DNA from: Sipunculus nudus
Lineage: Eukaryota > Annelida > Sipuncula > Golfingiida > Sipunculidae
Length of the DNA: 64,000 nt
Assembly (NCBI GenBank): GCA_026874595.1
Contig: CM049307.1
Span: 45,133,678 to 45,197,677 of the forward strand
Direction: 5' to 3'
The position numbers and the translations under genes were made by a program. The notes below the pieces were generated by a model. It did not search any database. It was not told where the DNA came from and was given only the letters and a program-made list of their open reading frames with translations. This document shows positions 1 through 64,000 of the stretch, in pieces (the stretch's first letter is position 1; every line of letters begins with the position of its first letter).

Positions 1-2132
1 TAAAATGATTAAGGAACTAGCAGGCTTTGTGGTACCTGACACCTTTACCCTGGCTAATTAAACTTCAATGGATTATCAAAGCAAACAGTACTCTTTGTGA
101 TGACTTTATTTACAATCTATACAACGTCGGTCAATTAACAACCTTGACAAAACCTTTGAATAAACGAATCCCGCGTCGATGTTCACACAGCCTGTACGCG
201 TACTCCAAGGGTCCTGCGGATCATAATATATGCACACTGGTGCCCGAACCGTCTGCTAGCAAAACGTGCCATATTTAAAGATTAGGGAACTAGCTGGTGA
301 GGTTATGACCTTTGAGCGCCATCTATTGACAATGTGATGAACAAAGAAGTATCTGAACGTGAACGCAGGTTTAATTGCTCTGCAAAGAACATATGGTCTT
401 TGGTTATCTTTTGTTATACAGTTTATTTTAAACAAAATGATATGTTCAAGAAATAACTTAGAATAATGTTTTACCGGTATTGCAGCCATACTCAAATATA
501 GGTACAACCGTTTGACTGGTTAGAGTGCATAATTTGGCGGGTGAATACCAATCTTTTATCAATCATTGCGTGAAAATGGCCGTGGTTTATAACTGACTCA
601 GAAAAGTTTTATAATACATATAAGCCTGTTTAAAATATCAATTTTACATTTAATAAAATTAACAAAAAATAAAATTAATATAAAAATATGCAGTTTCATA
701 AAATATACATTCTCAATATTCACTTCCTCCTTCCTCAGCCTATTATCGCCCAATGCGCCTCGGCGGGCTGTCGAGTCTCTTGTACATGTTTGAATTTAGT
801 CTTACCTGTGTTTTATAGCCGCATCCCTTGTTGAGAAATATTAGGCAGGATTTTCAGCTGCAAGTCTTATTTTATGGCCGCGGCGGCAAAACGCAGATCT
901 ACGGTATCAATACTTTACTAAAAAACTGCACATTGAAGTATCCACTTAATATGACAAGAATTTTACAATAGATCCCCAGTTGATGTATCACAACTTTTAG
1001 TCTCTTCACAATGATCTGGTAGATATGATGCATCCCTGCAGGAGTAGCCATTTTTGTTTTAGCAGGTTATATTTTTTAGAGTGTTTACATGACATCATTC
1101 AATAAGCAACTGTTCGTTGAGGCTTATTTGCAGTAGCCATGACAACCCGACTCAGTAGGCAATCAGATAATTGGGCTGGTAAGCCTACTCGAGTCGTGAT
1201 ACAAGTAATGTTGTGGAATGTATCGCAGTGGTCTTGCATCAGGTTTCATTCATATTGTGGTTAACGGCCCATAATCTCAATATTATGCTAAGAATGATGA
1301 ATTAACACAATAGTATACATGTGAGCTCACAACCAAACTGAAATACTGTCTCCATGGACACAGGTCATTTCTTGTATCACCTGCATGCTGCCTGCGTCCT
1401 GTAACCCATGCAAGCCATGCTTGTGTTTATGCGGTCATAAATTCAACAAACATACCGAGGGGTTACAAATGTGCTGGGTTAAAATGGAACTTTTCTCACT
1501 CATGTTTGTTATTATTAGAAAGAACACAAAAATTGCTAACGATTAGTCTGGTTTTTGTTGATTGACAGTGTACCTGGAGGCCATGAAGCCTTGTCAGAAA
1601 TAACGAAAATGTTTGCATCTTCATAAGGCCTTATAATGCGAACCTCCCACTTAGATGTAATGACACTCTGGCACCAGTAATCTGGTCGTAATGCCAGAGG
1701 GTCAATATGACGCTGTATTTGCAGGTGACCAGTGATCTTTACTGCCATAAGTGGGTCTGATATGATGTGAATTGTAGACTGATTTCTCATATTTTCAAAT
1801 AATTATGTTTCTTAAATAAGATGTAAGGTAGGTATTTATTAACCTTGTTGAAAATCCCTTTATCCCCTACCTTCACTATTATTCACCCTACCTTCACTAA
1901 TAAAAATTTTCATAGCAAAAAACAGGTGGACAGGAGGGGTGAAACAGACTATAGTACAGGTTTAATCCCAATGTTTATGAGGAAATGTAGACTGTCTGTA
2001 AGTTTGCTTTAATATTCAGATATGCCTGTACACACACACAATTACACAGTGTCAATATTTAGACTCAAGTACTTGTCGGAGTTCTTGTCCATTTTCATTG
2101 GGAAGTACTGATATCATTATTTCTTTTTCTAG
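1..2132. other. Left flank, no recognised gene
   Basis: AT-rich sequence without an exon I can assign. I searched the + strand for upstream SLC22 exons that should precede the exon at 2133 and saw none, so they lie left of the window or are absent. On the - strand at about 1580-1785 there is an open stretch bounded by a possible acceptor and a CAG|GTAC donor, reading residues such as KITGHLQIQ and SKWEVRI. It faintly recalls the ISGHWEV segment of gene C exon 4, but the match is too weak to call. Confidence 0.4.
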
Positions 2133-5100
2133 GTATGGGAGAAGAGCACCATTTTCTATATTTATGATAGCTGGAGGCATCAGCTGTCTTAGTATCCTCG
2201 TACTTCCCACAGGTATCAACTTTTTTTTATTTTACAAAACTGTTTTTTACACACCTGTCTTTAATCTGAGAAACTTTGTCTCCCTGATGTTGTTAGGTAA
2301 CTAGCACTTGTGTAAATAATGAAATGTACATCTGTTAAAAAGGGTGCAGTTTTCAAAGAATTATTTTATTTGGAAATGCATCATAGGGTTTGAACATAAC
2401 ACATGTGGGCAGCCTGTTGGAGTATCAGAAAGAAAAGCTTAAGGTATGTTAGATGAATGCCATTGAAGCTGTCCTCCTTACACCAGAATGAGAAAGGTGG
2501 ACGTGTGTGTGTGTGTTATAGAAGTAGGAGCAAGGGAACTGCATACTACAACATACTTCAACATTATTTTTTTTAATTTGAGCAAAATAATCCAATATAG
2601 GACCCATGTCTGTATGTTATTTCATGATAATCATTTAAAGAATATTATTGACAAATGTAAGTTCAAATAAATGTGCAAGAATTCCACCTATTTTGTGCAA
2701 AGTAATGAACTGTTAGTAAAAGGGTATCAAAATGCAAATTTCTTGCATTGTTTATGTTTATTGGCCATGGATGGTGTCTTTTTGGTACAGCTAAACCGTA
2801 CATTCCTCAACAGAAGACTTCCAGCTGTTTATAAGACAACAGTTACACCGCAGATGAATTTGCATTGATATTTGCATTGATATCATCAGCCTGAATGACT
2901 TATGTTGCAAACCTGTTTGTCATATTTTTCTTATTTGTCTCCTACAAAAAGTTCAGCGCAAACAAATACCTTATATACCGCTCAGGCAATCAGAAGTATT
3001 GCTTGAGCAACCTTTGGCCCAGAATTTTCTATACTGTCTCACTTGTTAACAAAATTTCATGGAAAAACATGCAGATGTGGGTACTGGCATGGACAAAAAA
3101 CAAAAGACAAAGTGTATTTAAAAAACTTGTGATCAGCTCAGTGACAAGGTATTTTAAAGTAGCACCCCTAGCAAAGACACATATTTATAAAATCAATCAA
3201 GTATACATTATGTTAAACCTAGTGCAGTGTTCTTGCTTGTGGTATACATATTTTTTTTTTCAATTTTTATTCTTTGTCCTATGATATTTTAACATTTAAT
3301 TGTTTTTTTTTATTTTAAGCTATTTTTGTTTTTCATCTGTCATGTTTCTATCAACCTATATCTGAAATTTTGAATTTTTATTTGATATTCTATTTTTCAT
3401 TTTTGAACAAAAAAGACACATGCTAAAGGAAAAAAAAAGACTTGAGAAATCGTCATATAGTTAAATATTAGCCAACTGAAAAATAGCTTACCGAAACTGG
3501 ATGCTTAAAATAGTGTATTATTTTTAAAAAAAAAGTAAATATTTTACAATGAACAATTTTGTAGCGAACCTGTGAGCTTATGCGATGGAGCGGCGTCCTC
3601 TGTCCGCCATCCATAGTTGTCTGTACATTAACCCATGCTATCTCAGGATCAGTCACAGCTAGAAGCTCCAAATTGCATATAAGCATCAGTTACATGTCAA
3701 ACTTCATCGAATTGAGCTTATTTTTTGGTTATCTGCATTAACTTCGATTTTTAGGGGAAAACCTTTATAACTTTAAAAATCTTCTTCTCCGAAACTGTTC
3801 AGCCAAATTGTCCAATATTTCACAGAAATGATCCCTGGAACAATCTTTCTCAAATTTGTTTGAATGGTTCCAGTTTGGAGATTTTTGGCTGAGTTACAGT
3901 AGGTTGAAGCTTAGTCATCTGTCCAAAAAAGCACACTACAATTAAAATCTCAGAAACGGCTGGAGCTATCACCAAATTTTATGCCAATGTTTGTCACATA
4001 TGTCACATCTTAAATTGAGGTATTGGTGGCGCCACCTACATTGATCTGTTTTTACAAGTGAAAATGTAATTATAGACACTTCTAGCTTATACACTGTTTT
4101 ATGATGAAACAGTTGAGCTGATTGGTTTAAACTTTACAGGAATTATTCTATGGTAGGGTTCTGCTGGTTTTATAAGAATAGATTGGGTAAATGCAGCTTT
4201 AAAAAAGCAGTGTAGCAAATTGAAAAAAAAGGCTTTCTGTGTTTGAAAACAGATTTGACAACATGCTGAGTTTCAGCAGCCAAGTCAAGAGGTCACTCAG
4301 TACAACCAGGTGGGGTCCAGACATAACCATGGCAAATGACCTGGCTCTGCCTGGTGTTAGACACAGCATCTAGACGTCTAGACACATTTTCTAGATGCAG
4401 AATGCCCAGATTAGATTGGAAGTATATCTTTCAACTGTTTGAAAAAACTTGGTTTGCATTTTTAGTGATTTTGTCATCTAAAAAAATTCTATTGGATTTT
4501 GCCTATTTCTTGGCTAACTGCATTTTCTTAGATTTTATAGTGAAGTAGCTAAAAAACATTAAAGAATGTTCTTCTCTGAAACCATGCTGCCAAATTGTCC
4601 GTTCATCTGTCCCTATAATCCTTCCTGGCAAAAAGAACATATCCAAAATATCCTGACTGATACATCGTAGTTTTAAAATGTCTTAGTCCAAAACTTGCAG
4701 GTCCAAAACGTCCATTTTGCTGAAATCATAATGACTAAGGTAGATATGCAGGACATAAGAGGATCAATATTAAATTTTAAAAATAAACCTCCATTCATAC
4801 TCCCAAACTTTGCACAGGTTAGCATTAGGCCTGTAGGCCTTGTTTTTATAAATATAAATACCATCAGAACAAGCACTGTACCAAGTTTATATAAATTATT
4901 CATAATTTTTTGTTCTAATATTAATTTTGAATGAAATTTTGGTAGTTTTTTAATTGGGGTGTTTTTTCAAGTTGATTCTACCTTAAATGACTCCATATCC
5001 TAGCCTTATGATTAGGTGGAATTAGTTAAGTCATGTTGTACAGAAAAATATATAAGTTTAAACTATTAGTATTTCCAGTTGAAGCAATATGTTATGTTTT

Positions 5101-7015
5101 TGTTACAGGGTCAGATACTTTGGCCATAATGCTTGCTTTAGTGGGCAAGCTGTCCATATCAGCATCTTTCTCTGTGGCCTATATCTTTACAGCTGAGCTT
5201 TACCCCACAGTCATCAGGTAATATACATTAACCATTTGTTTAAATATCAAATCACAGATTGACCATGTATATGTGTAGACAGCATTTTCTGACATGTATA
5301 AAAATATATAATAAATGTATGTAATTTTATATGCAGTTAGTATAGGTTCCCTTTGTTGAGACTGCAGAACTGTATGGTGAGAACAATGGAAATGCTGATT
5401 TAACTATGTAGAGTAAGATGTTCTTTTTATTGACCTAAAAGTTAAACATTATTGAATGGACTTGCATATTATCTGTTCTTGCCTTGGGGACAGGCACCAA
5501 ATATGTTATATAACTACGTTCTGCATTACATCCTATAATCTTTAATCTCAGCTTATGAAAATGAGTAATAGTTGATATTTATAAAGAAATATACTACAAA
5601 TATCATATAACACTAGTGGAAATCTTGACATTTATCATTTATATCTCTTTAACAAACATTGAGGGAATACAGTATCAGGATTCAAACATCTGTGCCTCGG
5701 GACAAGGTAACCCCACCTGGGCCGAGTTTTCCATGGGACGTGTACCACTGGTTACACTGGTATATAATAGACGCCACTTTTATAGACTTTTTGTAAACTT
5801 TCCCAAATAAAGTCAGATTGCTCAGAATTTGCCATAAGATATAGAAAATGAGGCCCATGAGGACCCACTTTGTATCATTCTGAACAAAAATGGGAATTTC
5901 TGAGGTGAGGTCATAGACAACAATTTAGTGCAACCATCAGTTATTATATAGGTTAGGAGCAATGTTACAAAGGGATTTCAGATGACAGTCTGTGTGACCA
6001 ATATGTCCAGAGTGAACTAGATGGCATTTCAGTGTATTTGACAGCGTGGCTAAGTGGTCAGTGTTACACTTTGACAGATTGGACCCATTTAAATAGATCA
6101 TATAGGCAACACCTAAAAATTGAAGCCCATGGAAAACAAATAGTTAAAATAAGGAAGATGGTTCAGAAATGAACATTTATAAAAAAAGGAAACAAGTGTG
6201 AAATCACTGTTTGTACTCAGAAATATTGCTCTATTAAAACAGAAAAGCAACATGATCATTGAATTTTGCCTCTGATATTTTTATTTGTTTAAGGACTTAA
6301 TGTACTGTTGATATTACTATCTGTGTTTATTGCAGGAATAATGCCCTTGGCATTTGTGTGACTGCGGCCAGGTTTGGTGGAGTTTTGGCACCTCTTGTAA
6401 TACCACTGGTATGTGTAATAATTGATGTCTTCCTTACTTTAAGATACTGTTTTTTTACTGAAATATATTATTTATAATGGTGATATTCAGTGTCCTTTCA
6501 ACATCCTCCTTATTTAAGGCTAAAACTGCTGCGATTTTATTAACTTTTGTTTCCAGAATTAGATTCCTTAATATCCCCAGCCTTATTTCAAAGTTTCCGG
6601 TGTTTTCTTCACATCTTCATCACTTGTAACTATGAACTTGAGTGATCTTCTGTTTGCAACATAGCAGTCTGTGTGTGTGTGTGTATATATATGCAATGTT
6701 ACGTGTGATTTGAAAATTTTAAGTCAACTCTTCCTCAGGTCAAATTAAAACTGTTATCCTCATGTTATGTATGTGTTTCAGGACCAGATCTACCCTTCCC
6801 TGTCCTTTGTTGTGTATGGGTCGCTGTCATTCTCAGCTGGGCTCCTTGCTGTCCGTCTTCCAGAGACGCTGAACCAGCCGATGCCAGAAACAATGGAGGA
6901 CTTGTCTCCTGCAGCCTCAGTCATTAACAAACTGACAGATTATAAAACAGAGGACAGAGAACATCTGTTTCAAAATGAGATGCTTAACGCAAAAGAAAGG
7001 ACCAGGCTTCAGTGA
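2133..7015 (+). CDS. SLC22-family organic ion transporter, 3' exons (S1, 5' partial)
   Basis: This is the C-terminal part of a major-facilitator transporter of the SLC22 type, which moves organic cations, anions or zwitterions across the plasma membrane. Four exons join in frame: 2133-2212, 5109-5217, 6336-6408 and 6782-7015, all with AG/GT borders and matching phases (1, 2, 0). Exon 1 gives YGRRAPFSIFMIAGGI, the loop GRR motif plus a membrane segment. Exon 2 gives KLSISASFSVAYIFTAELYP, with the family hallmark AELYPTVIRN completed across the splice. Exon 3 gives ICVTAARFGGVLAPL. Exon 4 gives the last membrane segment and RLPETLN..MPETMEDL, typical of the SLC22 C-terminus, then a 40-residue charged tail. 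About four of the usual twelve membrane segments are present, and earlier exons are not in the window. Substrate cannot be told from this part. It is the only copy of three here with an intact reading frame. Confidence 0.88.
2213..5108. other. Long SLC22 intron with dispersed repeat
   Basis: This is the intron between the first two visible S1 exons. The 5' part (2213-3550) is AT-rich without recognised content. From about 3554 to 4050 it holds a dispersed repeat that is strongly similar to 31263-31740 and 62394-62870. Weaker matching continues to a GGCCTGTAGGCCTTG-like string near 4830. A strong hairpin sits at 4366-4398. Confidence 0.6.
3554..4050. repeat. Dispersed repeat R1 in SLC22 intron
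   Basis: It begins with GCGAACCTGTGA, passes GTCTGTACATTAACCCAT and AGCCAAATTGTCCAATATTT, and ends at GGTGGCGCCACCT. The same strings occur in the same order at 31263-31740 and 62394-62870. No open frame or terminal repeats were found, so the class is unknown. Confidence 0.65.
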
Positions 7016-7332
7016 AAATATGTCAGTAGCAGGGGGATGGCACATACCAATCGTTAGATGTGTTTGTGCACCTACAATGTGTTTTTAGTGATAATTAAGC
7101 ACTTATAGGTTAGTGTTAAGCTAACAGGCTGTTTGCAATGGTATGGATGCAATGGAATTGATGGCTGTTGCAGTGCAGTCCTTTGGATGACTGGTGTCAA
7201 GACTGGAAAGTAGGCATATCAGCCTTGTATAAATGCATGCTGACTCATGTGTTCATGTCTAGCACAGAATGAGACTTTTTATGTTCAGCAGGTATAGTGG
7301 TAGTTATGTTTTCCAGCACTTCAAATTGGATT

Positions 7333-7338
7333 AATAAA
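7333..7338 (+). promoter_or_regulatory. Poly(A) signal of S1
   Basis: AATAAA lies 318 bases past the S1 stop codon, the first good match downstream. The matching place in S2 and S3 has lost it (TATAAATATAAT). Confidence 0.6.
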
Positions 7339-7669
7339 AATATGACATTGGCTCATAATTATTTTCTTGGAGGTAACGCCTCCATTATAAATGCCTGCTT
7401 AAGTTAGTACATCTACAGAATTCCATTTCATTTAGACTAAATAACAGGGTAGTGGCACACTTACGCTCACTGTATCCGCCAAAGCAAAGTTTTGTGGATA
7501 CAATATTTTTGACCAGGTTCCGCGGCTGCCGCGTTTGTTTCCAGAGAACTCCTCTGAGACTACTGGACAGATTTTTTCCAATACTTGCACCAATTATCGG
7601 GTCACATGTGAACTGGTGCCTAACCAATTGGCCTTGACCTCTGACCTTTCCTCTCTGCCCAGCGTCTGT

Positions 7670-8617
7670 TTGTGCGTCTGTTTCCACACATAAACCCACA
7701 TATCTCGGGGAACCGTTTGACCGATCAGGAAAAAAATTTTGTACAAATGTAGCCCTTGGATAGCTTTATAACATACACAAAAAATGGTGGTGCCACCTGC
7801 AATCATGTTTGCACAATGTCCATCTGTTCATCTGCCTTGGGTTAAAATCACTCGTATCTCTGCAGTGGTTTGACTAATTCACCTGAAATTCGTCATGCGT
7901 ATACATCCCGCATAGCTTTCTTGATTTTATGACAGATGGCACCAACTACATTCACGTTCACACTGTAGACATCCAAGCTCATATCTCAGGAATCGTTTGA
8001 CCAATCAGGAAAAAAAATTACACAATTGTAGCCCTTAGATAGCTTTATAACATACACAAAAATGGTGGCGCCACCTGCAGCCTTTTTGCACAGTGTCCAT
8101 CTGTTTGTCTGCCTTGGGTTAAAATCACTCATATCTCTGCAGTGGTTTGACCAAATTACCTGAAATTCGGCATGCATATACATCCCGCATAGCTTTCTTG
8201 ATTTTATGACAGGTGGGGCCAGTTACATTTATGTTCACACTGTAGACATCCATGCTTATATCACCGGACTCATTCGATCAATCAGGAAAAAAATTTTTCA
8301 CAAATGTAGCCCTTGGATAGCGTTATAACATACACAAAAATGGTGGCGCCACCTGCAACCATGTTTGCACAATGTCCATCTGTTCGTCTGCCTTTGGTTA
8401 AAATCACTCGAATCTCTGCAGTGGTTTGACTAATTCACCTGAAATTCGTCATGCGTATACATGCCGCATAGCTTTCTTGATTTTATGACAAGTGGCGCCA
8501 CCTACATTCACGTTCACGCTGCAGACATCCAAGCTCATATCTCAGGAACCGTTCGACCAATCAGTAAAAATTTTTTACACAAATGTAGCCCTTGGATAGC
8601 GTTATAACATACACTTG
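7670..8617. repeat. Tandem repeat, period about 279 bp, about 3.3 copies
   Basis: The landmark GTTTGACC(G/A)ATCAGGAAA or its variants recurs at 7715, 7995, 8272 and 8551, spacing 280, 277 and 279. Each unit also holds AATGGTGGCGCCACCTGC and ATCTCTGCAGTGGTTTGAC, so the unit looks like two related half-units. Related diverged copies occur at 25965-26350, 32660-32990 and 57155-57540. Confidence 0.8.
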
Positions 8618-9284
8618 TTTTACAGAAAGGTCCTAAAATTTAAATCAAAGTTTCTAATTTACAAGGTTTTTTACAGTATACAATGACACCATTTGTACCA
8701 CAAGACCCAAGATATTGACTTAAAATCTCGTCTCGTGTCTGAATATGTTTTATTGTAAATTAAGTAATGTTTTTATTATATATCTAGATAATTATATCAT
8801 GGTGTGGCAGCAAAAAATTCTGGTCTGTAGAATGTTGTTTTGTTCTCATGGCTTTCTGCGTATACTGTTAGATGGCTTAGTCTCACGTCTGAAATTTCAG
8901 ATTTAAGATGTAAACGTTTGGACTGAAGAATATTTTTGATAGAGAGCAGTAAAATGGTATTAACCTTCCAGGATTCTTACATAAAAAAGGATGCTTTATT
9001 ATAAACTGAGATATACCCAATAAATTGTTACGGTATACACACGTTTTAATGTCTTAATATAATTGTTGAAGTACCTGTATTGTATGTAGTCATCTCTGGT
9101 GTGAAAATTTGCTGACGAGCCCGTCCAGTGCTGTCCCCTATTGTATTTTCATCAAACTAATCCTGCCTTGTCGGTCATTTTCACGTGGCACGAATGAACG
9201 TGGTCAAGACAGCTGAACTGATGTAAAACGTGATTTACACAAACTGCGGACCCATGGATGATGATACTAGCCATTTAAATGATA
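8618..9284. other. Spacer downstream of S1
   Basis: No gene seen. Its start (TTGTTTTACAGAAAGG.CCTAAAATTTAAATC) aligns with 29494 onward and 60605 onward in the S2 and S3 blocks, so it is ordinary duplicated flank. Confidence 0.5.
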
Positions 9285-9626
9285 CTATGGTTGGCCTTTA
9301 GTTCGCGGAGGTTTCAAATTCGCGAAGACCGCTAAGGGGAATTAATTCATGAAAATCAAACCGTCGTTAATTATGTGCCTCACCAACACATGCAGGGGTA
9401 TGTAAATCAAAAAAAGATAATATCAGCTCTTTATATTATCTAACTATAGTGGAAAAGAATTTGTAATCGTCAAATTCTTTAGATTTAGCGTGCTTAGGAA
9501 ATAATGTGATAATAAATGTACTATATGTAGGTGACTGTATTTTGAGATCGCGAAAATGAGATCACGAAACAAAGATAACATTTAAATCGCGAAATATTAG
9601 CCTCGCGAATATAAAGACTACCACAG
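9285..9626. mobile_element. MITE-like element with CG-rich terminal inverted repeats (S1 copy)
   Basis: The left end CTATGGTTGGCCTTTAGTTC and the reverse complement of the right end (CTGTGGTAGTCTTTATATTC) match over most of about 26 bases and both run into CGCGAGG-like sequence. TA precedes the left end. The interior has several TCGCGAAA strings and no transposase frame. Copies at 29821-30270 and 60930-61385 are flanked by TA on both sides, as for Tc1/mariner-type non-autonomous elements. Confidence 0.6.
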
Positions 9627-9663
9627 TTTATATGGCCTGCATGCTAAACATGATGGACCTTTT

Positions 9664-10215
9664 TTATACGCACGTCACATGACGGAAGTATTATTGTGTA
9701 CCCATCGTCCGTCCGTCCGTCCATTTACTTTTAGTGTCGCCGCCATCACTCGCCGAGGCTTTGATGGAATTTCACCAAACTCGTGATTTGCACCATAACT
9801 ACTTACAAACAGAATATATTGCCCGAATTCGATTATGTGAAAAATCCACGCATATTTAATAATGTTGCGAGTCACCAGGCTGCTTTGTGGTGTCGCCGCG
9901 ATAACTTACGAGGAATATGAAGGATTTTGAGAAAAATCATCAGAAATGTTAATCAATAAAATATATCTCGCCTAATTTCGATTTCCAGCAAAATCCACGC
10001 ATATTTAATGAGGTCAGAGGTCGGCGCACTTTGATGACTTACCAACAATCCTATGCGTTTTCATGAAACTCGTACATATTTACCAATAGAGTTTCTCACC
10101 TGAATTACATTCTCATCAAAGTTCACGCATATTTTATGAGGTCAGAGGTCACCAGATATATGACGGACGTATTATGCAAGTTTGCGGCGCTCTTGTTTCA
10201 TCTTGCCCGTATCAT
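9664..10215. repeat. Dispersed repeat R3 with internal repeats
   Basis: It starts CACGTCACATGACGGAAGTA and ends near ATGACGGACGTATTATGC. Inside, CCACGCATATTTAAT recurs about every 130-145 bases (near 9848, 9991 and 10120), twice followed by GAGGTCAGAGGTC. The related copies are 30300-30825 and 61420-61945. Confidence 0.6.
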
Positions 10216-10978
10216 TCAACGTGTTTCACTCGTTAAAACGGAAAACGAATGGCTGTTAAGTAAGTGATCTGTGCCTCAGCAGGAGCAAAAAAACCAACGT
10301 GGCGTTTTTATAATAATAAAAATAATCTGACAAGCATGAAGGCGAAGTGAAATTTGTCAGACAAGTTTTTAGTTTTTCTTGTTTGACCAGTTTTGTTCAA
10401 TGTTGCTTTTGATTAATTGAAGAAAGATCTTATTTTAAATGTTAATTTAGTTGAAACTTTGTACCATAATGAATATCTTTTTAATCAAGGTGATATTTTT
10501 CCCTAGTTAGAATGACGTGGATTTTTTTTAATGTTATATGTCCCTTTGGATACTATCAGTGGTTTTCATCATAAGACGTGAAAAATGTTTATAATTTTAG
10601 TTTAACCATTTGGGTTGGGGGAATCCGAAGAATGAGAGGGTAAAGTGAGACCATGCCTAGGCTGATTTCAGATTACCAGTAAGTATATAACTTGGATTGT
10701 TGTGTCTGTACGGTGTGTGGGAGGGAGTTATAAATATGGGCCCACCATCCATGGGTTTTGCAATTTAACAACAACAAAAATATTAAAATAAGTCCCTTCC
10801 CAAGCACAAAATAAAACTCTAACGCATTCACACCGTCAAGTAATAAAGCTAATATTCAACAAATACACTAAAAGAGGTTTCCGAAATTTATTATATAAAT
10901 CTAAACATTTGATATAATAGTAATGAGAGAGCAGTTCATATATTTCCTGTCCATTCTTGTCCACGGCAGCGATACGTC
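10216..10978. other. S1-C1 junction and C1 3' flank
   Basis: No further gene. The stretch joins SLC22-block flank to gene C flank near 10300. The same kind of junction occurs before C3 near 33645 (GTGGCGTT then GACA.GCATGAAG.CGAAG). The C1 poly(A) signal is at 10887-10892. Confidence 0.5.
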
Positions 10979-13900
10979 TTAATCCTTAGATGCGTGCTTT
11001 GTCCTCTTCAAGCATCGTCTGATGATTGTGTTCACTCGGAACATGAAGCCGCGAATTCCTAAAAATAAATTGAACTTTATATGCTGTCACAGATGCTTAG
11101 AAGTTACACAAACACCACGAACACTAAGAGTTTATACAATGTACATAAATGGAGAGCATTAGAACTTATAGTTAGAATTAATACGTAGACCTAAAACCGA
11201 CAATATACGTGAATGTCAAATTAGGTGCTTTTTATATGTTATCTGATGGTCAAGAGCCACCGATTTATAATGTGATATATTAACATGCCGCTAAAACCAT
11301 ATACTTCCCAGGTATATTTTACATAGTATACTTAGTCATACAGGTGTATATTATTGACTACAGACTTATAATCCTGTTAGAACAGGTCACCTTAAACACG
11401 CAATTCAACACGAAGTACACACCTTTTTTCTTCGCCATTTTTTTCTGATCTGCTTTGTCACTTGGGACTGTGTGCTCTGTAGGCTCCACCTGGAGTCCAT
11501 CCGTGGCAGACACCGAGACGTTGACAAATTCTGAAACAGTCCAAGGTTCCAAATAAAGAAGACGGTAATATCCACTGGAATAACGGAGATTAGCTAAAGT
11601 AATTTACTCAGAAACATAGCCATGCACACAATGGTTGTTATTTCTAACAATTACTGGATTTGTTTGCGTGCACGAAAAATATATAATATATCAAATTTAT
11701 TCACGTAGAAAAGTATTATAATACTTGACCACTGAAATTTTCTCGATGACATAGTTGAGACTTTAAATATGGTGTTGATACTTTAAACAAGTTGATGATA
11801 CTCTAAATCAAGGCGGTGATCCACAACCACGTGGTACCTTCAAATCAGTGTTACGGTACCTTAATCACGGTGATGCATGGTACCTTATTTGTGGTAAAGG
11901 TTCATTAATCATGTTGATGACTCATTATTGGTGGTGGTGATACCATAGAATCAGGGTATTAACACCCTAACCATGATGATGTTGCCTTTTAAAATCACGG
12001 TGTTGATACCATAGAATCAGGGTGATAATACCCTAACCATGATGATGTTGCCTTTTAAAATCATGATGTTGATACCATAGAATCAGGGAGATAATACCCT
12101 AACCATGATGATGTTGCCTTTTAAAATCATGATGTTGATACCATAGAATCAGGGAGATAATACCCTAACCATGATGATGTTGCCTTTTAAAATCATGGTG
12201 TTGATACCATAGAATCAGGGTGATAACCCCCTTACCATGGTGATCTTGCCTTTTAAAATAATGGTTTTGATACCATAGAATCAGGGTGATAACACCCTAA
12301 CCATGATGATGTTGCCTTTTAAAATCACGGTGTTGATACCATAGAATCAGGGTGATAACCCCCTTACCATGGTGATCTTGCCTTTTAAAATAATGGTTTT
12401 GATACCATAGAATCAGGGTATTAACACCCTAACCATGATGATGTTGCCTTTTAAAATCATGATGTTGATACCATAGAATCAGGGTGATAACACCCTAACC
12501 ATGATGATGTTGCATTTTAAAATCACGGTGTTGATACCATAGAATCAGGGTGATTACACCCTAACCATGATGATGTTGCCTTTTAAAACCATGGTGTTGA
12601 TACCATAGAATCAGGGTGATAACACCCTAACCATGATGATCTTGCCTTTTAAAATCATGGTGTTGATACCATATAGAATCAGGGTGATAACACCCAAATC
12701 ATGATGATCTTGCCTTTTAAAATCATGGTGTTGATACCATAGAATCAGGGTGATAACACCCTAACCATGATGATGTTGCCTTTTAAAATCATGGTGTTGA
12801 TACCATAGAATCAGGGTGATAACACCCTAACCATGATGATCTTTCCTTTTAAAATCATAGTGGTGATACCATAGAATCAGGGTGATAACACCCTAACCAT
12901 GATGATCTTTCCTTTTAAAATCATGGTGTTGATACCATAGAATCAGGGTGATAACACCCAAACCATGATGATCTTGCCTTTTAAAATCATGGTGTTGATG
13001 CCATAGAATCAGGGTGATTACACTCTAACCATGATGATGTCTTTTAAAATCATGGTGTTGATACTATAGAATCAGGGTGATTACACCCTTACCATGATGA
13101 TCTTGCCTTTTAAAATCATGGTGTTGATACTATAGAATCAGGGTGATTACACCCTTACCATGATGATCTTGCCTTTTAAAATCATGGTCTTGATACCCTA
13201 GAATCAGGATGATAACACCCTGACCATGATGATGTTTCCTTTCAAATCATGATAGTGATACCTTAATTTTGGTGACGATACATTAATCATGATGATGATA
13301 CCTTTATCACCGTGGTGATACATTAATCATGATATCTAAATTATGGAGATAATACCTTAATCGTGGAGATGATACACACCTTTCTTTTTCGTTATTGTCA
13401 TCTCATCAGGGTCTCTGCAAGCAACTGTCTCAGCTGGTGGCGCCACCTGGTTCTTCTCATCACTTTGCTCGCAGATGTTAACAATTTCTGAAACAATTTA
13501 TGACTCTGATTAAACAAACGCGTTTTGATTTATTTATTTATTACCAGAAACTTAACCAAGTATGAGCACTTTTGAAATGAACAGGCCGAAAAATTATCCA
13601 GCAGTTACAGTGTAACAGATATGTCAAAATATACCTCAATGAAAAATTAATTATCACAAAACTTTCCATTTTTATATCGTTTATTACAATCAAAATGTCT
13701 TAAGAAATAAATGATTAACATAAATGTTTAAAAATATATTTTAAGTTATTATAAATATACATATTTCAAAGAAACGTATATTTTCCTAAAAGTAAAATTT
13801 GCATGATTATATTAATCAACTTCTCTAATCAATGCATCCTCTGAATTAATAAAATTGTTAATAATTAGTAATTATTATAAAGACTATATATGACCTCACA

Positions 13901-14714
13901 CAAAAACATTCAGTCAAGTATATCTGTTAATAAGAGTACCAACCTGTGACAATGGGATTTTGTAGACCAGAAAATGGCCAGTCAACCTTGTAGCTCCCGG
14001 ACTTGGAAGGGAATGACACTTTTAGAAGATCTGATTTCTCCACTGTCCCATCACGTATAACCTCCCAATGTCCACTGATTATTAGATCTGAAAAAACGAG
14101 AGTTCTTAATAGTATTATCTGAGGACAGATGAAGGATACTATTATAGAAATAACTTAAAATGAAACCATTTTGAATATTTTTTCAATTAATTACGCTTAA
14201 AACTCAATATCCTTATAATATACTACTTTATAATATACTATATGTATCATGTATGGCCTTTAAAAACACCTAAGAGCGGTCAAAACTTCCGAGACTCGTC
14301 ATTATTAATTTTGAAAGTAACTGTTTAACATTTTGTCGTGATAAAGCAATGGTATAATTCTTAATTTGCATAAGTGAATCTACCTTCCGAAATCGGTATG
14401 TTAACGACAGCAGCGCCCTCTGTTGCCAGGTAGTGTGACTTGACCCTACAGCCTGTGGTCGGCACAAATTCCATCTCATGTTTAAGTCCGTGACGCCAGT
14501 ATGGCATGGTCAATACTGCTGTCCCTGGGCATGGCGTCAGATGATTTTCGGGGTCTTCTGTGGTAAGATAAGATAAAATAGAATTAATAACTTGAGTATA
14601 AGAATACACATATACATACGTACAAACATATATATATATACGTATATACCATATATAATTATTAGTAACAGTAGTAGTAGTAGTAGTAGAAGTAGTGGTA
14701 ATAGAAGTAGTGGC

Positions 14715-14754
<40 letters not shown>

Positions 14755-15701
14755 TTTATACATTTAATTAATTTTTTTAAGAATAATCGAATTTAAAGTT
14801 TAAACGCTGAGCAAGCTACGAAAATTGGAATTTTGAAGTAGAATTTTAATTTTCATATTGCGGAAATTTTATGTGCGGACACTGTATTGCTCTACTATTA
14901 TTGGTAACTAATAAAATGGTCATGCCTGTTTTAGACGGTGAAATGAAAATACCTTGTGACATTTCTTGCGATTCTCCTGCACAGTTGAAACGGAACTTGA
15001 CTAGTGCCTGGGCGGTCCCTGCTGGGAGACAGAGCTGTCTGTTGACCACTTTGTCTTCCCAACAGAGAGCGCCACATTTTGACCGTACTACGGCCTTGTA
15101 GTGGGTAGACCCATGGGGCACGTGGGCAACACCCACCCACTGAGGGGAACCCTTGGGGGCGTTCACTAACTGTACGCCCTCGCCCACCTCCCACTGGCCA
15201 AGTGAAGGGTGCTCGCCCACAATATAGACTTCTTCGTCTTCCTCCTTGGCCAGGTAATTGATCATAAAACACAGGATCACTGAAACAAAGCAGAAATAAA
15301 AAAATAGTGATTTTGACCGAGTATTACGTTTCACAGTGGATGTATCTTATTTCTTCTGTCTCTAAAAGTTAGCTCAGAATAATTAATAAACTGTACGTTA
15401 ACTCAGAATGAACCGTTAACTGTGAATTAGTTATGGCGTGATTTGAAGATAAACATCATGTTATTAGTCCTGTTATTTACTATAGCTGCTATCGCATTAA
15501 AGTCAGACCGCCCATTAACATATAACACGAATATAAATTAAAACATTTGGAGTATTACTAAATATAAGTCTATCTAAGGAAGCAGAACATCTGATCGAAC
15601 AATGTACTTACAATATCATTCATATCTACTGTTTTACATTAATCTTTCATTTACAATCTGTTTCATTAAATAATTAATTAAGTCAGCTTACCGTAATCCA
15701 T
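10979..15701 (-). CDS. CBM20-domain protein, copy C1 (7 exons, intact)
   Basis: Predicted 316-residue protein, likely cytosolic because it has no signal peptide. Coding exons on the - strand are 15701-15692, 15279-14953, 14557-14384, 14087-13944, 13487-13380, 11530-11423 and 11058-10979, all with AG/GT borders and all introns phase 1. Residues 3-102 form a CBM20 starch/glycogen-binding domain: VYIVGEHPSLGQW (21-33), W51, YKAVV (64-68), WED (77-79) and NR (83-84) are family positions. Exons 3-4 (about 113-218) hold SGHWEVIRDG and KSGSYKVDWPF and match nothing I recognise. Exons 5 and 6 are duplicates of one 36-residue segment ending KKK. The tail GFMFRVNTIIRRCLKRTKHA is strongly basic. The start was chosen for its strong context (GCTGCCATGG) and its conservation in all five copies. 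An in-frame ATG 18 bases upstream has poorer context. AATAAA is at 10892-10887. Expected role: glycogen binding or targeting, inferred from CBM20 alone. Confidence 0.82.
11943..13260. repeat. 66-bp intronic minisatellite, 20 copies (C1)
   Basis: Tandem array with period exactly 66, lying wholly in the intron between exons 5 and 6 of C1. The typical unit contains CCATAGAATCAGGGTGATAA, CACCCTAACCATGATGATG and CCTTTTAAAATCATGG in that order. Each unit can form a small hairpin (AGGGTG..CACCCT) and a second one (CCATGAT..ATCATGG). Degenerate monomers of about 20 bp (GATACCTTAATCATGGTGAT type) flank both sides. Confidence 0.95.
14669..14752. repeat. Trinucleotide repeat (AGT)n in C1 intron 2
   Basis: Interrupted run of GTA/AGT units between exons 3 and 2, next to a TATA-rich run at 14628-14655. 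It is present in all five gene C copies with different lengths. Confidence 0.9.
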
Positions 15702-15864
15702 GGCAGCGTAATGGATCATCTGATGCGGAATAATCCGGATAAATTGATATTATTATATTCTAAATCTAAAATGACGATGACAGATAAGTTGATGCTGAAA
15801 GTTGTTGTCGACACGGCCGTCTGATGACAGAGAGTGAACCTAATGATCTGGTTACCATGCAACG

Positions 15865-15939
15865 TGACGTGAACAATAGCGTACGAACGTCACGACTAGA
15901 CGGCACGTAAAGACGTCACCAAGGTGATGCTCTGACGTC
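15865..15939. promoter_or_regulatory. Cluster of four CRE/ATF-like sites upstream of C1
   Basis: TGACGT at 15865, ACGTCA at 15887, ACGTCA at 15913 and TGACGTC at 15933 lie within 75 bases, 164-238 bases upstream of the C1 start codon. Such ACGTCA-type sites bind CREB/ATF-type bZIP factors in animals, so cAMP- or stress-responsive control is plausible. That is inference; only the motif cluster is seen. It is kept in all five copies. Confidence 0.55.
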
Positions 15940-16842
15940 GTTTTTCGCATTCACAAACTTTCGGTTGTTTAAGAATAAAATTAAGCTTTGTAAACGTTGT
16001 CCCTATGACCATGGACTAAGTATATGTCAGTGACAGAGTTAATCGTCCTGTTATGTTTTTCCCTGTTCAGGTAATATTAAAAAAAAACGAGTCCAATTAA
16101 TTAGGGGAGTATGACCCATCATGAATTCAGGGAATGTTTTACTATTTATAGGTCCTAATTAACATCCCATGAATGAATGCTATCAGGAAACCGGTAATTA
16201 TGTTCATGTAAATTTATCGGCATAACATCACCCTCCCGCCAGAGGTCGTCTCTACTCAAAACGAAGCTCTTGTGGACAGTTAGGCACTGTGGCACGGCCG
16301 AGACTACTTGTCTGAACTGTCAAAGTTTAACATCGAAATTTGTTAGATTTTGAGGAAACACATTTTATTTACATTCACATGCGCATGCTTACAAAATATT
16401 ACTTATTTCATGAAGTCCTAACCACGGAGACGCCCATGATTATGTAATTGGCCTTGAAACGATTCCTTTTGAACGTATTTAAACAGACTACATGTATTTA
16501 TCCTCCCCCCCCCCTTTTTTTATATATATATACGCCATCTGTATATGTTGAAGCCCCGGTGCATTGTGGGCCGTAGATTCCAAAGCCCACAAACCCTAAA
16601 CATCAGAGTCGTACTCTTGTGAATTCCATTCTGCGCAGTCTTGCGTAACATGTGAATGAACTGGTGATATCACAGCTCTGGAGAAAGCGTCCTTGTATTG
16701 TACGGTAAGTTAACGAGGTTGCTTACTGTATACACGGACACGCTCAGATCATGAAATGATCATGTTTTCTACACTCATAATGAATCACTTGATTTGCAAT
16801 ACTCTCATTGGCTTGTATATAGATTTTTTTTTTCTTGGTCAG

Positions 16843-17038
16843 CAGAATGATGTTTCCATTTATAAATTTGATTGGTCCTGGTAAAACTGAACAGAGGCGC
16901 CATCTGTTACCAGAAAAATGCAGCCTGGAGCCTTCCATTCTTCCTCAGACACCAATGATTGGATGTTGTTTTTCACTCATGTCGATCTTTTTTTTTCTGG
17001 AGTTGTTTTTCATGATGACTGTTAAGATAGGAAAGTAA
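16843..17038 (+). other. Possible divergent spliced transcript, exon 2 (C1 flank)
   Basis: A possible 5' exon ends at 16704 (TACG|GTAAGT). A 138-base gap leads to a strong acceptor (T-rich run, then TTGGTCAG) at 16842, followed by ATG at 16847. The frame reads MMFPFINLIGPGKTEQRRHL and continues for about 60 residues, ending in a low-complexity F-rich stretch. The PGKTEQRRHLLPEKCSLEPS part is unchanged in the C2, C3 and C5 flanks. C4 has lost the segment. It could be a small peptide, a noncoding RNA or only duplicated DNA. I favour the last two. Confidence 0.2.
16894..16908 (-). promoter_or_regulatory. CTCF-like core (AACAGATGGCGCCTC), C1 flank
   Basis: On the - strand the string is AACAGATGGCGCCTC, close to the AG(A/G)(T/G)GGCGC core bound by CTCF in bilaterians. 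It is conserved at 24735, 40282 and 56012 and deleted in the C4 flank. Binding is inference. Confidence 0.3.
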
Positions 17039-18318
17039 TTCTTTAATACTTCTTTAATGCCATCAAAAACTGACATTATGTGGATATGCACAAGACCTGT
17101 TTTCGTAAAATACTGACATTATAATGGTCTGCCAAGTGTGTTCCTAGAGTTACAAAGTCTTTGTCCACTCGTAATCAGCCATTCTCTGTGAATGACACAC
17201 ATGACACATATGTTCATTATCTCCCTCAATTATTGCTATCACATATATAAAATACTCTTTTATTCCTCCCTGAATATCAAACTGACCGTTGGTACGACTG
17301 TCTATATAGGTGATTAGGTGATTCCATTAAATTATCATATAGTATAAATGCTTTATTCATTATTCCGACTGGATATGACCCTCAAAGTAGTAAACATTGC
17401 TGAAAGGAAATAAATATACAGACATTGTTACACAATCAAAGATATTTCTTGTTGTAAAAGGACACAATACATACCGATAATTTTTTTTCCAAATATTCTG
17501 TGAGGTTATTTCAACTTAGGTGAGTTTTAAACAAGGAGTAATCAATCAATGTCGTTGTATGGCGAAGGAATCGTCTTTATAACGGTGTTGAAAAATAATC
17601 TGCGGACATATTTTAATCGCAATAAAAAAAACCAGTAAAATGCACGATAAAAAGAAGCTTGTGAATTGTGAAAAAAAAATCACAGGAATATTTCATTTTT
17701 GATAACAGTAAAAGGATAATTAGTCATTGATTATGCCCTGGGGACAGGTACCTTTCAATGATTTATGAAACGGTAGGGATGTACTTGAAGCGTTTTTAGT
17801 ATTTCTTCGCTAAACAAATAAGTTTAAATTAAGCAAAAAATTGTTAGGTGCAAACTTTTCACAGCGAAAGCTCTACGGTAGATGAAATTTATGTATCCGG
17901 ATTTAATGAATCCTATGGACATGAATCTCCATAAACTGGATTGTTTTCTGTGTAATGATCAATCTATGAATACAATCTTTGTAATTTCGGGAGATACATA
18001 TGCGTACTTGACATTAATCCATTTTTTTATTTAAAAATATTACTTCGGGGCGCTGCAGCAATTCGGAAAACATGATGCTCTGTTGAAAGGTTTGAAAATT
18101 TATCGTTCCACTGCTCACGAATGCATGTTCACCGTATCTTAAAATAATAGGATTATCCATGAAATTTAAATATTACAAGTAAGTTTAATCATAAATGGTG
18201 CAATGCAAACAGAAAGAAACTGTTGCAATTCAGAACACGTGTTAGAAAATATATCGCTCCAGTGCTCATGAATGTTCACGGTCTCTTAGAAATATCACAC
18301 GGTGACAAACTGACGTGC

Positions 18319-18392
18319 GCCTCCGTGGCCTTATATGGATAAGGCACCGGCCTCTGAAGCCGGGGATTGCGGGTTCGAGTCCTGTCGGAGTT
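18319..18392 (+). tRNA. tRNA-like locus, anticodon CTG on an arginine-type body (likely pseudogene)
   Basis: Cloverleaf in order: acceptor GCCTCCG, D arm GCCT/AGGC with a 10-base loop, anticodon stem CCGGC/GCCGG with loop CTCTGAA (anticodon CTG, 18354-18356), variable GGATT, T arm GCGGG-TTCGAGT-CCTGT, acceptor CGGAGTT. The body is closest to animal tRNA-Arg(CCT), but the anticodon reads the glutamine codon CAG. The acceptor has a C:T mismatch at pair 2 and a weak first pair, and the D loop is two bases long. It lies in the C1-C2 spacer and recurs at 41702 and 49437. Confidence 0.6.
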
Positions 18393-19167
18393 AAGTGCCG
18401 TTCGTTTACTAAGGCCTACTGAATGATTCAGTTCAAAGAAGTTTCATGAACGTATTCATCTGTGAATTCAATGAATTTTAATTAAATGTGATAAATAGGT
18501 CTATTTAACATTCGTTTGCTATATAACAAAAGCATGGAGGAGAAATAAAATTTGTCAGACCAATTTTTAGTTTTTCTTGTTTGTCCAGTTTTGTTCAATG
18601 TTGCTTCGATTAATTGAATAAAGATCTTATTCTAAATGTTAAATTAGTTGTAATTTTGTACCCTAATGAATTATCTTTTTAATCAGGGTGATATTTTTCC
18701 CAGGTTTTTTTTGTTTATGTTTGATGTCTCTTTGAATATTATCAGTGCATGCTTTTCAACATAAGACGTGAAAATGTTTATAATTTTAGTTTAACCACTT
18801 GGGTTGGAGGAATCCGACCAGTGAGAGGGTAAAATGAGACCATGCCTAGGCTGATTTCAGATTACCAGTTAGCAACCTTGATTGTTTGTGTCTGTATGTG
18901 TGTGTGGGAGGGAGTCATAAATATGGTCCCACCATCCATTGGTTGTGCAATTTAAGAACAACAACAATTATTAAATAAAGTCCCCTCCCACGCACAAAAT
19001 AAAACTCTAACGCATTCACATCGTCAAGTAATAAAGCTAATATTCAACAAATACACTAAAAGAGGTTTCCGAAATTTATTATATAAATCTAAACATTTGA
19101 TATAATATGAATGAGAGAGCAGTTCATATATTTTCCTGTCCATTCTTGTCCACGGCAGTGGTACGTC
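18393..19167. other. C1-C2 spacer, C2 3' flank
   Basis: No gene seen. It is homologous to 41776-42568 and 49511-50302. The C2 poly(A) signal (AATAAA on the - strand) is at 19080-19075. Confidence 0.5.
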
Positions 19168-20130
19168 TTAATCCTTAGATGCGTGCTTTGTCCTCTTCAA
19201 GCATCGTCGTAAGATTGTGTTCACTCGGAACATGAAGCCGTGAATACCTAAAAAAAAATAAAATTGAACTTTATACTGTAACTGAAGATTAAAAGTGACA
19301 CAAACACCACGAACACTAAGAGTTTATACAATGTACATAAATGGAGAGCATTAGAACTTGTAGTTAGACTTAATACGTAGACCTAAAACCGACAATATAC
19401 GTGAATGTCAAAATAGGTGATTTTAAAATGTTATCTGATGGTCAAGAGCCACCGATTTATAATGTGATATATAAACATGCCGCTAAAACCATATACTTCC
19501 CAGACACATTTTACATAGCATACTCAGTCATACAGGTGTATATTATTGACTACAGACTTATAATCCTGTTAGAACAGGTCACCTTAAACACGCAATTCAA
19601 CACGAAGTACACACCTTTTTTCTTCGCCATTTTTTTCTGATCTGCTTTGTCACTTGGGACTGTGTGCTCTGTTGGCTCCACCTGGAGTCCATTCGTGGCA
19701 GACACCGAGACGTTGACAAATTCTGAAACAGTCCAAGGTTCCAAATAAAGAAGACGGTAATATCCACTGGAATAACGGAGATTAGCTAAAGTAATTTACT
19801 CAGAAACATGGACATGCACACAATGGTTGTTATTTCTAACAATTATTGCATTTGTTTGCGTGCACGAAAAACATATTATATATTAAATAAACACGTAGAA
19901 AAGTATTATAATACTTGACCACTATAATTTTCTCGATGACATAGTTGAGACCAATATTAGGGTGGTGATACTTAAAACAGGCTGATGATACCCTAAATCA
20001 GAGTTGATCCCCAACCACGTGGTACCTTCAAATCAGTGTTACGGTACCTTAATCACGGTGGTGCATGGTACCTTATTCGTGGTAAAGGTTCATTAATCAT
20101 GTTGATGACTCATTATTGGTGGTGGTGATA

Positions 20131-21119
20131 CCATAGAATCAGGGTATTAACACCCTAACCATGATGATGTTGCCTTTTAAAATCATGGTGTTGATACCAT
20201 AGAATCAGGGTATTAACACCCTAACCATGATGATGTTGCCTTTTAAAATCATGGTGTTGATACCATAGAATCAGGGTGATTACACCCTAACCATGATGAT
20301 GTTGCCTTTTAAAACCATGGTGTTGATACCATAGAATCAGGGTGATAACACCCTAACCATGATGATGTTGCCTTTTAAAATCTCGGTGTTGATACCATAG
20401 AATCAGGGTGATTACACCCTAACCATGATGATGTTGCCTTTTAAAACCATGGTGTTGATACCATAGAATCAGGGTGATAACACCCTAACCATGATGATGT
20501 TGCCTTTTAAAATCATGGTGTTGATACCATAGAATCAGGGTGATAACACCCTAACCATGATGATGTTGCCTTTTAAAATCACGGTGTTGATACCATAGAA
20601 TCAGGGTGATTACACCCTAACCATGATGATGTTGCCTTTTAAAACCATGGTGTTGATACCATAGAATCAGGGTGATAACACCCTAACCATGATGATCTTG
20701 CCTTTTAAAATTATGGTTGTGATACCATAGAATCAGGGTGATAATACCCAGACCATGATGATCTTGCCTTTTAAAATCATGGTGTTGATACCATAGAATC
20801 AGGGTGATAACACCTAAACCATGATGATCTTGCCTTTTAAAATCATGGTGTTGATACCATAGAATCAGGGTGATAACACCCAAACCATGATGATCTTGCC
20901 TTTTAAAATCATGGTGTTGATGCCATAGAATCAGGGTGATTACACTCTAACAATGATGATGTTGTCTTTTAAAATCATGGTGTTGATACTATAGAATCAG
21001 GGTGATTACACCCTTACCATGATGATCTTGCCTTTTAAAATCATGGTCTTGATACCATAGAATCAGGATGATAACACCCTGACCATGATGATGTTTCCTT
21101 TCAAATCATGATAGTGATA
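20131..21119. repeat. 66-bp intronic minisatellite, 15 copies (C2)
   Basis: Same 66-bp unit and same intron (between exons 5 and 6) as in C1, shortest of the five arrays. Because 66 is divisible by three, a repeated 22-residue frame (GVITLILWYQHHDFKRQDHH type) stays open on the - strand by chance. Confidence 0.95.
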
Positions 21120-22519
21120 CCTTAATTTTGGTGACGATACATTAATCATGATGATGATACCTTTATCACCATGGTGATACATTAATCATGATATCTAAAT
21201 TATGGAGATAATACCTTAATCATGGAGATGATACACACCTTTCTTTTTCGTTATTGTCATCTCATCAGGGTCTCTGCAAGTAACTGTCTCAGCTGGTGGC
21301 GCCACCTGGTTCTTCTCATCACTTTGCTCGCAGATGTTAACAATTTCTGAAACAATTTATGACTCTGATTAAACAAACGCGTTTTGATTTATTTATTACC
21401 AGAAACTTAACCAAGTATGAGCACTTTTGAAATGAACAAGCCGAAAAATTATCCAGCAGTTACAGTGTAACAGATATGTCAAAATATACCTCAATGAAAA
21501 ATTAATTATCACAAAACTTTCCATTTTTATATCGTTTATTACAATCAAAATGTCTTAAGAAATAAATGATTAACATAAATGTTTAAAAATATAATTATAA
21601 GTTATTATAAATATACATATTTCAAAGAAACGTATATTTTCCTGAAAGTAAAATTTGCATGATTATATTAATCAACTTCTCTAATCAATGCATCCTCTGA
21701 ATTAATAAAATTGTAAATAATTAGTAATTATTATAAAGACTATATATGACCTCACACAAAAACATTCAGTCAAGTATATCTGTTAATAAAAGTACAAACC
21801 TGTGACAATGGGATTTTGTAGACCAGAAAATGGCCAGTCAACCTTGTAGCTCCCGGACTTGGAAGGGAATGACACTTTTAGAAGATCTGATTTCTCCACT
21901 GTCCCATCACGTATAACCTCCCAATGTCCACTGATTATTAGATCTGAATAAACGAGAGTTCTTAATAGTATTACCTGAGGACAGATGAAGGATACTATTA
22001 TAGAAATAACTTAAAATGAAACCATTTTGAATATTTTTTTAATTAATTACGCTTAAAACTCAATATCCTTATAATATTCTACTTTATAATATACTATATG
22101 TATCATGTATGGCCTTTAAAAACACCTAAGAGCGGTCAAAACTTCCGAGACTTGTCAATATTAATTTTGAAAGTAACTGTTTAACATTTTGTCGTGATAA
22201 AGCTATGGTATAATTCTTAATTTGCATAAGTGAATCTACCTTCCGAAATCGGTATGTTAACGACAGCAGCGCCCTCTGTTGCAAGGTAGTGTGACTTGAC
22301 CCTACCGCCTGTGGTCGGCACAAATTCCATCTCTGGTTTAAGTCCGTGACGCCAGTATGGCATGGTCAATACTGCTGTCCCTGGGCATGGCGTCAGATGA
22401 TTTTCGGGGTCTTCTGTGGTAAGATAAGATAAAATAGAATTAATTACTTGAGTATAAGAATACACATATACATACGTACAAACATATATATACGTATATA
22501 CCATATATAATTATTAGTA

Positions 22520-22572
22520 ACAGTAGTAGTAGTAGTAGTAGTAGTAGAAGTAGTGGTAATAGAAGTAGTGGC

Positions 22573-22602
<30 letters not shown>
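22520..22602. repeat. Trinucleotide repeat (AGT)n in C2 intron 2
   Basis: Homologous to the run in C1, with a different number of AGT units. Confidence 0.85.
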
Positions 22603-22603
<1 letters not shown>

Positions 22604-23714
22604 TTTATACATTTAATTAATTTTTTTTAAGAATAATCGAATTTAAAGTTTAAACGCTGAGCAAGCTACGAAAATTGGAATTTTGAAGTAGAATTTTAAT
22701 TTTAATATTGCGGAAATTTTATGTGCGGACACTGTATTGCTCTACTATTATTGGTAACTAATAAAATGGTCATGCCTGTTTTAGACGGTGAAATGAAAAT
22801 ACCTTGTGACATTTCCTGCGATTCTCCTGCACAGTTGAAACGGAACTTGACCAGTGCCTGGGCGGTCCCTGCTGGGAGACAGAGCTGTCTGTTGACCACT
22901 TTGTCTTCCCAACAGAGAGCGCCACATTTTGACCGTACTACGGCCTTGTAGTGGGTAGACCCATGGGGCACGTGGGCAACACCCACCCACTGAGGGGAAC
23001 CCTTGGGGGCGTTCACTAACTGTACGCCCTCGCCCACCTCCCACTGGCCAAGTGAAGGGTGCTCGCCCACAATATAGACTTCTTCGTCTTTTCCTTTGCC
23101 AGGTAATTGATCATAAAACACAGGATCACTGAAACAAAGCAGAAATAAAAAAAATAGTGATTTTGACCGAGTATTACGTTTCACAGTGGATGTATCTTAT
23201 TTCTTCTGTCTCTAAAAGTTAGCTCAGAATAATTAATAAACTGTACGTTAACTCAGAATAAACCGTTAACTGTGAATTAGTTATGGCGTGATTTGAAGAT
23301 AAACATCATGTTATTAGTCCTGTTATTTACTATAGCTGCTATCGAATTAAAGTCAGACCGCCCATTAACATAAAACACGAATATAAATTAAAACGTTTGG
23401 AGTATTACTAAATATTAGTCTATCTAAGGAAGCAGAACATCTGATCGAACAATGTACTTTCAATATCATTCATATCTACTGTTTGACATTAATCTTTCAT
23501 TTACAATCTGTTTCATTAAATAATTAATTAAGTCAGCTTACCGTAATCCATGGCAGCGTAATGGATCATCTGATGCGGAATAATCCTGATAAATTGATAT
23601 TATTATATTCTAAATCTAAAATGACGATGACAGATAAGTTGATGCTGAAAGTTGTTGTCGACACGGCCGTCTGATGACAGAGAGTGAACCTATTGATCTG
23701 GTTACCATGCAACG

Positions 23715-23789
23715 TGACGTGAACAATAGCGTACGAACGTCACGACTAGACAGCACGTAAAGACGTCACCAAGGTGATGCTCTGACGTC
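23715..23789. promoter_or_regulatory. CRE/ATF-like cluster upstream of C2
   Basis: The same four ACGTCA/TGACGT sites as in C1, unchanged although the coding frame of C2 is broken, which suggests the break is recent. Confidence 0.5.
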
Positions 23790-25790
23790 GTTTTTCGCAT
23801 TCACAAACTTTCGGTTGTTTAAGAATAAAATTAAGCTTTGTAAACGTTGTCCCTATGACCATGGACTAAGTATATGTCAGTGACAGAGTTAATCGTCCTG
23901 TTGTGTTTTTCCCTGTTCAGGTAATATTAAAAAAAACGAGTCCAATTAATTAGGGGAGTATGACCCATCATGAATTCAGGGAATGTTTTCCTATTTCTAG
24001 GTCCTATCTTCCAATGAATGAATGATATCAGGAAACCGGTTATTATGCACATGTAAATTCATCGGCATAACATCACCTTTCCGCCAGAGTTCGTTTCTAC
24101 TCTAAACGAAGCTCTTGTGGAAACTTAGGCACTGTGGCACAGCCGGGACTTCTTGTCTGAACTGCCAAAGTTTAACATCAAAATTTGTTAGATATCAAGT
24201 AAACACATATTGTCGTACCATATTGTTTACATTTCACATGCGCATGCTTACAATATATTATTTCTTCCGTAAGTCCTTTCCGCGGAGACGCACATATTTA
24301 TATAATTTGCCTTGAAACAATTCCTTTTGAATGTATTTGAACAGACTGCATTATCCTTTTCCCCACATTTATACCTATGCCATCTGTATATGTAGAAGCC
24401 CCAATGCATTATGGGCCGTAGATTCCAAAGCCCACAAACCCTGAACATCAGAGTCGTACTCCTGTGAATTCCATTCTGCGCAGTTTTGCGTAACATGTGA
24501 ATGAACTGGTGATATCACAGCTCTGGAGAAAGCGTCCTTTTGTACGGTAAGTTAACGAGGTTGCTTACTGTATACACGGACACGCTCAGATCATGAAATA
24601 ATGTTTTCTACACTCATAATGAATCACTTGATTTGTAATTCTCTCATTGGCTTGTATATAGATTTTTTTTTATTCCTGGTCAGCAGAATGATGTCTCCAT
24701 TTATAAAACTGATTGGTCCTGGTAAAACTGAACAGAGGCGCCATCTGTTACCAGAAAAATGCAGCCTGGAGCCTTCCATTCTTCCTCAGATACCAATGAT
24801 CAGATGTCGTTTTTCACTCATGTCGATCTGTTTTTTTTTTTTTTTGTTTTGTTTTTTTTTGGAGACTTTTTCATGATGACTGTTGAGATAGGAAAGTAAT
24901 TATTTAATACTTCTCTAATGCCATCAAAAAATGACATTTTGTGGATATCTACAAGACCTGTTTCGTAAAATACTGACATTATAATGGTCTGCCAAGTGTG
25001 TTCCTAGAGTTACAAAGTCTTTGTCTGCTGGTAATCAGTCATTCTCTGTGAATGACACACATGACACATACGTTCATTATCTCCCTCAATAATTGCTATC
25101 ACATATATATAATATTCCTTTTATTCCTCCCTGTATATCAAACTGACCGTTGGTACGACTGTCTATATAGGTGATTAGGTGATTATCGCACTCGAAGCTT
25201 GCATTATGTTGAATGTTATTATATATATTCATGTTATTTCAAAGTTTCATCCTACAAATATATGATTAGTATTAGGGTACACTTACTACTACGATTAATT
25301 ATGAGAATAGTGTTTTGTGGAAATAATACATGCAAATATTTTTTTCAGCCTTGGTCACAGTTTTTCTTCTAAAAATGCTTGAGGTCGAACAAAAGCATTC
25401 CATTGACTTATAATGTAATCTTTATATGCCATAAATATCGATAAATATTTCATTGACTACTCTGGGTGAATATGGCCCTCAAAAGTAGGTAACACTGCTG
25501 ACAGGAAATAAATATACGTACATGAATTATTTACACAAATAAGGATATTTCTTGTTATTTAATGACATAATGCATACCGATAATGATTTTTTTTTAATAT
25601 TCTGTAATGCTATTTCAACTTAGGTGAGTTTAAACAAGAAGTTATTAATCATTATCGTATTATGGCGAACAAATCGTCTTTAAACGGTGTTTAAAAAAAT
25701 TTGGTGTTTTAATCGAAAGAAAAAAGTAAACTGGACGATGTAAAGAAGCTTGTGAATTGTGAAAAAAAATCACAGGAATATATCATTTTT
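23790..25790. other. C2 upstream flank to C2-S2 boundary
   Basis: Homologous to the C1 flank until about 25185 (GATTAGGTGATT). The next few hundred bases (25186-25450) are not shared with the C1, C3 or C4 flanks but recur after C5 (56443 onward). No gene seen. A possible spliced + strand segment like that at 16843 lies at 24680-24870. Confidence 0.45.
24735..24749 (-). promoter_or_regulatory. CTCF-like core, C2 flank
   Basis: AACAGATGGCGCCTC on the - strand, identical to the C1 flank. Confidence 0.3.
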
Positions 25791-25937
25791 CGGCCGTATA
25801 GAATCCGGCCTACTGATGATATGACATCGAAATGCCTCTTTAAGTTACTTCTCCATTACATGAATCCTGAACATCATAACGTCCGTCCGAATACACCCAT
25901 AACCTCGTCCATGTAGGCCAGATTGTATACTCGCTTC
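25791..25937. mobile_element. Small terminal-inverted-repeat element, about 147 bp
   Basis: The sequence is absent from the equivalent place in the C1, C3 and C4 flanks (CATTTTTGATAACAGTAAAAGG). It is bordered by direct repeats CATTTTT (25784-25790 and 25938-25944). The left end contains GTATAGAATCCGGCCTAC and the right end, reverse-complemented, GTATACAATCTGGCCTAC, which match at 16 of 18. It has no coding capacity and so is a MITE-like insertion. The copy after C5 is at 56977-57127. Confidence 0.65.
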
Positions 25938-25964
25938 CATTTTTTAGCAATAAAAGGATAATAA

Positions 25965-26355
25965 GTCAGGTGGCAACACCTACTATCACATTTATGCTGA
26001 AGACATCCATGCATATATCTCAGGACTGGTTTGATGTATCGACCTGAAATTTTACATGTCTATACATCTTTCAAGCTATTAATCATACACAAAACTGGTG
26101 GCACCACCTGCAACAGTTTTTGCATGGTGTCTATCTGTTATCTCTCTGGGGTAAAATCACTTGTATATTGGCAGTGGTTTCACTTGTCTGCCTGAAATTT
26201 TGTATGTGTATACATCTTGTATAGATTTTTTTTTTAGTTGGCAGATGGCGCCACCTATAAATATGTATAAACGGCAGACATCAATGCTAATATCTCAGGA
26301 CTGGTTTGACATTTTGGCCTGAAATATTGCACGAGTATAGATCTTACATAGCTTG
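25965..26355. repeat. Diverged copies of the 279-bp repeat family
   Basis: Contains ATATCTCAGGACTGGTTTGA twice, CCTGAAATTTTGTATGTGTA, GGTGGCACCACCTGC and GATGGCGCCACCT, as in 7670-8617. It marks the start of the S2 block. Confidence 0.6.
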
Positions 26356-26647
26356 ATGAACAAAACAAATGTTAAAGAATGAATCATTTTTTTCTATATC
26401 AATATGTATACCATCTCCACAAGCACTGTAATTAATTATATATAATGTTTGGTTCTAATATTAATTTTGAATGAAATTTAAGTTGATTATGAATTAGGGT
26501 GTTTTTTCCATTGATTCTACCTCAAAAGACTCCATATCCAAGCCTTATGATGGGGTGAAATTAGTTAAGTCGTGTGGTACAGAATAACAGAACAGTTTAA
26601 ACTATTAGTATTTCCAGTTGAAGCAATATGTTATGTTTTTGTTACAG

Positions 26648-28250
26648 GGTCAAATACTTTGGCTATAACGCTTGCTTTAGTCGGAAAGCTGTCCATATCA
26701 GCATCTTTCTCTTTGGCCTATATCTTTAATGCTCCACAATTATCAGGTAATATACATTTGCCATTTGTTTAAATCACAAGTAACAGGTTAACCATGCATG
26801 TGTGGGCAACATTTTCTGACATGTATAAAGATATATAATCACATGTATGTAATTTTATATACAGTTAGTATAGGCTCCCTTTGTTGAGACTGGAGAAATG
26901 TTTGGTGAGTAAGATGTAAGATGTTCATTTTGTTGACCTAAAAGTAAAACATTATTGAATAGACTAGCATATTATCTGGACCTGCTTGGGCACAGGCACC
27001 CAATATGAAACCTATTGTGGTTATTTAAATATGTACTGCATTACATCCTTTAACCTTATCTCAGCTTTTGATAACCAGTAATAGTTGATATTTATTAAAC
27101 ATAAATATACTATATATATCATATAACACGAGTGGATATCTTAACATTTATATATCTTTAACATTGAGGGTGTATACGGTATCATGATTCAAATGTCTGT
27201 GCCTCAGGATTGTTCAATCTAACCTGGGCCAGGTTTGTCCAAGACAGGTTTTCCATGGGACGAGTACCACTGGTTACACTGGTATATAATAGATGCCACT
27301 GTATAGGCTTTTTGTAAAATTTCCCAAATAAAGTCAGATTCCTCAGAATTTGCCATAATATATAGAAAATGAGGCCCATTAGGACACACTATCATTCTGA
27401 ACAAAAATGGGCATATCTGAGGTGAGGTCATAGAATTGTTGCATGACTACAATTTAGTGCAACCATCAGTTATAATATAGGTTAGGAGCAATGTTACAGA
27501 GGGATTTCAGATGACAGTCTGTGTGGCCAATGTGACAAGGTAAAACAAGATGGCATTTCAGTGTAATTGACAGCTTGGCTAAGTAGCCAGTTTAACTTTT
27601 GGACAGATTTGGTCCATTTAAATAGATCATATAGGCAATCAGTTCATTTTTATACACACCTGAAAATTTGAGCCCATAAAAAACAATAAAAATAAGAAAG
27701 ATGGTTCAGAAATGAATACTTAAAAAAGGAAACAAGTGTGAAATCTCTGTTTGTACTCAGTAATACAGCTCGAATAAAACAGAAAAGCACATGATCATCA
27801 ACATGACATTACCTTTGCCTGTGGTATTTTCATTTGCTTTAGGATTTTATGTTTACTGTTGATATTAATATTTATTGTGTGTATTGCAGTAATAATGCCC
27901 TTGGCATTTGTGTGACTGCGGCCAGGTTTGGCGGAGTTCTGGCACCTCTTGAGATACAACAGGTATGTGTAATAACTGACGTCTTCCTTACTTCTAGATA
28001 GATCTGTTTTTTTAATGTTAATTTTAATGGAAATATTCAGTGTCCTGTTAACATCCTTATTTATGGTTAAAACTGCTGCAATTTATTAACTGTGGTTTCC
28101 AGAATAAGATTTGTTAATATCCCGTATTTCAAAGTTTCCTGTGTTTTCTTCACATTTTCTTCTCTTGTAACTATGTCCTTTGAAGTGAGATGTTCTCTTT
28201 GCAACATAGCAGTCTCTGTGTATGTGTGTGTATGTATTTGCATATATATA

Positions 28251-28296
<46 letters not shown>

Positions 28297-28588
28297 AGAT
28301 GTTACGTGTGATTCGAAAACCTTAGGTCAACTCTTCCTCAGGTCAAATTATAACTGTTATCCTCATGTTATGTATGTGTTTCAGGACCAGATTTACCCTT
28401 CCCTGTCCTTTGTTGTATACGGGTCACTGTCGTTCTCAGCTGGGCTCCTTGCTATCCGTCTCCCAGAGACACTAAACCACCTGATGCCAGAAACAATGGA
28501 GGACTTGTCTCCTGCAGCCTCAGTCATTAACAAACTGACAGACTATAAAACAGAGGACAGAGGACAGAGAACATCTGTTTCAAAATGA
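26648..28588 (+). pseudogene. Truncated SLC22-family transporter copy S2
   Basis: Three of the four S1 exons are present: 26648-26746, 27890-27962 and 28385-28588. The GRR exon is absent, because the duplicated block starts inside the preceding intron. The first exon is 99 bases against 109 in S1. The lost 10 bases removed the AELYPT motif and shifted the frame, so the joined frame meets TGA in the next exon after about eight codons. The last exon also has seven extra bases (GACAGAG duplicated), giving a second frameshift and a stop at 28588. The S1 poly(A) signal is not kept. It cannot make a transporter. Confidence 0.85.
28243..28293. repeat. (TA)n microsatellite in S2 intron
   Basis: Pure TA run between the last two S2 exons. 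S1 has a short GT/TA run here (6669-6691) and S3 a shorter TA run (59384-59405). Confidence 0.95.
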
Positions 28589-29224
28589 GATGCTAAACTC
28601 TGAAGAAATGACCAGGCTTCAATGAATATATGACAGTAGCAGGGGGATGGCACATACCAATCGTTAGATGTGTTTGTGAACCTACCATGTGTTTTTTTGT
28701 AATAATTTAGCCGAAAAAGCTAACAGGCTGTTTACAGTGGTATGGATGCTATGGAATGGATGGCTGTTGCAGCGTAGTCCTCTGTATGACTGGTGTCAAA
28801 ACTCGAAAGTAGGCATATCGGCCTTATTTAAATGCCTGCTGGCTCATGTGTTTATGTCTAGCACAGAATGAGACTTTTTATGTTCAGCAGGTGTAGTAGT
28901 AGTTATGTTTTCCAGCACTTCTAATGGTATAAATATAATTTGATTTTTTTGTTGGACGTAACCGCCTCCATTATTGCCTGCTTAACTTAGTACATCTACA
29001 GATTTCCATTCCAGTTAGACTAAATAACAGGGTAATGGCACACTTTCTTTCATTTCATATCCTGGTGATAACCAGGCCTGTGAATACTTACTGCACCTTA
29101 CTGAATACTAATCAAATTAACGGACGATTTCACATTAAAAAGTTAACATTCGCCTCTCTGGGATTCGGCAAACTGGATTCGGTATTCTGGGATTCGGCAG
29201 AATGGGAATCGGCAAACTGGCATG

Positions 29225-29452
29225 TAACCGTGTAGCCTTCCCCACTGGTGGGTCATACCACTTAAGAACCCCCGATAGGTACACTCATCTGTGAGTGAGA
29301 CAAAGCCATGGGGCACGGCCTTCCCATTAAACCTGCAGAGCACTTGCCCTGGGTCAGGACCGATTTTGAAAAATCTCACCTGCTTGGCTGAGATTCAAAC
29401 TCAGGATCTCCCTACTTTTAGTCCTATGCTCTACAACTAGATCACAGAAGCC
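29225..29452 (-). mobile_element. tRNA-derived SINE-like element (S2 block)
   Basis: On the - strand it begins GGCTTCTGTGATCTAGTTGT (an A-box region) and has a B box GAGTTTGAATCTC at 29402-29390, then a non-tRNA body through CTGACCCAGGGCAAGTGCTC to about 29225. The S3 copy is at 60345-60561. S1 holds the 279-bp tandem repeat at this position instead. I do not recognise the body family. Confidence 0.6.
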
Positions 29453-29820
29453 AGTGATATCAGTTTATTCTTATTGTCTGTTACCATGTTAATATATTGT
29501 TTTACAGAAAAGCCCTAAAATTTAAATCAAAGTTTCTAATTTACAAGGATTTTTTTAGAGCATACCATGACAACAATTGTACAAAAAGAGAATATTCCCC
29601 CAAGATATTGACTTAAAATCTCGTGTATGAATTTTTGAAAATTTGCTGACGAGCCCGTCCGGTGCTGTCCCCTATGGTAAATTCATTAAACTAATCCTGC
29701 CTTGTCGTTCATACTCACGTGACACGAATGAACGTGGTCCAAAGACCACTGAATTGATGTATAACGTGATTTATACAAACTGCGAACCAATGGATGATGA
29801 TACTTGCCATTTTCATGATA

Positions 29821-30270
29821 CTGTTGTTGGTTCGCGGAGGTTTCAATTTCGTGAAAATCGCGAAAGGGAAATAATTCGCGAAAATGAAATCGTTGTGAAT
29901 AATGTGCCTCACCAACACAGGGGAATGGTCATTTATAATATGGCCGCATTGGCATTTTATGCATGTTATCCACGCGATAGTAGGTTCCAGTAGGTTCAAA
30001 GGAAGGCAAAAGACATCATGGCTATTAACATATATTTTATGTTACATGTAAATCAAAGAAAGACAATATCAGCTCTTCGTATTTTCTGCCTTTAGGATAC
30101 AAGAATTTGTACTCGTTGTCATAGGCTTTTGGAAAATTCTTAAGATTGAGCGCTTAGGAAAAAATGTGACTATGAATGTACAAAAATGAGATCGCGAAAA
30201 TGAGATCGCGAAACAATGAAAACATTGAAATCGCGAAATATTAGCCTCGCAAATATAAAGGCAACCACAG
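29821..30270. mobile_element. MITE-like element with TA target site (S2 block)
   Basis: The left end CTGTTGTTGGTTCGCGGAGG is preceded by TA. The right end GGCAACCACAG is followed by TA and preceded by CCTCGCAAATATAAA. The interior repeats TCGCGAAA. A 116-codon open frame crosses the left end (29643-29993) and is not considered a gene. Confidence 0.6.
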
Positions 30271-30299
30271 TATATATAGCCTGCATGCAAAACATGACA

Positions 30300-30825
30300 G
30301 AGCTATTTTTTATTCACCCGTCATATGACGGGAGTATTATTGTATACCAACCATCATTAACTTTAGTGTCGCCGCAATAACTTACCGGGACTTTGATGGA
30401 TTTGAACCAAACTCACCATAACTACTTACAAACTGATTATCTCGCCAGAGTTCAATTATGGGCAAAATGCACGCATATTTAATAAGGTCACGGGTCACTA
30501 GACCTTGTGGTGTCGCTGCGATAACTTACAATAAATATGAAAGGTTTTTATAAAACTCATCAGAATTGATAATCAATAAAATATCTCGCCTATGTTCGAT
30601 TTCCAGCAAAATCCACGCATATTTATTGATGTTAGAGGTCACTGCACTTTGGTGACTCACGAAAAATCCTATGCATTTTCATGGAAATCATTATACATAT
30701 TTACCAACAGTTTCTCACCTGAATTACATTCTCATCAAAATTCGCGCATGTTTAACTAGGTCAGAGGTCGCCCGATACACGGCAGGCGTATTATGCACGT
30801 TTGCGGCGCTCTTGTTTCATCTTGC
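30300..30825. repeat. Dispersed repeat R3 (S2 block)
   Basis: Homologue of 9664-10215, starting ACCCGTCATATGACGGGAGT and with CACGCATATTTA repeats. Confidence 0.55.
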
Positions 30826-31028
30826 CCGTATCATTCAACGTGTTTCACTCGTTCAAACGGAATCTGAATGGATGTTAAAAGAGTGATCTCTGCCCAAATA
30901 AGAACATAAAGGTATAATTCTAATTATACCTCCATGTTAGGAGCTTTCATGCAAAAGTGACCTGAACCTGTAGTTAACACTAATTTATTGCCTCCGCCCA
31001 GAGGATATGTATTAATCTCCGTCCGTGT

Positions 31029-31160
31029 GTGTGTGTGTGTGGTGGTAGCAAAGAAAATTATGATATTCGGGGGGGGGGGGGGGTCATTTATTTTTCTGTC
31101 ATGCGGGTGATTTAAGCAGAAGGATACTTTCATCCGGGGGGGGGGGGCAGATGAGCCCGT
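31029..31160. repeat. GT run and two poly-G runs (S2 block)
   Basis: (GT)n at about 31024-31041, followed by uninterrupted G runs near 31069-31083 and 31136-31147. These could form G-quadruplexes. The S3 homologue is at 62140-62278. Confidence 0.85.
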
Positions 31161-31262
31161 CCAGTGCTGCCCCTTTCTTAAATTTATCAAACAAATCTTG
31201 CCTTGTCGATCATTTTCTGTTTTTTAACTTCTGCACTCATACGGATGTCCGCCTCATATTTT

Positions 31263-33075
31263 TAGCGAACCTGTGATGGTGTGGCGTGGTCCGGCATCCG
31301 TCGTCCGTCGTCTGTACATTAACCCATACTATCTCGAAAACGACAGGCGCTAGCATCACATAATTTTATGCAAAAAAAGAAATAGCTATCTGAAAAACTC
31401 TATCGGATTTTGCTTATTTTTAGCTAACTGTAATTTCTTAGATTTAATAGAGAAAAAACTAAAAAGCCTTGGAAAATCTTCTCCAAAAAGGTCATGCCAA
31501 ATTGTTCAATATTTCACAGAAATAATCTCTTATACCATCTCTCTCAAGTTTGTTCGAATGGTACCAGTTCGGTGATTTTTTGGCAGAGTTACAGGAGGTT
31601 GAACTTTGTCATCTGTCAAAAAAGCATACTAAAATTTCAATCTTTGAAAAGGCTGGAGCTATCATCACCAAATTTTATGACAATGTTGGTCGCATGAGTC
31701 ATATCTGAAATTGAGGTATTGGTGACGCCACCTGCATCGGCCTTTTCTGTACGGTGGTCGTCAGTGCCTATATCATACTGAGGGCTACAAAGAACTTCTT
31801 CTCTGAAACTATATAGTCAAATTGCTAAATATCGCAAAGAAATGATCCTAGGGTAGTGCTTTCTGAAGTTTGTTCAAATGGTCTCTGTTTAGTGACTTTT
31901 GGCTGAGTTATGGGAAGCTGATCGATCGCAAATTTATTCATATGCCATAACAGCCCTTTTTAGCTCAGTGGCTACAAAGATCTTCTACTCAAAACCACTG
32001 GGCCAAATTCTTTAATCTGACACATTAATTATCCTCAGATGTTGATAATTCACGTTGTTCAATGGTTTTGGTTCAGTGCTTTTTTGGCTGAGTTACGGGA
32101 AGCTGAACTTCGCCAGTTTGCTTTATCTTCCTATATGAGTGGTAAACCTGCAAAACATTTTTCGACTGACGCAACTGAAGCTTATTTGTTTGATATATTA
32201 CAAGGATAATTCCCACAATAATTCTCATAATAATTGTCGTTCATGGTTCCACATGAATGATTTTTGCCTGAATTATGGAGATTGAATTGAGTCAATTTCC
32301 CATATATGTTAGCTGTGTGAAGCAGTTACATCTAGCCTGGCACCAGTTTATCAGCACCTATAACATCATGCCACTATATTTCAGGTTAAATAGCTTGGCA
32401 GACTCCAAATTGTTCAGATTTTGCAACAGGCCAAAGGTCAGCCTGGATCTATTTATAGCTTTGGCAGACTTAGCAACTGTATCAGATTAGGCAACAGGTC
32501 AAGAGTTCACTCAGTGCAGCCAGGGACAGGTCAAAAGTTCAGCCAGTCTAGCCAGGTGCAGTTCTAGAGTTCACTCAGTGCAGTAGCTTGAGCCAGCAAT
32601 TTGTCACAGTTCACTCGGAACAACTGCTTTTCTCACCTAAGCCTGGTCAGCCCCGTGCATCAAACTCGAGAAGTTTGATGTATTGGCCTGATATTTTGAC
32701 CTGTCTGTGATGGCTTTCTCGTTCACAAGACTGGTGTCGCCACCTACAATGACTTTTGCACAATGTATGTGCCTGCTTATTTCTCCAGAGGAATTTGATA
32801 TATCAACCTGAAATTGGGCAAATTTATACATATCATAAAGCTTTGTCGTATACAAGATTGGTGGCGCCACCTACAATAATTTTTGCAGAGTGTATGTCCC
32901 TGCTTATTTCTCAGGAGGGGATATCAGCCAGAAATTGGGCATATGTAATCATCTCTGATACCTTCGTCGTATACAAGACATGTAGGCCTACTTGAAAAGT
33001 AATGGGCCAGCATTGAAGCATTATAACTGGTGTATAAACCATTGCACAAGTTTCCATTAGGCCTGTAGGCCTTGC
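31263..33075. repeat. Dispersed repeat R1 plus related material (S2 block)
   Basis: 31263-31740 matches S1 intron 3554-4050 closely. The AGTTACGGGAAGCTGA type subunit is repeated at about 31790-32110. 32660-32990 holds two or three copies of the ATTGGTGGCGCCACCTACAA / TATTTCTC type unit. The end (33050-33075) repeats ATTAGGCCTGTAGGCCTTG as in S1 near 4825. No gene seen. Confidence 0.55.
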
Positions 33076-34305
33076 TTTAACAAACGAGGTCCATGACTAG
33101 TCATATGTATATTGTGTACAATTTAGGTGCAGCCTGTACGCCCGCATCTGAGTGTTATCGCAGTTTTACTCTCTAAGGGTTATTATTAAAATAGTTTGCG
33201 CAATATCAGTATCTACACGTGTGTAATTAACACTGGGTTTTCTCTGTATATTTAAAAGATATGTCCCCCCCCCACACACACACATGCACACACCCCAGGT
33301 GCTCTTTATCAGATGGAGAAACAAAGGGGGGGGGGGCAGTTTGGGTGGATCAAGCTCCAGTGACCTTGTTTTGTTGCAAAACATTGTTTGGGATGGATTA
33401 CCAACTCATCAAATAGCTGAAATATTTGTCGATTATTTAAAAAAAAAAGTACGGTTGAGGGGAGACTGTGACCTTACTTACGTATTAGCAAATACGAGAG
33501 AAAGCGCGTTAATTGTGAAACGGAAATCATATAGGGAGCTGATACTGTTTTTGAATCTTAAGTATATGTGAAGAGTCAAAAATAAATGATTCATTGAATA
33601 AAATAATAATCGTCTAGATCTTGAGATTAATTTTTTAATCACTAAACAAAAAAAAACGCGTGGCGTTATTGATGCTATTCTGACAGGCATGAAGACGAAG
33701 TTGGATTATTTTTGTCAAAAATTGTCAGACCAGTTTGAGTTTATCTTGTTTGACCAATTTTTGTTAATGTTACTTTTTATTAATTGAATAATGGACTTAT
33801 TTTAGATGTTAATTTAGATGTAATTCTGTACCTTCATTAATTATCCTGTTAATCAGGGTGATATTTTCTTCTCCAGTTAGAATGAATTTGTGGATAATTT
33901 TTGTTTTTTGTATTTTAAAATACTTATAATTTTAGTTTTACCACTTGGGTTGGAGGCATCCGAAAAATGAGAGGGTAAAATGAGACCATGCTTATAGGAT
34001 GATTTTAGATTACCAGTAGGTAACTTAGATTGTTTGTGTAAGTGTGTGTGTATGGGGGGGTTATAAATATGGTCCCATTCTCCAATGGTTGTGCAATTTA
34101 AAAACAATATTATTTTTTAAAAAAAAGTCCCCGCCCACGTGAACTCAAACGCATTCACACCTTCTATTAATAAAGCTAATATTCAGCAAAAACACTAAAA
34201 GAGGTTTCTGAAATTTATTATATAAATCTACACATTTGATATAATAGTAATGAGAGAGCAGTTCATATATTTCCTGTCCATTCTTGTCCACGGCAGTGAT
34301 ACGTC
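33076..34305. other. S2-C3 junction and C3 3' flank
   Basis: No gene seen. It holds a C run, a CA run and a G run at 33265-33345. The junction to gene C flank lies near 33645-33690, like the S1-C1 junction. The C3 poly(A) signal is at 34219-34214 on the - strand. Confidence 0.45.
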
Positions 34306-37300
34306 TTAATCCTTAGATGCATGCTTTGTCCTCTTCATGCAACGTCTGATGATTGTGTTCACTCGGAACATGAGGCCGCGAATTCCTAAAAAAATGAAAT
34401 TGAACTTTATACTGTAACAGAAGATTAGAAGGGAAACAAACACCACGAACACTAAGAGTTTATACAATGTACATAAATGGAGAGCATTAGAACTTATAGT
34501 TAGACTTAATACGTAGACCTAAAACCGACAATATACGTGAATGTCAAAATAGGTGATTTTAAAATGTTATCTGATGGTCAAGAGCCACCGATTTATAATG
34601 TGATATGTAAACATGCCGCTAAAACCATATACTTCCCAGACACATTTTACATAGTATACTCAGTCATACAGGTGTATATTATTGACTACAGACTTATAAT
34701 CCTGTTAGAACAGGTCACCTTATACACGCAATTCAACACGAAGAACACACCTTTTTTCTTCGCCATTTTTTTCTGATCTGCTTTGTCACTAAGGACTGTG
34801 TGCTCTGTTGGCTCCACCTGGAGTCCATTCGTGGCAGACACCGAGACGTTGTCAAATTCTGAAACAGTCCAAGGTTCCAAATAAAGAATTCTACTGGAAT
34901 AACGGAGATTAGCTAAAGTAATTTACTCAGAAACATAGCCATGCACACAATGGTTGTTATTTCTAACAATTACTGGATTTGTTTGCGTGCACGAAAAAAT
35001 ATATAATATATCAAATATATTCACGTAGAAAAGTATTATAATACTTGACCACTGAAATTTTCTCGATGACATAGTTGAGACTTTAAATATGGTGTTGATA
35101 CTTTAAACAGGTTGATGATACTCTAAATCAAGGCGGTGATCCACAACCACGTGGTACCTTCAAATCAGCGTTACGGTACCTTAATCAAGGTGGGGCATGG
35201 TACCTTATTCGTGGTAAAGGTTCATTAATCATGTTGATGACTCATTATTGGTGGTGGTGATACCATAGAATCAGGGTTATAACACCCTAACCATGATGAT
35301 GTTGCCTTTTAAAATCATGGTGGTGATACCATAGAATCAGGGTATTAACACCCTAACCATGATGATGTTGCCTTTTAAAATCACGGTGTTGATACCATAG
35401 AATCAGGGTGATAATACCCTAACCATGATGATGTTGCCTTTTAAAATCATGATGTTGATACCATAGAATCAGGGAGATAATACCCTAACCATGATGATGT
35501 TGCCTTTTAAAATCATGATGTTGATACCATAGAATCAGGGAGATAATACCCTAACCATGATGATGTTGCCTTTTAAAATCATGGTGTTGATACCATAGAA
35601 TCAGGGTGATAACCCCCTTACCATGGTGATCTTGCCTTTTAAAATAATGGTTTTGATACCATAGAATCAGGGTGATAACACCCTAACCATGATGATGTTG
35701 CCTTTTAAAATCACGGTGTTGATACCATAGAATCAGGGTGATAACCCCCTTACCATGGTGATCTTGCCTTTTAAAATAATGGTTTTGATACCATAGAATC
35801 AGGGTATTAACACCCTAACCATGATGATGTTGCCTTTTAAAATCATGATGTTGATACCATAGAATCAGGGTGATAACACCCTAACCATGATGATGTTGCC
35901 TTTTAAAATCACGGTGTTGATACCATAGAATCAGGGTGATTACACCCTAACCATGATGATGTTGCCTTTTAAAACCATGGTGTTGATACCATAGAATCAG
36001 GGTGATAACACCCTAACCATGATGATCTTGCCTTTTAAAATCATGGTGTTGATACCATAGAATCAGGGTGATAACACCCAAATCATGATGATCTTGCCTT
36101 TTAAAATCATGGTGTTGATACCATAGAATCAGGGTGATAACACCCTAACCATGATGATGTTGCCTTTTAAAATCATGGTGTTGATACCATAGAATCAGGG
36201 TGATAACACCCTAACCATGATGATCTTTCCTTTTAAAATCATAGTGGTGATACCATAGAATCAGGGTGATAACACCCTAACCATGATGATCTTTCCTTTT
36301 AAAATCATGGTGTTGATACCATAGAATCAGGGTGATAACACCCAAACCATGATGATCTTGCCTTTTAAAATCATGGTGTTGATGCCATAGAATCAGGGTG
36401 ATTACACTCTAACCATGATGATGTCTTTTAAAATCATGGTGTTGATACTATAGAATCAGGGTGATTACACCCTTACCATGATGATCTTGCCTTTTAAAAT
36501 CATGGTGTTGATACTATAGAATCAGGGTGATTACACCCTTACCATGATGATCTTGCCTTTTAAAATCATGGTCTTGATACCCTAGAATCAGGATGATAAC
36601 ACCCTGACCATGATGATGTTTCCTTTCAAATCATGATAGTGATACCTTAATTTTGGTGACGATACATTAATCATGATGATGATACCTTTATCACCGTGGT
36701 GATACATTAATCATGATATCTAAATTATGGAGATAATACCTTAATCGTGGAGATGATACACACCTTTCTTTTTCGTTATTGTCATCTCATCAGGGTCTCT
36801 GCAAGCAACTGTCTCAGCTGGTGGCGCCACCTGGTTCTTCTCATCACTTTGCTCGCAGATGTTAACAATTTCTGAAACAATTTATGACTCTGATTAAACA
36901 AACGCGTTTTGATTTATTTATTTATTACCAGAAACTTAACCAAGTATGAGCACTTTTGAAATGAACAGGCCGAAAAATTATCCAGCAGTTACAGTGTAAC
37001 AGATATGTCAAAATATACCTCAATGAAAAATTAATTATCACAAAACTTTCCATTTTTATATCGTTTATTACAATCAAAATGTCTTAAGAAATAAATGATT
37101 AACATAAATGTTTAAAAATATAATTATAAGTTATTATAAATATACATATTTCAAAGAAACGTATATTTTCCTAAAAGTAAAATTTGCATGATTATATTAA
37201 TCAACTTCTCTAATCAATGCATCCTCTGAATTAATAAAATTGTTAATAATTAGTAATTATTATAAAGACTATATATGACCTCACACAAAAACATTCAGTC

Positions 37301-38099
37301 AAGTATATCTGTTAATAAGAGTACCAACCTGTGACAATGGGATTTTGTAGACCAGAAAATGGCCAGTCAACCTTGTAGCTCCCGGACTTGGAAGGGAATG
37401 ACACTTTTAGAAGATCTGATTTCTCCACTGTCCCATCACGTATAACCTCCCAATGTCCACTGATTATTAGATCTGAAAAAACGAGAGTTCTTAATAGTAT
37501 TATCTGAGGACAGATGAAGGATACTATTATAGAAATAACTTAAAATGAAACCATTTTGAATATTTTTTCAATTAATTACGCTTAAAACTCAATATCCTTA
37601 TAATATACTACTTTATAATATACTATATGTATCATGTATGGCCTTTAAAAACACCTAAGAGCGGTCAAAACTTCCGAGACTCGTCATTATTAATTTTGAA
37701 AGTAACTGTTTAACATTTTGTCGTGATAAAGCAATGGTATAATTCTTAATTTGCATAAGTGAATCTACCTTCCGAAATCGGTATGTTAACGACAGCAGCG
37801 CCCTCTGTTGCCAGGTAGTGTGACTTGACCCTACAGCCTGTGGTCGGCACAAATTCCATCTCATGTTTAAGTCCGTGACGCCAGTATGGCATGGTCAATA
37901 CTGCTGTCCCTGGGCATGGCGTCAGATGATTTTCGGGGTCTTCTGTGGTAAGATAAGATAAAATAGAATTAATAACTTGAGTATAAGAATACACATATAC
38001 ATACGTACAAACATATATATATATACGTATATACCATATATAATTATTAGTAACAGTAGTAGTAGTAGTAGTAGAAGTAGTGGTAATAGAAGTAGTGGC

Positions 38100-38139
<40 letters not shown>

Positions 38140-39086
38140 TTTATACATTTAATTAATTTTTTTAAGAATAATCGAATTTAAAGTTTAAACGCTGAGCAAG
38201 CTACGAAAATTGGAATTTTGAAGTAGAATTTTAATTTTCATATTGCGGAAATTTTATGTGCGGACACTGTATTGCTCTACTATTATTGGTAACTAATAAA
38301 ATGGTCATGCCTGTTTTAGACGGTGAAATGAAAATACCTTGTGACATTTCCTGCGATTCTCCTGCACAGTTGAAACGGAACTTGACTAGTGCCTGGGCGG
38401 TCCCTGCTGGGAGACAGAGCTGTCTGTTGACCACTTTGTCTTCCCAACAGAGAGCGCCACATTTTGACCGTACTACGGCCTTGTAGTGGGTAGACCCATG
38501 GGGCACGTGGGCAACACCCACCCACTGAGGGGAACCCTTGGGGGCGTTCACTAACTGTACGCCCTCGCCCACCTCCCACTGGCCAAGTGAAGGGTGCTCG
38601 CCCACAATATAGACTTCTTCGTCTTCCTCCTTGGCCAGGTAATTGATCATAAAACACAGGATCACTGAAACAAAGCAGAAATAAAAAAATAGTGATTTTG
38701 ACCGAGTATTACGTTTCACAGTGGATGTATCTTATTTCTTCTGTCTCTAAAAGTTAGCTCAGAATAATTAATAAACTGTACGTTAACTCAGAATGAACCG
38801 TTAACTGTGAATTAGTTATGGCGTGATTTGAAGATAAACATCATGTTATTAGTCCTGTTATTTACTATAGCTGCTATCGCATTAAAGTCAGACCGCCCAT
38901 TAACATATAACACGAATATAAATTAAAACATTTGGAGTATTACTAAATATAAGTCTATCTAAGGAAGCAGAACATCTGATCGAACAATGTACTTACAATA
39001 TCATTCATATCTACTGTTTTACATTAATCTTTCATTTACAATCTGTTTCATTAAATAATTAATTAAGTCAGCTTACCGTAATCCAT
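34306..39086 (-). CDS. CBM20-domain protein, copy C3 (7 exons, intact)
   Basis: Exons are 39086-39077, 38664-38338, 37942-37769, 37472-37329, 36871-36764, 34858-34751 and 34385-34306; 316 residues, all introns phase 1. Exons 1-4 lie exactly 23,385 bases from those of C1 and the CBM20 exon is the same in protein, so the duplication is recent. Changes from C1 fall at the 3' end: exon 6 reads EFDNVSVSATNG instead of EFVNVSVSATDG, and exon 7 has L for F and M for L. The region beside exon 6 matches C2 better than C1 (see findings). Promoter cluster at 39250-39324 and poly(A) signal at 34219-34214. Same proposed role as C1. Confidence 0.82.
35263..36644. repeat. 66-bp intronic minisatellite, 21 copies (C3)
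   Basis: Longest of the five arrays. Its order of variant units mostly follows that of C1 with one extra unit near the start, which supports the C1-C3 duplication. Confidence 0.95.
38054..38136. repeat. Trinucleotide repeat (AGT)n in C3 intron 2
   Basis: Same position and pattern as in C1. Confidence 0.85.
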
Positions 39087-39249
39087 GGCAGCGTAATGGA
39101 TCATCTGATGCGGAATAATCCGGATAAATTGATATTATTATATTCTAAATCTAAAATGACGATGACAGATAAGTTGATGCTGAAAGTTGTTGTCGACACG
39201 GCCGTCTGATGACAGAGAGTGAACCTAATGATCTGGTTACCATGCAACG

Positions 39250-39324
39250 TGACGTGAACAATAGCGTACGAACGTCACGACTAGACGGCACGTAAAGACG
39301 TCACCAAGGTGATGCTCTGACGTC
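39250..39324. promoter_or_regulatory. CRE/ATF-like cluster upstream of C3
   Basis: Four ACGTCA/TGACGT sites identical in order and spacing to C1. Confidence 0.5.
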
Positions 39325-41701
39325 GTTTTTCGCATTCACAAACTTTCGGTTGTTTAAGAATAAAATTAAGCTTTGTAAACGTTGTCCCTATGACCATGGA
39401 CTAAGTATATGTCAGTGACAGAGTTAATCGTCCTGTTATGTTTTTCCCTGTTCAGGTAATATTAAAAAAAAAACGAGTCCAATTAATTAGGGGAGTATGA
39501 CCCATCATGAATTCAGGGAATGTTTTACTATTTATAGGTCCTAATTAACATCCCATGAATGAATGCTATCAGGAAACCGGTAATTATGTTCATGTAAATT
39601 TATCGGCATAACATCACCCTCCCGCCAGAGGTCGTCTCTACTCAAAACGAAGCTCTTGTGGACAGTTAGGCACTGTGGCACGGCCGAGACTACTTGTCTG
39701 AACTGTCAAAGTTTAACATCGAAATTTGTTAGATTTTGAGGAAACACATTTTATTTACATTCACATGCGCATGCTTACAAAATATTACTTATTTCATGAA
39801 GTCCTAACCACGGAGACGCCCATGATTATGTAATTGGCCTTGAAACGATTCCTTTTGAACGTATTTAAACAGACTACATGTATTTATCCTCCCCCCCCCC
39901 CCTTTTTTTATATATATATACGCCATCTGTATATGTTGAAGCCCCGGTGCATTGTGGGCCGTAGATTCCAAAGCCCACAAACCCTAAACATCAGAGTCGT
40001 ACTCTTGTGAATTCCATTCTGCGCAGTCTTGCGTAACATGTGAATGAACTAGTGATATCACAGCTCTGGAGAAAGCGTCCTTGTATTGTACGGTAAGTTA
40101 ACGAGGTTGCTTACTGTATACACGGACACGCTCAGATCATGAAATGATCATGTTTTCTACACTCATAATGAATCACTTGATTTGCAATACTCTCATTGGC
40201 TTGTATATAGATTTTTTTTTTCTTGGTCAGCAGAATGATGTTTCCATTTATAAATTTGATTGGTCCTGGTAAAACTGAACAGAGGCGCCATCTGTTACCA
40301 GAAAAATGCAGCCTGGAGCCTTCCATTCTTCCTCAGACACCAATGATCGGATGTTGTTTTTCACTCATGTCGATCTGTTTTTTTTCTGGAGACGTTTTTC
40401 ATGATGACTGTTAAGATAGGAAAGTAATTCTTTAATACTTCTTTAATGCCATCAAAAACTGACATTATGTGGATATGCACAAGACCTGTTTTCGTAAAAT
40501 ACTGACATTATAATGGTCTGCCAAGTGTGTTCCTAGAGTTACAAAGTCTTTGTCCACTGGTAATCAGCCATTCTCTGGGAATGACACACATGACACATAT
40601 GTTCATTATCTCCCTCAATTATTGCTATCACATATATAAAATATTCTTTTATTCCTCCCTGAATATCAAACTGACCGTTGGTACGACTGTCTATATAGGT
40701 GATTAGGTGATTCCATTAAATTATCATATAGTATAAATGCTTTATTCATTATTCCGGCTGGATATGACCCTCAAAGTAGTAAACATTGCTGAAAGGAAAT
40801 AAATATACAGACATTGTTACACAATCAAAGATATTTCTTGTTGTAAAAGGACACAATACATACCGATAATTTTTTTTCCAAATATTCTGTGAGGTTATTT
40901 CAACTTAGGTGAGTTTTAAACAAGGAGTAATCAATCAATGTCGTTGTATGGCGAAGGAATCGTCTTTATAACGGTGTTGAAAAATAATCTGCGGACATAT
41001 TTTAATCGCAATAAAAAAAAAACAGTAAAATGCACGATAAAAAGAAGCTTGTGAATTGTGAAAACAAATCACAGGAATATTTCATTTTTGATAACAGTAA
41101 AAGGATAATTAGTCATTGATTATGCCCTGGGGACAGGTACCTTTCAATGATTTATGAAACGGTAGGGATGTACTTGAAGCGTTTTTAGTATTTCTTCGCT
41201 AAACAAATAAGTTTAAATTAAGCAAAAAATTGTTAGATGCAAACTTTTCACAGCGAAAGCTCTACGGTAGATGAAATTTATGTATCCGGATTTAATGAAT
41301 CCTATGGACATGAATCTCCATAAACTGGATTGTTTTCTGTGGAATGACCAATCTATGAATACAATCTTTGTAATTTCGGGAGATACATATGCGTACTTGA
41401 TATAATCCATTTTTTATTTAAAAATATTACTTCGGGGCGCTGCAGCAATTCGAAAAACATGATTCTCTGTTGAAAGGTTTGTAAATTTATCGTTCCACTG
41501 CTCACGAATGTTCACCGTATCTTAAAATAATACAATTATCCATGGAATTTAAATATTACAAGTAAGTTTAATCATAAATGGTGCAATGCAAACAGAAAGA
41601 AACTGTTGCAATTCAGAACACGTGTTAGAAAATATATCGCTCCAGTGCTCATGAATGTTCACGGTCTCTTAGAAATATCACACGGTGACAAACTGACGTG
41701 C
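39325..41701. other. C3 upstream flank and C3-C4 spacer
   Basis: Near-identical to 15940-18318. It includes the conserved GCATTGTGGGCCGTAGATTC block and the possible + strand exon. No firm gene. Confidence 0.45.
40282..40296 (-). promoter_or_regulatory. CTCF-like core, C3 flank
   Basis: AACAGATGGCGCCTC on the - strand, as in the C1 flank. Confidence 0.3.
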
Positions 41702-41775
41702 GCCTCCGTGGCCTTATATGGATAAGGCACCGGCCTCTGAAGCCGGGGATTGCGGGTTCGAGTCCTGTCGGAGTT
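41702..41775 (+). tRNA. tRNA-like locus, anticodon CTG, copy 2
   Basis: Same 74 bases as 18319-18392 with the same CTG anticodon (41737-41739) and the same acceptor mismatch. It sits in the C3-C4 spacer. Confidence 0.6.
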
Positions 41776-42568
41776 AAGAGCCGTTCGTTTACTAAGGCCT
41801 ACTGAATGATTCAGTTCAAAGAAGTTTCTTTAACGTATTCATCTGTGAATTCAATGAATTTTAATTAAATGTGATAAATAGGTCAATTTAACATTCATTT
41901 GCGATAAAAAAAGCATGAAGGCGAAGTAAAATTTGTCAGACCAATTTTTAGTTTTTCTTGTTTGTCCAGTTTTGTTCAATGTTGCTTTGATTAATTGAAT
42001 AAAGATCTTATTTTAAATGTTAATTTAGTTGTAATTTTGTACCCTAATGAATTATCCTTTAAATCAGGGTGATATTTTCCCAGGTTTGAAAGACTTTGTG
42101 GATATTTTTTTTGTTTATGTTTCATGTCTCTTTGAATACTATCAGTGCATGCTTTTCAACGTAAGACGTGAAAATGTTTATAATTTTAGTTTAACCACTT
42201 GGGTTGGAGGAATCCGAACAGTGAGAGGGTAAAATGAGACCATGCCTAGGCTGATTTCAGATTACCAGTTAGTAACTTTGATTGTTTGTGTCTGTATGTG
42301 TGTGTGGGAGGGAGTCATAAATATGGTCCCGCCATCCATTGGTTGGGCAATTTAAGAACAACAACAATTATTAAAATAAAGTCCCCTGTCACGCACAAAA
42401 TAAAACTCTAATGCATTCACATCGTCAAGTAATAAAGCTAATATTCAACAAATACACTAAAAGAGGTTTCCGAAATTTATTATATAAATCTAAACATTTG
42501 ATATAATAGTAATGAGAGAGCAGTTCATATATTTTCCTGTCCATTTTTGTCCACGGCAGTGGTACGTC
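41776..42568. other. C3-C4 spacer, C4 3' flank
   Basis: No gene seen. It is almost identical to 49511-50302. The C4 poly(A) signal is at 42481-42476 on the - strand. Confidence 0.5.
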
Positions 42569-45500
42569 TTAATCCTTAGATGCGTGCTTTGTCCTCTTCA
42601 AGCATCGTCTGAAGATTCTGTTCACTCGGAATATGAAGCCGCGAATTCCTAAAAAAATAAAATTGAAATTTATACTGTCACAGAAGATTAGAAGTGACAC
42701 AAACACCACGAACACTAAGAGTTTATACAATGTAAATAAATGGAGAGCATTAGAACTTATAGTTAGACTTAATACGTAGGCCTAAAACCGACAGTATACG
42801 TGAATGTCAAAATAGGTGCTTTTTATAAGTTATCTGAAGGTCAAGAGCCACCGATTTATAATGTGATATATAAACATGCCGCTAAAACCATATACTTCCC
42901 AGACACATTTTACATAGTATACTCAGTCATACAGGAGTATATTATTGACTACAGACTTATAATCCTAATAGAACAGGTCACCTTAAACACGCAATTCAAC
43001 ACGAAGTACACACCTTTTTTCTTCGCCATTTTTTTCTGATCTGCTTTGTCACTTGGGACTGTGTGCTCTGTTGGCTCCACCTGGAGTCCATTCGTGGCAG
43101 ACACCGAGACGTTGACAAATTCTGAAACAGTGCAAGGTTCCAAATAAAGAAGACGGTAATATCCACTGGAATAACGGAGATAAGCTAAAGTAATTTACTC
43201 AGAAACATAGCAATGCACACAATGGTTGTTATTTCTAACAATTACTGGATTTGTTTGCGTGCACGAAAAATATATAATATATCAAATTTATTCACGTAGA
43301 AAAGTATTATAATACTTGACCACTGAAATTTTCTCGATGACATAGTTGAGACTTTAAATATGGTGCTGATACTTAAAACAGGCTGATGATACTCTAAATC
43401 AAGGCGGTGATCCCCAACCACGTGGTACCTTCAAATCAGTGTTACGGTACCTTAATCACGGTGGTGCATGGTACCTTATTCGTGGTAAAGGTTCATTAAT
43501 CATGTTGATGACTCATTATTGGTGGTGGTGATACCATAGAATCAGGGTTATAACACCCTAACCATGATGATGTTGCCTTTTAAAATCACGGTGTTGATAC
43601 CATAGAATCAGGGTGATAACACCCAAACCATGATGATCTTGCCTTTTAAAATTATGGTGGTGATACCATAGAATCAGGGTGATAACACCCTAACCATGAT
43701 CATCTTGCCTTTTAAAATCATGGTGGTGATACCATAGAATTAGAGTGATAACACCTTAACCATGATGATGTTGCCTTTTAAAATCATGTTGGTGATACCA
43801 TAGAATCAGGGTATTAACACCCTAACCATGATGATGTTGCCTTTTAAAATCATGGTGTTGATACCATAGAATCAGGGTGATAACACCCTAACCATGATGA
43901 TGTTGCCTTTTAAAATCACGGTGTTGATACAATAGAATCAGGGTGATTACACCCTAACCATGATGATGTTGCCTTTTAAAATCACGGTGTTGATACCATA
44001 GAATCAGGGTGATTACACCCTAACCATGATGATGTTGCCTTTTAAAACCATGGTGTTGATACCATAGAATCAGGGTGATAACACCCTAACCATGATGATC
44101 TTGCCTTTTAAAATTATTTTGGTGATACCATAGAATCAGGGTGATAATACCCAAACCATGATGATGTTGTCTTTTAAAATCATGGTGTTGATACCATAGA
44201 ATCAGGGTGATAACACCCAAACCATGATGATCTTGCATTTTAAAATCATGATGTTGATACCATAGAATCAGGGTGATAACACCCTAACCATGATGATCTT
44301 GCCTTTTAAAATCATGGTGTTGATACCATAGAATCAGGGTGATAACACCCTAACCATGATCATCTTGCCTTTTAAAATCATGGTGGTGATACCATAGAAT
44401 CAAGGTGAAAACACCCAAACCATGATGATCTTGCCTTTTAAAATCATGGTGTTGATACCATAGAATCAGGGTGATAACACCCTAACCATGATGATCTTGC
44501 CTTTCAAAATCATGGTGTTGATGCCATAGAATCAGGGTGATTACACCCTTACCATGATGATCTTGCCTTTTAAAATCATGGTCTTGATACCATATAATCA
44601 GGATGATAATACCCTGACCATGATGATGTTTCCTTTCAAATCATGATAGTGATACCTTAATTTTGGTGACGATACATTAATCATGATGATGATACCTTTA
44701 TCACCGTGGTGAATAATCATGATATCTAAATTATGGAGATATATCTTAATCGTGGAGATGATACACACCTTTCTTTTTCGTTATTGTCATCTCATCAGGG
44801 TCTCTGCAAGCAACTGTCTCAGCTGGTGGCGCCACCTGGTTCTTCTCATCACTTTGCTCGCAGATGTTAACAATTTCTGAAACAATTTATAAATCTGATT
44901 AAACAAACGCGTTTTGATTTATTTATTATAAGAAACTTAACCAAGTATGAGCACTTTTGAAATGAACAGGCCGAAAAATTATCCAGCAGTTACAGTGTAA
45001 TAGATATGTCAAAATATACCTCAATGAAAAATTAATTATCACAAAACTTTCCATTTTTATATCGTTTATTACAATCAAAATGTCTTAAGAAATAAATGAT
45101 TAACATAAATGTTTAAAAATATAATTATAAGTTATTATTAATATACATATTTCAAAGAAACGTATATTTTCCTAAAAGTAAAATTTGCATTATTATATTA
45201 ATCAACTTCTCTAATCAATGCATCCTCTGAATTAATAAAATTGTTAATAATTAGTAATTATTATAAAGACTATATATGACCTCACACAAAAACATTCAGT
45301 CAAGTATATCTGTTAATAAGAGTACCAACCTGTGACAATTGGATTTTGTAGACCAGAAAATGGCCAGTCAACCTTGTAGCTCCCGGACTTGGAAGGGAAT
45401 GACACTTTTAGAAGATCTGATTTCTCCACTGTCTCATCACGTATAACCTCCCAATGTCCACTGATTATTAGATCTGAATAAACGAGAGTTCTTAATAGTA

Positions 45501-47056
45501 TTACCTGAGGACAGATGAAGGATAATATTATATAAATAACTTAAAATGAAACAATTTTGAATATTTTTTTAATTAATTACGCTTAAAACTCAATATCCTT
45601 ATAATATACTACTTTATAATATACTATATGTATCATGTATGGCCTTTAAACACTTAAGAGCGGTCAAAACTTCCGAGACTCGTCATTATTAATTTTGAAA
45701 GTAACTGTTTAACATTTTGTCGTGATGAAGCAATGGTATAATTCTTAATTTGCATAAGTGAATCTACCTTCCGAAATCGGTATGTTAACGACAGCAGCGC
45801 CCTCTTTTGCAAGGTAGTGTGACTTGACCCTACCGCCTGTGGTCGGCACAAATTCCATCTCATGTTTAAGTCCGTGACGCCAGTATGGCATGGTCAATAC
45901 TGCTGTCCCTGGGCATGGCGTCAGATGATTTTCGGGGTCTTCTGTGGTAAGATAAGATAAAATAGAATTAATAACTTGAGTATAAGAATACACATATACA
46001 TACGTACAAACATATATATATATACGTATATACCATATATAATTATTAGTAGCAGTAACAGTAGTAGTAGTAGTAGAAGAAGTACTAGTTTTAGTAGTAG
46101 TGGCAGTTGTAGTAGTAGTAATAGTATTTATTAATTCAATTAAATTTTAAGAATAATCGAATTTAATGTTTAAACTTTAAAGTAGAATTTTAATTTTCAT
46201 ATTAAAGGAATATTTTGCGCGGGCACAGTATTGCTCTAGCTTTATTGGTAACTATGAAAATTATCATGCCTGTTTTAGACGGTGAAATGAAAATACCTTG
46301 TGACATTTCCTGCGATTCTCCTTCACAGTTGAAACGGAACTTGACCAGTCCGTGGGCGGTCCCTGTTGGGAGACAGAGCTGTCTGTTGACCACTTTGTCT
46401 TCCCAACAGAGAGCGCCACATTTCGACCGTACTACTGCCTTATAGTGGGTAGATCCACGGGGCACGTGGGCAACACCCACCCACTGAGGGGAACCCTTGG
46501 GGGCGTTCACTAACTGGACGCCCTCGCCCACGTCCCACTGGCCAAGTGAAGGGTGCTCTCCCACAATATAGACTTCTTCGTCTTCCTCCTTGGCCAGGTA
46601 ATTGACCATAAAACACAGGATCACTGAAACAAAGCAGAAATAAAAAAAAATTAGTAATTTTGACCGAGTATTACGTTTCACAGTTAATGTATCTTATTTC
46701 TTCTGTCTCTAATTCTAAAAGTTAGCTCAAAATAAGTAGTAAACTGTACATTGACTCAGAATAAATCGTTAACCGTGAATTAGTTATGGCGTGATTTGAA
46801 GATTAACATTGTGTTATTAGGCCTGCATGTTATATACTATATCTGCGGCTGAAATAAAGTCAGACAGCCCATTAACATATAACACTAATAAAAATTAAAA
46901 CTTTTTGAGTATTACTAAATATTAGTCTATCTGAGGAAGCAGAACATCTGATCGAACATTGTTTACAATTATTGATATCCACTGTTTCAGATTAATCATT
47001 CATTTCCAGTCTGTTTTTTTTTAATTAAGTAAATAGGTCAGCTTACCGTAATCCAT
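42569..47056 (-). CDS. CBM20-domain protein, copy C4 (7 exons, intact, most diverged)
   Basis: Exons are 47056-47047, 46623-46297, 45941-45768, 45473-45330, 44876-44769, 43121-43014 and 42648-42569, giving 316 residues in frame. The CBM20 signature residues (VYIVGEHPSLGQW, YKAVV, WED, NR) are all kept. Differences include WDVGEG, VPRGST, PTGTAHGLVK and NCEGES in exon 2, RDETV in exon 4 and FIFRVNRIFRR in exon 7. The upstream in-frame ATG of the other copies is lost here by an eight-base deletion, which supports the downstream start. Its upstream flank lacks a 270-base segment. C4 has no counterpart in the C1-C2-S2 block, so it was either lost there or added here. Confidence 0.8.
43534..44654. 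repeat. 66-bp intronic minisatellite, 17 copies (C4)
   Basis: Same unit and location as the other arrays, with more private substitutions (for example GATCATCTTGCC and AATTAGAGTGATAAC variants). Confidence 0.95.
46048..46128. repeat. Degenerate (AGT)n in C4 intron 2
   Basis: Interrupted and shorter than in the other copies, in line with the greater age of C4. Confidence 0.75.
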
Positions 47057-47200
47057 GGCGGTGTGATGGATGCGGAATAATCCGGATAAATTGATGTTAT
47101 TATATGCTAAATGACGATGACAGATAAGTTGATGCTGAAAGTAGTTGTCGACAAGGCCGTCTGATGACAGAGAGTGAACTTAATGATCTTGTTACCAACG

Positions 47201-47276
47201 TGACGTTAACAATAGCGTACGACACGTCACGACTGAACGGCACGTAAAGACGTCACCAAGGTGATGCTCCGACGTC
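47201..47276. promoter_or_regulatory. CRE/ATF-like cluster upstream of C4
   Basis: TGACGT at 47201, ACGTCA at 47224 and 47250 are kept. The fourth site has changed from TGACGTC to CGACGTC. Spacing matches C1. Confidence 0.5.
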
Positions 47277-49436
47277 GTTTTTCGCGTTCACAAACGTTCG
47301 GTTGTTTTAAGAATAAAACTAAGCTTTGTAAAAACGTTGTCCCTATGACCATGGACTAAGTATATGTCAGTGGTAGAGTTAATCGTCTTGTTGTGTTTTT
47401 ATTAATATTTAATATTATTATTTAATATTAATATTTTTATTAATATTTTTAATATTTGTAATATTAAAAAAAAAAGAGTCTGATTGATTCGGTGAGAGTG
47501 ACCCATCATGAATTCAGGGAATGTTTTACTATTTATAGGTTCTAATTAATATCCCATGAATGAATGCTATCAGGAAACCGGTAATTATGTTCATGTAAAT
47601 TTATCGGCATAACATCAACCTCCCGCCAGAGGTCGTCTCTACTCAAAACGAAGCTCTTGTGGACAGTTAGGCACTGTGGCACGGCCGAGACTACTTGTCT
47701 GAACTGTCAAAGTTTAACATCGAAATTTGTTAGATTTCAAGGAAACACTTTCTATTTACATTCACATGCGCATGCTTACAAAATATTACTTATTTCACGA
47801 AGTCCTTACCACGGAGACGCCCATGATTATGTAATTGGCCTTGAAACGATTCCTTTTGAACGTATTTGAACAGACTACATGTATTTATCCTCCCCCCCCC
47901 CCTTTTTATATATATATATATATATACGCCATCTGTTTATGTTGAAGCCCCGGTGCATTGTGGGCCGTAGATTCCAAAGCCCACAAACCCTAAACATCAG
48001 AGTCGTACTCTTGTGAATTCCATTCTGCGCAGTCTTGCGTAACATGTGAATGAACTAGTGATATCACAGCTCTGGAGAAAGCGTCCTTTTGTACGGTAAG
48101 TTAACGAGGTTGCTTACTGTATACACGGACACGCTCAGATCATGAAATGATCATAGCGGAAAGTAATTATTTAATACTTCTTTAATGCCATCAAAAACTG
48201 ACATTATGTGGATATGCACAAGACCTGTTTTCGTAAAATACTGACATTATAATGGTCTGCCAAGTGTGTTCTTAGAGTTACAAAGCCTTTGTCTGCTGGT
48301 AATCAGTCATTCTCTGGGAATGACACACATGACACATATGTTCATTATCTCCCTCAATCATTGCTATCACATATATAAAATATTCTTTTATTCCTCCCTG
48401 AATATCAAACTGACCGTTGATACGACTGTCTATATAGGTGATTAGGTGATTCCATTAAATTATCATATAGTATAAATGCTTTATTCATTATTCCGGCTGG
48501 ATATGACCCTCAAAGTAGAAAACATTGCTGAAAGGAAATAAATATACAGACATTGTTACACAATCAAAGATATTTCTTGTTGTAAAATGACACAATACAT
48601 ACCGATAATTTTTTTTCAAATATTCTGTGAGGTTATTTCAACTTAGGTGAGTTTTAAACAAGGAGTAATCAATCAATGTCGTTGTATGGCGAAGAAATCG
48701 TCTTTATAACGGTGTTGAAAAATAATCTGCGGACATATTTTAATCGCAATAAAAAAACAGTAAAATGCACGATAAAAAGAAGATTGTGAATTGTGAAAAA
48801 TAATCACAGGAATATTTCATTTTTGATAACAGTAAAAGGATAATTAGTCATTGATTATGCCCTGGGGACAGGTACCTTTCAATGATTTATGAAACGGTAG
48901 GGATGTACTTGAAGCGTTTTTAGTATTTCTTTGCTAAACAAATGTTTAAATTAAGCAAAAAAGGTTAGATGCAAACTTTTCACAGCGAAAGCTCTACGGT
49001 AGATGAAATTTATGTATCCGGATTTAATGAATCCTATGGACATGAATCTCCTTAAACTGGATTGTTTTCTGTGGAATGACCAATCTATGAATACAATCTT
49101 TGTAATTTCGGGAGATACATATGCGTACTTGACATTAATCCATTTTTTTTATTTAAAAATATTACTTCGGGGCGCTGCAGCAATTCGAAAAACATGATTC
49201 TCTGTTGAAAGGTTTGTAAATTTATCGTTCCACTGCTCACGAATGTTCACCGTATCTTAAAATAATACAATTATCCATCGAATTTAAATATTACAAGTAA
49301 GTTTAATCATAAATGGTGCAATGCAAACAGAAAGAAACTGTTGCAATTCAGAACACGTGTTAGAAAATATATCGCTCCAGTGCTCATGAATGTCCACGGT
49401 CTCTTAGAAATATCACACGGTGACAAACTGACGTGC
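47277..49436. other. C4 upstream flank and C4-C5 spacer
   Basis: It holds an AT-rich run of TTAATATT units at 47400-47465 that the other copies lack. Relative to C3 a segment of about 270 bases (40152-40419) is missing at 48156. No gene seen. Confidence 0.5.
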
Positions 49437-49510
49437 GCCTCCGTGGCCTTATATGGATAAGGCACCGGCCTCTGAAGCCGGGGATTGTGGGTTCGAGTCC
49501 TGTCGGAGTT
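49437..49510 (+). tRNA. tRNA-like locus, anticodon CTG, copy 3
   Basis: Same as 18319-18392, but the T stem reads GTGGG instead of GCGGG, so G:U pairing changes. Anticodon CTG at 49472-49474. Confidence 0.6.
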
Positions 49511-50302
49511 AAGAGCCGTTCGTTTACTAAGGCCTACTGAATGATTCAGTTCAAAGAAGTTTCTTGAACGTATTCATCTGTGAATTCAATGAATTTTAAT
49601 TAAATGTGATAAATAGGTCAATTTAACATTCATTTGCGATAAAAAAAGCATGAAGGCGAAGTAAAATTTGTCAGACCAATTTTTAGTTTTTCTTGTTTGT
49701 CCAGTTTTGTTCAATGTTGCTTTGATTAATTGAATAAAGATCTTATTTTAAATGTTAATTTAGTTGTAATTTTGTACCCTAATGAATTATCCTTTAAATC
49801 AGGGTGATATTTTCCCAGGTTTGAAAGACTTTGTGGATATTTTTTTTGTTTATGTTTCATGTCTCTTTGAATACTATCAGTGCATGCTTTTCAACGTAAG
49901 ACGTGAAAATGTTTATAATTTTAGTTTAACCACTTGGGTTGGAGGAATCCGAACAGTGAGAGGGTAAAATGAGACCATGCCTAGGCTGATTTCAGATTAC
50001 CAGTTAGTAACTTTGATTGTTTGTGTCTGTATGTGTGTGTGGGAGGGAGTCATAAATATGGTCCCGCCATCCATTGGTTGTGCAATTTAAGAACAACAAC
50101 AATTATTAAATAAAGTCCCCTCCCACGCACAAAATAAAACTCTAACGCATTCACATCGTCAAGTAATAAAGCTAATATTCAACAAATACACTAAAAGAGG
50201 TTTCCGAAATTTATTATATAAATCTAAACATTTGATATAATAGTAATGAGAGAGCAGTTCATATATTTTCCTGTCCATTCTTGTCCACGGCAGTGGTACG
50301 TC
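49511..50302. other. C4-C5 spacer, C5 3' flank
   Basis: No gene seen. It is nearly identical to 41776-42568 at an offset of 7,735 bases. The C5 poly(A) signal is at 50215-50210 on the - strand. Confidence 0.5.
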
Positions 50303-51270
50303 TTAATCCTTAGATGCGTGCTTTGTCCTCTTCAAGCATCGTCGTAAGATTGTGTTCACTCGGAACATGAAGCCGTGAATTCCTAAAAAAAATAAAAATT
50401 GAACTTTATACTGTAACTGAAGATTAAAAGTGACACAAACATCACGAACACTGAGAGTTTATACAATGTACATAAATGGAGAGCATTAGAACTTGTAGTT
50501 AGACTTAATACGTAGACCTAAAACCGACAATATACGTGAATGTCAAAATAGGTGCTTTTTATATGTTATCTGATGGTCAAGAGCCACCGATTTATAATGT
50601 GATATATGAACATGCCGCTAAAACCATATACTTCCCAGACACATTTTACACAGTATACTCAGTCATACAGGAGTATATTATTGACTACACACTTATAATC
50701 CTGTTAGAACAGGTCACCTTAAACACGCAATTCAACACGAAGTACACACCTTTTTTCTTCGAAATTTTTTTCTGATCTGCTTTGTCACTTGGGACTGTGT
50801 GCTCTGTTGGCTCAACCTGGAGTCCATTCGTGGCAGACACCGAGACGTTGACAAATTCTGAAACAGTCCAAGGTTCCAAATAAAGAAGACGGTAATATCC
50901 ACTGGAATAACGGAGATTAGCTAAAGTAATTTACTCAGAAACATAGCCATGCACACAATGGTTGTTATTTCTAACAATTACTGGATTTGTTTGCGTGCAC
51001 GAAAAAATATATAATATATTAAATATATTCACGTAGAAAAGTGTTATAATAACTGACCACTGAATTTTTCTCGATGACATAGTTGAGACTTTAAATATGG
51101 TGCTGATACTTAAAACAGACTGATGATACCCTAAATCAAGGCGGTGATCCCCAACCACGTGGTACCTTCAAATCAGTGTTACGGTACCTTAATCAAGGTG
51201 GGGCATGGTACCTTATTCGTGGTAAAGGTTCATTAATCATGTTGATGACTCATTATTGGTGGTGGTGATA

Positions 51271-52391
51271 CCATAGAATCAGGGTATTAACACCCTAACC
51301 ATGATGATGTTGCCTTTTAAAATCATGGTGTTGATACCATAGAATCAGGGTGATAACACCCTAACCATGATGATTTTGTCTTTTAAAATCACGGTGTTGA
51401 TACCAGAGAATCAGGGTAATAACACCCTAACCATGATGATGTTGCCTTTTAAAATCATGGTGTTGATACCATAGAATCAGGGTGATAACACCCTAACCAT
51501 GATGATGTTGCCTTTTAAAATCACGGTGTTGATACCATAGAATCAGGGTAATAACACCCTAACCATGATGATGTTGCCTTTTAAAATCATGGTTTTGATA
51601 CCATAGAATCAGGGTGATAACACCCTAACCATGATGATGTTGCCTTTTAAAATCACGGTGTTGATACCATAGAATCAGGGTGATTACACCCTAACCATGA
51701 TGATGTTGCCTTTTAAAACCATGGTGTTGATACCATAGAATCAGGGTGATAACACCCTAACCATGATGATCTTGCCTTTTAAAATTATGGTGTTGATACC
51801 ATAGAATCAGGGTGATAATACCCAAACCATGATGATCTTGCCTTTTAAAATCATGGTGTTGATACCATAGAATCAGGGTGATAACACCCAAACAATGATG
51901 ATCTTGCCTTTTGAAATCATGGTGTTGATACCATAGAATCAGGGTGATAACACCCAAACCATGATGATCTTGCCTTTTAAAATCATGGTGTTGATACCAT
52001 AAAATCAGGGTGATAACACCCTAACCATGATGATCTTGCCTTTTAAAATCATGGTGGTGATACCATAGAATCAGGATGATAACACCCTAACCATGATTAT
52101 CTTGCCTTTTAAAATCATGGTGTAGATACCATAGAATCAGGGTGATAACACCCAAACCATGATGATCTTGCCTTTCAAAATCATGGTGTTGATGCCATAG
52201 AATCAGGGTGATTACACTCTAACCATGATGATGTTGTCTTTTAAAATCATGGTGTTGATACTATAGAATCAGGGTGATTACACCCTTACCATGATGATCT
52301 TGCCTTTTAAAATCATGGTCTTGATACCATAGAATCAGGATGATAACACCCTGACCATGATGATGTTTCCTTTCAAATCATGATAGTGATA
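51271..52391. repeat. 66-bp intronic minisatellite, 17 copies (C5)
   Basis: Same unit and location as the other arrays, two units longer than in C2, its closest relative. Confidence 0.95.
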
Positions 52392-53789
52392 CCTTAATTT
52401 TGGTGACGATACATTAATCATGATGATGATACCTTTATCACCGTGGTGATACATTAATCATGATATCTAAATTATGGAGATAATACCTTAATCGTGGAGA
52501 TGATACACACCTTTCTTTTTCGTTATTGTCATCTCATCAGGGTCTCTGCAAGCAACTGTCTCAGCTGGTGGCGCCACCTGGTTCTTCTCATCACTTTGCT
52601 CGCAGATGTTAACAATTTCTGAAACAATTTATGACTTTGATTAAACAAACGCGTTTTGATTTATTTATTACCAGAAACTTAACCAAGTATGAGCACTTTT
52701 GAAATGAACAGGCCGAAAAATTATCCAGCAGTTACAGTGTAACAGATATGTCAAAATATACCTCAATGAAAAATTAATTATCACAAAACTTTCCATTTTT
52801 ATATCGTTTATTACAATCAAAATGTCTTAAGAAATAAATGATTAACATAAATGTTTAAAAATATAATTATAAGTTATTATAAATATACATATTTCAAAGA
52901 AACGTATATTTTCCTAAAAGTAAAATTTGCATGATTATATTAATCAACTTCTCTAATCAATGCATCCTCTGAATTAATAAAATTGTTAATAATTAGTAAT
53001 TATTATAAAGACTATATATGACCTCACACAAAAACATTCAGTCAAGTATATCTGTTAATAAGAGTACCAACCTGTGACAATGGGATTTTGTAGACCAGAA
53101 AATGGCCAGTCAACCTTGTAGCTCCCGGACTTGGAAGGGCATGACACTTTTAGAAGATCTGATTTCTCCACTGTCCCATCACGTATAACCTCCCAATGTC
53201 CACTGATTATTAGATCTGAATAAACGAGAGTTCTTAATAGTATTACCTGAGGACAGATGAAGGATACTATTATAGAAATAACTTAAAATGAAACCATTTT
53301 GAATATTTTTTTAATTAATTACGCTTAAAACTCAATATCCTTATAATATACTACTTTATAATATACTATATGTATCATGTATGGCCTTTAAAAACACCTA
53401 AGAGCGGTCAAAACTTCCGAGACTCGTCATTATTAATTTTGAAAGTAACTGTTAAACATTTTGTCATGATAAAGCAATGGTATAATTCTAAATTTGCATA
53501 AGTGAATCTACCTTCCGAAATCGGTATGTTAACGACAGCAGCGCCCTCTGTTGCCAGGTAGTGTGACTTGACCCTACCGCCTGTGGTCGGCACAAATTCC
53601 ATCTCATGTTTAAGTCCGTGACGCCAGTATGGCATGGTCAATACTGCTGTCCCTGGGCATGGCGTCAGATGATTTTCGGGGTCTTCTGTGGTAAGATAAG
53701 ATAAAATAGAATTAATAACTTGAGTATAAGAATACACATATACATACGTACAAACATATATATACGTATATACCATATATAATTATTAG

Positions 53790-53876
53790 TAACAGTAGTA
53801 GTAGTAGTAGTAGTAGAAGTAGTGGTAATAGAAGTAGTGGCAGTAGTTGTAGTAGTAGTAGTAGTAGTAGCAGTGG
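53790..53876. repeat. Trinucleotide repeat (AGT)n in C5 intron 2
   Basis: As in C2, with a GTTGTAG interruption. Confidence 0.85.
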
Positions 53877-54991
53877 TATTTATACATTTAATTAATTTTT
53901 TTTAAGAATAATCGAATTTAAAGTTTAAACGCTGAGCAAGCTACGAAAATTGGAATTTTTAAGTAGAATTTTAATTTTCATATTGCGGAAATTTTATGTG
54001 CGGACACTGTATTGCTCTACTATTATTGGTAACTAATAAAATGGTCATGCCTGTTTTAGACGGTGAAATGAAAATACCTTGTGACATTTCCTAGCGATTC
54101 TCCTGCACAGTTGAAAAGGAACTTGACCAGTGCCTGGGCGGTCCCTGTTGGGAGACAGAGCTGTCTGTTGACCACTTTGTCTTCCCAACAGAGAGCGCCA
54201 CATTTTGACCGTACTACTGCCTTGTAGTGGGTAGACCCATGGGGCACGTGGGCAACACCTACCCACTGAGGGGAACCCTTGGGGGCGTTCACTAACTGGA
54301 CGCCCTCGCCCACCTCCCACTGGCCAAGTGAAGGGTGCTCGCCCACAATATAGACTTCTTCGTCTTCCTCCTTGGCCAGGTAATTGACCATAAAACACAG
54401 GATCACTGAAACAAAGCAGAAATAAAAAAAATAGTGATTTTGACCGAGTATTACGTTTCACAGTGGATGTATCTTATTTCTTCTGTCTCTAAAAGTTAGC
54501 TCAGAATAATTAATAAACTGTACGTTAACTCAGAATAAACCGTTAACTGTGAATTAGTTATGGCGTGATTTGAAGATAAACATCATGTTATTAGTCCTGT
54601 TATTTACTATAGCTGCTATCGAATTAAAGTCAGACCGCCTATTAACATATAACACGAATATAAATTAAAACGTTTGGAGTATTACTAAATATTAGTCTAT
54701 CTAAGGAAGCAGAACATCTGATCGAACAATGTACTTACAATATCATTCATATCTACTGTTTTACATTAATCTTTCATTTACAATCTGTTTCATTAAATAA
54801 TTAATTAAGTCAGGTTACCGTAATCCATGGCAGCGTAATGGATCATCTGATGCGGAATAATCCTGATAAATTGATATTATTATGTTCTAAATCTAAAATG
54901 ACGATGACAGATAAGTTGATGCTGAAAGTTGTTGTCGACACGGCCGTCTGATGACAGAGAGTGAACCTAATGATCTGGTTACCATGCAACG

Positions 54992-55066
54992 TGACGTGAA
55001 CAATAGCGTACGAACGTCACGACTAGGCGGCACGTAAAGACGTCACCAAGGTGATGCTCTGACGTC
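54992..55066. promoter_or_regulatory. CRE/ATF-like cluster upstream of C5
   Basis: All four ACGTCA/TGACGT sites are kept with C1 spacing. Confidence 0.5.
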
Positions 55067-56976
55067 GTTTTTCGCATTCACAAACTTTCGGTTGTTTAAG
55101 AATAAAATTAAGCTTTGTAAACGTTGTCCCTATGACCATGGACTAAGTATATGTCAGTGACAGAGTTAATCGTCCTGTTGTGTTTTTCCCTGTTCAGGTA
55201 ATATAAAAAAAAACGAGTCCAATTAATTAGGGGAGTATGACCCATCATGAATTCAGGGAATGTTTTCCTATTTCTAGGTCCTATCTTCCAATGAATGAAT
55301 GATATCAGGAAACCGGTTATTATGCACATGTAAATTCATCGGCATAACATCACCTTTCCGCCAGAGGTCATTTCTACTCTAAACGAAGCTCTTGTGGAAA
55401 CTTAGGCACTGTGGCACAGCCGGGACTTCTTGTCTGAACTGCCAAAGTTTAACATCAAAATTTGTTAGATATCAAGGAAACACATATTGTCGTACCATAT
55501 TGTTTACATTTCACATGCGCATGCTTACAATATATTACTTCTTCCGTAAGTCCTTTCCGCGGAGACGCACATATTTATATAATTTGCCTTGAAACAATTC
55601 CTTTTGAATGTATTTGAACAGACTGCATTATCCTTTTCCCCACATTTATACCTATGCCATCTGTATATGTAGAAGCCCCAATGCATTATGGGCCGTAGAT
55701 TCCAAAGCCCACAAACCCTGAACATCAGAGTCGTACTCCTGTGAATTCCATTCTGCGCAGTTTTGCGTAACATGTGAATGAACTGGTGATATCACAGCTC
55801 TGGAGAAAGCGTCCTTTTGTACGGTAAGTTAACGAGGTTGCTTACTGTATACACGGACACGCTCAGATCATGAAATAATGTTTTCTACACTCATAATGAA
55901 TCACTTGATTTGTAATACTCTCATTGGCTTGTATATAGATTTTTTTTTATTCCTGGTCAGCAGAATGATGTCTCCATTTATAAAACTGATTGGTCCTGGT
56001 AAAACTGAACAGAGGCGCCATCTGTTACCAGAAAAATGCAGCCTGGAGCCTTCCATTCTTCCTCAGATACCAATGATCAGATGTCGTTTTTCACTCATGT
56101 CGATCTGGTTTTTTTTTCTGGAGACGTTTTTCATGATGACTGTTGAGATAGGAAAGTAATTATTTAATACTTCTTTAATGTCATCAAAAATTGACATTTT
56201 TTGGATATCTACAAGACCTGTTTCGTAAAATACTGACATTATAATGGTTTGCCAAGTGTGTTCTTAGAGTTACAAAGCCTTTGTCTGCTGGTAATCAGCC
56301 ATTCTCTGGGAATGACACACATGACACATATGTTCATTATCTCCCTCAATCATTGCTATCACATATATAAAATATTCTTTTATTCCTCCCTGAATATCAA
56401 ACTGACCGTTGGTACGACTGTCCATATAGGTGATTAGGTGATTATCGCACTCGAAGCTTGCATTATGTTAAATGTTATCATATATATTCATGTTATTTCA
56501 AAGTTTCATCCTACAAATATATGATTAGTATTAGGGTACACTTACTACTACGATTAATTATGAGAATAATGTTTTTTTGGAAATAATACATGCAAATATT
56601 TTTTTTCAGCCTTGGTCACAGTTTTTCTTCTAAAAACGGTTGAGGTCGAACAAAAGCATTCCATTAACTTATAATGTAATCTTTACATGCCATAAATATC
56701 GATAAATAGTTCATTGATTACTCTGGCTGAATATGGCCCTCAAAAGTAGGTAACACTGCTGACAGGAAATAAATATACGTACATGAATTATTTACACAAA
56801 TAAGGATATTTCTTTTAAACAAGAAGTTATTAATCATTATCGTATTATGGCGAACAAATCGTCTTTAAAACAGTGTTGAAAAAAATTTGGTGTTTTAATC
56901 GTAAGAAAAAAGTAAACTGGACGATGTAAAGAAGCTTGTGAATTGTGAAAAAAAATCACAGGAATATATCATTTTT
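55067..56976. other. C5 upstream flank to C5-S3 boundary
   Basis: Homologous to 23790-25790 throughout, with a deletion near 56815 relative to C2. No firm gene. Confidence 0.45.
56012..56026 (-). promoter_or_regulatory. CTCF-like core, C5 flank
   Basis: AACAGATGGCGCCTC on the - strand, as in the C1 flank. Confidence 0.3.
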
Positions 56977-57127
56977 CGGCCGTATAGAATCCGGCCTACT
57001 GATGATATGACATCGAAATGCCTCTAACTTTAAGTTACTTCTCCATTACATGAATCCTGAACATCATAACGTCCGTCCGAATACACCCATAACCTCGTCC
57101 ATGTAGGCCAGATTGTATACTCGCTTC
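56977..57127. mobile_element. Small terminal-inverted-repeat element, S3-side copy
   Basis: Duplicate of 25791-25937 with the same ends and the same CATTTTT borders. It was inserted before the block duplication. Confidence 0.65.
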
Positions 57128-57154
57128 CATTTTTTAGCAAAAAAAAGATAATAA

Positions 57155-57540
57155 GTCCGGTGGCAACACCTACTATCACATTTATGCTGAAGACATCCAT
57201 GCATATATCTCAGGACTGGTTTGATGTATCGACCTGAAATTTGACATGTCTATACATCTTACAAGCTATTAATCATACACAAAACTGGTGGCACCACCTG
57301 CAACAATTTTTGCATGGTGTCTATCTGTTATCTCTCTGGGGTAAAATCACTTGTAAATTGGCAGTGGTTTCACTTGTCTGCCTGAAATTTTGTATGTGTA
57401 TACATCTTGTATAGATTTTTTTTTTAGTTGGCAGATGGCGCCACCTATAAATATGTATAAACGGCAGACGTCAATGCTAATATCTCAGGACTGGTTTGAC
57501 ATTTTGGCCTGAAATATTGCACGAGTATAGATCTTACATA
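57155..57540. repeat. Diverged copies of the 279-bp repeat family (S3 block)
   Basis: Duplicate of 25965-26355. Confidence 0.6.
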
Positions 57541-57836
57541 GCTTGATGAACAAAACAAATGTTAAAGAATGAACCATTTTTTTCTATAAAATATGTATAC
57601 CATCTCCACAAGCACTGTAATTAATTATATATAATGTTTGGTACTAATATTAATTTTGAATGAAATTCAAGTTGATTTTGAATTAGGGTGTTTTTTCCAT
57701 TGATTCTACCTCAAAAGACTCCATATCCAAGCCTTATGATGGGGTGAAATTAGTTAAGTCGTGTGGTACAGAATAACAGAACAGTTTAAACTATTAGTAT
57801 TTCCAGTTGAAGCAATATGTTATGTTTTTGTTACAG

Positions 57837-59736
57837 GGTCAAATACTTTGGCTATAACGCTAGCTTTAGTCGGAAAGCTGTCCATATCAGCATCTTTCTC
57901 TTTGGCCTATATCTTTAATGCTCCACAATTATCAGGTAATATACATTTGCCATTTGTTTAAATCACAAGTAACAGGTTAACCATGCATGTGTGGGCAACA
58001 TTTTCTGAAATGTATAAAGATATATAATCACATGTATGTAATTTTATATACAGTTAGTATAGGCTCCCTTTGTTGAGACTGGAGAAATGTTTGGTGAGTA
58101 AGATGTAAGATGTTCATTTTGTTGACCTAAAAGTAAAACATTATTGAATAGACTAGCATATTATCTGTTCCTGCCTTGGGCACAGGCACCCAATATGAAA
58201 CCTATTGTGGTAATTTAAACATGTACTGCATTACATCCCATAACCTTATCTCAGCTTATGATAACCAGTAATAGTTGATATTTATTAAACATAAATATAC
58301 TATATATATCATATAACACTAGTGGATATCTTGACATTTATATATCTTTAACATTGAGGGTGTATACGGTATCATGATTCAAATGTCTGTGCCTCAGGAT
58401 TGGTCAATCTAACCTGGGCCAGGTTTGTCCCAGAGAGGTTTTCCATGGGACGAGTACCACTGGTTACACTGGTATATAATAGATGCCACTGTATAGGCTT
58501 TTTGTAAAATTTCCCAAATAAAGTCAGACTGCTCAGAATTTGCCATAATATATAGAAAATGAGGCCCATTAGGACACACTTTGTATCATTCTGAACAAAA
58601 TTGGGCATATCTGAGGTGAGGTCATAGAATTGTTGCATGACTACAATTTAGTGCAACCATAAGTTATAATATAGGTTAGGAGCAATGTTACAGAGGGATT
58701 TCAGATGACAGTCTGTGTGGCCAATGTGACCAGGTAAAACAAGATGGCATTTCAGTGTAATTGACAGCTTGGCTAAGTAGCCAGTTTAACTTTTGGACAG
58801 ATTGAGTCCATTTAAATAGATCATATAGGCAATCAGTTCATTTTTATACACACCTGAAAATTGGAGCCCATAAAAACAAAAAAAATAAGAAAGATGGTTC
58901 AGAAATGAATACTTAAAAAAGGAAACAAGTGTGAAATCTCTGTTTGTACTCAGTAATACAGCTCGAATAAAACAGAAAAGCACATGATCATCAACATGAC
59001 ATTACCTTTGCCTGTGGTATTTTCATTTGCTTTAGGATTTTATGTTTACTGTTGATATTAATATTTATTGTGTGTATTGCAGTTATAATGCCCTTGGCAT
59101 TTGTGTGACTGCGGCCAGGTTTGGCGGAGTTCTGGCACCTCTTGAGATACAACTGGTATGTGTAAAAACTGACGTCTTCCTTACTTCTAGATAGATCTGG
59201 TTTTTTTAATGTTAATTTTAATGGAAATATTCAGTGTCCTGTTAACATCCTTATTTATGGTTAAAACTGCTGCAATTTATTAACTGTGGTTTCCAGAATA
59301 AGATTTGTTAATATCCCGTATTTCAAAGTTTCCTGTGTTTTCTTCACATTTTCTTCTATTGTAACTATGTCCTTTGAAGAGTGATATATATATATATATA
59401 TATATGCAAGATGTTACGTGTGATTCGAAAACCTTAGGTCAACTATACCTCAGGTCAAATTATAACTGTTATCCTCATGTCATGTATGTGTTTCAGGACC
59501 AGATTTACCCTTCCCTGTCCTTTGTTGTGTACGGGTCACTGTCGTTCTCAGCTGGGCTCCTTGCTATCCGTCTTCCAGAGACACTGAACCAGCTGATGCC
59601 AGAAACAATGGAGGACTTGTCTCCTGCAGCCTCAGTCATTAACAAACTGAGAGATTATAAAACAGAGGACAAAGACAGAGAACATCTGTTTCAAAATGAG
59701 ATGCTAAACTCTGAAGAAAGGACCAGGCTTCAATGA
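57837..59736 (+). pseudogene. Truncated SLC22-family transporter copy S3
   Basis: Exons are 57837-57935, 59083-59155 and 59497-59736. It shares with S2 the absence of the GRR exon and the same 10-base deletion (99-base exon), so the joined frame again reaches TGA in the second exon. Unlike S2, its last exon has six extra bases and stays in frame to the normal RTRLQ end (KTEDKDREHLFQ). The inherited deletion therefore predates the S2/S3 split, while the seven-base insertion is private to S2. Confidence 0.85.
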
Positions 59737-60344
59737 ATATATGACAGTAGCAGGGGGATGGCACATACCAATCGTTAGATGTGTTTGTGAACCTACCATG
59801 TGTTTTTTTGTGATAATTTAGCCGAAAAAGCTAACAGGCTGTTTACAGTGGTATGGATGCAATGGAATTGATGGCTGTTGCAGCGTAGTCCACTGTATGA
59901 CTGGTGTCAAAACTCGAAAGTAGGCATATCGGCCTTATTTAAATGCCTGCTGGCTCATGTGTTTATGTCTAGCACAGAATGAGACTTTTTATGTTCAGCA
60001 GGTGTAGTGGTAGTTATGTTTTCCAGCACTTCTAATGGTATAAATATAATTTGATTTTTTTGTTGGACGTAACCGCCTCCATTATTGCCTGCTTAACTTA
60101 GTACATCTACAGATTCCCATTCCAGTTAGACTAAATAACAGGGTAATGGCACACTTTCTTTCATTTCATATCCTGGTGATAACCAGGCCTGTGAATACTT
60201 ACTGCACCTTACTGAATACTAATCAAATTAACGGACGATTTTACATTAAAAAGTTAACATTCGCCTCTCTGGGATTCGGCAAACTGGACTCGGTATTCTG
60301 GGATTCGACAGAATGGGAATCGGCAAACTGGCATGTAACCGTGT

Positions 60345-60561
60345 AGCCTTCCCCACTGGTGGGTCATACCACTTAAGAACCCCCGAAAGGTACACTCATC
60401 TGTGAGTGAGACAGAGCCATGGGGCACGGCCTTCCCATTAAACCTGCAGAGCACTTGCCCTGGGTCAGGACCGATTGTGAAAAATCTCACCTGCTTGGCT
60501 GAGATTCAAACTCAGGATCTCCCTACTGAGTCCTGTGCTCTACAACTAGATCACAGAAGCC
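60345..60561 (-). mobile_element. tRNA-derived SINE-like element (S3 block)
   Basis: Duplicate of 29225-29452, slightly shorter in the anticodon-arm region (GGACTCAGTAGGGAG). Confidence 0.6.
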
Positions 60562-60929
60562 AGTGATATCAGTTTATTCTTATTGTCTGTTACCATGTTA
60601 ATATATTGTTTTACAGAAAAGCCCTAAAATTAAAATCAAAGTTTCTAATTTACAAGGATTTTTTTAGAGCATACCATGACAACAATTGTACAAAAAGAGA
60701 ATATTCCCCCAAGATATTGACTTCAAATCTCGTGTATGAATTTTTGAAAATTTGCTGACGAGCCCGTCCGGTGCTGTCCCCTATGGTAAATTCATTAAAC
60801 TAATCCTGCCTTGTCGTTCATACTCACGTGACACGAATGAACGTGGTCCAAAGACCACTGAATTGATGTATAACGTGATTTATACAAACTGTGAACCCAT
60901 GGATGATGATACTTGCCATTTTCATGATA

Positions 60930-61385
60930 CTGTTGTTGGTTCACGGAGGTTTCAATTTCGTGAAAATCGCGAAAGGGAAATAATTCGCGAAAATGAAATC
61001 GTTGTGAATAATGTGCCTCACCAACACAGGGGAATGGTCATTTATAATATGGCCGCATTGGCATTTTATGCATGTTATCCACGCGATAGTAGGTTCCAGT
61101 AGGTTCAAAGGTCGAAAGGCAAAAGACATCATGGCTATTAACATATATTTTATGTTACATGTAAATCAAAGAAAGACAATATCAGCTCTTCGTATTTTCT
61201 GCCTTTAGGTTACAATAATTTGTACTCGTTGTCATAGGCTTTTGGAAAATTCTTAAGATTGAGCGCGCTTAGGAAAAAATGTGACTATGAATGTACAAAA
61301 ATGAGATCGCGAAAATGAGATCGCGAAACAATGAAAACATTGAAATCGCGAAATATTGGCCTCGCAAATATAAAGGCAACCACAG
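60930..61385. mobile_element. MITE-like element with TA target site (S3 block)
   Basis: Duplicate of 29821-30270, TA on both sides. Confidence 0.6.
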
Positions 61386-61419
61386 TATATATAGCCTGCA
61401 TGCAAAACATGACAGAGCT

Positions 61420-61945
61420 ATTTTTTATTCGCCCGTCACATGACGGGAGTATTATTGTGTACCCACCATCATTAACTTTAGTGTCGCCGCAATAACTTAC
61501 CGGGACTTTGATGGATTTAAACCAAACTCACCATAACTACTTACAAACTGATTATCTCGCCAGAGTTCAATTATGGGCAAAATGCACGCATATTTAATAA
61601 GAGCATGGGTCACTAGACCTTTTGGTGTCGCTGCGATAACTTACAATAAATATGAAGGGTTTTTATAAAACTCATCAGAATTGATAATCAATAAAATATC
61701 TCGCCTATGTTCGATTTCCAGCAAAATCCACGCATATTTATTGATGTAAGAGGTCACTGCACTTTGGTGACTCACGAAAAATCCTATGCATTTTCATGGA
61801 AATCATTATACATATTTACCAACAGTTTCTCACCTGAATTACATTCTCATCAAAATTCGCGCATGTTTAACTAGGTCAGAGGTCGCCCGATACACGACAG
61901 GCGTATTATGCACGTTTGCGGCGCTCTTGTTCCATCTTGCCCGTA
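61420..61945. repeat. Dispersed repeat R3 (S3 block)
   Basis: Duplicate of 30300-30825. Confidence 0.55.
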
Positions 61946-62139
61946 TCATTCAACGTGTTTCACTCGTTCAAACGGAATCTGAATGGCTGTTAAAAGAGTG
62001 ATCTCTGCCCAAGTAAGAGCATAAAGGTATAATTCTAATTATACCTCCATGGTAGGAGCTTTCATGCAAAAGTGACCTGAACCTGTAGTTAACACTAATT
62101 TATTGCCTCCGCCCAGAGGGTATGTATTCATCTCCGTCC

Positions 62140-62278
62140 GTGTGTGTGTGTGTGTGTGTGTGGTGGTAGCAAAGAAAATTATGATATTCGAGGAGTGGGG
62201 GGGGGGGGGGGTCATTTATTTTTCTGTCATGCCAGTGATTTAAGCAGAAGGATACTTTCATCCGGGGGGGGGGGGGGG
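62140..62278. repeat. GT run and two poly-G runs (S3 block)
   Basis: Duplicate of 31029-31160 with longer GT and G runs. Confidence 0.85.
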
Positions 62279-62393
62279 CAGATGAGCCCGTCCAGAGCTG
62301 CCCCTTTCTTAAATTTATCAAACAAATCTTGCCTTGTCGATCATTTTCTGTTTTTTACTTCTGCACTCATACGGATGTCCGCCTCATATTTTT

Positions 62394-64000
62394 AGCGAAC
62401 CTGTGATGGTGTGTGGTCCGGCATCCGTCGTCCGTCGTCTGTACATTAACCCATACTATCTCGAAAACGACAGGCGCTAGCATCACGAAATTTTATGCAA
62501 AAAAAAATAGCTATTTAAAAACTCTATCGGATTTTGCTTATTTTTAGCTAACTGTATTTTCTTAGATTTAATAGAGAAAAAGCTAAAAAGCCTTTGAAAA
62601 TCTTCTCCTCCAAAAAGGTCATGCCAAATTGTTCAATATTTCACAGAAATAATCTCTTATACCATCTCTCTCAAGTTTGTTCGAATGGTACCAGTTCGAT
62701 GATTTTTTTGCAGAGTTACAGGAGGTTGAACTTTGTCATCTGTCAAAAAAGCATACTAAAATTTCAATCTTTGAAAAGGCTGGAGCTATTATCACCAAAT
62801 TTTATGACAATGTTGGTCGCATGAGTCATATCTGAAATTGAGGTATTGGTGGCGCCACCTGCATCGGCCTTTTTTGTACGGTGGTCGTCAGTGCCTATAT
62901 CATACTGAGGGCTACAAAGAACTTCTTCTCCTCCAAAAAGGTCATGCCAAATTGTTCAATATTTCACAGAAATAATCTCAAATTGCTTAATATCGCACAG
63001 AAATGATCCTAGGGTAGTGCTTTCTGAAGTTTGTTCAAATGGTCTCTGTTTAGTGACTTTTGGCTGAGTTATGGGAAGCTGATCGATCGCAAATTTATTC
63101 ATATGCCATAACAGCCCTTTTTAGCTCAGTGGCTACAAAGATCTTCTACTCAAAAACCACTGGGCCAAATTCTTTAATCTGACACATTAATTATCCTCAG
63201 ATGTTGATAATTCACGTTGTTCAATGGTTTTGGTTCAGTGCTTTTTTGGCTGAGTTACGGGAAGCTGAACTTCGCCAGTTTGCTTTATCTTCCTATATGA
63301 GTGGTAAACCTGCAAAACATTTTTCGACTGACGCAACTGAAGCTTATTTGTTTAATATATTACAAGGATAATTCCCACAATAATTCTCATAATAATTGTC
63401 GTTCATGGTTCCACATGAATGATTTTTGCCTGAATTATGGAGATTGAATTGAGACATTTTCCCATATATGTTAGCTGTGTGAAGCAGTTACATCTAGCCT
63501 GGCACCAGTTTATCAGCACCTATAACATCATGCCACTAGATTTCAGGTTAAATAGCTTGGCAGACTCCAAATTGTTCAGATTTTGCAACAGGCCAAAGGT
63601 CAGCCTGGATCTATTTATAGCTTTGGCAGACTTAGCAACTGTATCAGATTAGGCAACAGGTCAAGAGTTCACTCAGTGCAGCCAGGGACAGGTCAAAAGT
63701 TCAGCCAGTCTAGCCAGGTGCAGTTCTAGAGTTCACTCAGTGCAGTAGCTTGAGCCAGCAATTTGTCACAGTTCACTCGGAACAACTGCTTTTCTCACCT
63801 AAGCCTGGTCAGCCCCGTGCATCAAACTCGAGAAGTTTGATGTATTGGCCTGATATTTTGACCTTTCTGTGATGGCTTTCTCGTTCACAAGACTGGTGTC
63901 GCCACCTACAATGACTATTGCACAATGTATGTGCCTGCTTATTTCTCCAGAGGAATTTGATATATCAACCTGGAATTGGGCAAATTTATACATATCATAA
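62394..64000. repeat. Dispersed repeat R1 and related material, cut by window end
   Basis: Duplicate of 31263 onward. It contains an extra partial copy of its own segment at about 62925-62985. No gene seen to the right edge. Confidence 0.55.

Follow-up and report, generated by a model that had tools for sequence, protein, structure and literature searches.

The window, the whole stretch of 64,000 nucleotides of the Sipunculus nudus genome that was analysed, carries a tandem array of five minus-strand genes (copies A–E), each composed of seven exons. The exon joints used follow the AG/GT rule in phase 1, and the splicing of this model was inferred from sequence. Copies A, C, and D are open and encode a 316-residue product starting with MDYV. 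Copies B and E are frameshifted by a one-base deletion in the CBM20 exon and a one-base insertion near its end, respectively; neither indel lies within a homopolymer longer than 4. Two further copies were found just beyond the window, at C2:45202201 and 45211438, which brings the array to seven; the full 316-residue product is obtained from four array copies (A, C, D, and L001). A longer exon 6 beginning after CTTTAG, which would give a product of 337 residues, was dropped: with the acceptor that matches the one used by exon 5, the exon encodes 36 residues and the whole product 316. The genes and the features of copy A are as follows.

10979..15701, minus strand: copy A, open, 316 residues; exons 15701-15692, 15279-14953 (CBM20), 14557-14384, 14087-13944, 13487-13380, 11530-11423, 11058-10979
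19168..23551, minus strand: copy B, frameshifted (one-base deletion, CBM20 exon 23128-22803); other exons 23551-23542, 22413-22240, 21943-21800, 21346-21239, 19722-19615, 19247-19168
34306..39086, minus strand: copy C, open, 316 residues; exons 39086-39077, 38664-38338, 37942-37769, 37472-37329, 36871-36764, 34858-34751, 34385-34306
42569..47056, minus strand: copy D, open, 316 residues; exons 47056-47047, 46623-46297, 45941-45768, 45473-45330, 44876-44769, 43121-43014, 42648-42569
50303..54828, minus strand: copy E, frameshifted (one-base insertion, CBM20 exon 54405-54078); other exons 54828-54819, 53685-53512, 53215-53072, 52618-52511, 50857-50750, 50382-50303
15863..15938, minus strand: four clustered TGACGT motifs (CRE half-sites), lying upstream of copy A
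14953..15279, minus strand: exon 2 of copy A (CBM20); W30, K62, W74, E75, and R81 invariant in 17 aligned members
13944..14557, minus strand: second domain of copy A, a probable CBM20-like beta-sandwich (the "PYWR" domain); exons 14557-14384 and 14087-13944 with an intron between them
13380..13487, minus strand: exon 5 of copy A (linker), ending in lysine, motif VAPPAE
11423..11530, minus strand: exon 6 of copy A (linker), duplicated from exon 5 and since diverged; length (108 nt) and phase shared, 33% identical
10979..11058, minus strand: exon 7 of copy A, encoding the basic C-terminal tail, which starts with GIRG and is followed by the stop

An earlier sequence-only reading had described a family of five seven-exon genes with a 316-residue product. 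All five copies and their exons were recovered at the positions given above, and the product length was exact for A, C, and D; as a count of the family, five proved too low, with seven copies in the array and 70 places genome-wide that match the CBM20 exon of the one member used as the query.

The CBM20 occupies exon 2, which begins at residue 4 of the product. A search with the Pfam profile PF00686 (CBM_20), a check already proposed in that reading, gave a match of 47.9 bits, above the 23.3 required (E 1.2e-12), over residues 14-94, in agreement with the placement of the domain at the very N-terminus; the query in the Pfam and PDB sequence searches was the 337-residue version with the longer exon 6. 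The predicted structure of the domain had a pLDDT of 94.4, and its best 50 rows in a comparison with known structures were all CBM20 domains (Z 11.3-15.8), with the highest value for a glucoamylase. W30, K62, W74, E75, and R81 were invariant in 17/17 members of an alignment of chosen loci from which broken copies were mostly excluded. Both tryptophans and the lysine, which are ligand-site residues in CBM20 domains, align with the glucoamylase domain. In STBD1, the conserved tryptophan W293, equal to W32 of laforin, is required for binding amylose and glycogen-associated proteins (PMC4076837), and we read W30 as its equivalent. Thus, exon 2 encodes a genuine CBM20, as indicated by the profile score, the predicted fold, and the retained ligand-site residues. 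No signal peptide was recognised by eye; in the CBM20 model, the hydrophobic start of the product folds as the first strand. CBM_20 was the sole Pfam domain of the 337-residue version; the search revealed no phosphatase, phosphodiesterase, signalling, or other enzyme domain, as had been expected for the first two.

The region that follows, previously left unassigned, is a conserved domain encoded by exons 3 and 4. Of the 18 loci L003-L020, 17 show a CBM20 exon followed by these two exons, although weakly in L010; the exception is L020. When the domain model was compared with known structures, ranks 1-36 were all CBM20-bearing chains (Z 8.4-9.8 after VIA-align re-alignment), with exons 3 and 4 superposing together, although the aligned range begins outside the CBM20 in 26 of these 36 rows. 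The best unrelated fold came from the IL-6 receptor, whose fibronectin-type domain reached Z 8.2 versus 9.8 for the best CBM20, which is a modest margin. The domain was folded with its intron (mean pLDDT 66.8, the intron part mostly low), and Foldseek itself returned nothing with an E-value of 0.001 or lower. Pfam gave no match to the domain in copy A and, in four further members, none to CBM_20 and none over any cut-off; of the searches against PDB sequence profiles, one was without a match and another had a best E of 0.18. Alignment with the first CBM20 by hhalign had a probability of 6.6% with small alignments, and pairwise scores between the two domains averaged 26.5, barely above the 24.4 of shuffles. 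Since the sequence searches gave nothing usable, the CBM20-like fold, which we consider probable, is assigned from structure prediction alone. The usual glucan-binding residues were not recognised in this domain by eye.

The remainder of the product corresponds to two features noted earlier: the duplicated lysine-ended segment is accounted for by a duplicated 108-nt exon (exons 5 and 6), and the basic tail is the last exon, starting with GIRG. The linker motif V-x-PP-x-(E/D) was present at 8 of the 18 loci examined and not found at the other 10. A pattern search located the GIRG tail exon at 3 of 15 loci (copy A, L003, and L017) and not at 12; L018 contains a variant. The amphipathicity of the tail was clearly above that of shuffles in only one of five sequences. 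No ATG8-binding motif like that of STBD1 was recognised in the product by eye. Each of the seven array copies has three or four TGACGT motifs upstream, with p values of at most 0.007 in a crude shuffle test.

Three animal CBM20 proteins are usually recognised, and the present architecture (N-terminal CBM20, second domain, linker exons, basic tail, and no enzyme domain) differs from each of them, as the sequence-only reading had concluded. Laforin (EPM2A) and GPCPD1 (KIAA1434) share with the product an N-terminal CBM20 (4rkk, Z 13.3, and 2z0b, Z 13.6, respectively); in contrast to them, the product has no dual-specificity phosphatase or glycerophosphodiester phosphodiesterase domain detectable with Pfam. 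STBD1 is likewise non-catalytic and gave the highest Z among animal CBM20 structures (8x8k, with maltotetraose; Z 14.6, rmsd 1.7 over 94 residues). Its hydrophobic stretch is at the N-terminus and its CBM20 at the C-terminus (PMC4076837), whereas here the CBM20 is N-terminal and is followed by the second domain, the linker exons, and the basic tail. The combination of an N-terminal membrane anchor and a C-terminal CBM20 was not found in the product, in which the model assigns the hydrophobic start to a CBM20 strand. Plant proteins with CBM20 domains in tandem, for example the enzyme DPE2, also carry two starch-binding modules serially at the N-terminus, but in our product the second module seems to be devoid of ligand residues, and the Pfam search revealed no enzyme domain. 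Tandem starch-binding domains of potato are named in PMC9920598. Among the matches listed in the literature on animal and lophotrochozoan CBM20 or starch-binding domains, no such family was described in the parts covered.

We give about even chances to the proposal that these genes encode a small, cytosolic, non-catalytic adaptor for alpha-glucan (glycogen), similar to STBD1 in its working and outside the STBD1 family. The N-terminal CBM20 would dock on glycogen or another alpha-glucan, which is consistent with its profile, fold, and ligand-site residues. The second domain may bind other proteins or act as a structural partner, and the linker, with one or two lysine-ended exon copies, and the short basic tail might recruit a partner or touch a membrane. 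Tethering of some cargo to glycogen, as by STBD1 with the order of parts reversed, would therefore follow from docking by the CBM20 together with partner or membrane contact by the second domain, the linker, and the tail.

The 70 CBM20-exon places lie on seven contigs; 24 are unbroken stretches, including the frameshifted B and E, and 46 were broken or partial with this one query, L002 being so counted only for a stop past its exon. The PF00686 profile detected 28 exons, all over the cut-off. In the CBM20 exon, other clusters were 39-53% identical to copy A, and the C2:53.3 Mb cluster 65%. On a tree of 20 members, tandem neighbours clustered together. Tandem duplication, accompanied by frequent decay, has expanded the family to dozens of places across the Sipunculus nudus genome. 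Family patterns had no match in prokaryotic contigs and eight matches in viral contigs, none encoding a relative; such patterns reach close relatives only. A search for molluscan haemocyanin gave no match, nor did its control, and the C1q exons, of which 70 were found, are no more than suggestive of a lophotrochozoan origin.

Selection was estimated by the Nei-Gojobori method on the three domain exons of 19 chosen pairs, a crude whole-exon measure. The dN/dS values were 0.22-0.52 in 14 pairs, 0 in two, and undefined in three; between old clusters the value was 0.23 at a dS of about 1.05. These codon comparisons show purifying selection. Intracellular innate-immune or stress receptors would be an unlikely identity for the family. 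In that case, the CBM20 would sense alpha-glucan that is foreign or damaged (starch from algae, glycogen from bacteria or parasites), signalling would fall to the second domain, linker, and tail, and tandem birth and death would reflect an arms race. The large clustered family with many broken copies, the grouping of tandem neighbours, the CRE/ATF-type upstream sites, and at least 70 C1q exons in the same genome agree with such receptors; however, the 14 defined non-zero pairs give no sign of positive selection by the crude measure, a nonsynonymous excess was seen only in the close pair L003-L004 (four changes versus no synonymous ones, dN/dS undefined), all 17 aligned members keep the same glucan-site residues, and Pfam found no signalling domain.

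A similarly low probability is assigned to a housekeeping scaffold of glycogen metabolism amplified for dosage only, with all copies equivalent in glycogen-storing cells. In its favour, one silent change separates A from C across the domain exons (645 nt), two separate L004 from L006, and the CRE half-sites recur in two clusters; the low identity of the other clusters to copy A argues instead for divergence, and B and E are broken. That the genes are mostly dead or drifting repeats, left by decaying tandem duplication with little function, is very improbable: although 46 of the 70 places are broken or partial under the limits given above, two of the five window copies are frameshifted, and L019 has a stop inside its CBM20 exon, the dN/dS between old clusters is low, four array copies still give the full product, and the ligand-site residues are invariant.

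Taking the glucan-adaptor proposal further, we tentatively suggest a fourth animal class of CBM20 proteins, rather less probable than the adaptor function itself: non-catalytic CBM20 plus CBM20-like adaptors with some twenty or more candidate genes, in which the second module might have turned from glucan to protein binding, and which may act as diversified glycogen receptors or cytosolic alpha-glucan sensors. If an invertebrate-like genome carries a large CBM20 family without enzyme domains, adaptors that bind glycogen would be seen to diversify in the manner of receptor families. The family also offers a directly testable set: whether the copies differ in their alpha-glucan ligands, and what the second module recruits.

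The array also contains a 66-bp minisatellite, which in copy A lies between linker exons 5 and 6 and which recurs further along the window.

11932..13262, no strand assigned: 66-bp minisatellite of copy A, within the intron that separates exons 5 and 6
20120-21121, 35252-36646, 43523-44656, and 51260-52393: 66-bp minisatellites of the same type beyond copy A

The seven-exon CBM20 genes of the window (C2:45133678-45197677) represent a family that is real, selectively maintained, and heavily amplified in the genome searched (1.43 Gb, 153 contigs), and their domain arrangement differs from that of each animal CBM20 protein known so far (laforin, STBD1, and GPCPD1). Intron-rich genes and the gene families present mark the genome as that of an animal. 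The sequence-only reading had counted five copies, all of which are present in the window; however, the array goes on beyond it with two further copies, L001 and L002, and thus includes seven.

Features of the window
10979-15701, minus strand: copy A, seven-exon gene, reads through to 316 residues
19168-23551, minus strand: copy B, one-base deletion in the CBM20 exon
34306-39086, minus strand: copy C, seven-exon gene, reads through to 316 residues
42569-47056, minus strand: copy D, seven-exon gene, reads through to 316 residues
50303-54828, minus strand: copy E, one-base insertion in the CBM20 exon
11932-13262, 20120-21121, 35252-36646, 43523-44656, 51260-52393: 66-bp minisatellite, intron between exons 5 and 6
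4891-10291, 26431-30894, 57620-62025: interspersed repeat of about 4.5-5.4 kb

Full gene models cover the array copies only. The exon joints used were AG/GT in phase 1, and splicing of the seven exons is predicted from the sequence. The products of A, C, and D start with MDYV (316 residues each; start ATG context GCCATGG), and an extra in-frame ATG is located six codons upstream in A, B, C, and E. L001 was open (316 aa), while the 280-aa model of L002 had a copy of exon 6 placed as exon 5, the exon-5 reading frame being nonetheless present. The array comprises four full products, one with an undecided exon joint (L002), and two that are frameshifted (B and E). All seven copies have three or four TGACGT half-sites ahead of the start, at a distance of 147-235 bases (p ≤0.007 each in a crude two-base-block shuffle of the array copies only); by plain count, four were present upstream at each of the four loci of the C2:53.3 Mb cluster. 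This half-site, which we take to be a CREB/ATF-type motif, hints at CREB/ATF-type control of the array genes, which would be compatible with metabolic or stress regulation.

The first domain is a CBM20 that retains its ligand residues. The PF00686 search placed it in the N-terminal part, as the initial reading had proposed (residues 14-94; 47.9 bits, cut-off 23.3). The AlphaFold model of the CBM20 exon, built from 17 family sequences, had a mean pLDDT of 94.4; the 50 structural matches listed were CBM20 domains without exception, among them maltotetraose-bound STBD1 (Z 14.6), GPCPD1 (Z 13.6), and laforin (Z 13.3). Residues W30, K62, W74, E75, and R81 showed no variation among the 17 aligned members. 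According to excerpts of one study, W293 of STBD1 (W32 of laforin) is needed for binding of amylose and glycogen-associated proteins, and its mutant is additionally unstable (PMC4076837); we read this residue as W30 of the family. The ligand would be glycogen.

The region after the CBM20, initially left unassigned, indeed matched no Pfam family above the cut-off, but exons 3 and 4 form a domain conserved across the aligned members, probably with a CBM20-like fold in the predicted model. Sequence searches against solved structures gave no usable match. The model was based on locus L013, read through its 84-codon intron, plus 29 other rows (mean pLDDT 66.8, pTM 0.57); pLDDT per ten residues was 76-92 across nearly all exon parts and mostly 37-61 in the intron. 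In VIA-align, both exon halves superposed on CBM20-carrying chains at ranks 1-36 (Z 8.4-9.8, 88-97 residues, rmsd 2.6-3.1), followed by the IL-6 receptor (Z 8.2) and CBM41 (Z 8.1). The aligned range was inside the CBM20 in 10 of the 36 rows (e.g., beta-amylase 419-516, STBD1 263-358) and began further upstream in 26, so that some residues were aligned elsewhere than the CBM20. Foldseek E-values were weak, none ≤0.001, and hhalign, run on small alignments, found no homology between the two domains (probability 6.6%). Visual inspection of the second domain showed nothing equivalent to the ligand-site tryptophans and lysine of the CBM20; P19, W21, and R22 instead showed no variation in 12 of 12 aligned members.

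A single query, member L016, gave 137 matches across the genome; the 74 rows in the CBM20 region corresponded to 70 places on seven contigs, which are lower bounds, with at least one further place at C2:88.07 Mb. Twenty-four of the 70 were unbroken across at least 75 residues, a number that counts B and E, whose frameshifts fall beyond the aligned segment, but does not count L002, which has its stop after the end of the exon. Of the 18 other loci (L003-L020), 17 carried exons 3 and 4 after the CBM20 exon, with a weak match in L010; L020 was the one locus where they were not found. Tandem neighbors clustered together on the tree of 20 members, in which 3 of 14 inner branches were drawn open and the program warned of long branches; the window-cluster fork (94/99) did not belong to the strong forks. 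At C2:61.42-61.55 Mb and C10:68.6-70.0 Mb, the family is represented by arrays of partial CBM20 exons, and those read were broken or incomplete. Locus L025 (C1:86.48 Mb) carries exons 3 and 4 at 2308-3975 without a recognized CBM20 exon in the stretch fetched, and is possibly a member whose first domain was lost or diverged. C1q-domain exons in this genome number no fewer than 70 (E ≤1e-8).

For the three domain exons, dN/dS was 0.22-0.52 in 14 of 19 chosen pairs, zero in two, and undefined in three, two by saturation and L003-L004 with zero synonymous against four nonsynonymous changes; the set includes L019, whose CBM20 exon has a stop. Between the window and C2:53.3 Mb clusters, dN/dS was 0.23 (dS about 1.05). 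Sequence comparison indicates that the family is not due to chance and that selection acts on the protein.

The remaining parts agreed with the sequence-only reading, which had described a duplicated lysine-ended segment and a basic tail. In copy A, exons 5 and 6 share the length of 108 nt, the phase (1), and a terminal lysine; with 33% identity, they represent a duplicated exon. Two linker exons were also found in L012, and a single one at three of the four C2:53.3 Mb loci, with none found in the fourth, L005. The motif V-(A/T/P)-PP-(A/V/I)-(E/D) occurred in linker-like context at 8 of 18 loci examined (plain count). The last exon is basic and starts with GIRG at 3 of 15 loci by pattern search. 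Its hydrophobic moment was clearly above shuffles in only one of five sequences; therefore, a membrane helix is a guess.

No enzyme domain was recognized in the product, and the claim that it is unlike laforin, STBD1, and GPCPD1 held. By analogy, STBD1 is the nearest working model: when overexpressed, it moves glycogen proteins to its own membrane site, as stated in excerpts of PMC4076837. The order of parts differs, however, and the family was therefore not classed as STBD1. The protein would be located in the cytosol, with the second domain and linker as putative partner-binding parts and the tail as a putative anchor.

The blocks at 11932-21110 and 35318-44514 are 97.8% identical across 9.2 kb; the C-D pair arose recently, when most of A-B was duplicated. 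The interspersed repeat, with pieces 81-88% identical, lies beside gene groups and may mark a duplication unit; no obvious long reading frame was found in its middle copy (26431-30894). The minisatellite has 15-21 units in every window copy, and all 108 matches to it in a genome-wide DNA search were within the seven-gene array.
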